Origin: Agathobacter sp.
GTDB taxonomy: Bacteria > Bacillota > Clostridia > Lachnospirales > Lachnospiraceae
Length of the DNA: 40,329 bases
Direction: 5' to 3'
NCBI GenBank assembly: GCA_017623935.1
Contig: JAGAOC010000092.1
Coordinates: 1 to 40,329, forward strand
Part shown: positions 1 through 40,329 of the stretch, piece by piece
Layout of the letters: every line of letters starts with the position of its first letter
How positions within the stretch are numbered: position 1 is the stretch's first letter
The notes under the pieces: generated by a model
Databases searched by the model: none
What the model was told of the DNA's origin: nothing
The model's input: the letters and a program-made list of their open reading frames with translations, nothing else
Program-made: the position numbers and the translations under genes

Positions 1-642
1 ATGGGAAAAGAAATCATTATTGAAAATGTAAATCTTTCAATTGGAAAAGCACAGATTTTAAAAGATATCTCTATGGAAATGGAAAAAGGTCTTATCTATG
101 GACTCGTGGGAAGAAATGGATCGGGAAAGACGATGTTGATGAAATGTATCTGTGGATTTATCAAACCTACTAGCGGAAAAATTACAGTACAGGGAAAACA
201 GGTGGGAAAAGAGGTGGATTTCCCAAGAAATATGGGAATTATTATCGAGAATCCAGCATTTGTACCTAATTACAGTGGGCTAAAGAATTTGAAAATGCTA
301 GCAGGATTAAATCGTAAGATTAAGGAGTCACAGATCATTGAAACCCTTGAGAAAGTAGGACTTGATCCGAAATTAAAGCTTCATGTTAAAAAATATTCTC
401 TGGGAATGAGACAGCGTCTTGGGATTGCTCAGGCAATTATGGAGGATCCGGATATCTTGATCCTGGACGAGCCGATGAATGGCTTAGATAAAGACGGGGT
501 AGAAGATGTAAGAAAATTATTATTAGACCTGAAAGAACAAGGCAAGACCATAGTGATTGCCAGCCATAATGCATTAGATATTGAGATTCTCTGCGATTAT
601 GTCTGGGAAATGGAAAAGGGAATTGCTAAACAGATTAGTTGA
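1..642 (+). CDS. ABC transporter ATP-binding protein (ABC-2 type exporter ATPase)
   Basis: This 213-residue nucleotide-binding subunit would power a membrane exporter from the cytoplasmic face. Walker A is GRNGSGKT (residues 37-44), the signature is SLGMRQ (133-138), Walker B is DILILDEP (151-158) and the switch histidine is H189 in ASHN. The length and the segment IIIENPAFVPNYSG resemble ATPases paired with ABC-2 permeases (drug, bacteriocin or lantibiotic-immunity type). The ATG is the first base of the window, so the upstream context, the partner permease and a possible earlier start cannot be seen. A terminator follows directly, so this is the last gene of its operon and is separate from the ATP synthase genes. 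Substrate unknown. Confidence 0.9.
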   Translation: MGKEIIIENVNLSIGKAQILKDISMEMEKGLIYGLVGRNGSGKTMLMKCICGFIKPTSGKITVQGKQVGKEVDFPRNMGIIIENPAFVPNYSGLKNLKMLAGLNRKIKESQIIETLEKVGLDPKLKLHVKKYSLGMRQRLGIAQAIMEDPDILILDEPMNGLDKDGVEDVRKLLLDLKEQGKTIVIASHNALDIEILCDYVWEMEKGIAKQIS

Positions 643-646
643 TCAG

Positions 647-677
647 AAACGCTTATCTTGCAAAGGTAGGCGTTTTT
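647..677 (+). terminator. Rho-independent terminator after the ABC ATPase gene
   Basis: An 11-bp stem (647-657 with 665-675, including two G-U pairs) has a 7-base loop and runs into a T5 tract. It begins five bases after the stop codon and separates this gene from the ATP synthase operon. Confidence 0.85.
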
Positions 678-762
678 AATTTTATAATCTTATTTGGGAA
701 AATTTAGATTTACTGGATAATTGTGTAAAATAATAAATTTCTCTCGACAAAAAGTAATTTTA

Positions 763-790
763 TGGACATTTTGTGTAAAACTGTTATAAT
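763..790 (+). promoter_or_regulatory. Predicted sigma-A promoter of the ATP synthase operon
   Basis: TGGACA (763-768), a 16-base spacer and a perfect TATAAT (785-790) lie in an AT-rich gap about 48 bases upstream of the first atp gene. Found by motif reading only. Confidence 0.65.
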
Positions 791-837
791 AGAAATAGTT
801 TTATTATATAAAAAAGAACTTTTATAAAGGAAATCAT

Positions 838-1077
838 ATGAAGAAAGAAGATCGTCAGGTCTGGGAAGCCATGACCATGGTATTTCAGTTTGGACTGAAT
901 ATGCTGGTGCCAATTTTCCTTTGTACGATGCTTGGAGTGTGGATTTCTGATAAGACCGGCATCACATGGATCGTCATCGTATTCTTTTTTGTTGGTGCAT
1001 TAGCCGGCTATACGAATATATTTAAGATGGCAAAGCGTATTATGAAGGATGATAAGGATGTTAAAAAGGATAAATGA
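838..1077 (+). CDS. atpZ: AtpZ/AtpI-family small membrane protein
   Basis: This 79-residue protein opens the ATP synthase operon. It has two hydrophobic segments (about residues 15-36 and 43-60) joined by a short loop containing SDKTG, then a lysine/aspartate-rich tail. That is the usual layout of the AtpZ family at the head of F-type ATPase operons, where members are linked to c-ring assembly or ion handling. The role here is inferred from position and topology, because the sequence has no catalytic motif. The next gene starts inside its 3' end, suggesting translational coupling. Confidence 0.75.
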   Translation: MKKEDRQVWEAMTMVFQFGLNMLVPIFLCTMLGVWISDKTGITWIVIVFFFVGALAGYTNIFKMAKRIMKDDKDVKKDK

Positions 1078-1510
1078 TGCATTACCGGGGCTGGTTCTGG
1101 GAATTCTTATTTGGGGAGTCTTGGTTCAGTTTACGGGAGTGTGGTTTGTGGAGGATAAACTGAGATATTCCGTGGGCTTATGGTTCGGAATAGCAGTTGC
1201 CATTGGTATGGCGATCAACCTCGCAGTTGTAATATATGACTCCGTTTCTATCGGAGAAGCAGAAAATGCCAATCGCAGGATTGTTGCGAAATCAGTTTTA
1301 CGATATGCAATCGTAGTGATCCTGTTTTTTATATTGGGCTATTTTAATCTTGGAAATTTGTTTACCGCCTTTCTGGGAGTGCTGGGACTGAAAATGTCCG
1401 CTTATATGCAGCCTCTTTTTGAACGGTTCTCGAACAAATTGAGCGGAAGAACTGATGCGGCTTCCTGCGAAGATAATAGTGAAAATTCAGATAAGGAGGT
1501 GACATTGTGA
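1058..1510 (+). CDS. atpI: ATP synthase subunit I (AtpI), c-ring assembly factor
   Basis: This is a polytopic membrane protein of about 150 residues with four hydrophobic helices and a hydrophilic C-terminal tail. Size, topology and position between atpZ and atpB fit AtpI, which helps assemble the c-ring in other bacteria. The ATG at 1058 is preferred because GAAGG (1044-1048) lies nine bases upstream. An in-frame ATG at 1049 is possible but has no spaced ribosome binding site. The gene overlaps the end of atpZ by 20 bases and overlaps atpB by four bases (GTGA), so the three are probably translationally coupled. Confidence 0.75.
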   Translation: MLKRINDALPGLVLGILIWGVLVQFTGVWFVEDKLRYSVGLWFGIAVAIGMAINLAVVIYDSVSIGEAENANRRIVAKSVLRYAIVVILFFILGYFNLGNLFTAFLGVLGLKMSAYMQPLFERFSNKLSGRTDAASCEDNSENSDKEVTL

Positions 1511-2232
1511 ATCAGGGAATCTTATTGTCAGCAGACATTGACTTTATGATACACGGGATCATACCCTTGGAATTCTTTGGTCAGACTGTTTACATTACCA
1601 CATCTCATGCCTGTATTTTAATCGTAATGGCAATTATGATCATTTTTGCGGTCATTGCCAATCGCAAGTTAAAGAAGGCAACAGAGATACCGGATGGCTT
1701 TCAGAATGTGATCGAGCTCATCGTAGAGAAGCTAGATGGCATGGTAGAGAGCACCATGGGAAAATGGACGCCAAGATTTGTGAATTATATCAGCACCATT
1801 TTCATTTTTATTCTTTTGAGTAATATATCCGGACTATTTGGTTTAAGACCACCGACAGCAGATTACGGTACAACATTGGCATTGGGTCTTATTACGTTTT
1901 GTATGATTCACTTTAACAAGATTAAGCATCAAAGTGCCAAAACAATCTGGACAGATATGTGTTCGCCGCTGCCGCCTTGGCTGCCGATCTGGCTGCCGAT
2001 CAACGTGATAAGCGAAATTGCAGTTCCGATTTCCTTATCTTTGCGACTTTTTGCAAATGTTCTTTCCGGAACCGTTATGATGGCACTGGTGTATGGACTG
2101 CTGGGAAAGATCGCAGTAATATGGCCAGCAGCACTTCACGTATACTTTGACTTGTTCTCAGGAGCAATTCAGACATACGTTTTCTGTATGTTGACAATGA
2201 CTTATGTTACAAACGCATGTGAAACAGAATAA
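1507..2232 (+). CDS. atpB: F0F1 ATP synthase subunit a
   Basis: This is the 241-residue stator subunit of the F0 ion channel. The essential arginine lies in the conserved LSLRLFAN segment (R180), within the long helix that faces the c-ring. SNISGLFGLRPPT (about 105-117) is another typical subunit a segment. Translation starts at GTG 1507, preceded by AAGGAGGTGA, and overlaps the atpI stop codon. Length and gene order (B-E-F-H-A-G-D-C) are normal for Firmicutes. Confidence 0.97.
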   Translation: MNQGILLSADIDFMIHGIIPLEFFGQTVYITTSHACILIVMAIMIIFAVIANRKLKKATEIPDGFQNVIELIVEKLDGMVESTMGKWTPRFVNYISTIFIFILLSNISGLFGLRPPTADYGTTLALGLITFCMIHFNKIKHQSAKTIWTDMCSPLPPWLPIWLPINVISEIAVPISLSLRLFANVLSGTVMMALVYGLLGKIAVIWPAALHVYFDLFSGAIQTYVFCMLTMTYVTNACETE

Positions 2233-2238
2233 AAATAA

Positions 2239-2526
<288 letters not shown>

Positions 2527-2564
2527 TAAGGAGCAGATAATCCGTTTGAAGGGAGAGTAGAACA

Positions 2565-3076
2565 TTGCTAGCGCAAAGTTTTTTATTTAATCTTGATGCT
2601 CAGCTGCTCTTCGATACCATACTGCTCGTAGTTGCAGTGTTTGTTCTGATGCTGATTATGTCAAATATGCTGTTCAATCCAGCTAGAAAGCTGTTGAAAG
2701 ACAGACAGGATAAGATCAACAGTGACATTAAGAATGCATTAGATGACAAAGAATGTGCTGCTGCATTAAAAGCAGAATATGAGAGCAAGCTGAAAGAGAT
2801 CGACAAAGAAGCAGAGGCAATTCTTTCCGAAGCTAGACAGAAAGCCTTAAAGAATGAGGCAAAGATCGTGGAAGATGCCAAAGCAGAAGCTTCCCGCATT
2901 ATCAAAAGAGCGCAGGAAGAAGCATTGCTGGAAAAGAAGCACGCAATGGACGATATGAAGCAGGAGATGATCGCAATCGCATCTCTTATGGCAGAAAAAG
3001 TCGTTGCAGCTTCTATTGATACAACAATTCAGGATACTCTTGTAGAAGAGACATTGAAAGAGATGGGTGATTCCAC

Positions 3077-3089
<13 letters not shown>
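2565..3089 (+). CDS. atpF: F0F1 ATP synthase subunit b
   Basis: This 174-residue peripheral stalk subunit has one N-terminal membrane helix (about residues 13-33). A long charged coiled coil rich in Lys, Glu and Ala follows and links the membrane sector to F1 through delta. The start is TTG at 2565, since no in-frame ATG precedes the membrane helix; a GAAGGGAGAG purine tract lies upstream. Its last 13 bases overlap atpH, implying coupled translation of the two stalk subunits. Confidence 0.93.
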
Positions 3090-5145
<2,056 letters not shown>

Positions 5146-5171
5146 TCATGGCAGAAAGTAGGTGGTAAGAA

Positions 5172-6026
5172 ATGGCCTCCATGCGAGACATTAAGCGAAG
5201 AAAGAGCAGTATTTCCAGTACTCAGCAGATCACCAAAGCCATGAAGCTTGTTTCTACCGTAAAACTCCAGAAAGCAAAGACCAGAGCGGAACAGACGACA
5301 CCGTACTTTGACTATATGTATCGGACAGTCAGTTCCATGCTGGCTAAGAGCAATAATATCGATCATCCTTATCTGACTTCCGGGGAGACCCCGAAGAAAG
5401 CGGTGGTAGTGATCACTTCCAACCGTGGCCTTGCAGGTGGATACAATACCAATGTGGTAAAATTGATCACCGGAGCAGATTGGAAAAAAGAAGATCTGGA
5501 TATATACGCTGTGGGCGGAAAAGGTGCTGAGATCCTAGACCGCCGGGGATATCATATTGCAGGAAGCTATCCGGAGATCATGGAAGATCCATGTTATGAA
5601 GATGCTTCTGCTCTTTGCAAGAAGGTGTTAGATGCTTTTACTTCGGGAGAAGTAGGAGAGATCTATCTGGCATATACCCATTTTAAGAACACGGTAAGCC
5701 ATGAACCAAAGCTGATCAAGTTACTTCCAGTTGAGATACCGGAAGAGACAGAGGAGGATGAAGATCTGGTCATGATGAATTATGAGCCAAACGAGACAGA
5801 GGCTCTTAATATGATCATTCCAAAATATGTGACCAGCTTATTCTATGGGGCTTTGGTAGAAGCTCTTGCCAGTGAAAATGGGGCGAGAATGCAGGCAATG
5901 GATTCTGCAACCAGTAATGCAGATGAATTAATAAGTGATCTGACGTTGAAATACAACCGGGCAAGACAGGGTTCCATTACTCAGGAACTTACAGAGATCA
6001 TTGCCGGTGCCAATGCTATTTCATAA
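5172..6026 (+). CDS. atpG: F0F1 ATP synthase subunit gamma
   Basis: This 284-residue protein is the central rotor shaft. The N-terminal helix is recognisable from RDIKRRKSSISSTQQITKAM, and the C-terminal helix from LKYNRARQGSITQELTEI, the two segments that form the coiled coil inside the head. A variable acidic stretch (about residues 193-207, EETEEDEDLVMM) lies in between. It starts 27 bases after atpA with an AGGTGG site upstream. A hairpin follows before atpD. Confidence 0.97.
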   Translation: MASMRDIKRRKSSISSTQQITKAMKLVSTVKLQKAKTRAEQTTPYFDYMYRTVSSMLAKSNNIDHPYLTSGETPKKAVVVITSNRGLAGGYNTNVVKLITGADWKKEDLDIYAVGGKGAEILDRRGYHIAGSYPEIMEDPCYEDASALCKKVLDAFTSGEVGEIYLAYTHFKNTVSHEPKLIKLLPVEIPEETEEDEDLVMMNYEPNETEALNMIIPKYVTSLFYGALVEALASENGARMQAMDSATSNADELISDLTLKYNRARQGSITQELTEIIAGANAIS

Positions 6027-6035
6027 GAGATTTAA

Positions 6036-6060
6036 GAACTGTGGGGAAATGCCACAGTTC
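6036..6060 (+). other. Intercistronic hairpin between atpG and atpD
   Basis: A perfect 9-bp inverted repeat (6036-6044 with 6052-6060) with a 7-base loop sits in the 69-base gap. It is followed by CTATAC rather than a T tract, so it is not a normal terminator. It could be an mRNA processing or stability element that sets the ratio of beta to the upstream subunits; that role is inferred. Confidence 0.6.
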
Positions 6061-6083
6061 CTATACAAAATAATTAGAGTTAA

Positions 6084-7487
<1,404 letters not shown>

Positions 7488-7498
7488 GGGGTGAGCAT

Positions 7499-7906
7499 AT
7501 GGCAGATGGAAATATGTTTAAGGTGGAGATCATAACACCTGACCGAGTATTTTATACCGGCGAAGCGAACTTTATCGAATTTACAACTGCCTCTGGGGAC
7601 ATAGGTGTGTATAAGAATCACATTCCAATGACCACAGTCTTGGCTCCGGGGATCGTAACCATTCACGAAGCAGAAGGAACCAAAGAGGCAGCAGTACATG
7701 CTGGTTTCGTTGAGATCCTTAACGAGAAAGTAACCCTGTTAGCAGAACTGGCAGAGTGGCCAGACGAAATCGATGTAAGTCGAGCAGAAGCCGCAAGGGA
7801 ACGTGCGGAAGAGCGTTTGAGAAATCATTCCGCAGAAATCGATACTAAGCGTGCAGAGTATGCACTGCGAAAAGCCCTGATACGAATTGATGTAGCAGGA
7901 AAATAA
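7499..7906 (+). CDS. atpC: F0F1 ATP synthase subunit epsilon
   Basis: This 135-residue rotor subunit has an N-terminal beta-sandwich, recognisable from FKVEIITPDRVFYTGEA and GDIGVYKNHIPMTTVLAPG, and a C-terminal helical hairpin rich in Arg, Glu and Ala that can regulate ATP hydrolysis. It is the last gene of the operon and is followed within 20 bases by a strong terminator. A GGGGTGAGC purine tract precedes the start. Full length. Confidence 0.96.
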   Translation: MADGNMFKVEIITPDRVFYTGEANFIEFTTASGDIGVYKNHIPMTTVLAPGIVTIHEAEGTKEAAVHAGFVEILNEKVTLLAELAEWPDEIDVSRAEAARERAEERLRNHSAEIDTKRAEYALRKALIRIDVAGK

Positions 7907-7922
7907 CACATGAGAAGAATTT

Positions 7923-7969
7923 ATTGCTTCGTAATACCGCGTCTGCGGAGATTGCGAAGCAATCTTTTT
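7923..7969 (+). terminator. Rho-independent terminator of the atp operon
   Basis: A 13-bp stem (7923-7935 with 7951-7963, one G-T pair) encloses a second 4-bp GC stem (7937-7940 with 7945-7948) and ends in T5 (7965-7969). Confidence 0.92.
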
Positions 7970-7991
7970 GGTAATATAGGAGTCTTACATA

Positions 7992-9337
7992 ATGGATAAC
8001 AAACAAGATTTTACCCAGGGAAGCATATTTGGAAAAATGGTGCAGTTCATGTTTCCTATATTAGGCGCACAGATCTTGCAGGCAATGTACGGTGCAGTAG
8101 ATATGCTGATCGTTGGGCGTTTTGGAACCAATGCAGGAATATCGGCAGTATCTACGGGAAGTAGTATCATGAATCTGGTAACTTTTGTCTTAAGTGCATT
8201 GGCATCAGGCGTTATGATACTGATCGGCAGATATTTAGGTGAGAGGCGAAACGAGCGAATTGGAAAATTGATCGGAAGTGCAGTTGCCTTCTTTTTGATC
8301 CTGGCAGCAGTCCTTATGGTGGTATTGGTGGTGTTTGCAAAGCCGATCGCCATTCTTATGCAGGCACCAGAGGAAGCAGTAGATCTGACGGCGCAGTATA
8401 TCCGCATTTGCGGAGTGGGGTTTGTATTTGTAGTTTTCCATAATCTGATAAGCTGTATTTTCAGGGGATTAGGAAACTCAAAATTGCCCCTCTTATTTGT
8501 GGCAATCGCCTGTGTAGTAAATATTGGAGCAGATCTTCTTTTGATCGCTGTCTTTGGTATGAATGTAGCAGGGGCGGCAATCGCAACCATTTTCGCACAG
8601 GCAGTCAGCGTTATTTTGTCACTCCTTATTATAAGAAAACAGAAATTGGCCTTTACTTTTTCCAGAAAAGATATCCGTTTGGGAAGCGAAGCAGAGGCAT
8701 TTATCCGAGTAGGTGCACCTTTAGCATTACAGGAACTTTTGACCAACATCTCTTTCCTTGCCTTATGCGCATTTATCAACAGACTGGGATTAGATGCCTC
8801 TAACGGTTATGGGATTGCCCAAAAGATCCAGTCCTTTATTATGCTGATCCCATCCTCTATCATGCAGTGCATGGCATCCTTTGTAGCCCAGAATGTGGGA
8901 GCGGGAAAAGAGGATCGTGCAAAAAAGGAATGTTATATGGTATGACTGTGGGAGCAGGAATCGGAATCGTGATCGCAGCACTAGCATTTTTCAAGGGAGA
9001 TCTGCTGGCGTCCATCTTCTCGGACAATCCACAGGATATCGCAAGAGCGTTTGAGTATTTACGGGGATTTGCACCAGAAGCCATCATTACCAGCATTTTG
9101 TTCAGTTTCATGGGATATTTTAATGGACACTCCAGATCAACCTTTGTAATGATCCAAGGATTGGCACAGTCCTTTTTGATCAGACTGCCTATGTCCTATA
9201 TCATGAGTATTCAGCCGAATGCCTCACTGACCAATATTGGACTGGCAGCACCAACTGCTACAGTATTTGGCATTACGCTATGTTTGCTGTATTACATACA
9301 TATGACGCGGGCGGATCGAAAGAAATCAGAAAAATAG
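7992..9337 (+). pseudogene. MATE-family efflux transporter, interrupted by a one-base frameshift
   Basis: Reading 7992-8927 in one frame and 8927-9337 in the -1 frame gives a continuous protein of about 448 residues, the normal MATE length, with about 12 hydrophobic helices. The N-terminal part (QGSIFGKMVQFMFPILGAQ, YGAVDMLIVGRF) is typical of MATE drug/Na+ or drug/H+ antiporters. In the first frame a stop occurs at 8943-8945, just after an A6 run (8921-8926). One extra A, or one -1 ribosomal slip at A AAA AAG (8921-8927), restores the protein. Both halves are well preserved, so this is a very recent mutation, a sequence error, or recoding. The start is preceded by TAGGAG. It follows the atp terminator with no clear promoter. 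Confidence 0.85.
8909..8927 (+). other. Shine-Dalgarno-like AGAGGA followed by slippery heptamer A AAA AAG
   Basis: AGAGGA (8909-8914) lies six bases before A AAA AAG (8921-8927), which is in the zero frame of the MATE gene. This heptamer and an upstream Shine-Dalgarno-like element are the arrangement used for -1 frameshifting in E. coli dnaX, though dnaX has a 10-base spacing. I saw no convincing downstream stem-loop. Confidence 0.4.
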
Positions 9338-9347
9338 GGGAAGCCTT

Positions 9348-10337
9348 ATGAAAACACAAATTTTTGCCACCTTTGGTCCTTCCTGTGGAAGGAAAGAAGT
9401 ATTAAAAGCAATGATAGCAGCAGGGATGACGGGGATGCGGTTAAATCTATCCCATACCACTCTGCCAGATAGCGAAGGGTATATTAGGGCTTATCAGGAA
9501 GCCGCAAAAGAGCTGGGCATAAAACCTCAGATCTTAATTGACATGCAGGGGCCAGAGCTTCGAGTAGGTGCCCTGAAAGAGCCAGTATTTTTGCAGGAAA
9601 AAGAGACGATCTGTCTTGGAGGAACCCAAATCCCGGTTCCAAAAGAGGTGTTGGAAGCGGCGTGCCCAAGGGATATCATCCTGTTGGATGATGGAAAGAT
9701 CCAGATAGAAGTGATAGAGCAGATGGCAGGCGGATGTATCAAGGCGAGAGTCCTGCGGGGCGGACAGCTTCTGGGACATAAGAGCATTAAGATACAGAAT
9801 AAGAATGTGGCTATGCCAGTGTTGACAGAGCATGATCTGGAAAATATCCGCTTGGCGAAAGAGTATGGGGTAACCGCCCTTATGCAGCCTTTTGTCTTAA
9901 AAGGGCAAGATCTGACTTATGTAAGGAATATCTTAAAAGAAAACCATGCAGAGGATATTCAGATATTTGCGAAAATAGAGAATCAGATGGGAGTAGCAAA
10001 TCTGGAGGATATTCTGCCAGAGGCGGATGTGATCGTAATCGCCAGAGGGGACTTAGGAAATGATATGCCACTCTGGGAATTGCCGGCAGTTCAAAAAGAT
10101 ATAGAAGAGACCTGTAAGAAAAAAGGAAAGCCTTATGTGGTGGTAACTCAGATGTTGGCGTCTATGGAAGAAAGACCGGTGCCAACACGGGCAGAAGTTT
10201 CAGATATCTTTCATGCAGTATGGCATGGTGCTTGGGGAGTCATGATCACGGGGGAATCTGCAGTGGGAAAATATCCCGTAGAATCAGTGACGTATCTGGC
10301 GAATACAGCCCGGACAGCAGAAGAATATATGAAATAA
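9348..10337 (+). CDS. Pyruvate kinase-like protein, catalytic barrel only
   Basis: This 329-residue protein matches the pyruvate kinase TIM barrel with a small inserted B domain. Motifs in order are RLNLSH (31-36), DMQGPELR (65-72, canonical DTKGPEIR), DDGKI (114-118), the catalytic lysine and metal-ligand glutamate in FAKIEN (K209, E211), ARGDLG (232-237, metal ligand D235), TQMLASM (267-273), PTRAEVSD (279-286) and TGESAVGKYP (301-310). It ends after the barrel, so the C-terminal allosteric domain of normal enzymes (about 470 residues) is absent, and a terminator follows close behind. It may be an active minimal enzyme or a paralogue with another substrate. The ATG is 10 bases after the MATE gene and has an AGGGGAAG site, so the two are probably co-transcribed. 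Confidence 0.8.
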   Translation: MKTQIFATFGPSCGRKEVLKAMIAAGMTGMRLNLSHTTLPDSEGYIRAYQEAAKELGIKPQILIDMQGPELRVGALKEPVFLQEKETICLGGTQIPVPKEVLEAACPRDIILLDDGKIQIEVIEQMAGGCIKARVLRGGQLLGHKSIKIQNKNVAMPVLTEHDLENIRLAKEYGVTALMQPFVLKGQDLTYVRNILKENHAEDIQIFAKIENQMGVANLEDILPEADVIVIARGDLGNDMPLWELPAVQKDIEETCKKKGKPYVVVTQMLASMEERPVPTRAEVSDIFHAVWHGAWGVMITGESAVGKYPVESVTYLANTARTAEEYMK

Positions 10338-10364
10338 TTCGGATTGAATAGAAGACAAAAATGA

Positions 10365-10400
10365 AGGGCTATTCAATTTCTTTGTTAATTGAATAGCCCT
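10365..10400. terminator. Bidirectional Rho-independent terminator
   Basis: A perfect 14-bp inverted repeat (10365-10378 with 10387-10400) has an 8-base loop. On the minus strand it runs into T5 (10361-10357), a good terminator for the small minus-strand unit. On the plus strand it follows the pyruvate-kinase-like gene but has only a weak T tract. Confidence 0.8.
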
Positions 10401-10401
10401 C

Positions 10402-10425
10402 TTAATGAATTTCCAAAAGTTTCAC
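10402..10425 (-). CDS. Micro-ORF 3 (seven codons, GTG start)
   Basis: GTG follows AGAGAGG (10439-10433) with seven bases between. It encodes MKLLEIH and stops one base before the terminator stem. Its tight fit between ribosome binding site and terminator is the only support. Confidence 0.25.
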   Translation of the reverse strand: MKLLEIH

Positions 10426-10462
10426 TGTATAACCTCTCTTTCTATTAATTTTGGTTGGTGTG

Positions 10463-10483
10463 CTATGGATCTCTTCCTTTCAT
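10463..10483 (-). CDS. Micro-ORF 2 (MKGRDP)
   Basis: ATG follows GGAGGAG (10496-10490) with six bases between, a near-ideal initiation site, and the frame stops after six codons. It could be a leader peptide or a chance match within an RNA gene. Confidence 0.3.
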   Translation of the reverse strand: MKGRDP

Positions 10484-10501
10484 ATCAATCTCCTCCGTAT
10501 G

Positions 10502-10570
10502 TCAATCTATGTTAACTCTTATGAGAGATTTTAAAAATGGGATTCCTTGTAATATGATACTTATTTCAAT
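10502..10570 (-). CDS. Micro-ORF 1 (22 residues, possible ATT start)
   Basis: AAGGAGG (10584-10578) lies seven bases before an ATT codon that opens a 22-codon frame with a hydrophobic start and a few basic residues (ILQGIPFLKSLIRV). ATT initiation is rare. The alternative is TTG at 10569, which gives only two codons before a stop. Coding status is uncertain. Confidence 0.2.
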   Translation of the reverse strand: MEISIILQGIPFLKSLIRVNID

Positions 10571-10617
10571 GGACTGTCCTCCTTGTTTATGAAGTTGTCT
10601 CTTCTTTTGATAGTGTT

Positions 10618-10646
10618 ATTGTATTACACATTTTAAGAAATGTCAA
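10618..10646 (-). promoter_or_regulatory. Near-consensus sigma-A promoter on the minus strand
   Basis: On the minus strand TTGACA (10646-10641) and TACAAT (10623-10618) are separated by exactly 17 bases. It reads away from the pilus locus into the small transcript that ends at 10365-10357. Confidence 0.75.
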
Positions 10647-10734
10647 TATATAATTTGAAAATATTTGTAAAATAATTTAATTGTCAGACAATGTTAAAAA
10701 CGGTGTGAATTTGCTAGTCAGAGTATGAGATATA

Positions 10735-10763
10735 TTGATTTTTTTACAGAAAGAGTGTATAAT
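10735..10763 (+). promoter_or_regulatory. Predicted sigma-A promoter of the surface-fibre locus
   Basis: TTGATT (10735-10740), a 17-base spacer and TATAAT (10758-10763) lie about 160 bases upstream of the first gene of the locus. The predicted start near 10770 leaves a leader of about 150 bases. Confidence 0.7.
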
Positions 10764-10796
10764 TGAATCGGAAAAGACTGAAAAACGAGCGAAAAC

Positions 10797-10838
10797 AAAC
10801 AAAAATTATACAAATTCAACAATTGTATAGTTTTGTTT
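10797..10838 (+). promoter_or_regulatory. AT-rich hairpin in the leader of the surface-fibre operon
   Basis: Bases 10797-10813 pair imperfectly with 10823-10838 (core TATACAA/TTGTATA, then A/T pairs with one bulge and one wobble). The 3' arm is T-rich. It could act as an attenuator or 5' stability element. The stem is nearly all A-T, so its stability is doubtful. Confidence 0.4.
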
Positions 10839-10920
10839 TTGTATGCTTTGAATAAATATATAACAGTGCGGTTAAGAATTTAAAAAATAAGACGAAAAAA
10901 TATAAGCCGAGTTAAAATTT

Positions 10921-11382
10921 ATGAATGAAAAAGAATTTCGAAAACTAAAACGAAGCGAATTAATTGAGCTGATCTATGAGCTGGAAGTTGACCTTGAGAA
11001 GCTACAACAGGAAAACGAGCAGTTGAAGCAACAATTAGATCAGAAGACAACAGAAATAAGAAATCTAGTCTCCCTTGAGCAGGCAATTGAGAGGTTGAAC
11101 GGGATTTGTGAAGTGGCAGACCCAAGTTCAGGCGAAGAAACAGTCAAAGAAGAAATTGTCAGAGAAGAAACAGTTAGAGAAGAAACAGTTAGAGAAAAAA
11201 CTGTGCAGGAAAAGGCTATAGAGGAAATGGTAAATCCGTCCAAATCTCGAAGTGGAGAAGAGGATCGGTTAGATGAGATGCTGAATCAGAGAGCATCACG
11301 TATTGATGTTGCAATCCAGAGAATGGAAGAAGAACATAAAGCAGAATGGCAGAAGATCAAGGATGAACAGCTAAAGAAGTAA
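10921..11382 (+). CDS. Coiled-coil protein of unknown function with pentapeptide repeats
   Basis: I do not recognise this 153-residue protein. Residues 8-60 form a strongly predicted coiled coil with Leu/Ile heptads (SELIELIYELEVDLEKLQQE). Residues 72-101 are tandem five-residue units of the form EETVR. Residues 108-153 are a second charged helix. There is no signal peptide or membrane segment, so it is predicted to be cytoplasmic. It is the first gene after the promoter and lies 18 bases before a signal peptidase gene in the same direction, which suggests a role in regulating or scaffolding surface-fibre production. The start has only a weak ribosome binding site. Confidence 0.7.
   Translation: MNEKEFRKLKRSELIELIYELEVDLEKLQQENEQLKQQLDQKTTEIRNLVSLEQAIERLNGICEVADPSSGEETVKEEIVREETVREETVREKTVQEKAIEEMVNPSKSRSGEEDRLDEMLNQRASRIDVAIQRMEEEHKAEWQKIKDEQLKK
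11134..11223 (+). repeat. Tandem 15-base repeats encoding EETVR-type pentapeptides
   Basis: Six consecutive 15-base units encode EETVK, EEIVR, EETVR, EETVR, EKTVQ and EKAIE. Two neighbouring copies (GAAGAAACAGTTAGA) are identical. Copy-number change would alter length without shifting the frame. Confidence 0.8.
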
Positions 11383-11400
11383 TATCAGGAGAAGTAGCAC

Positions 11401-11976
11401 ATGCCAGAGCAGCAACGAAAAGAAATTCCGTCTCTTGAAGTAGTAAAAAAAGAGAGGGAGCGATTGTTAAAGCAAAAACAGAATATAAGAACGATTCTGA
11501 ATGTGGCAGGACTTTTGATCGTAGTAGCAGCTGTGTCGATCATTATTTCTACGAGGTTTCTTCCAGTGATAAAAGTCTCAGGAAGTAGTATGGAACCAAC
11601 CTTGCAACAGGATGAAATTCTGATTTTTGCAAAAAAAGGTAAAATCCAATCCGGGGATATCATAGCTTTTTATTATCAGAATAAAATTTTAATAAAGCGT
11701 GTGATCGGTGTTCCGGGAGATTACATAGAAATACAAGATGTCGGCAAAGTAATGGTGAATGGACAAGTGATAGAGGAACCATATGTTGCCGATTTTTCAG
11801 TGGGAGAATGTGATATAGATTTTCCATATCAGGTACCGGAAGGCAAGTACTTTGTGTTGGGAGATAATCGTGCAGTTTCCATGGACAGTAGAAATTCCAC
11901 GATCGGTTGTGTGTCAGAAGAGCAGGTATTAGGAGAAGCATTGATCAAAATGTTTCCATTTGAAAAAATAGATTAA
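11401..11976 (+). CDS. lepB: Signal peptidase I, Gram-positive (Ser/Lys) type
   Basis: This 191-residue membrane peptidase removes signal peptides on the outer face of the membrane. A charged cytoplasmic N-terminus precedes one membrane helix (about 31-50). The catalytic serine is S63 in SGSSMEPT and the catalytic lysine is K99 in IKRVIGVPGD; box E is LGDNRAVSMDSRN. The Ser/Lys pair distinguishes it from the second signal peptidase of this locus. CAGGAGAAG precedes the ATG. Its position right before giant adhesin 1 suggests a dedicated role in maturing fibre proteins, although general use cannot be excluded. Confidence 0.93.
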   Translation: MPEQQRKEIPSLEVVKKERERLLKQKQNIRTILNVAGLLIVVAAVSIIISTRFLPVIKVSGSSMEPTLQQDEILIFAKKGKIQSGDIIAFYYQNKILIKRVIGVPGDYIEIQDVGKVMVNGQVIEEPYVADFSVGECDIDFPYQVPEGKYFVLGDNRAVSMDSRNSTIGCVSEEQVLGEALIKMFPFEKID

Positions 11977-12000
11977 TTTTCCGTGAAAAGGAGCAATAGT

Positions 12001-15000
12001 ATGCGGAGAAAAGTAAAATCCTACCTAGACAAATTGAATGAGAATAAGAAGGGAAATGGAAAAAGGAGAATCTGGGTCGCCTTATGCAGTATCCTAGTGG
12101 CATTAGGGGTACTTGGTGTTTTGATTGCGCCAGGTGAAGCCAGTGAGACGGGAACTGACGGTACATCGACTGTTAATGAAAGTCTCGTGATCGGTTTCTC
12201 ACCGAAAGAGCATAGTGCATCGTCGGGAACGTCTATTTCTATCAAGGTAATCTCTAACTACTCGAAGGCGAATTACGAGAACGAAAAAGTAACGTCTGTA
12301 ATTAAGCTGGGAGAATTGCCAGAGGGAATTTCATTGGCGGGCTTTGATGGCAATGGACAGCAGGTTGTTAAGCTGCAAGGTGCAGAGGGCATAGCTGAAC
12401 AGGAGATCATACTGCAGATCGTGGAGCAGGATGGAATTTCCTATATCGAATACGCACAGCCAGCAGGTTCAACTTTAGAGTTTGACATTCAGTTCAAGTC
12501 AAAGAACGGTATTACAGCGGACAATACTTCTATAACGGTTGAAGTGGCTGAGGACATGGTGGAAGGCCTTGGAGAAGATGCTCAGGTAACCATCGCAGAA
12601 GGATTTTCAGAATCTGCTACTTTAACATGGAATGCAAAGAATGAATGGGATCCGGTTGACAAGAAAGTAAACGATGAAGATGCCAACGCTATAGCAGTAA
12701 CAGCAGATAATAAATTATCCGGAATGTTGACATACACCATTAAGGCAACAAGCCTTAATCGGGAGAATTTCGGAAGAGTTTGGACAAAAGAGATTCAGGT
12801 AATCGATTCCTTGACCTTACCGTCCAATATCTCTTTCCCATCTGATATTAAAGTGGATGGAAATGCCATTGTAACAGAGGCAGGAGAGACCGTTCTTTCC
12901 TTTGAAGATCTTCCAGAAGGAACAACCGTTAATATCCTTAACATTTCAGATGATAAGAAAACGATCTCTTATTCCTTGACAGTACCAAATACTCATGTGT
13001 CAAATGGAGTATTAACAGCAGAACAGGACAACTTAGACCTGACCATGAAACTGAATGCAGAACTCCTTGTTCTGCCAGCAGATTATAATATTACTCATGA
13101 GATCGGAACGATCGATGCAGATAAGATCATCAATAGTGTATCTGTTCAGCCGATCACATATCATGGAGATGCAAAAGATCCAACTCTTGATGCAGTAGTA
13201 ACTGTACCAGAGATCGAAGCGGAAAAATGGCAACTGACCAAATCTGCAGATCAGGAAGAGATCGAAGCAGGAGGAGTCATTACCTATACGCTGAAATTGG
13301 AAAATATCAGCCAGACACCGATCGAGGTGGAAAAAGAAGACGGTTCTTACTATACGGTAACAGATGTGCTTCCAGCTCAGTTGTATTTAACAACCGAACA
13401 GCAGAATGCATTACCGGAAAATGTAACCTATGATTCCGACACGAATACGATCACATGGACGCCAAGTAAAGAAGCTATTCCTTATGGCCAGTCCTATGAG
13501 ATCCAGTTTGCAACAACAGTAAAAGCGATCACAGATGAAGATATCAAGGATTTAAGCACCGGATATGAGATCAAAAACACAGCAGAATTTAAAGATGCTG
13601 CTTCTAATGAGACTACAGTAGAATATTGTAAAGCGGTATTGACTGTGAGCAAGACTGCAACAACAGCAGATGGAAATAAGACCGTTTATAATGGAGAAAA
13701 AGTTACTTATACTGTAGTTATCAGTAATAAATCTGGTGTAGATGCTCAGAATTCAGAGACAATGACAGATATGCTTCCAACGGGAGTGACTCTGGAAAAT
13801 GTTTATGTTTACACTACCCAAAACGGAACGACATCATCACAGGAGATCAATGTAAATGGTGGAGAATGTGTACTGCATGATGTTCCAGCTGATACGTCAA
13901 ATACAAACTGTGTAAAAGCTGATCACAAAGTGGTATACGCAAGAGATGCACAGAATCTTTCCTTTGATATTGGAGCATTAGCGAATGGAGAATCTGTAAA
14001 GATTCAATATGTATGTACCGTAGACACTGACCAGATCTCAACCAGACAGAACATTTACAATACAGCTAAGACAACAGAGAAATCTTCTCAGTGTGTAATT
14101 GGTGTTGATTATCCAATTACTTTGGAGAAGACAGTAGATAAAAATGATGGAGCTGCATATCCAAGCGGAGAGATCTTTGAATATACCATTACCGTTTCTA
14201 ATGATGCAGATCATCCAAGTTTGAAAGATGATCTGAAGCTGGTAGATCAGTTGCCATCAGGAATGTTGCCATATCCGAACGGGGAAGACAGTGTTCTGAT
14301 CATGACAACTGCATCCGGTACTCAGGAGATCAGTTGGAGTGATTATGTTGATGAAGTGTATGATTCTGAAGGAGGAACTTTCTCCACCAGCGTATCAGGC
14401 AGGACAGCAACAGTAGAGAAAGTAAATGGAGCTGTAAAACTTACCTGGGATATTGGAAGTGTTCCAACGGATGCGCCGATCGTTCTTACTTATAAGGCGC
14501 AGATGATCCTGACAGCAGAGCAGCAGGAAACAGGTACAGCTTATAACTTTGTTAATACGGCGACAATTGATAATATCAGCAAATCTGTAACGGTTATCGG
14601 TGGACAGAAGACCGGAAAATTGATGCTTAAGAAGAGATTTGCTGAAGTATATAGCGATGAAACAATCGTAACAACTTTAGGTGACTTAGACACAGATCCA
14701 AACTGGGATATTGAGTTTTTATTAACACAGTTGGATGATGATGGAAATGCAATTTCTGAACGGACCATTAAAATGACCGATTTCACTGGTCCGGTAGATG
14801 ATATTTATACATACGAGATAGATAACCTTCCAATTGGAAAATATCGGATCGAAGAGTTTAATTTTGTTGCAAAAGAAGGCTGTGAAGCACTTCCACAGTT
14901 CAGTTATTTTCTGAAGATGGATGGTATCTGGTATCAGACCATGAACTTCCATAAATTGACCTTTGATCTGGCAGAGAATCAGGAAATTGATATGTCGGTT

Positions 15001-17508
15001 ACTAACTATTCTTTTGAATATGAGACCGTTAAGTTCCAGAAGAGTGTTTACGAGATCGGAAAACTGAAAACAGGAGATACAACCTGGACTTCTCTTCCAG
15101 AGAAATATCTGTTCTCCATTGATGATACAGATACAGATAAGACTTATGTAGTATACAATCTGACCACTTCCGTTACAGGAGGTTATTCAGTAGAATTGGG
15201 AACGATCGTAGATCAGCTTCCAAAAGGATTGAAGTTCGTAGGACTCTGCAGTACTTCCAGTTACGCGAAGAAATCCAGTGCTTTTTCTCAGACTATCACC
15301 ACCAGTTCTAGTAATGGATTTAATGATGCAGTATCAGTTGAGAACAATTTGATCTCATATTTAGATGGATATACAGTAACGGCAGATTCTTATGATGAAG
15401 ATACCAATGAGGTTACCATCTCCATCAAGAGGATCATAAAAGGATCTAGTTATACGTACATTCATTCTAATGTTTCCGCGGGAGAGGCAATTTCCTTTGG
15501 AATGCTTTGTGAAGTGGATAGTGATGTAATGGAAGGTCAGGAATTGACCAATACCGCAACCCTTACCGTAACAGGTGCGGAATATGTAGATACAACAGAT
15601 GTTTATAGCATGACGAACACCCCATATGATCAGAAGCAGAACAACGGCGATGTGAAATGGGAAGATGTAGTTACAGATGACAGTTCTTATAAGACAATCA
15701 CTTCATCTGTTACAGTAGTTCCACAGAACTCTATTGTACCTGGCATTGAGAAGAATGCAGTAAGTTATATACCTGCTGGCAGTACACAGGCAGAGATTGA
15801 TGCAGCTCAGGAAGGTGGTCAGGGAGATTACTCCATTGGAGAGTATACCAATATCCAGTCTAATTCGGCAGTGAAGTGGGAGATTACTCTTCACAACGAT
15901 GGAACTCAGGATATGACGAACTACAGTATCCAAGATGTGGTATCTGAGGATCAGAGCATGATGACTTCAGATGGAACCAGTAGTTCTAAGATTCATCTGT
16001 TGACGGAAGCGGATAATGAAAGTTACCAGATCACAACTCCATATATGTATCAGATCTACAACTACAAGGGTGAGTTACAGAGCGAAGAAGATATTTCTGA
16101 TATTGTATGGGCACAGGTAGCAGACGGAACTAATGTAAAAGAATTTACCTTTGATTTCTCAGACAGTAAGTACACAATTCCATCTGGTGGTTATGCAGTG
16201 CTTACTCTTTATACCAGTAACCCGGATCAGGAGAACAAGATCTACAACAATACAGCAACTGTTCTTCCAACCCAGGAGTTCGTTGCAGGTAAGGTAACAT
16301 TAGGAGAACTGGTAAAAGACAGTAATGGAAGTTATATTGGAGTAAAGGCTTCAGATCAGGTATATTCCTTAGGAAAATATGCATCTGTATCTTGGAAGAC
16401 TATTACCGAGAAAGCAGATTCTACCAATACTGCAAAAGGTGCTTCAAGTAAGAACTATATTGTAGTAGAAAAAGAATCCGAATACGTTACTTATACCAAT
16501 AACATTAGAAATATAAGTGACAACAACTTTAACAAATTTGTAGTGATCGATCTACTTCCTATGAAGAACGATACCGGTGTTATAAACCGTAATGATCTTC
16601 GAGGAAGTGAGTTCCAGGTACTTTTTGCAGAAGAATTATCTGTAAAAGTCCTTGATAACGAGACCGGAGAATATCGAGATGTGGATTATGATCTGGAATT
16701 CTCAGCTAAGACTGCATTTACGCAGAATGATTTTGCGGGAGTAGCAAGTGACAGCTGGCATACAGATTACAATGAAGCAGAAGATCTTTCTTTCCGTGTA
16801 GTATTAGCAGATACCTTTATGCTGGCTCCACAGGAGACATTGATCATTCAGTATGATGGAAAGATTGAGTCCAGCGCAACGCCAGGCACTATTGCATGGA
16901 ACAGTTTTGGATATCAGTACTATCTGACCAGTGATCAGGCTCAGTACATGAGAGCTGAACCTCCTAAAGTAGGTGTTATGATCCCAGCAGTTCCGATGAT
17001 TCAGAAAGAAGTAATCGATTCAGAAGGAAATGTTCAGGAAAAGGATGCAAATATTAACTTTACCTTTGCACTTTTCGAGAAGACCACGTCGGATACAGGA
17101 GCAGTTAGTGAGCAATATTTGTGTGAATTTACTTTGAGTCAGGGAGGCTATCGTCAATTAGATGATCTGATAGATACCAATGGAAATCCGATAGAGCTTG
17201 TAGAGGGTACGGAATATGTGATCAGGGAATTGACAGATGAGCAATATATGCCGAAATATTATGAAGCAGTCGGTATTGGCGAAAATGGCGGAACACTTTC
17301 AGATTCCTTCAGTTTTGTTTATTGTAAGACTGAAAAGATCAACATTTTGGCACGAAACAAAGTTACTAATTATGTTCCAGAGCTTCCAGCAACCGGTGCA
17401 AACAGTGCACTTATCATTAAGGTTATAGGATCATTATTATTGATCTTATCGGCAGTTCTGTTATGTGGTTATAAAGTTAGCAATCAGAAAGCAAAAAGGA
17501 GAGGATAA
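12001..17508 (+). CDS. Giant LPxTG-anchored adhesin 1 with DUF11-like repeats
   Basis: This cell-wall protein of about 1835 residues probably forms the tip or an accessory subunit of the pilus. It has an unusually long basic N-terminal region before the signal helix (about 27-45). DUF11-like and other beta-sandwich modules begin near residues 410, 545, 705, 1007, 1244 and 1461, Cna-B-like segments near 870 and 1664, then LPATG (1795-1799), a membrane helix and an RRG end. Many modules carry the TYTLKLENIS type of strand seen in isopeptide-stabilised domains. C623, H626, C637 and H642 form a possible metal site. I choose ATG 12001 because AAAAGGAG (11986-11993) is seven bases upstream; GTG 11983 overlaps that site. 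It is a paralogue of the protein at 24781. The ligand is unknown. Confidence 0.88.
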   Translation: MRRKVKSYLDKLNENKKGNGKRRIWVALCSILVALGVLGVLIAPGEASETGTDGTSTVNESLVIGFSPKEHSASSGTSISIKVISNYSKANYENEKVTSVIKLGELPEGISLAGFDGNGQQVVKLQGAEGIAEQEIILQIVEQDGISYIEYAQPAGSTLEFDIQFKSKNGITADNTSITVEVAEDMVEGLGEDAQVTIAEGFSESATLTWNAKNEWDPVDKKVNDEDANAIAVTADNKLSGMLTYTIKATSLNRENFGRVWTKEIQVIDSLTLPSNISFPSDIKVDGNAIVTEAGETVLSFEDLPEGTTVNILNISDDKKTISYSLTVPNTHVSNGVLTAEQDNLDLTMKLNAELLVLPADYNITHEIGTIDADKIINSVSVQPITYHGDAKDPTLDAVVTVPEIEAEKWQLTKSADQEEIEAGGVITYTLKLENISQTPIEVEKEDGSYYTVTDVLPAQLYLTTEQQNALPENVTYDSDTNTITWTPSKEAIPYGQSYEIQFATTVKAITDEDIKDLSTGYEIKNTAEFKDAASNETTVEYCKAVLTVSKTATTADGNKTVYNGEKVTYTVVISNKSGVDAQNSETMTDMLPTGVTLENVYVYTTQNGTTSSQEINVNGGECVLHDVPADTSNTNCVKADHKVVYARDAQNLSFDIGALANGESVKIQYVCTVDTDQISTRQNIYNTAKTTEKSSQCVIGVDYPITLEKTVDKNDGAAYPSGEIFEYTITVSNDADHPSLKDDLKLVDQLPSGMLPYPNGEDSVLIMTTASGTQEISWSDYVDEVYDSEGGTFSTSVSGRTATVEKVNGAVKLTWDIGSVPTDAPIVLTYKAQMILTAEQQETGTAYNFVNTATIDNISKSVTVIGGQKTGKLMLKKRFAEVYSDETIVTTLGDLDTDPNWDIEFLLTQLDDDGNAISERTIKMTDFTGPVDDIYTYEIDNLPIGKYRIEEFNFVAKEGCEALPQFSYFLKMDGIWYQTMNFHKLTFDLAENQEIDMSVTNYSFEYETVKFQKSVYEIGKLKTGDTTWTSLPEKYLFSIDDTDTDKTYVVYNLTTSVTGGYSVELGTIVDQLPKGLKFVGLCSTSSYAKKSSAFSQTITTSSSNGFNDAVSVENNLISYLDGYTVTADSYDEDTNEVTISIKRIIKGSSYTYIHSNVSAGEAISFGMLCEVDSDVMEGQELTNTATLTVTGAEYVDTTDVYSMTNTPYDQKQNNGDVKWEDVVTDDSSYKTITSSVTVVPQNSIVPGIEKNAVSYIPAGSTQAEIDAAQEGGQGDYSIGEYTNIQSNSAVKWEITLHNDGTQDMTNYSIQDVVSEDQSMMTSDGTSSSKIHLLTEADNESYQITTPYMYQIYNYKGELQSEEDISDIVWAQVADGTNVKEFTFDFSDSKYTIPSGGYAVLTLYTSNPDQENKIYNNTATVLPTQEFVAGKVTLGELVKDSNGSYIGVKASDQVYSLGKYASVSWKTITEKADSTNTAKGASSKNYIVVEKESEYVTYTNNIRNISDNNFNKFVVIDLLPMKNDTGVINRNDLRGSEFQVLFAEELSVKVLDNETGEYRDVDYDLEFSAKTAFTQNDFAGVASDSWHTDYNEAEDLSFRVVLADTFMLAPQETLIIQYDGKIESSATPGTIAWNSFGYQYYLTSDQAQYMRAEPPKVGVMIPAVPMIQKEVIDSEGNVQEKDANINFTFALFEKTTSDTGAVSEQYLCEFTLSQGGYRQLDDLIDTNGNPIELVEGTEYVIRELTDEQYMPKYYEAVGIGENGGTLSDSFSFVYCKTEKINILARNKVTNYVPELPATGANSALIIKVIGSLLLILSAVLLCGYKVSNQKAKRRG

Positions 17509-17509
17509 C

Positions 17510-19024
17510 ATGAAAAGAATTAAAAAAGTTTTGGCAACTGCGCTGACCATGATCATGGTTCTGGCAATGGGAATGACAGCCTATGCTGCAACAGTAACAA
17601 TTGATGATGCAAACGGAGATACTTCTGAATATAGTGCATATCAGTTGTTTACAGCAATAATTGATGAGAATGGTACAGATGATGAATCAGATGATGCCGT
17701 AGCATACTCTGTAAATAGCAAATATCAGGCTATTTTGGCAGAGATCACTGGTAAGGCTTCAAGCAATGACATGGTAGATTACATTTCTGCTTTAGATACA
17801 GCAGATGCTCAGAGAAACTTTGGTGATACTGTTTATGCAGCCATTAAAGAAGAAAGCCTTACAGCTGATGCAACAACAACTTCTCAGAGTTTTGAATTAG
17901 ATCCAGGTTATTACCTGATCGTTGAAACAACATTAGGAACTAATGCAGATGGAAAACCAGGAACCTATTCTTTAGTGATTTTAGATACTGCTAAAAATAA
18001 CAATATGACCATCACAACAAAAGAAGATGTTCCAACATTAGTTAAGAAAGTTCAGGAAACCAACGATACAGAAAATACTACAACTGATTGGCAGGATGGT
18101 GCAGACTATGATTATGGTGATGCAGTTCCATTCAAGCTGACAGGTACATTACCAAGCAATTATGCAAGCTACAAGACATATTACTACTCTTTTGCAGATA
18201 AGTTAGCAGCAGGTCTTACATTTGACAACAGCAGCGTAGTAGTAAAAGTTGATGGAACAAAGATCACTTCTGGTTATGAAGTAGTGACAACTGGTCTCAG
18301 CGATGGATATACTTTTGAAGTTCGTTTCGCAAACCTGAAAAACATTACTAGTGTAACAGCAGACAGCACAATTACTGTAGAATACAGTGCAACTGTTAAT
18401 ACAGATGCAGTGATTGGTGCAGCTGGAAACCCTAACGTTGCAAAACTGGTATACTCTAATGATCCTTACTATGATGGAAATGGTACAGAGAGCACTTCTG
18501 AAACACCAGAAGATAAAGTTATCGTTTTCACATATCAGGTAACCGTTAATAAAGTAAATACTTCTGGAAATCCACTGAAAGGTGCAGGATTTACATTATA
18601 CAAATCTGTAGCAGGAAATTACGTAGCTGTTGGAAGCGAAGTAAAAGGCGATGATATCACTACTTTTGAGTTTAAGGGATTAGATGCTGGTACATATAAA
18701 TTAGTAGAGTCTACTGTACCAACAGGATTTAATAAAGCAGATGATCTGATCTTTGAGATCAGCGCAGCTTATGACACAGAAAGTGATAATCCAGCTCTTA
18801 CAGGAGTTGCTGCAAAAGATGAAGCAGGAAAAGCAATTTCCGGTGTGGCAGATGCGATCTTCACAATTTCTGATGGTGTATTTACCGTAGAAATTGAAAA
18901 CGTTAGTGGAATCCTTCTTCCTACAACTGGTGGAATTGGTACAACAATTTTCTATATTGTTGGTGCAGCACTTATGATCACAGCAGTGGTTTTATTAGTA
19001 GCAAAGAAACGTAAAGCAAATTAA
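17510..19024 (+). CDS. Major pilin, isopeptide-forming fimbrial subunit (LPTTG)
   Basis: This 504-residue shaft pilin has a signal peptide ending near AYA (about residue 24), a first pilin domain with YSAYQLF and DPGYYLIVET, a second domain starting after DVPTLVKKVQ (the lysine region typical of linkage or isopeptide formation), a SpaA/Cna-B domain (VTVNKVNTSGNPLKGAGFTLYK to DAGTYKLVEST), and a C-terminal LPTTG (470-474), membrane helix and KKRKAN tail. The ATG at 17510 follows AAGGAGAGG and lies one base after the adhesin stop. A class C sortase follows, as in known pilus islands. A strong hairpin after the stop may raise its mRNA level relative to the sortase. Confidence 0.93.
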   Translation: MKRIKKVLATALTMIMVLAMGMTAYAATVTIDDANGDTSEYSAYQLFTAIIDENGTDDESDDAVAYSVNSKYQAILAEITGKASSNDMVDYISALDTADAQRNFGDTVYAAIKEESLTADATTTSQSFELDPGYYLIVETTLGTNADGKPGTYSLVILDTAKNNNMTITTKEDVPTLVKKVQETNDTENTTTDWQDGADYDYGDAVPFKLTGTLPSNYASYKTYYYSFADKLAAGLTFDNSSVVVKVDGTKITSGYEVVTTGLSDGYTFEVRFANLKNITSVTADSTITVEYSATVNTDAVIGAAGNPNVAKLVYSNDPYYDGNGTESTSETPEDKVIVFTYQVTVNKVNTSGNPLKGAGFTLYKSVAGNYVAVGSEVKGDDITTFEFKGLDAGTYKLVESTVPTGFNKADDLIFEISAAYDTESDNPALTGVAAKDEAGKAISGVADAIFTISDGVFTVEIENVSGILLPTTGGIGTTIFYIVGAALMITAVVLLVAKKRKAN

Positions 19025-19031
19025 TAATGAG

Positions 19032-19074
19032 TTAGTATCCTTCATGGGCGGGGTTCCCCGCCCGGAGGTACTAA
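19032..19074 (+). other. Large GC-rich hairpin between pilin and sortase genes
   Basis: TTAGTA/TACTAA (19032-19037, 19069-19074), CCTTC/GGAGG (19039-19043, 19064-19068) and GGGCGGG/CCCGCCC (within 19046-19063) stack into a stem of about 18 pairs with small bulges. It is followed by TTATAG rather than a T tract. It is probably a 3'-end stabiliser or partial terminator. The rest of the 199-base gap (19075-19223) shows no gene or clear promoter. Confidence 0.7.
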
Positions 19075-19223
19075 TTATAGATAATACAGTGACAGGGAAA
19101 AACTGATGATAAAATTGGCGTTTTTAAAGCTGGACATCGTGAGTCTTTCCGTGGTACTGTGTTAAATAGCAAATTGTACCGAAATCCTTTCAATAGGAGA
19201 ATGAATATTGAGGGAGAAGTAGA

Positions 19224-20117
19224 ATGAAAAAACATTTGACCACTATCCTTCTTGTGTTAATTTTTTTGACTGGCCTTGGAATATTTACATACCCGATCAC
19301 AGCAGATCAGTGGAATCGATATCATCAAAGTAAAGCAATCGTAAGGTATGAAGAGATCGTTCAACAAGAATATGGTAATGATTTGGAAGAGGTGTGGGAA
19401 AAGGCAACCGTCTATAACGCAACTATAGTAGAGAATACATTTAGTGGAGACGCTTTTTCTCAGGAAGAGAAAAACATGAGGGGAACGGAGTACTGGAACA
19501 TCCTAAACGTAGGCGGCAATGGAATCATGGGATATGTCTCCATTCCGAAGATTGACCAGAAGCTTCCAATCTATCATGGAACCTCTGATTCCGTCTTGCA
19601 GATAGGTGTCGGACATATGTCCGGAACAAGCCTTCCGATAGGTGAGGCGGGAACTCACAGTGTTTTAGCTGGACATAGGGGGTTGCCTAGTGCTAAACTG
19701 TTTTCTGACATTGATCAGTTAGAAGAAGGAGATAAATTCTATATTCATATCTTGGATAAAGTATTTGCTTATGAAGTAGATAGGATCCTTCCAATGATAG
19801 ATAAAGATGATAACGCTGCCTTAACAGAGGCAATGAAAATAGAAGATGGGGAAAATTATGTGACCCTGTTTACTTGTACGCCATATGGTATTAACAGCCA
19901 CCGACTGTTAGTCCGCGGTAAAAATGTACCATACAATGGTGAAGACGATGCAGAAAAGATAACAGTAGAATCCATGCTGGAATCTTTCCAAAATTACTAT
20001 ATGTTATATATTATTTTAATCATAGCAGTTGTTATTTTCACTATTATACTGATAATCATCATTCGTGGAATAAGATCTGTAATTAAAGCAAAGGGGGCAA
20101 AAAATGAAAAAGTTTAA
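19224..20117 (+). CDS. Class C sortase (pilin polymerase) 1
   Basis: This 297-residue transpeptidase links pilins at their sorting motifs. It has an N-terminal membrane helix (6-23), a sortase domain with H151 in LAGHRG, C218 in TLFTCTPYG and R227 in SHRLLVRG, and a C-terminal membrane helix (about 257-285). The two membrane helices and GTSDSVLQIGVGHMSGTSLP are typical of class C. The DPW/DPF lid motif is not evident. AGGGAG (19211-19216) is seven bases before the ATG. It overlaps the next pilin-like gene by 14 bases. It presumably polymerises the LPTTG pilin just upstream. Confidence 0.92.
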   Translation: MKKHLTTILLVLIFLTGLGIFTYPITADQWNRYHQSKAIVRYEEIVQQEYGNDLEEVWEKATVYNATIVENTFSGDAFSQEEKNMRGTEYWNILNVGGNGIMGYVSIPKIDQKLPIYHGTSDSVLQIGVGHMSGTSLPIGEAGTHSVLAGHRGLPSAKLFSDIDQLEEGDKFYIHILDKVFAYEVDRILPMIDKDDNAALTEAMKIEDGENYVTLFTCTPYGINSHRLLVRGKNVPYNGEDDAEKITVESMLESFQNYYMLYIILIIAVVIFTIILIIIIRGIRSVIKAKGAKNEKV

Positions 20118-21081
20118 ATTACCAAAAAGATATTTCGCCGGAATTGCCGCACTGGTCATTGCGGTAGCGGGTCTTGGTCTTTCCTCTGCTTATGCAGGAA
20201 ATGAGATTGACCTGACAAAGCCATGTTCCTTAACCTTAGAGGTGGAGGGCGGATCCTATGCAGAGGATCTGGCTAAAGCAGAATTAAATGCTAAGATCTA
20301 TCAGGTTGCCACAGTAGACGAGAACGGCGTTTATACAGATTTAGAAGATTATAAGAGCCTGGGACTTGGCAATGCTGTCTTAAAAGGTGGCGATTGGAGT
20401 AAAAAAGCCCAGGATGCAGCAGCCATCGCAGCAGAGAAGACCCCGGATGCCCAGATCGCTATGACAGCAGGAAAAGGCAGCGTAAACGATTTAAAAGCAG
20501 GTATGTATCTGGTTGTTTTAGAAGATGGTCTTACCGATTGTTATGCTTATACATTTAGTCCATATCTGATCTGTCTGCCGGATAACTTATACGCTCAGAC
20601 AGGCAACGAAAGTGATAACTATTACAAGTATGATGTAACAGCAGGCTTAAAAGCAGAGCAGAGCAAACGTTATGGCGACTTAAAGATCCAAAAGACTTTA
20701 AGTTCTTATAACACTTCTTTACAGAATGTTACCTTCGTCTTTGATGTAGAGGCAGTTGATGTGAATGGAGAAGTAGTTTATAGCAATGTTGTATCAACTA
20801 CACACAATGCAGCGGGAACCAAAGAGATCGTCATCGAAGGAATCCCGGCAGGCAGCACGGTTACAGTTAAAGAGGTTTATGCAGGAGCTAGTTATAAAGT
20901 AACAGGAAATACCAGTATGAATACTGTTATTGTGGCAGATGATACTGTGACAACCGCTTTTGCTAACAATTATGATGAACAGTTAGTAAACAGCAATGGA
21001 GTAACCAACCATTTCGAGTATGATGATTCTCAGGGCTGGAAATGGGAGCGTTTAGAAGATAATAGTACAGTGAATCAGTAA
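20104..21081 (+). CDS. Secreted pilin-like protein without a sorting signal
   Basis: This 325-residue protein has a signal peptide (about 1-31, ending SSAYA). A pilin-type N-domain follows, with AKIYQVATVDENGVYTDLED and VNDLKAGMYLVVLEDG, and then a Cna-B-like domain starting at YGDLKIQKTL (about residue 194). The C-terminus, rich in Asp, Trp and Asn, ends at DNSTVNQ with no LPxTG, membrane helix or charged tail. Such a subunit could only join a fibre as its last unit, non-covalently, or by another linkage. Its start overlaps the sortase gene, so the two are translationally coupled. The low-complexity end shows no frameshift remnant of a sorting signal. Confidence 0.8.
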   Translation: MKKFKLPKRYFAGIAALVIAVAGLGLSSAYAGNEIDLTKPCSLTLEVEGGSYAEDLAKAELNAKIYQVATVDENGVYTDLEDYKSLGLGNAVLKGGDWSKKAQDAAAIAAEKTPDAQIAMTAGKGSVNDLKAGMYLVVLEDGLTDCYAYTFSPYLICLPDNLYAQTGNESDNYYKYDVTAGLKAEQSKRYGDLKIQKTLSSYNTSLQNVTFVFDVEAVDVNGEVVYSNVVSTTHNAAGTKEIVIEGIPAGSTVTVKEVYAGASYKVTGNTSMNTVIVADDTVTTAFANNYDEQLVNSNGVTNHFEYDDSQGWKWERLEDNSTVNQ

Positions 21082-21096
21082 AGGAGACAGAAAGTT

Positions 21097-21612
21097 ATGA
21101 AGAAAATAATGAAAAATAAAACATTCTGGCTCGCAGCCGCTGCTATCGTATTAGCAGGGGGTATACAGGTTCAGGACATATTAGCGTATTTTACTACCCA
21201 TGTAGAGGCTCAGGGCGGATATGAAGTTCAGATTGAAGGAGGTTCCTCCGTCATCGAAGAAGAGGTCAAGAACATGACCAAATATATCAGTCTTACTAAC
21301 AATGGAGATTGTGACTGCTATGTTCGAGTGAAAGTATTTTCAGGAAGCCAGGTAGACATCAGCTATTCCGGAAGCACAAAATGGAGCCAGAGCAAGTCAG
21401 ATGGCTACTGGTACTATAGCGACATCCTGCCAGCAGGAAGCAAGACTCAGACCTTAGAAGCCAAGATCAATGTACCAAAGGAATTCACAGATAGTTTTGA
21501 TGTTATCGTTGTTCAGGAATGTACTCCGGTCTTATATAAGACAGATGGAAGCCCATATGCAGACTGGGAGAGACAGGTTGATACCACAACAGATATCGGA
21601 ACAGCGAGATGA
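21097..21612 (+). CDS. TasA/CalY-like protein with SipW-type signal peptide (1)
   Basis: This 171-residue secreted protein has a hydrophobic signal followed by ILAYFTTH (LAYFT at 29-33), the pattern recognised by ER-type SipW signal peptidases. The mature part has the strand motif CDCYVRVKVFSG, which matches the NxGxxxxYVRV segment of TasA/camelysin-like proteins. The cysteines in DCDC are unusual in such proteins. There is no sorting signal. GGAGACAG precedes the ATG, and the gene sits in a run of five export-related genes ending with a SipW-like peptidase, its probable processing enzyme. It may be a fibre subunit or accessory. The function is inferred. Confidence 0.75.
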   Translation: MKKIMKNKTFWLAAAAIVLAGGIQVQDILAYFTTHVEAQGGYEVQIEGGSSVIEEEVKNMTKYISLTNNGDCDCYVRVKVFSGSQVDISYSGSTKWSQSKSDGYWYYSDILPAGSKTQTLEAKINVPKEFTDSFDVIVVQECTPVLYKTDGSPYADWERQVDTTTDIGTAR

Positions 21613-21629
21613 AAGGAGGCAGACGGAAA

Positions 21630-22409
21630 ATGAAACTCATAAAGAGAATCTTTGAAGGAAAAAAAGGAACACTGATCCTTTTTGCAGCGGCTGCCATCTT
21701 GATCGCGTGTAGTGCAGTAGAACCGGCACGGGCGGCGTTGACCTATTTCAGTAATGATTACACCATGCAGATGGAGATTCAGGATATCGGTGTTACCTTG
21801 GTGGAGAAATCCGCGAAAGGGACCAAAGACATTAGTAGTAGAGACTATCTGGGCAGTGATGATAGATGGAGACAGACGAGTGGAGCATTACTGACAGATA
21901 TGTTAAAAGAGACTGATGGGGAATTAGTGATCGGAAGATCTTACAAAGAAGAGCTTTCCGTAAGAAATACCGGAACCATCGATGAATATGTAAGAGTTCG
22001 GATCTTCAAGAGCTGGACAGACGAGAAGGGCAATAAAGTGACCACTTTAGCACCAAGCCTGATCGAACTGAACATGACAAACAACGGCTGGATCGTTGAT
22101 ACAGCAGCTTCTACAGAAGAGCGAACCGTTCTTTACTGGCCTCACATCTTAAAGGTGGGAGAGAGCACCGCAGCTCTTTGTGACAGTATCACCATCAGTA
22201 ATGCTATCATGTCTAAAGTCACAGAGACTACAGAGACCAAAGATGGGCTTACAACGATCACAACTACTTACTGTTATGACGGTATGAAATTTAACGTAGA
22301 AGCAGAAGTAGATGCAGTCCAGACCCATAATGCAGCAGCGGCTATCAAGAGTGCCTGGGGTGTGGATGTAAATGTTTCCGGCAATGGAACAATAAGTCTT
22401 GTAAAGTAG
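21630..22409 (+). CDS. TasA-like protein with SipW-type signal peptide (2)
   Basis: This secreted protein of about 259 residues has an N-terminal signal (14-35) followed by ALTYFSND (36-43), again the SipW-dependent pattern. The conserved strand reads GTIDEYVRVRIFKSW, parallel to the previous protein. No anchor is seen. The ATG at 21630 is preferred because AAGGAGG (21613-21619) lies ten bases upstream; an ATG at 21609 overlaps the preceding stop codon but has no clear ribosome binding site. Related small proteins in other Gram-positives build amyloid-like biofilm fibres or help anchor them. That role is inference here. Confidence 0.73.
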   Translation: MKLIKRIFEGKKGTLILFAAAAILIACSAVEPARAALTYFSNDYTMQMEIQDIGVTLVEKSAKGTKDISSRDYLGSDDRWRQTSGALLTDMLKETDGELVIGRSYKEELSVRNTGTIDEYVRVRIFKSWTDEKGNKVTTLAPSLIELNMTNNGWIVDTAASTEERTVLYWPHILKVGESTAALCDSITISNAIMSKVTETTETKDGLTTITTTYCYDGMKFNVEAEVDAVQTHNAAAAIKSAWGVDVNVSGNGTISLVK

Positions 22410-22422
22410 AGAGGGGATAGAT

Positions 22423-23181
22423 ATGAAGAAAAAGAGTTTGATCATAATGGCAGCAGCCTTGATGATGTTATCTGTTCCAACGGATGTTCATGCAGAGACT
22501 TATTCCGGAGGCAGCGGTTGGAAAGTAGATTTCGACGGGGAAGACTTGACCAGTACCTTTAAGAGTGCAGATATCAACGACGCAATGTATAAACTGCAGC
22601 CAGGAGATACCGTCAATATCGAACTGGATTTAAAGAATACTTCTGAATATGAGACAGAATGGTATATGACCAACGAAGTCTTACAGAGTTTGGAAGATTC
22701 CCAGAACGTAGCCAATGGTGGAGCCTATACATATATCTTAAGATACTATAATCCGGAAGGTGGAAGAGAGACTATCTACAGCAGTGAATCTGTAGGTGGA
22801 GAAGGGACCACAGGTGCAGGAGAAGGTCTTCATCAGGCAACAGATACATTAGAAGATTATTTCTATGTGGATTACTTAGCACCAGGAGAAGCCGGTAAGA
22901 TTACCTTGACGGTATCTTTAGATGGAGAGACCCAGGGTAACGATTATCAGGATACCATGGCAAAACTGCAGATGAATTTCGCGGTAGAGCCGATCATCGT
23001 AGATGAAGATGATCCAACCAAGGTCATTGCAAAAAGACCAGTGATCATCAAGACCGGAGATGACTTATCCGGCATGATCCCATCAGTAGTACTGTTTACA
23101 GCAGGAATAGCAGTTTTTGTGATCGCTATCGTAAAAGTACGGGCAGATAAGAAACGGGCTCATGAGAACCGAGCAGAATAA
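22423..23181 (+). CDS. Membrane-anchored TasA-like surface protein with IKTGD motif
   Basis: This 252-residue protein has a normal signal peptide ending VHA (about residue 24) and an exported domain with KLQPGDTVNIELDLKNTSEY, a pattern common in TasA-like and spore-coat-like beta proteins. The C-terminus has IIKTGDD (208-214), a membrane helix (about 217-237) and a basic tail. That tripartite layout resembles a sorting signal, but the motif is IKTGD rather than LPxTG. It may be the wall-anchored or membrane-anchored base of the SipW-branch fibre. A GAGGGGA site precedes the ATG. No exact family recognised. Confidence 0.7.
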   Translation: MKKKSLIIMAAALMMLSVPTDVHAETYSGGSGWKVDFDGEDLTSTFKSADINDAMYKLQPGDTVNIELDLKNTSEYETEWYMTNEVLQSLEDSQNVANGGAYTYILRYYNPEGGRETIYSSESVGGEGTTGAGEGLHQATDTLEDYFYVDYLAPGEAGKITLTVSLDGETQGNDYQDTMAKLQMNFAVEPIIVDEDDPTKVIAKRPVIIKTGDDLSGMIPSVVLFTAGIAVFVIAIVKVRADKKRAHENRAE

Positions 23182-23201
23182 GAGAAGGGGGCAGATTGAA
23201 A

Positions 23202-24167
23202 ATGAAGAAATTTAAGAAATGGTGTGCTGCCCTTCTGCTTACATGTATGGCAGTACTGACAGGGTTGCAGACAGTTGCTGCAGCACCTGGAGGAAATGAC
23301 ACAGAATATACTTATACCGTAACTTTTTACGCAGGAAACCAGGGGCGTTTTACCAGTACCAATGGAATCCAGGTAGATAACCATAAGACAGAATCTTCTT
23401 ATAAGATCTCCAGTCCTCAGGACGGAGGAGATAAGATCACAGTTACGGGACTTAAATATGGTGATATCGTATCTGTAAGAGCTCAGTCTAGTGTATCTTT
23501 ACAGAAATCAAAATATTACATCGGAGGAATCCGAGAGAGTGGACAGGACAACGGAACTGTCAGCAAATCTGCTTTTAAGGTAGAAGGCGACCGGGAATAT
23601 GTAGTAGCATATGGTATCAAAGGAAATATGGTAGCCTATACCGTTCACTATGTTGATGAAGAAGGAAACGCTTTATTAGAGAGCGAGACTTATTATGGAG
23701 CAGTAGGCGATCGTCCGGTCATTGCATTCCGATATGTAGATGGATACTGGCCACAGACCTATAACCTGACCAAACAGCTTAGTGCAAACGAAGCAGACAA
23801 CGTATTTACTTTCGTTTATACCCCAATGTTCTTAGATGTTGAGGGAGAAGATGAAGAAGAGGTTGTATACGTAGAAGATCCGAATGGAAATAATGACGAT
23901 GATGCAAATGCTAACATCGAAGAGGAAGATCCGAGCGATCTGATCAACTTGGATGAGCAGGATGTACCATTGGCGTATCAGCTCATGGAGAAAGTGATCG
24001 AATTTGCCAAGGAGAAGCCATTAGAGTTCATGGGACTGTCTGTCCTGATCCTAGGTTTACTTGCAGCACTGATCTTAATGATCATCTTTAAGAGAAAGAA
24101 GAAAAAGAACGAGGATGAGGCGGACCCGAATAGTGGAACAGAAAGCAAAGAAGAAAAGAACGAATAA
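23202..24167 (+). CDS. Surface protein with MucBP-like domain and membrane anchor
   Basis: This exported protein of about 321 residues has a signal peptide (to about residue 28), an N-terminal beta domain (TVTFYAGNQGRFTST), a MucBP-like domain starting at VAYTVHYVDEEGNALL (about 145-210), a very acidic linker, a membrane helix (about 274-294) and a Lys-rich then Glu-rich cytoplasmic tail. There is no sorting motif. MucBP-type domains bind mucins or act as structural repeats. GAAGGGGG (23184-23191) lies ten bases before the ATG at 23202; a TTG at 23196 is too close to it. The 3' end overlaps the SipW-like gene. Confidence 0.72.
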   Translation: MKKFKKWCAALLLTCMAVLTGLQTVAAAPGGNDTEYTYTVTFYAGNQGRFTSTNGIQVDNHKTESSYKISSPQDGGDKITVTGLKYGDIVSVRAQSSVSLQKSKYYIGGIRESGQDNGTVSKSAFKVEGDREYVVAYGIKGNMVAYTVHYVDEEGNALLESETYYGAVGDRPVIAFRYVDGYWPQTYNLTKQLSANEADNVFTFVYTPMFLDVEGEDEEEVVYVEDPNGNNDDDANANIEEEDPSDLINLDEQDVPLAYQLMEKVIEFAKEKPLEFMGLSVLILGLLAALILMIIFKRKKKKNEDEADPNSGTESKEEKNE

Positions 24168-24657
24168 CAAGGGAGTATTCTTTTTAAATCTCCTGGGGGA
24201 ATTGCTGTTAATCGGCGTAATACTGATCTGTATTCCTTTGACGTTGCCAAGATTATTTGGTTATGAAGTGTATTCTGTGGTCAGTGGCAGCATGGAGCCG
24301 GCAATTCCTACAGGAAGTCTGGTATATATAAAAGAAGCAGAACCAGAGACGATAGAGGAAAAAGAAGTCATAGCCTTTTACAGTCCTTCTAATGAGGACG
24401 CGATCATTACTCATCGAGTAGTTACAAACAAAGTAGTATCTGGAGAATTTGAGACAAAAGGGGATGCCAATCAGGCAAATGACCCACAGCCTGTTCCTTA
24501 TGCGAACCTAGTAGGAAGGGTAACCTTGTCGATCCCAATTGCGGGAAAACTACTTGCTGGAATTGTTACAACGGAAGGAAAGATCATGATTGTTGCAGTT
24601 GTAGCAGTGTCTGTTATTTTGCAGATTATAGCAGGGATGATCTCCAAAAAGAAATAA
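24115..24657 (+). CDS. sipW: ER-type signal peptidase I (SipW-like)
   Basis: This 180-residue membrane peptidase has an N-terminal helix (about 25-46) and the catalytic serine S59 in VVSGSMEPAI. In place of the bacterial lysine it has H100 in ITHRVV, with a conserved aspartate in TKGDANQANDPQPV (D117 or D123), and it has a C-terminal helix (about 157-175). This Ser/His/Asp arrangement is that of the ER/archaeal-type enzymes such as Bacillus SipW, which process TasA and TapA. Two proteins just upstream have matching LAYFT and LTYFS signals, so these are its likely substrates. The start is uncertain: ATG 24115 overlaps the previous gene by 53 bases, and a GTG at 24133 is possible. Confidence 0.88.
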   Translation: MRRTRIVEQKAKKKRTNNKGVFFLNLLGELLLIGVILICIPLTLPRLFGYEVYSVVSGSMEPAIPTGSLVYIKEAEPETIEEKEVIAFYSPSNEDAIITHRVVTNKVVSGEFETKGDANQANDPQPVPYANLVGRVTLSIPIAGKLLAGIVTTEGKIMIVAVVAVSVILQIIAGMISKKK

Positions 24658-24666
24658 AGGGAAGAG

Positions 24667-24708
24667 TGCCATATAAGAGAATTCTCTAATATGGCATTTT
24701 GCCATATT
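24667..24708 (+). promoter_or_regulatory. Two mutually exclusive hairpins before giant adhesin 2
   Basis: Hairpin 1 (24667-24696) pairs TGCCATAT with ATATGGCA plus an inner 6-bp arm and ends in TTTT. Hairpin 2 (24688-24708) pairs AATATGGCA with TGCCATATT across a three-base loop, reusing the 3' arm of hairpin 1. The pair resembles a terminator/antiterminator switch or partial terminator. Nothing else is recognised in the 123-base gap. Confidence 0.55.
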
Positions 24709-24780
24709 AAAAATAAAGACATATGTAGCATGGTAATTACCCAAGATATGTGCATCAGCTGATATAAAGAGGGAAACAAT

Positions 24781-27700
24781 ATGCGGGAAAATATGAAAAA
24801 ATATTTACAAGAATTAGGAGAAAATAAGAAAAAGCGTGGAAGAATGAAATTTCTGACTGCTTTTTGTAGTATCTGTATTTTGGTAGGAGTAGTGTGTTCT
24901 TTGATCTTGCCAGGTTTTGCTGCGGGAGATTTAGATGATGGCGAGCAGGTAAATCAAGAATTACAGATTGGTATGTCTGCCAGTCAGACTACTGCACTTA
25001 CAGGTGAGTATCTGACGGTACATCTCTATTCTACATATTCAAAAGCGAATAATACCGGGGAAAATGTTACAGTTAGAATAGATATGGGACAGCTCCCAGA
25101 GGGAATCAGTCTGCCTGATTTTATCAATGATAAATTAGAATATACCCAGGGAGAAGGGGAAGACCAGCAGACAATCCTATTGGAAATTAAGAAAGATGAG
25201 AATGATAATTCATACATTTTCTATGAGCAGCCTGCCGGATCTACACTGGATGTATATATTAATTTCCTGTGTGAGAAGGGAATTATTCCACAGGAGACCA
25301 CTATTCAATTACAAGTGGGAGAGATTACAGGTCTTGAGGATGAGAATCAGGTTAATAATACTACTCAAAATGATGGAGTCATTGATCTGACTTGGACAGC
25401 GGAACATAGCTGGGATCCGGTAACGAAAACCGTAGACAATAGTACGATCGCTGTAACAGGAGAGAATAAGCTCTCTGGAGATCTGACTTATACGATCAAA
25501 GCAAATTCCGCAAATGTAGATGGAATTGGTAAGATCTGGACGAAGTATGTTACGGTAGCAGATACATTAGTTCTTCCAACTGGTATTACATTACCAAGCG
25601 GGGCAAAAGTTAGTGATGATAAGACCGCAATCGTTACAGCGGATGGGACACAAACAATCCTTTCATTTACTAATTTAGCAGATGTAAGTGGAAGTGTGAT
25701 AAGTCTTCAGATCGTAAATGATCAGACGGTCTCTTATGTAGTACAGGTTCCAAATACTCATAAGAACGAAAGTGGTGTATTGACAGCAGAGCAAGATAAT
25801 CTTTCTCTTACTATGTTATTGAAATCTGAACTTCTGACTCTGGAAACAGATTATGCACCTGCAGCAACAGACTTTATTATCAATAGTGTGGTATTTAAGT
25901 CAGAACCATGTCAGGAATATGAGGTAACTGAAACTACGGCTACAGCAACAACTCAGCCGGTACTGAAAGATGAGACTTATGAACTGAAAAAAGTTGGCGA
26001 GTATGTAGATGACAGCATTGAAGGTGTTGTTGCCGGAGGCGAAGTAAAATATACTATTACATTGAAGAATACAGGAGAGGTGCCATTAACTGTAAAAAAA
26101 GAGGATGGAACTTCTGAAGTAGTAACGGATATCCTTTCTCAATATTACTATCTCACTGAGGCTCAGAAAGCAGCTCTTCCAACAAGTGTAACCTATGATG
26201 AAGAGAAAAATCAGATTACATGGATACCTAGTGAAGAAAAGATTCCAGTTGGAGAATCTGTAACATTGACTTTTACCGTAACAGTAAAAGATGACACAAT
26301 GTTGCAGGAGCAGGGAATTCCACTTCTGAAAAACGGAGATAAGATTCAAAATACAGCCACTTATAAAAAGAACGGCCCAAGTTCTTTAACAGTTGATGTG
26401 ATATATAGAAGACCTGTTCTGACCATTGAAAAAACAAGTCAGGATGAAGATGATGATGGTGTGAATGAAGTACATAACGGAGAAAAGATCACTTATACAA
26501 TTAAGGTAAAAGGTGATGAAGAATTAGACGGAACTGGCACCACCACAATAGAAGATACACTCCAGGAGGGACTGACTTTTGAATCGGTTACAATTGGAGG
26601 TACTGAATATACGACATCAAGTGAATGTCAACTTCATGGAAGTACAGAAGGATGTCAAAGCGAGCATAAATGTATTTTTACCATAGACGGACAGGATTTA
26701 AGTTTTAATATTGGATGTCTGAAAGCAAACGAAGAGATCACGATCAGTTATGTATGTAAAGTTGATACAGATCTTTTGGTTTATAGTAAAACTCAGATTG
26801 AAAATACTGCAACGATCCCGGATGGCTCATCCAATAATATAATTGGAGTAGATTATCCGATCAAACTTCTTAAAACAGTAGATAAAGACACTTCGGAAGC
26901 TTATGCAAGCGGAACTGTATTTACCTATAAAGTTGTTGTATCAAATGATCTGGAAAATCCAAGTGTGGGAAAAGATCTGGTGCTGGAAGATCAGCTTCCG
27001 GAGGGTCTGCTTCCATATGGATATGATCTCATACAGACAAATAAATCCACAAATGAAACTCAGACCATAGAATGGGAAGATTTTGTGGGGGGAACCTATG
27101 ACACAACGACTTACAGTTATACTACTACAATAGATGGTATTACTACAAATGTAGAGAATGTATCCGGCAAAGTAAAACTGAGTTGGAATGTGGGTGAATT
27201 GGCAGCTGGAGAAAGCTATGAGATATCTTATCAGGCTCAGATGACTTTAACAGAGGAACAGATCGAGTCAGGAAGATCTTATAAGTTCATGAACGTGGCA
27301 ACCGTTGATGGAATCACAAGTGAGGTCACTGTAACAGGTGGTGTAAAAGTTGGTAGCTTAAAGATCAGTAAACAGTTCCTGAAATATATAGGAGATCGTG
27401 TATATAAGGGTGGAAGATACAAAGACACAGATCCTCAGATGAATGTAGAATTTGTATTGTCTGGTGTTGATCCTAAGGGTAACCAGATCGTGTTTGAAGA
27501 TGGATCTACCGAGTTATCTGTAAAAGTAAAAGATTTTACAGTTCATTCCAATGAAGTTACATTTATCTATGAATTCGATAAACTTCCAGTGGGAACTTAT
27601 ACCCTGCAGGAGAAAAACTATGAGTTAGATGGTCACACAGTATATCCAAATATAGGAGTTACCTATAATGGGGAAAATACTTATTTTGGAGATACAGCAG

Positions 27701-30156
27701 TTTTTGAGATTGGAGAAAATGTACAGACCACTATATGGGATAATAACTGTTGTTATACAGATCTTACTGTGAATTTGCAGAAGAGTGTTTTCGAGATCGC
27801 TCAGGAGACCACGAACGCAGATGGTAGCAAAACATGGACATCATTGCCGGATAAATATCTGTTTTCAACAGATATCAGCGATAATGTTAAGAATTATGTA
27901 GTATATAATATCACAGTATCAGCTACCGGATATGGAACACTGCAGATGCCAGAAGGAATTGTGGATAGATTACCAAGTGGCATGAAATACGTAGGTATCT
28001 ATAACAAAGCAGATTATACCAATAGCAGTAGCTTTGTATCCAGTACCGATGGTTCCATAAAGACTCTGGAGTTAAATGATTCAACACAGATGAATGATTG
28101 TCTGTCTGTAGAATATTGGCCGACATCCTATTTGGGATCATGCCCGATCACAGCAACTTACGATGAAACAGCAAATGAAGTTACGTTTGCGATCAGTAAT
28201 GGTGGAAAGAGCACTCTGCCAGCAGGAAAGGCATATTCATTCCTGGTTCTTTGTGAAGTAGACAGTAGTGTTGTAGCAGGACAGCAGTTGACCAACACAA
28301 TAGAGTTAAAGACCACCAATGCAGTTGGTCTGACAGGAAGTGAAGAGTATCAGACAGTAAATACACCATGTGATGCTAATCAGAATAATGGAATGGCAAC
28401 ACTGGTAGCAGAAGATAATGGAAAGTTGACCATTCAGGCCGCTGTAACAGTTGTGCCGGAAAATACAATTGTGCCAGGTATTGAAAAGAAAGCTGCGTCC
28501 TATCTTCTTCCAGGACAGAAGGAAGGATCAGAAACAGCATTTACAGAGACCACAAATATCCAGTCTAATGCAGCTGTAAAATGGGAAGTTACATTGTATA
28601 ATAACGGAACTCAGGACATGGTGAATTATACAGTTAAAGATGTAGTTACACCCGATTTCCATTTAATGAACCAGACAGAAGCCACCAGATTTGGAATCAC
28701 TGCTCCATTTAATTTCCAACTTTATGATTACAATGGAAATGCAGTGGGAGATGCTATTAATATTTCTGCAGAAGTTTGGAATACAGTAGCAGACAGTACA
28801 CAGGTAAACGAGTATGAATTTGATCTAACAGGAGAAGAATTTACGATCCCTGCTGGATATTATGCAATCTTGACCGTGTATACAAATAATACAACCGTAA
28901 AGAATCAGATCTATAAAAATACCGCAACGATCCTTCCAACCCAGTCTTTTGTTGCCAATAAGGTAAAACATGGCGAACTGGTAAAAGATACGGATGGAAC
29001 ATACATTGGAGTGTCTGCGACAGATCAAGTGTATGCGTTGGGTGAATATGCTTCTATCTCATGGAAGACTATTACTGAGAAAGAAAATGAGAGTAATACA
29101 GCTAAGGGAACTTGGAGTAAGAACTATATTACCCTAGGTCTGGATTCCACGAACGAAGTAACTTATACCAATAATATCAAGAATATCAGTAAGAACAATT
29201 TCAACCAATTTGTTATCATTGATCTAATGCCTAAGAAGAATGATACTGGTGTTATCAATCAAAATGATGTTCGAGGAAGTGAATTCCGAGTATTATATAA
29301 TGGTAATATGAAGGTTCAGGTTCTCGATGGAAGCGGAAATGTAGTAGAAGAGCCGGATTTTGTTGTAGAATTTTCTGCGAAGACAGGATTTACCCAGAAA
29401 GATTTTGCAGGAGAGAGCAGCACCAACTGGCATAGTGAGTGGACAGAAAGTGATTATTCATTCCGAGTGATCTTAGAAGAAGATTTCTATCTGCAGCCAC
29501 AGCATACACTGGTAATTACCTATGATGGAATCATAGAATCATCTGCAACACCAGGAGCTATTGCTTGGAATAGTTTTGGATATCATTATTGCTCAGGAAG
29601 TGACAGCACTTCAATGTTAGCAGAGCCACCGAAGGTAGGAGTGATGATCCCAACGGTTCCGATCATTCAAAAGGAAGTAGTGGACTTATTCGATTGTGTT
29701 CAGGAAATGGATTCCAATATCGAATTTACCTTTGTACTTTGGGAAGAACAGTCTAGTGGCAATGGAACGGAATTTGTCAGATTATGTGATTTTAAGGTAT
29801 GCCAGGGTGGATATCAGGAGTTATCAGATCTGAAAGACAAGGACAATAATTCTGTTAAACTTATCAATGGAACCACTTACAAGATTACAGAAGATGTGGA
29901 TTCCATGCCAGAAGATTATACACTTATCGGTATCGGCGAAAAAGGTAGTGCCTTGTCAGAAAGTTATACATTTACCTACTATGATAATAAGGATATCAAT
30001 ATTCTTGCAAGAAATAGGTTAGATTCTTCTGTTTTGGAACTTCCTGCAGCAGGTGGAATCAGCGCGAGAGTATTCCGATTATTGGGTGTCGTAATAGTGT
30101 TATCAGGCATTTTAGCATGTAGTATTTTAGTAATCTGTAAAGGCAATAAAAGATGA
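24781..30156 (+). CDS. Giant wall-anchored adhesin 2 with DUF11-like repeats (LPAAG)
   Basis: This 1791-residue paralogue of giant adhesin 1 has the same plan: a long basic N-region (KKYLQELGENKKKRGR), signal helix, DUF11-like and Cna-B-like modules, then LPAAG (1754-1758), a membrane helix and KGNKR. Similarity to adhesin 1 is strongest in the C-terminal third (for example GELVKD, ASISWKTITEK, KNDTGVIN, ATPGAIAWNSFGY). The sorting motif has Ala in place of Thr. C616, H619, C625, H629 and C631 form a possible metal-binding cluster like that in adhesin 1. GAGGGAAAC precedes the ATG, and a second sortase gene overlaps its 3' end by four bases, suggesting that enzyme anchors or links it. Confidence 0.88.
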   Translation: MRENMKKYLQELGENKKKRGRMKFLTAFCSICILVGVVCSLILPGFAAGDLDDGEQVNQELQIGMSASQTTALTGEYLTVHLYSTYSKANNTGENVTVRIDMGQLPEGISLPDFINDKLEYTQGEGEDQQTILLEIKKDENDNSYIFYEQPAGSTLDVYINFLCEKGIIPQETTIQLQVGEITGLEDENQVNNTTQNDGVIDLTWTAEHSWDPVTKTVDNSTIAVTGENKLSGDLTYTIKANSANVDGIGKIWTKYVTVADTLVLPTGITLPSGAKVSDDKTAIVTADGTQTILSFTNLADVSGSVISLQIVNDQTVSYVVQVPNTHKNESGVLTAEQDNLSLTMLLKSELLTLETDYAPAATDFIINSVVFKSEPCQEYEVTETTATATTQPVLKDETYELKKVGEYVDDSIEGVVAGGEVKYTITLKNTGEVPLTVKKEDGTSEVVTDILSQYYYLTEAQKAALPTSVTYDEEKNQITWIPSEEKIPVGESVTLTFTVTVKDDTMLQEQGIPLLKNGDKIQNTATYKKNGPSSLTVDVIYRRPVLTIEKTSQDEDDDGVNEVHNGEKITYTIKVKGDEELDGTGTTTIEDTLQEGLTFESVTIGGTEYTTSSECQLHGSTEGCQSEHKCIFTIDGQDLSFNIGCLKANEEITISYVCKVDTDLLVYSKTQIENTATIPDGSSNNIIGVDYPIKLLKTVDKDTSEAYASGTVFTYKVVVSNDLENPSVGKDLVLEDQLPEGLLPYGYDLIQTNKSTNETQTIEWEDFVGGTYDTTTYSYTTTIDGITTNVENVSGKVKLSWNVGELAAGESYEISYQAQMTLTEEQIESGRSYKFMNVATVDGITSEVTVTGGVKVGSLKISKQFLKYIGDRVYKGGRYKDTDPQMNVEFVLSGVDPKGNQIVFEDGSTELSVKVKDFTVHSNEVTFIYEFDKLPVGTYTLQEKNYELDGHTVYPNIGVTYNGENTYFGDTAVFEIGENVQTTIWDNNCCYTDLTVNLQKSVFEIAQETTNADGSKTWTSLPDKYLFSTDISDNVKNYVVYNITVSATGYGTLQMPEGIVDRLPSGMKYVGIYNKADYTNSSSFVSSTDGSIKTLELNDSTQMNDCLSVEYWPTSYLGSCPITATYDETANEVTFAISNGGKSTLPAGKAYSFLVLCEVDSSVVAGQQLTNTIELKTTNAVGLTGSEEYQTVNTPCDANQNNGMATLVAEDNGKLTIQAAVTVVPENTIVPGIEKKAASYLLPGQKEGSETAFTETTNIQSNAAVKWEVTLYNNGTQDMVNYTVKDVVTPDFHLMNQTEATRFGITAPFNFQLYDYNGNAVGDAINISAEVWNTVADSTQVNEYEFDLTGEEFTIPAGYYAILTVYTNNTTVKNQIYKNTATILPTQSFVANKVKHGELVKDTDGTYIGVSATDQVYALGEYASISWKTITEKENESNTAKGTWSKNYITLGLDSTNEVTYTNNIKNISKNNFNQFVIIDLMPKKNDTGVINQNDVRGSEFRVLYNGNMKVQVLDGSGNVVEEPDFVVEFSAKTGFTQKDFAGESSTNWHSEWTESDYSFRVILEEDFYLQPQHTLVITYDGIIESSATPGAIAWNSFGYHYCSGSDSTSMLAEPPKVGVMIPTVPIIQKEVVDLFDCVQEMDSNIEFTFVLWEEQSSGNGTEFVRLCDFKVCQGGYQELSDLKDKDNNSVKLINGTTYKITEDVDSMPEDYTLIGIGEKGSALSESYTFTYYDNKDINILARNRLDSSVLELPAAGGISARVFRLLGVVIVLSGILACSILVICKGNKR

Positions 30157-31037
30157 AACGCCATAAATGGAAAATAGTAATCATTATAGTTTTTATTATA
30201 GGCTTTTTCTTAATGCTGTATCCGGATTTCAGTAATTATTGGAATTCAAAGAATCTATCAACGGTGGTAAGATCCTATCATGAATCTATGGAGAGTTTTT
30301 CCGAGGAAGATTATGAAAAGGAATTTGGAGCAGCAGAAGCCTATAATGAAGACCTTCGCAATATTAATTTCCCTTTCCGGAATTATGATCTGGTAGAAGG
30401 ATATGAAGATATTTTAGATATATCCGAAACAGGTATCATGGGGTATTTGACCATTGATAAGATCAATGTGGAACTGCCAATTTACCATGGAACTTCAGAA
30501 GGGGTGTTGCAGATCGGTGTAGGTCATCTGCAGGGATCCAGTTTACCAACTGGAGGAATTGGAAATCATACAGTATTATCGGCTCATAATGGATTAGCAG
30601 ATGCAGAGCTTTTTACGAATCTGGATCAGATGGAAAAAGGGGATACATTTACTGTTACGGTATTAGATCGCAAGCTGACCTATCAAGTGGATCAGATTGT
30701 AGTTGTGGAACCCCAGGAATTTTCAGAACTGGCCATTGACGAGGAAAAGGATTACTGTACACTTCTTACTTGTACGCCTTTTGGAGTGAATTCTCACCGA
30801 TTGTTAGTGCGAGGAGTTAGAGTTGATGATACAGATATGGGTATATTTGCAGATGGAAAACTGTTAGATTCTAATATGGTATTCCTCGTAATGTTTGTGA
30901 GCATAAGTGTGCTTGCGTTGTTGATCTTCTTTGGATGGAGATTTTTCCATAACAAGAGGAATCTTGCAATCAGCTCTCTGAAAGATAGAATAAGAAATGG
31001 CAATATAGCAAATGAAAAAGAGAAGGATCGCAAATAA
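30153..31037 (+). CDS. Class C-like sortase 2
   Basis: This 294-residue transpeptidase has membrane helices near residues 8-24 and 233-254 and a Lys/Arg/Asn-rich tail. The catalytic residues are H145 in LSAHNG, C207 in TLLTCTPFG and R216 in SHRLLVRG. The histidine is followed by Asn rather than the Arg in the GHRG of sortase 1, and the domain is otherwise class C-like (YHGTSEGVLQIGVGHLQGSSLP). It overlaps the stop of giant adhesin 2 by four bases (ATGA), so the two are translationally coupled. Its natural substrate may therefore be the LPAAG motif. It closes the locus before a strong terminator. Confidence 0.9.
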   Translation: MKRHKWKIVIIIVFIIGFFLMLYPDFSNYWNSKNLSTVVRSYHESMESFSEEDYEKEFGAAEAYNEDLRNINFPFRNYDLVEGYEDILDISETGIMGYLTIDKINVELPIYHGTSEGVLQIGVGHLQGSSLPTGGIGNHTVLSAHNGLADAELFTNLDQMEKGDTFTVTVLDRKLTYQVDQIVVVEPQEFSELAIDEEKDYCTLLTCTPFGVNSHRLLVRGVRVDDTDMGIFADGKLLDSNMVFLVMFVSISVLALLIFFGWRFFHNKRNLAISSLKDRIRNGNIANEKEKDRK

Positions 31038-31069
31038 AAAGACGTCGGTGTTATCACCGGCGTCTTTTT
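31036..31069. terminator. Shared bidirectional terminator of convergent operons
   Basis: A 15-bp stem (31036-31050 with 31055-31069, one G-T pair) has a four-base loop and A5/T5 flanks. It serves the sortase operon on the plus strand and can also end the pilT operon on the minus strand. Confidence 0.93.
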
Positions 31070-31126
31070 GAAGTAATCTTAAAATATCATCTGGCAAGAA
31101 GATCTTGCACAGAGGCAATCTTATAT

Positions 31127-32215
31127 TTAGTTTGGTCCAAGTCTCTTGCTCATCATTTCAGGGTTAGAAGCATTTGCAATAGCAGTCTTCTTATCAATGA
31201 TTCCCTGACGGTAGAGATTAAAGATACTGGTATCCATAGCGATCATGTTCTCGTTAGTAGAGGTGTAGATCATACCATCGATCTGGTGAGTCTTACCTTC
31301 ACGGATCAGATTACGGATAGCTGGAGTTAAGATCATTACTTCAAAAGCTGGAATGATCTTACCATCAACTGTTGGAAGCAGACGCTGGGAAACAACAGCC
31401 TGCAATACCATAGAAAGCTGAACTGCTACCTGATGCTGCTGTGCTGCTGGGAAAGCATCGATAATACGGTCGATAGTATTAGCTGCTCCAATGGTATGTA
31501 ATGTAGAGAAGATCAGATGACCGGTCTCAGCTGCAGTCATAGCAGTTGCGATAGTTTCATAATCTCGCATCTCACCAAGAAGGATAACATCCGGGCTCTG
31601 ACGAAGAGAAGCTCTTAAAGCAGTTAAATAGTTCTCGGTATCGGTAGATACTTCTCGCTGGCTTACGATACTCTTCTTATGGCTGTGAAGATGCTCTAAT
31701 GGATCTTCCAAAGTAATGATATGTGCTTCTTTTTCGGAATTGATCTTGTTGATCAGGCAGGCAAGAGTAGTAGATTTACCACCGCCGGCAGGTCCGGTTA
31801 CTAATACAAGACCTTTGTTTGTATTTGCTAACTGCATAATGGAATCCGGGATAAAAAGTTCTTCTGGCTTTGGAAGATTGAAAGGAATCACACGGATTAC
31901 TGCGGAATAAGAACCACGCTGTTTATAGGTGCTGACACGAAGACGGGACAGACCTTTGATGGAAACAGAGAAGTCGTCATCACCAGATTCTAAAAAACGA
32001 TCAATCTCACGGTTGCCAGCTAATTTGTAAAGTTCGGTAACGAATTCATGGCACATATCCGGAAGCATACGTTCTTCGCTGTAATTTCTCATATTGCCGT
32101 TTACTTTGTAAGTAAGAGGACGTCCTGCTACGATAAAGATATCAGACGCATTTTCATTAACTATTTTTTCTAAGATCTCTAAGATATTCATATTTATTAT
32201 GTGGATGTCTAGCAT
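31127..32215 (-). CDS. pilT: PilT-type ATPase of a type IV pilus-like system
   Basis: This cytoplasmic hexameric ATPase of about 362 residues would drive pilus retraction or assembly. The N-terminal domain begins NILEILEKIVNENASDIF. Walker A is GPAGGGKS (141-148), followed by the Asp box in ITLEDPLEH, Walker B ILLGEMRD, the His box TAAETGHLIFSTLHT, and AIRNLIRE (299-306), the segment typical of PilT rather than PilB. I place the start at ATG 32215 because AGAAAGGA lies just upstream; an ATG at 32191 matches the usual PilT N-terminus but has no ribosome binding site, and a TTG at 32284 would overlap the preceding gene. It is the last gene of the operon and its only ATPase. Confidence 0.9.
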   Translation of the reverse strand: MLDIHIINMNILEILEKIVNENASDIFIVAGRPLTYKVNGNMRNYSEERMLPDMCHEFVTELYKLAGNREIDRFLESGDDDFSVSIKGLSRLRVSTYKQRGSYSAVIRVIPFNLPKPEELFIPDSIMQLANTNKGLVLVTGPAGGGKSTTLACLINKINSEKEAHIITLEDPLEHLHSHKKSIVSQREVSTDTENYLTALRASLRQSPDVILLGEMRDYETIATAMTAAETGHLIFSTLHTIGAANTIDRIIDAFPAAQQHQVAVQLSMVLQAVVSQRLLPTVDGKIIPAFEVMILTPAIRNLIREGKTHQIDGMIYTSTNENMIAMDTSIFNLYRQGIIDKKTAIANASNPEMMSKRLGPN

Positions 32216-32273
32216 CCAATCCTTTCTTAAGATTTGTTTCATTCTGGTTGACAAAGTTAACTGATAAGCAACA

Positions 32274-32777
32274 TCAGCCTCCAAACAGATTCAAGTGATC
32301 TTCTTCTGCTGGGGCATTAGAAGTCTTGCTCTGCCATCGTGTGATCTTATAGAAGCTTTCTTCACCGTTCTGTGGGTAATGAACCTCTAAGGACACGTAT
32401 AAAGTCTGAACAGAGGATATTGTCACCTGATAAGAAATAACTGGAATTTCAGTATCTGATACCATAAGGCCATATACTTGATCAGGTAATTCTCCTCGGA
32501 TAAGATCCGCATTGATTCCGTGGTAATATGAGGCGGCGTCAGTGGAATTCTCATAAAGGGAATCCAGATACTGCTCGATCATTCTGGCAGTGTCTTTCGC
32601 AATGGTGTCCGCTTCATAATATGCGGTGGTCTTATCTGCCATCTTTTGACTGAGCCGATAATCGGAATGTGATGTCAAAAGCGATAAGGTGGCGAACGTC
32701 ACCAGGCAGATCATAATAAACACCATCATAATAGAAGAAAAGCCAATATTTACGGAAAATTTTCTCTTTTTATTCAT
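32274..32777 (-). CDS. Pilin-like membrane protein of the PilT operon (a)
   Basis: This unrecognised protein of about 167 residues has a basic N-terminus, one membrane helix (about 12-34) and an exported domain starting with a helix (SDYRLSQKMADKTTAYYEADTIAKDTARMIEQY), then beta strands. Such a layout fits minor pilins of the PilX type. There is no canonical prepilin peptidase motif. The ATG at 32777 is chosen because AGGAGG is eight bases upstream; an in-frame GTG at 32786 lies inside that site. It overlaps the preceding gene by eight bases. Confidence 0.7.
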   Translation of the reverse strand: MNKKRKFSVNIGFSSIMMVFIMICLVTFATLSLLTSHSDYRLSQKMADKTTAYYEADTIAKDTARMIEQYLDSLYENSTDAASYYHGINADLIRGELPDQVYGLMVSDTEIPVISYQVTISSVQTLYVSLEVHYPQNGEESFYKITRWQSKTSNAPAEEDHLNLFGG

Positions 32778-33231
32778 GGGTGTCACCTCCTATATAAGAG
32801 GAGAGTGTCTGAGGCTGATATCCTGATACACTAAGAGAATAGATCTCCTCTGAACTGTCTGGCTCAGAAAAGATGATCTTGGCGGTATGCAGGTCGTCAG
32901 AATCAATTGTGATAAATGCGTGGTAGCTGCTTTCTTCCTTAGTACAAGAGACAAATTTTTCATCAAAATATATGACAATGGAATCACCTTGTACTGTAGC
33001 GTCTGGATAAATATGAAGAATAGATTCTTTTCCGTCATCGCCGCTCTGATAGATCTCTGCAATAGAGGTGCAGGTACTAACAGCCCGATGAAGGATCGTA
33101 GTGGAATCCGATATGCTGTGTGCTTTGATAAACAACTGCAGACAGATTGTCACAAGTATAGAAAAGAATAAAATATTCAACATAATTTCCATAAGGAAGA
33201 GGCTTGCCTTGGAATGTCTGTAAGTTTTCAT
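32770..33231 (-). CDS. Prepilin-like protein of the PilT operon (b)
   Basis: This 153-residue protein begins with a short basic stretch and then SLFLMEIMLNILFFSILVTI, a hydrophobic helix with a glutamate five residues into LFLME. That resembles the class III prepilin signature (G/FTLIE), except that serine replaces the usual glycine. A mostly beta exported domain follows. AAGGAG lies five bases before the ATG. The best guess is a minor pseudopilin of a type IV pilus-like machine. Confidence 0.68.
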   Translation of the reverse strand: MKTYRHSKASLFLMEIMLNILFFSILVTICLQLFIKAHSISDSTTILHRAVSTCTSIAEIYQSGDDGKESILHIYPDATVQGDSIVIYFDEKFVSCTKEESSYHAFITIDSDDLHTAKIIFSEPDSSEEIYSLSVSGYQPQTLSSYIGGDTHE

Positions 33232-33255
33232 GACAGCTCCTTATGTATGCATAGG

Positions 33256-33741
33256 TTATTTTGAATTTAAAGACACATAGAGGGAATAGTCTTCCCCAAT
33301 GGTACTTGTGATCGTAAACTGATATAGATTGCTAGATAGGGCTTTAATCGCCATATCTCCAGTTTCTAAGATTTTCTGACCGTTGCCCAGAGAGATCTCA
33401 GTATCAGAGTTGACAGTGATTTCCCAGAGGTAACCATCATATGCGTAAATATAAGTAGTATAGCTCTGCTCATTGATGACTTGAGTCAAGGCGAGAGCGT
33501 CTGTAGAATCCAGCTGTATTACAGCACTAGATCCGCTGATATCGTTCTGGTTCATTTTTTCTTCCAAATAAGAAGAAATGGTACGGGTCTCATAATTATC
33601 TGACATTCGATCCGCAGTGGCTTGGTATTGTTTTGCACCGATCATAATGACAAAAAAGGAAATAATTCCAAATACTGCCAGAAGTCCGAGAATAAATACC
33701 ATGTCAATGGTATGACCAGATGACTTTCTTAATTGCATCAT
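33256..33741 (-). CDS. Membrane-anchored protein, DUF4860-like, of the PilT operon (c)
   Basis: This 161-residue protein has one N-terminal membrane helix (about 13-34) after a short polar start, a helical stalk (QYQATADRMSDNYETRTISSYLEEKM) and an exported beta domain (SYTTYIYAYDGYLWEITV). I believe it resembles the DUF4860 family of Clostridia, from memory only. The lack of a GFTLIE-type motif makes it a poor prepilin peptidase substrate as written. The preceding gene ends two bases upstream, and an AAAGGA site lies inside that gene's end. Confidence 0.68.
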   Translation of the reverse strand: MMQLRKSSGHTIDMVFILGLLAVFGIISFFVIMIGAKQYQATADRMSDNYETRTISSYLEEKMNQNDISGSSAVIQLDSTDALALTQVINEQSYTTYIYAYDGYLWEITVNSDTEISLGNGQKILETGDMAIKALSSNLYQFTITSTIGEDYSLYVSLNSK

Positions 33742-33743
33742 AA

Positions 33744-34070
33744 TTATTCATTCCTTTTGATAATGGTAACATCCGGGCGAAGGTTCGCACCAATATACTG
33801 GTAATCAATAAAGTACTGTTCTTCATCATAGACCAGACCGTAGTGTTCGGTCAGGTATTCAATGTCCGGTGGATAAGCACCTTCTAAAGCATAGCAGGCA
33901 GTGATACTCCGAGTAACGGATCTCTCCAGGAGTTTTGCCTGTTCCGCCTCGTTAGAGACTTGAATACGGTTCAGTCCCATAATGAATGAAATAAGAACAA
34001 CTGCAAGAAGTAATACGGAAAGAATACCAGCCAGCGGACGTTTTGCTCTTTTTGCTTTAAAACGTTTCAT
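33744..34070 (-). CDS. Small pilin-like membrane protein of the PilT operon (d)
   Basis: This 108-residue protein has a very basic N-terminus (KRFKAKRAKR), one membrane helix (about 13-33), a helical stalk and a short exported part with ITACYALEGAYPPDIEYL. The phrase YALEGxYPxxxxYL recalls major and minor pilin-like proteins (GspG-type, where similar words follow the helix). AAAGGA lies six bases before the ATG, and PilC ends 12 bases upstream. No exact family recognised. Confidence 0.68.
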   Translation of the reverse strand: MKRFKAKRAKRPLAGILSVLLLAVVLISFIMGLNRIQVSNEAEQAKLLERSVTRSITACYALEGAYPPDIEYLTEHYGLVYDEEQYFIDYQYIGANLRPDVTIIKRNE

Positions 34071-34082
34071 GGAAAGTCCTTT

Positions 34083-35150
34083 CTAACCGATACTGCTCAT
34101 GATTCCAATAAGTGGAAACAGGAAAGAGATCAGTATTAATCCAATCATAACAGAAAGAATAATGACCAGTGCAGGTTCTAAGATAGAGATAAAATGATTG
34201 ATCTGATAATCCAGGTCATTCTCATATTCTTCGGAAATCTTTCCCATGATCTGATCCAGTTCACCGGTCTTATATCCAATGGTGATCATAGAAGCATAAA
34301 TGTTACGGAAAATACCAGCTTCCTGAATGGAATTGGAAAAGCTCACGCCTTCTTCCATCATTGCTTTACATTTGCGGATCCGTTCTGCCATGATATTATT
34401 ATCAACCAGCTGTAAAGCCAGATCCATGCCCTGAGTAGTATCAAGACCACTGCTTAAAGCCAGAGCCATGCAGTTTGCAAAACGGCTGGCAGCAGTATTC
34501 ATAGCAAATTTTTTGCCCTGGAAATATTTCTTCCAGAGGGAAGTCTTTGAAAAAATGAAAAATACAACCAGGATCAAAACAAGTACAGCAATGATCACTG
34601 CGAAATATTTATTAAGTCCCTGACTGAGATTCATCATTGCAAGAGCAAAACCGCTTAGTCCGCTTCCCAGTTCGCTATAAATCTGATTAAAGATTGGAAG
34701 AACCTTGGTGATCAGGACAAACAGGATCGCGATCATAATACCGATCATAACGAAAGGATAAGTCACCGCTGTCTTAATTCCCTGTTTAATACTTTCTTCT
34801 CGCTCATAGTAGTGGTGGAGAGAATGGAGAATGTCGTCCAGATTACCGGACATCTCACCGATCTCTACCATATCTAAAACATATTTTGGAAATACTCCGG
34901 ATTCCCTTAAGGCTTCGTGAAAAGCACAACCTGTTTCTAAAGGTTTGTAAATGCTCTGGAGAATTTCTTTTGTATCCTTGTCTGGAGCATCGTCTATAAG
35001 GATTGATATTCCTTCATAAGCAGGAAGTCCGGCTCCGATGACCATGGCAAGCTGGTCACAGAAAGCGGCAATTTCCAGATTGCCCAACAGACGTTTTTTG
35101 ATCAAGCCAGAGTTTTTTGCCGTGGTATCAGCATTTGTATTGGTATCCAT
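34083..35150 (-). CDS. pilC: PilC/GspF-family inner membrane platform protein
   Basis: This 355-residue platform protein of type II secretion/type IV pilus systems couples the ATPase to pilin movement. It has two GspF domains (about 25-150 and 225-345), with FCDQLAMVIGAGLPAYEGI and VEIGEMSGNLDDILHSLHHYYERE in the first and FANCMALALSSGLDTTQGM in the second, and three membrane helices near 128-150, 178-205 and 325-350. AGGAGG is eight bases upstream of the ATG. It precedes the pilin-like genes and PilT, forming one operon. Confidence 0.93.
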   Translation of the reverse strand: MDTNTNADTTAKNSGLIKKRLLGNLEIAAFCDQLAMVIGAGLPAYEGISILIDDAPDKDTKEILQSIYKPLETGCAFHEALRESGVFPKYVLDMVEIGEMSGNLDDILHSLHHYYEREESIKQGIKTAVTYPFVMIGIMIAILFVLITKVLPIFNQIYSELGSGLSGFALAMMNLSQGLNKYFAVIIAVLVLILVVFFIFSKTSLWKKYFQGKKFAMNTAASRFANCMALALSSGLDTTQGMDLALQLVDNNIMAERIRKCKAMMEEGVSFSNSIQEAGIFRNIYASMITIGYKTGELDQIMGKISEEYENDLDYQINHFISILEPALVIILSVMIGLILISFLFPLIGIMSSIG

Positions 35151-35165
35151 GTAAAAAGCCTCCTG

Positions 35166-36152
35166 TTAATAAACATATTTTGTAAGATAAGAATCTGTCT
35201 CTGTTATATAATCCACTGGATCTCCGCTGGTGGAAGCAAAAGTCGGATCCATTAGCTTCCATTCGTTGCCATTGAATTGAATGATACCATTGATCCAGCC
35301 TTCACCAGAAATGTAAACACTGATCCAAGCATGGTAAACATCTTCCATATAACCAACTTCCAATCGGGTAGGGATGTTTTGAGTACGGAGCATAGTTGCC
35401 ATAACCGCTGCATAGTCAAAGCAAATACCGGACTGGGCAGCATAGACTTCGTCTACTACAGGCAGATAACCGCTTGCGACAGTAGCAGCTTTGTCGTAGT
35501 CGTAAGTAAAGTTTGTAGAGATAAAATTGTAAACATTTTCAACGACTTCCAGATCACTGTCGGCTGGGCGAGCAAGTTGTGAGCCTTTGTCAACAACAGT
35601 AGAACTCGATGAAAAATCCACATATTGATTCGCATATAAATATGGTCCAAATTCATTGGAAATAGCAACCTCGATATTTTGTGTAAATAATGTGGAATAT
35701 GTAGTACCCTCAATAAATTCAAATACGCCTAAGGTGTAGCTTCCATTGCCCGCGGTAAGAGGAAATGTCTCATATCCGCCATGGAGATTATAGGTATAGG
35801 CTACTTGATCTGGTCCAGTTACCTGAAATTTGACCTTGGGATTTGAACCGGTGTAATTCACCATCAGATATCCGTCGTCTGTATGGGAAACATCAATGGT
35901 AACGGATTCATTACCCAAAGTGCTTGCACCATCAGCGGAACCGATCAAAACTACTGGAGTACAATCTCGGCTTCCAACCTTGGCAGAATTGGAAGCATCT
36001 ATGATCGCTGATTCGGAGGAAGCAGTATCCGAGGAACTGGAAGTCTCCGGAGAGGGATCCGTATTCGTTGGTTCTCCACAGGAACACAAAGTAAGGCAGG
36101 TCGCCGCAGCAATTGGAACGAATATGCGGGATAAAAAAGACCTGTGTCTCAT
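35166..36152 (-). CDS. Transglutaminase-like (papain-fold) lipoprotein
   Basis: This protein of about 328 residues opens the PilC/PilT operon. It has a lipoprotein signal with LCSC (lipid-modified C25) and a Ser/Thr-rich linker. A beta domain (about 60-165) follows, and then a transglutaminase core with C244 in SGICFDYAAVMA, H274 in YHAWISV and D302 in KLMDPTF, the usual Cys-His-Asp triad. In bacteria this fold serves as protease, peptidase or cross-linking enzyme, and the substrate is unknown. The ATG at 36152 is chosen because AGGGAGA lies six bases upstream; an ATG at 36173 lacks one. Being first in a pilus operon, it may process or cross-link surface proteins. Confidence 0.85.
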   Translation of the reverse strand: MRHRSFLSRIFVPIAAATCLTLCSCGEPTNTDPSPETSSSSDTASSESAIIDASNSAKVGSRDCTPVVLIGSADGASTLGNESVTIDVSHTDDGYLMVNYTGSNPKVKFQVTGPDQVAYTYNLHGGYETFPLTAGNGSYTLGVFEFIEGTTYSTLFTQNIEVAISNEFGPYLYANQYVDFSSSSTVVDKGSQLARPADSDLEVVENVYNFISTNFTYDYDKAATVASGYLPVVDEVYAAQSGICFDYAAVMATMLRTQNIPTRLEVGYMEDVYHAWISVYISGEGWINGIIQFNGNEWKLMDPTFASTSGDPVDYITETDSYLTKYVY

Positions 36153-36204
36153 GGGTGTTCTCCCTATGTTCATTTATTTTTGATAATTAAATATAACTTA
36201 GACT

Positions 36205-36210
36205 ATTATA
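36205..36210 (-). promoter_or_regulatory. Possible -10 box for the lipoprotein/pilC/pilT operon
   Basis: TATAAT on the minus strand lies about 50 bases before the lipoprotein start. I see no good -35 at the proper distance, so this is tentative. Confidence 0.35.
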
Positions 36211-36287
36211 GCTCAATCTCACTAAAAAAGAAATCACAAATTTGGGAAAAGATGGACAAAAAATAGATTATTTTAAGCGGAAAAATC

Positions 36288-36303
36288 TGTACAAAAAAGT
36301 ACA
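36288..36303. promoter_or_regulatory. Inverted repeat TGTAC-N6-GTACA in the divergent intergenic region
   Basis: A perfect 5-bp inverted repeat with an A6 centre lies between the divergently read lipoprotein and HAD genes. It has operator-like symmetry; no regulator is known. The remaining 215-base gap (36153-36367) is AT-rich without a gene. Confidence 0.35.
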
Positions 36304-36367
36304 AATAGGATAAGGTATATAAAATAAAAAGGTAATGCAAGCATAATAAGGTCGGAGAAACAACAAG

Positions 36368-37036
36368 ATGAGAACTTTTTCAGTAAATATGATCGCAGAT
36401 GGAGGCTTCAAAGGAGTCATCTTTGATCTGGACGGAACATTATTAGATTCTATGCAAATCTGGGAAGATGTTGGTGAGAAATATCTCCTTTCCCAGGGTG
36501 TAAGACCAGAAGAAGATCTAAGAGAGACTTTGAGGACTATGAGTCTTCGGCAGGCAGCCGAATATTGCCAGAAGAACTATAAGGTAAAAAAGACCGTAGA
36601 GGAGATCATAGAGGGTGTCACAGGGATCGTAGAAGATTTTTACAAGAAGGAAGCAGAATTAAAGCCCGGTGTAAAGGAATTTTTAGAAGAACTTTCTGCG
36701 CAGGATATTAAGATGTGCGTAGCTACAGCTTCGGAAATGGAATTAGTAGAAGCAGCACTGACAAGATGTGGGGTAAGGGATTATTTTGTGGATATTTTGA
36801 CCTGCAGTCAGGTAGGATGTGGAAAAGACCAGCCTGTGATCTATGAAGAAGCACTAAAGATCCTAGGTACGGAAAAATCGAAGACCCTGGTGTTTGAAGA
36901 TTCCCTTCACGCCATCACCACAGCAAAACAGGCAGGTTTTACTGTGGTGGGAGTGTATGAACCTTCCGAACAGGATCAGGAAAGCGTTCGGGGATCAGTG
37001 GATTATTATATTGAAGATTTTTACATGGACAAATAA
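36368..37036 (+). CDS. HAD superfamily phosphatase (beta-phosphoglucomutase-like subfamily)
   Basis: This 222-residue cytoplasmic hydrolase has the four HAD motifs: DLDGT (motif I, nucleophile Asp, about 21-25), VATAS (motif II), the lysine in GCGKDQPV (motif III) and VFEDSLHAI (motif IV). The helical cap inserted after motif I is of the subfamily IA type seen in sugar-phosphate phosphatases and beta-phosphoglucomutase. The substrate cannot be told from sequence. The ATG at 36368 has GGAG ten bases upstream. A response-regulator gene follows 14 bases later, possibly in the same transcript. Confidence 0.88.
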   Translation: MRTFSVNMIADGGFKGVIFDLDGTLLDSMQIWEDVGEKYLLSQGVRPEEDLRETLRTMSLRQAAEYCQKNYKVKKTVEEIIEGVTGIVEDFYKKEAELKPGVKEFLEELSAQDIKMCVATASEMELVEAALTRCGVRDYFVDILTCSQVGCGKDQPVIYEEALKILGTEKSKTLVFEDSLHAITTAKQAGFTVVGVYEPSEQDQESVRGSVDYYIEDFYMDK

Positions 37037-37050
37037 GTAGAAGGAAAGAT

Positions 37051-37731
37051 ATGTATCGTATATTATTAGTAGAAGATGACAGAGGAATTGCAGAAGCAAT
37101 TGAAGAACAGGCAAAAATGTGGAATCTTGAGGTGCACTGTGTCCAGAATTTTAGAAATATTATGGAGGAGTTTTCTCAGGTGGAGCCCCATCTGGTGCTC
37201 TTAGATATTGGGCTCCCCTTTTTTGATGGATATTATTGGTGCAACCAGATTCGAAGAGTATCGAAAGTTCCTATTATCTTTATTTCTTCCGCCGCGGATA
37301 ATATGAATATTGTCATGGCGATGAATATGGGAGCAGACGACTTTATTGCCAAGCCCTTTGATCAGAGTGTATTGATGGCGAAGGTTCAGGCGATGCTACG
37401 GAGAACCTATGATTTTGGCGCATCGGTTCCGATTTTAGAGCACAAGGGAGCTTTGTTGAACACAGGGGATCATTCCCTAACCTATCAGGGGGAGAAAGTG
37501 CCGTTGACAAAAAATGAGTTTAAGATCCTTTTGATCCTAATGGAGAATAAAGATCGGGTAGTCAGCCGAGAAAAGCTGATGGAGAAGCTGTGGGAAAGTG
37601 ATAGCTTTATTGATGAGAATACATTGACCGTTAATGTGGGTAGGCTTCGGAAAAAGTTAGAAGGTGCTGGATTAACGGATTTTATTGCCACAAAATTTGG
37701 AGAGGGATATATCATAACCTCAGAGGTGTAG
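37051..37731 (+). CDS. OmpR/PhoB-family response regulator (BceR-like)
   Basis: This 226-residue DNA-binding regulator has a receiver domain with the acidic pair E8/D9/D10, the phosphorylated aspartate D52 in LLDIGLP, a Ser at 79-80 and K101 in FIAKPF. A winged-helix output domain follows (about 127-224), with LTKNEFKILLILMENKDRVVSRE. The histidine kinase and Bce-type transporter downstream identify it as BceR-like, a sensor of peptide antibiotics or cell-wall stress. AGAAGGAAAG precedes the ATG. It probably binds the inverted repeat at 38736-38751. Confidence 0.93.
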   Translation: MYRILLVEDDRGIAEAIEEQAKMWNLEVHCVQNFRNIMEEFSQVEPHLVLLDIGLPFFDGYYWCNQIRRVSKVPIIFISSAADNMNIVMAMNMGADDFIAKPFDQSVLMAKVQAMLRRTYDFGASVPILEHKGALLNTGDHSLTYQGEKVPLTKNEFKILLILMENKDRVVSREKLMEKLWESDSFIDENTLTVNVGRLRKKLEGAGLTDFIATKFGEGYIITSEV

Positions 37732-37741
37732 GAGGAAGCGA

Positions 37742-38731
37742 GTGAGATTATTTGTTCAATACATAAAACAGCGAAAAAGAGAAATTCTGCTGGGAGCAGG
37801 CTTTTTTCTTATTTTTCTGGTTTGTTTTCTGTTGTATCGTCTTCCTTTGCAGGTGGTGTGTTACCCGGCAGTCCTCTGCGCTCTGATCGGTGGCATTTGT
37901 GCATGGGCCGACTTTCGGAAAATGTGCAAAAAGCACAGAATGTTGGAAAAAATAAAAAGCTATATGGACGTACTGGCGGGGGCTTTACCTGATCCGAAAA
38001 GTGTAGAGGAGCAGGATTATCAGAATGTGATTCAGATGATGTGCCGGTTCCAAAAGGACTATGAGCAGGGTATGACTCTTCGATATGAAGATATGGTGGA
38101 GTATTATACAGTCTGGGCGCATCAGATCAAGACACCCATTGCTTCTATGCGGCTTACCTTGCAAAATGAAGATTCTTCTTTAGCCCGGAAATTATCCGGA
38201 GATCTGTTCCGCATTGAGCAGTATGTGGAAATGGCACTCATGTTCCTGCGACTGGATGAAAAGACCACAGATTATGTGATCAAAGAGCAGGATCTGGATG
38301 ATATCCTTCGCGGTGCTGTAAGAAAATTTGCAGGAGAATTTATCAGCAGGAAGATCAAATTGGAGTATGAACCCTTGGATTGCAGGATCATTACCGATGA
38401 AAAATGGCTTTCCTTTGTGGTAGAGCAGATCTTATCTAACGCTTTAAAATATACTCAATCTGGAAGTATTGCTATTACAATAGAGGCGCCGAAGGTACTC
38501 TGCATTCAAGATACGGGAATAGGAATTGCACCGGAAGATCTGCCGAGGATCTTTGAAAAGGGTTATACCGGTTTTAATGGCAGAAGAGACAAAAGAGCCA
38601 GCGGGATCGGATTGTATCTTTGCAAGAAGGTCTGTGATAATCTGGGACATCAGATTAAGGTGGATTCTGTCTTGGGAGAGGGGACAAGAGTATTTATCGA
38701 TCTTGATCAGAGAAAATTAGAAATAGAATAG
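37742..38731 (+). CDS. Intramembrane-sensing histidine kinase (BceS-like)
   Basis: This 329-residue membrane kinase has two N-terminal membrane helices (about 15-32 and 38-55) and almost no external loop, which fits a kinase that senses through its partner transporter. The phosphorylated histidine is H127 in YYTVWAHQIKTPIASM, and the ATPase domain has QILSNALKYT (N box), IQDTGIGI (G1) and RASGIGLYLCKK (G2). It starts at GTG 37742, supported by AGGAGG a few bases upstream, ten bases after the regulator gene. Confidence 0.92.
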   Translation: MRLFVQYIKQRKREILLGAGFFLIFLVCFLLYRLPLQVVCYPAVLCALIGGICAWADFRKMCKKHRMLEKIKSYMDVLAGALPDPKSVEEQDYQNVIQMMCRFQKDYEQGMTLRYEDMVEYYTVWAHQIKTPIASMRLTLQNEDSSLARKLSGDLFRIEQYVEMALMFLRLDEKTTDYVIKEQDLDDILRGAVRKFAGEFISRKIKLEYEPLDCRIITDEKWLSFVVEQILSNALKYTQSGSIAITIEAPKVLCIQDTGIGIAPEDLPRIFEKGYTGFNGRRDKRASGIGLYLCKKVCDNLGHQIKVDSVLGEGTRVFIDLDQRKLEIE

Positions 38732-38735
38732 ACTT

Positions 38736-38751
38736 CTTACAAAAATGTAAG
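38736..38751. promoter_or_regulatory. BceR-type operator (CTTACA-N4-TGTAAG)
   Basis: A perfect 6-bp inverted repeat with an AAAA centre sits four bases after the kinase stop codon. It matches the TNACA-N4-TGTAA pattern known for BceR-like regulators of Firmicutes. Its centre lies about 74 bases upstream of the predicted transcription start of the transporter genes. Confidence 0.7.
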
Positions 38752-38802
38752 ATTTGGAGGGGGAATTGTAAGCCAATTCGATGGCGGGACAATTCTCCTT
38801 TT

Positions 38803-38811
38803 TGCTAGAAT
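38803..38811 (+). promoter_or_regulatory. Possible extended -10 promoter of the Bce-type transporter genes
   Basis: TGCTAGAAT has the TGN extension but no recognisable -35, typical of an activator-dependent promoter. The predicted start falls just before AAAGGAGG of the ATPase gene, so the leader would be very short. Inverted repeats of GAATTG (38763-38768, 38774-38779, 38790-38795) lie between it and the operator. Confidence 0.4.
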
Positions 38812-38836
38812 GAAGAGGCAAAGGAGGAATAACAAC

Positions 38837-39598
38837 ATGAATATCTTAAAAGTAAATGGAGTGAAAAAAATATATACGACCCGATTTGGCGGGAATAAAG
38901 TGGAAGCATTAAAAAACGTCTCTTTTTCAGTAGAGCAGGGAGAATATGTAGCCATCATGGGAGAATCCGGTTCCGGAAAAAGTACCCTATTGAACATCCT
39001 GGCGTCTCTGGATAAGCCTACGGCAGGAACCGTGCTCTTAGATGGAAAAGATATTTCCAGGATCAAAGAGTCTCAATTAGCAACCTTCCGCAGAGATAAT
39101 CTGGGATTTGTATTTCAGGACTTTAATTTATTAGATACGTTTACACTAGAGGATAATATCTATCTTCCGCTGGTGTTAGCTGGGAAAAAGTATCCGGAAA
39201 TGAAGGAACGGCTTATGCCAATTGCAGAGCAGTTAGGGATCACCCAGCTATTGAAAAAATATCCTTATGAAGTATCCGGCGGACAGAAACAGAGGGCCGC
39301 TGCAGCCAGAGCCTTGATCACAGAACCACGGCTTATCTTAGCAGATGAGCCAACAGGAGCATTAGATTCCAGAGCTTCGGATGAACTACTGGAGCTTTTT
39401 GGTAAGATCAATGAAAATGGTCAGACTATCCTTATGGTAACTCATTCTGTAAAAGCAGCAAGTCATGCGGGCAGAGTACTGTTTATTAAGGATGGGGAAG
39501 TATTCCATCAGATCTACCGAGGCGGCAGCAGCAATGAGAAAATGTATGAAATGATATCTGATACTCTGACCCTTTTGGCAGCAGGAGGTGATAGATAA
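38837..39598 (+). CDS. Bce-type ABC transporter ATP-binding protein
   Basis: This 253-residue ATPase has Walker A GESGSGKS (42-49), the signature VSGGQKQR, Walker B LILADEPTGALD and the switch histidine in MVTHS. It belongs to the MacB/BceA-like group that works with ten-helix permeases in peptide-antibiotic resistance and sensing. The ATG at 38837 is chosen because AAAGGAGG lies nine bases upstream; an ATG at 38810 precedes that site. The stop codon overlaps the permease start by one base. The substrate cannot be read from the sequence. Confidence 0.93.
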   Translation: MNILKVNGVKKIYTTRFGGNKVEALKNVSFSVEQGEYVAIMGESGSGKSTLLNILASLDKPTAGTVLLDGKDISRIKESQLATFRRDNLGFVFQDFNLLDTFTLEDNIYLPLVLAGKKYPEMKERLMPIAEQLGITQLLKKYPYEVSGGQKQRAAAARALITEPRLILADEPTGALDSRASDELLELFGKINENGQTILMVTHSVKAASHAGRVLFIKDGEVFHQIYRGGSSNEKMYEMISDTLTLLAAGGDR

Positions 39599-40329
39599 TG
39601 AAAAACGGATTTTATCCGAAAATGGCATTTATGGGGATCCGAAACAATAAAAAGTTTTATCTTCCTTATCTGCTGACCTGCATCAGTATGGTTGCCATGC
39701 AGTATATTGTGGCGTTTTTGGAAGACACCCCGTTATTAGACGTTATGCGGGGCGGAGCTACTGTAAGAACAGTCTTAGGAATGGGAAAATGGATGATCGC
39801 GATCTTTTCCGTAATCTTTTTGTTTTATACACATTCCTTTTTGATCCGCAGAAGAAATAAAGAATTTGGTCTGTATAATATTTTAGGTATGGGAAAAGGA
39901 AATATTGGAAAGATCATGTTTTGGGAGACTCTGATCATAACCGGGATCTCTCTGGGGGCGGGATTAGTATTCGGAATTGCTTTTTCAAAAATGGCAGAGC
40001 TTGGACTTATGAACCTTGTAAAGTCAGAGGTTTATTATGACTTTTTTATTTCCGTTCCAGCCTTAGTGTTAACGGTGATCATTTTCACGGCAATTTCCTT
40101 TTTGATACTGTTGGATTCTTTACGGCAGATTCACGTTTCCAACCCCACAGAATTACTTCGAAGTGACAGAGCCGGTGAAAAACCTCCAAAAGCCAATTGG
40201 TTTGCAGGGATTTTAGGACTCATTATCTTAGTGGCAGCCTATTATCTGGCACTTTCCATTGAAGAGCCGGTGTCAGCCATGATCTGGTTCTTTGTAGCAG
40301 TTATCATGGTAGTTATTGCAACCTATTTG
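39598..40329 (+). CDS. Bce-type ABC transporter permease (partial, 3' end beyond window)
   Basis: The first 244 codons are open to the window end with no stop. The ATG at 39598 overlaps the TAA of the ATPase gene and follows GGAGGTG. The translation starts KNGFYPKMAFMGIRNNKKFYLPY and shows hydrophobic helices near 20-40, 65-80, 105-128, 150-175, 205-222 and 228-244. SFLIRRRNKEFGLYNILGMGK is the FtsX/BceB segment after the second helix. The large external domain that recognises peptide antibiotics would lie beyond the window. Confidence 0.9.
   Translation, partial: MKNGFYPKMAFMGIRNNKKFYLPYLLTCISMVAMQYIVAFLEDTPLLDVMRGGATVRTVLGMGKWMIAIFSVIFLFYTHSFLIRRRNKEFGLYNILGMGKGNIGKIMFWETLIITGISLGAGLVFGIAFSKMAELGLMNLVKSEVYYDFFISVPALVLTVIIFTAISFLILLDSLRQIHVSNPTELLRSDRAGEKPPKANWFAGILGLIILVAAYYLALSIEEPVSAMIWFFVAVIMVVIATYL

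What the first reader, a model, noticed from the sequence alone, without database searches (positions are those of the whole stretch)
10735..31069. Composite surface-fibre locus joining sortase pilus and SipW/TasA-like export
One operon-like run holds a sortase-assembled pilus set (LPTTG pilin, two class C-type sortases, two giant adhesins) and, nested inside it, a SipW-type set (two LAYFT/LTYFS signal proteins, a TasA-like anchored protein, an ER-type signal peptidase). The two systems are usually described separately. Their tight spacing and overlapping reading frames suggest a single extracellular structure or a jointly regulated matrix.
Basis: partly seen in the sequence, partly recalled or inferred. 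Interest (0 to 1): 0.75.

Follow-up and report, generated by a model that had tools for sequence, protein, structure and literature searches.

The report
Pilus operon with borrowed wall-anchoring base
A bacterium carries a pilus gene cluster in which the base pilin lacks the usual wall-attachment tail and a second secretion module, of a type known from biofilm fibres, sits in its place, probably as the part that fixes the pilus to the cell.

Summary
In detail: thirteen same-strand genes (10921-31037) combine a class C sortase pilus with a nested SipW-type set. The combination is conserved: of 46 other copies of the set, in 34 genomes, 33 lie behind class C sortase genes, in the order tip > backbone > sortase(s) > g6 > g7 > g8 > g9 > g10 (> SipW). 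The matrix reading is probably not the best. g6 (20104-21081), at the base-pilin position, keeps a pilin-motif lysine but has no sorting signal: 0 of 46 g6 proteins beside the set have a C-terminal membrane segment. Of 38 readable homologues without the set, 36 keep one and two are fused to a sortase. Instead g9 carries a TGD-type signal, and in three genera SipW is fused to a class B sortase. Best explanation: SipW, class B sortase and g7-g10 form a substitute wall anchor for the pilus, or for giant adhesins ending in the g6 tail. Anatomy is shown; mechanism is inferred. In C. perfringens a sipW set and a fimbria are alternative alleles beside srtB. Ten paper searches listed no description of the joint operon or the fusion.

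The parts
10921..11382 (+). g1: small coiled-coil-like protein, function unknown
   Evidence: no family hit above cut-off; weak relative in one syntenic locus (L031, 37 bits)
11401..11976 (+). g2: ordinary (bacterial type) signal peptidase I; similar in position to pilus-island SPase I genes (order recalled)
   Evidence: TIGR02227 138 bits, cut-off 47; also seen upstream in several syntenic loci
11983..17508 (+). g3: giant tip-adhesin candidate, DUF11/isopeptide repeats, LPATG sorting signal; likelier start ATG 12001
   Evidence: PF01345 1.4e-16, TIGR04226 46 bits; AAAGGAG before 12001
17510..19024 (+). g4: SpaH/EbpB-type backbone pilin, LPTTGG
   Evidence: GramPos_pilinBB 1.7e-30; K171 and LPxTGG invariant in 32 of 32 aligned pilins
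19030..19076 (+). strong hairpin between pilin and sortase genes, no U run (possible mRNA stabiliser or attenuator)
   Evidence: MFE -29.1 kcal/mol, z -4.3 for 19021-19090
19224..20117 (+). g5: class C sortase
   Evidence: NF033745 260 bits, cut-off 160
20104..21081 (+). g6: base-pilin-like adaptor: pilin N-domain, pilin-motif lysine K183, CnaB-like domain with invariant K197/E257/N288, conserved tail, no sorting signal and no membrane segment
   Evidence: PDB profile hit 4hss E 1.5e-4; DUF5979 2.7e-8; invariant residues in 30 rows; 0 of 46 with a C-terminal membrane segment
21097..21612 (+). g7: SipW-type exported protein, LAYFT signal
   Evidence: Y31, T33, E55, R77, W96 and E141 invariant in 29 rows; weak BsaA-family hit 24 bits, cut-off 60
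21609..22409 (+). g8: SipW-type exported protein, LTYFS signal, probably homologous to g7
   Evidence: hhalign to g7: probability 98, E 1e-14, signal peptide included; weak BsaA-family hit 25 bits, cut-off 60
22423..23181 (+). g9: secreted protein with degenerate sorting signal (IIKTGD at 23044-23061, membrane segment, basic tail); candidate class B sortase substrate
   Evidence: T211 and G212 invariant in 32 rows; C-terminal membrane segment in 53 of 53 relatives scored
23196..24167 (+). g10: MucBP-like domain, acidic VPLA motif, C-terminal membrane segment
   Evidence: PF06458 0.0016, below cut-off; C-terminal membrane segment in 49 of 50 relatives scored
24115..24657 (+). g11: SipW-like ER-type signal peptidase; in some relatives fused to, or next to, a class B sortase
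   Evidence: TIGR02228 89 bits, cut-off 52; fusions
24781..30156 (+). g12: second giant adhesin, paralogue of g3, LPAAG
   Evidence: repeat families D1-D4, 70-79% identical DNA between g3 and g12; TIGR04226 56 bits
30153..31037 (+). g13: second class C sortase
   Evidence: NF033745 263 bits, cut-off 160
31038..31070 (+). terminator-like hairpin with U run closing the cluster
   Evidence: MFE -26.9 kcal/mol, z -5.2 for 31038-31110

Best explanation
This is a class C sortase pilus whose base pilin (g6) has no wall-sorting signal of its own and is held instead by a SipW-dependent anchoring complex. Steps: (1) g3 (tip) and g4 (backbone) are polymerised by g5/g13 through LPxTG signals. (2) g6 is added at the base through its pilin-motif lysine. 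(3) SipW releases g7 and g8, which bind the g6 C-terminal CnaB-like domain and tail. (4) g9, through its TGD sorting signal and a class B sortase, fixes the complex to the peptidoglycan, with g10 as a membrane partner. The same module can hold giant adhesins that end in the g6 tail. Shown here: gene order, its conservation, the sorting-signal swap, the g9 signal, and the SipW-class B sortase fusions in relatives. Inferred: steps 1-4 as chemistry, and all protein contacts.
For: Conserved order: class C sortase upstream in 33 of 46 other modules, 30 of 34 genomes. Pairing: of 28 strong g8 places in 250 family genomes, 27 coincide with the 27 strong g6 places; the 28th (G238:C157) begins at a contig end. 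Sorting-signal swap: 0 of 46 module-associated g6 have a C-terminal membrane segment; of 39 homologues at loci without the module, one is unreadable, 36 have a sorting signal or membrane segment, and two are fused to a sortase domain. The pilin-motif lysine is kept in both groups: 39 of 39 module rows and the 34 of 39 non-module rows that align there. Natural comparison in one genome: L115 holds a pilin of the g6 clade with a GPKTGD signal and no module, beside a g6 without a signal followed by g7-g10 and a SipW-sortase fusion. g9: TG[D/E] before the membrane segment in 54 of 55 distinct proteins, NPxTG-like in one genus. SipW fused to class B sortase in three genera and near one in four more loci. 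In seven modules with no pilus sortase in view, the g6 domain and tail end a giant protein lacking its own signal. A SipW-g8-g9-class B sortase set occurs in another family of the class (L177).
Against: No binding, processing or linkage data. 34 of 46 modules show no class B sortase nearby, nor does the window; its genome has two, on other contigs. g9 mostly lacks the Leu-Pro of a classic signal, and one orthologue (L096) reads KTSD. SipW was not seen within 5.5 kb downstream in 17 of 46 modules; some are cut by contig ends, others (L026, L033) are not. Five modules with a small g6 (L096, L099, L108, L114, L115) have no class C sortase in the stretch searched upstream. On the N-domain tree the swap amounts to about 3 changes, at least 2 forced (quick tree), so the Fisher value (2.8e-14, batch 1 only) overstates independence. 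The g6 profile was built from module members, which favours different C-termini among its weak hits. One non-module locus (L142) has a SipW-profile peptidase beside a signal-bearing base pilin. In C. perfringens, deleting srtB did not change BsaA polymers or pellicles (PMC7395162, passages).
Confidence: 0.55

Rival explanations
1. One reading: g7/g8 polymerise into a separate TasA/BsaA-type matrix fibre that is merely co-expressed with the pilus.
For: SipW-type signals; weak BsaA-family matches for g7 and g8, 24 and 25 bits against a cut-off of 60; BsaA of C. perfringens forms SipW-dependent polymers without its neighbouring sortase (PMC7395162, passages).
Against: No TasA or CalY family match; strong modules were not found without g6 except where sequence is cut; it does not explain the missing sorting signal of g6.
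Confidence: 0.2
2. The pilus is deliberately not wall-bound: g6 without a sorting signal ends the shaft and releases it as a secreted matrix fibre, with g7/g8 coating or bundling it.
For: g6 has no anchor of its own.
Against: g9 and g10 have C-terminal membrane segments in 53 of 53 and 49 of 50; the g6 tail also ends giant adhesins, which would then be lost from the cell; class B sortase is coupled to SipW in some genera.
Confidence: 0.13
3. g7 and g8 are extra minor pilins or adhesins carried on the pilus, and the set has no anchoring role.
For: Tight linkage to the pilus genes.
Against: No C-terminal membrane segment in g7 or g8, 0 of 52 each, so no usual sorting signal for incorporation; the module also follows giant adhesins where no pilus sortase is in view.
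Confidence: 0.08
4. Two independent surface systems that travel together in one genomic island.
For: Patchy spread, own genome counted: 35 of 250 family genomes, 8 of 196 in the order, 3 of 291 in the class at E 1e-10.
Against: Fixed gene order, overlapping frames, g6-g8 pairing, signal swap.
Confidence: 0.04

Closest known systems
Sortase-assembled FCT-type pilus of Streptococcus pyogenes (Cpa, SipA, FctA, SrtC, FctB)
   Same: Tip, signal peptidase I homologue, backbone, pilus sortase and base pilin in one operon; base pilin carries the linking lysine (PMC7900414, passages; gene order recalled).
   Different: FctB has its own LPXTG-type signal used by SrtA, and SipA lacks catalytic residues (same passages). 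Here g6 has no signal, g2 looks catalytic by sequence reading, and a SipW set follows.
C. perfringens sipW-bsaABCRSD operon / VR-10A beside srtB
   Same: SipW, alternate-export proteins and a VWA protein next to a class B sortase (PMC7395162, PMC5964661, passages); resembles the second kind of locus seen here, with a VWA giant in L039 and L040.
   Different: There the fimbrial set (VR-10B) is an alternative allele at the same site, not joined; srtB deletion did not affect BsaA polymers.
Bacillus tapA-sipW-tasA matrix operon
   Same: SipW-type peptidase and substrates with a similar signal.
   Different: No TasA/CalY family match here; no TapA-family hit among the genes scanned; sortase genes are present.
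Ordinary pilus loci of the same family (L123-L161)
   Same: Tip, backbone, class C sortase, and a base pilin with the same N-domain and lysine.
   Different: Base pilin ends in LPQTG, xTGD or a membrane segment; in 12 of 39 a weakly matching sortase-like frame follows; no g7-g9 seen.

Membership tests
Sortase-dependent (SpaA/FCT-type) pilus | pilus-specific (class C) sortase | tested here: met
   NF033745 over cut-off for both
Sortase-dependent (SpaA/FCT-type) pilus | backbone pilin with nucleophile lysine and LPXTG signal | tested here: met
   K171 and LPxTGG invariant in 32 of 32; family hit; that K171 is the nucleophile is inferred
Sortase-dependent (SpaA/FCT-type) pilus | base pilin with pilin-motif lysine | tested here: met
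   K183 in g6, invariant in 30 rows; lysine in 39 of 39 module rows
Sortase-dependent (SpaA/FCT-type) pilus | base pilin carries its own wall-sorting signal | tested here: not met
   g6 has no membrane segment or motif; 0 of 46 including the window's
Sortase-dependent (SpaA/FCT-type) pilus | covalent polymer on the cell surface | not testable with these tools
   needs biochemistry
SipW/TasA matrix system | SipW-type ER-like signal peptidase | tested here: met
   TIGR02228 89 bits over its cut-off of 52; NF046067 (Bacillus SipW) 82 bits, below its cut-off of 190
SipW/TasA matrix system | TasA/CalY-family fibre protein | tested here: not met
   no Pfam hit for g7 or g9 and no TasA/CalY family among g8's weak hits; no significant TasA chain in PDB profile searches. 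A fold comparison was not possible (model pLDDT 36)
BsaA family (TIGR04090) | score above the curated cut-off of 60 bits | tested here: not met
   g7 24 bits, g8 25 bits
Class B sortase (half of the fused relatives) | TIGR03064 match, TLSTC-type active site | tested here: met
   5 of 5 fused proteins scanned match; 2 over and 3 just under the cut-off of 153.75; the active-site motif is read from the printed sequences, its meaning is recalled

The most novel reading that the evidence does not exclude
A previously undescribed way of fixing pili to a Gram-positive wall: a SipW-class B sortase system, in some genera one bifunctional enzyme, builds a multi-protein socket (g7-g10) that receives any protein ending in the g6 CnaB-plus-tail, whether a sortase pilus or a giant adhesin. 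Two secretion/anchoring pathways thought to be separate are thereby merged into one machine.
Probability: 0.42. Interest if true: 0.82.

Novelty: new variant of a known kind. Interest (0 to 1): 0.68.

Why it matters
The sortase pili that I know of (recalled; FctB passages) are fixed to the wall by a sorting signal on their own base pilin. Here that signal is missing in every g6 seen beside a SipW-dependent module (0 of 46 have it). SipW-type proteins may then serve as anchors rather than matrix fibres, and the g6 tail would be a new, modular surface-display signal. The SipW-class B sortase fusions give a directly testable enzyme.

Tried and rejected
Viral contigs held no relative of g8. One structure prediction, mature g8 without an alignment, had mean pLDDT 36 and pTM 0.26, so no fold search was run and the second job was not used. 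PDB profile searches for g7, g8 and g9 gave nothing usable. Rfam (gathering scores) and tRNA scans of the window were empty. g9 as a g8 homologue: hhalign probability 22, not claimed; g7 with g9 reached 92, signal peptide included. The residue table was shifted by a numbering error; only its printed segment, read by eye, was used. A test of independent origins gave about 3 changes, at least 2 forced (quick tree with many long branches and weak forks). Loci of the second kind (L037-L040, L109, L117-L121) were not entered in the 46-module table; L162, L165 and L166 of that kind, and the two class-level loci L176 and L177, were fetched for other questions and are not in it either. Further weak g6 N-domain hits beyond these 39 were not fetched.

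Full report
Anatomy. Thirteen genes on one strand run from 10921 to 31037. Ordinary pilus parts: signal peptidase I g2, giant LPATG protein g3, SpaH-type backbone pilin g4 (LPTTG), class C sortase g5, a second giant protein g12 (LPAAG, paralogue of g3), and a second class C sortase g13. Nested between g5 and g12 are g6 (pilin-like), g7 and g8 (LAYFT and LTYFS signals), g9 and g10 (C-terminal membrane segments), and g11 (SipW-like ER-type peptidase). Spacing is tight, with four overlaps; the reported g3/g4 overlap is not real because the pilin starts at ATG 17510. A hairpin with a U run closes the cluster, and a strong hairpin without one follows the pilin gene.

Conservation (own genome counted in each figure). 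A g8 search hit 13 of 60 same-genus genomes. The g8 profile hit 35 of 250 family genomes, with 28 strong places (E up to 1.7e-34) in 19 of them; 8 of 196 order genomes; and 3 of 291 class genomes at E 1e-10. Flanks were fetched and scored with profiles built from the first relatives. The same order recurs: LPxTG giant > SpaH pilin > one or two class C sortases > g6 > g7 > g8 > g9 > g10 > SipW. The table has 46 modules besides the window in 34 genomes: class C sortase upstream in 33 (30 genomes), g7 in 45, g9 in 46, g10 in 44, SipW within 5.5 kb downstream in 29, g6 in 44. The two without g6 are L105 (contig end) and a copy cut by the edge of L106; in the overlapping L107 that copy has g6 at the end of a 1072-residue protein. 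Of the 13 without a class C sortase upstream, seven have g6 at the end of a giant protein, one is cut (L105), and five (L096, L099, L108, L114, L115) have a small g6.

g6 and the module are partners. The g6 profile matched 74 of 250 family genomes, with 27 strong places (E up to 1.6e-29) and then a gap to 7e-21. The 27 coincide with strong g8 places, and the 28th g8 place lies at a contig end. The tool scored at most 8 candidates per genome, so absences are not certain. In seven modules with no pilus sortase in view (L036, L094, L100, L103, L104, L107, L116) the g6 CnaB-like domain and tail form the C-terminus of a giant protein without a sorting signal of its own; for some of them, such as L100, a contig end limits the view upstream.

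What g6 is. Its N-domain matches the pilin chain 4hss at E 1.5e-4, with 7k7f and 3hr6 weaker. The second domain is DUF5979/CnaB-like, with K197, E257 and N288 invariant in 30 rows, the usual isopeptide triad (recalled). Before it lies a motif, often W-x-Y-D-V, that ends in a lysine: the lysine is present in 39 of 39 module rows and in the 34 of 39 non-module rows that align there (read by eye). g6 sits where FctB, the base pilin, sits in S. pyogenes (gene order recalled; role and signal from PMC7900414 passages).

The swap test. I fetched the 20 best weak g6 matches covering the N-domain and the next 19, skipping matches to the second domain only and one at a contig edge. Most lie directly behind a class C sortase. 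Exceptions: L127 and L132 have the pilin before the sortase, L142 has a SipW-profile peptidase in between, and L160 shows no sortase at all. None shows g7-g9. Batch 1: 18 of 20 have a C-terminal membrane segment, mostly with LPQTG or xTGD; L138 and L141 are fused to a sortase-like domain instead. Batch 2: 16 of 19 pass the same hydropathy threshold of 1.5; L150 and L157 fall under it (1.22, 1.48) but show QPKTGD and LPQTG signals; L158 is masked. Together 36 of 38 readable. Among module-associated g6, 0 of 46 pass, and the highest value is 1.05. Fisher on batch 1 gives 2.8e-14, but these are relatives: on the N-domain tree the state changes about 3 times, at least 2 forced. One change is telling. 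In G458 (L115) a pilin inside the module clade (SH-aLRT 97) has a GPKTGD signal and no module behind it, while the next pilus set in the same locus has g6 without a signal followed by g7-g10 and a SipW-sortase fusion.

Where the sorting signal went. g9 has a C-terminal membrane segment in 53 of 53 scored, a few of them the same protein in overlapping loci. One search lists 55 distinct g9 proteins: 52 with TGD and 3 flagged 'other'. Of these three, L090 has QTGD on reading and L099 and L100 have ITGEE. L096 was counted as TGD through another match, but before its membrane segment it reads KTSD; so 54 of 55 have TG[D/E]. In one genus the motif reads, for example, NPQTGD or NPRTGD, close to the NPQTN signal of staphylococcal class B sortase (NPQTN: PMC12445088 passage). 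Five proteins at the SipW position in the window's genus (L028, L029, L031, L034, L035) are single chains of SipW plus class B sortase, three more lie in genus g166 (L108, L113, L115), and one in G305 (L164, where no g8 is in view). Four further loci have the sortase nearby. A SipW-g8-g9-class B sortase set occurs in another family of the class, on a contig that begins just before it (L177). The window lacks such a sortase; its genome (80% complete) holds two elsewhere, one of them upstream of a second SipW cluster.

Reading. The simplest account is that g7-g10 with SipW and a class B sortase form the anchor that the base pilin does not have, and that the same anchor serves g6-tailed giant adhesins. 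g7 and g8 look homologous. Contact between them and g6 is inference. The matrix-fibre reading is not excluded: BsaA of C. perfringens polymerises without its neighbouring srtB (PMC7395162 passages), and g7/g8 show weak similarity to that family.

Known and new. C. perfringens carries either a sipW/alternate-export/VWA set (VR-10A) or a collagen-adhesin fimbria (VR-10B) next to srtB (PMC5964661 passages). Here the two kinds of set are joined. Ten full-text searches listed no paper, by title and abstract start, that describes the joint operon or a SipW-sortase fusion. Of the 11 papers holding both SipW and sortase I saw passages of five and only the listing of the rest; two further papers were seen in passages. 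The library lacks most subscription journals. I file it as a new variant of the sortase pilus: the base pilin's own signal, a defining feature, was tested and not met.

Noticed in passing
31127-36173, - strand: A type IV pilus-like cluster (PilT ATPase, DUF4860 protein, T2SSF protein among them) faces the pilus operon from the other side.
   Followed up: no
9348-10337: A short pyruvate kinase of 329 residues that matches only positions 2-338 of the 476-position model.
   Followed up: no
19030-19076: A very stable hairpin without a U run right after the backbone pilin gene, perhaps for uneven expression of the pilin.
   Followed up: no
L039 and L122 (own genome, contig C94): A second SipW-g8-g9-g10 cluster with a VWA giant protein, a BTAD/GGDEF regulator, amylase and pullulanase genes, and a class B sortase upstream.
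   Followed up: partly
L138 4743-6056 and L141 4152-5735: Base-pilin N-domains whose chain ends in a sortase-like sequence instead of a sorting signal.
   Followed up: no
L032, L033, L111, L112: Fusions inside the module: g9 with g10 in one chain (L032, L033) and g8 with g9 (L111, L112).
   Followed up: no
23196-24167 and relatives: g10 proteins, and some g9, carry a recurring acidic (D/E)xxVPLA motif before the membrane segment; role unknown.
   Followed up: no
L106-L108 (G224), L113-L114 (G487) and L115-L116 (G458): Several g6-g10 cassettes near each other in one genus, some with a pilus, some with a giant protein.
   Followed up: partly
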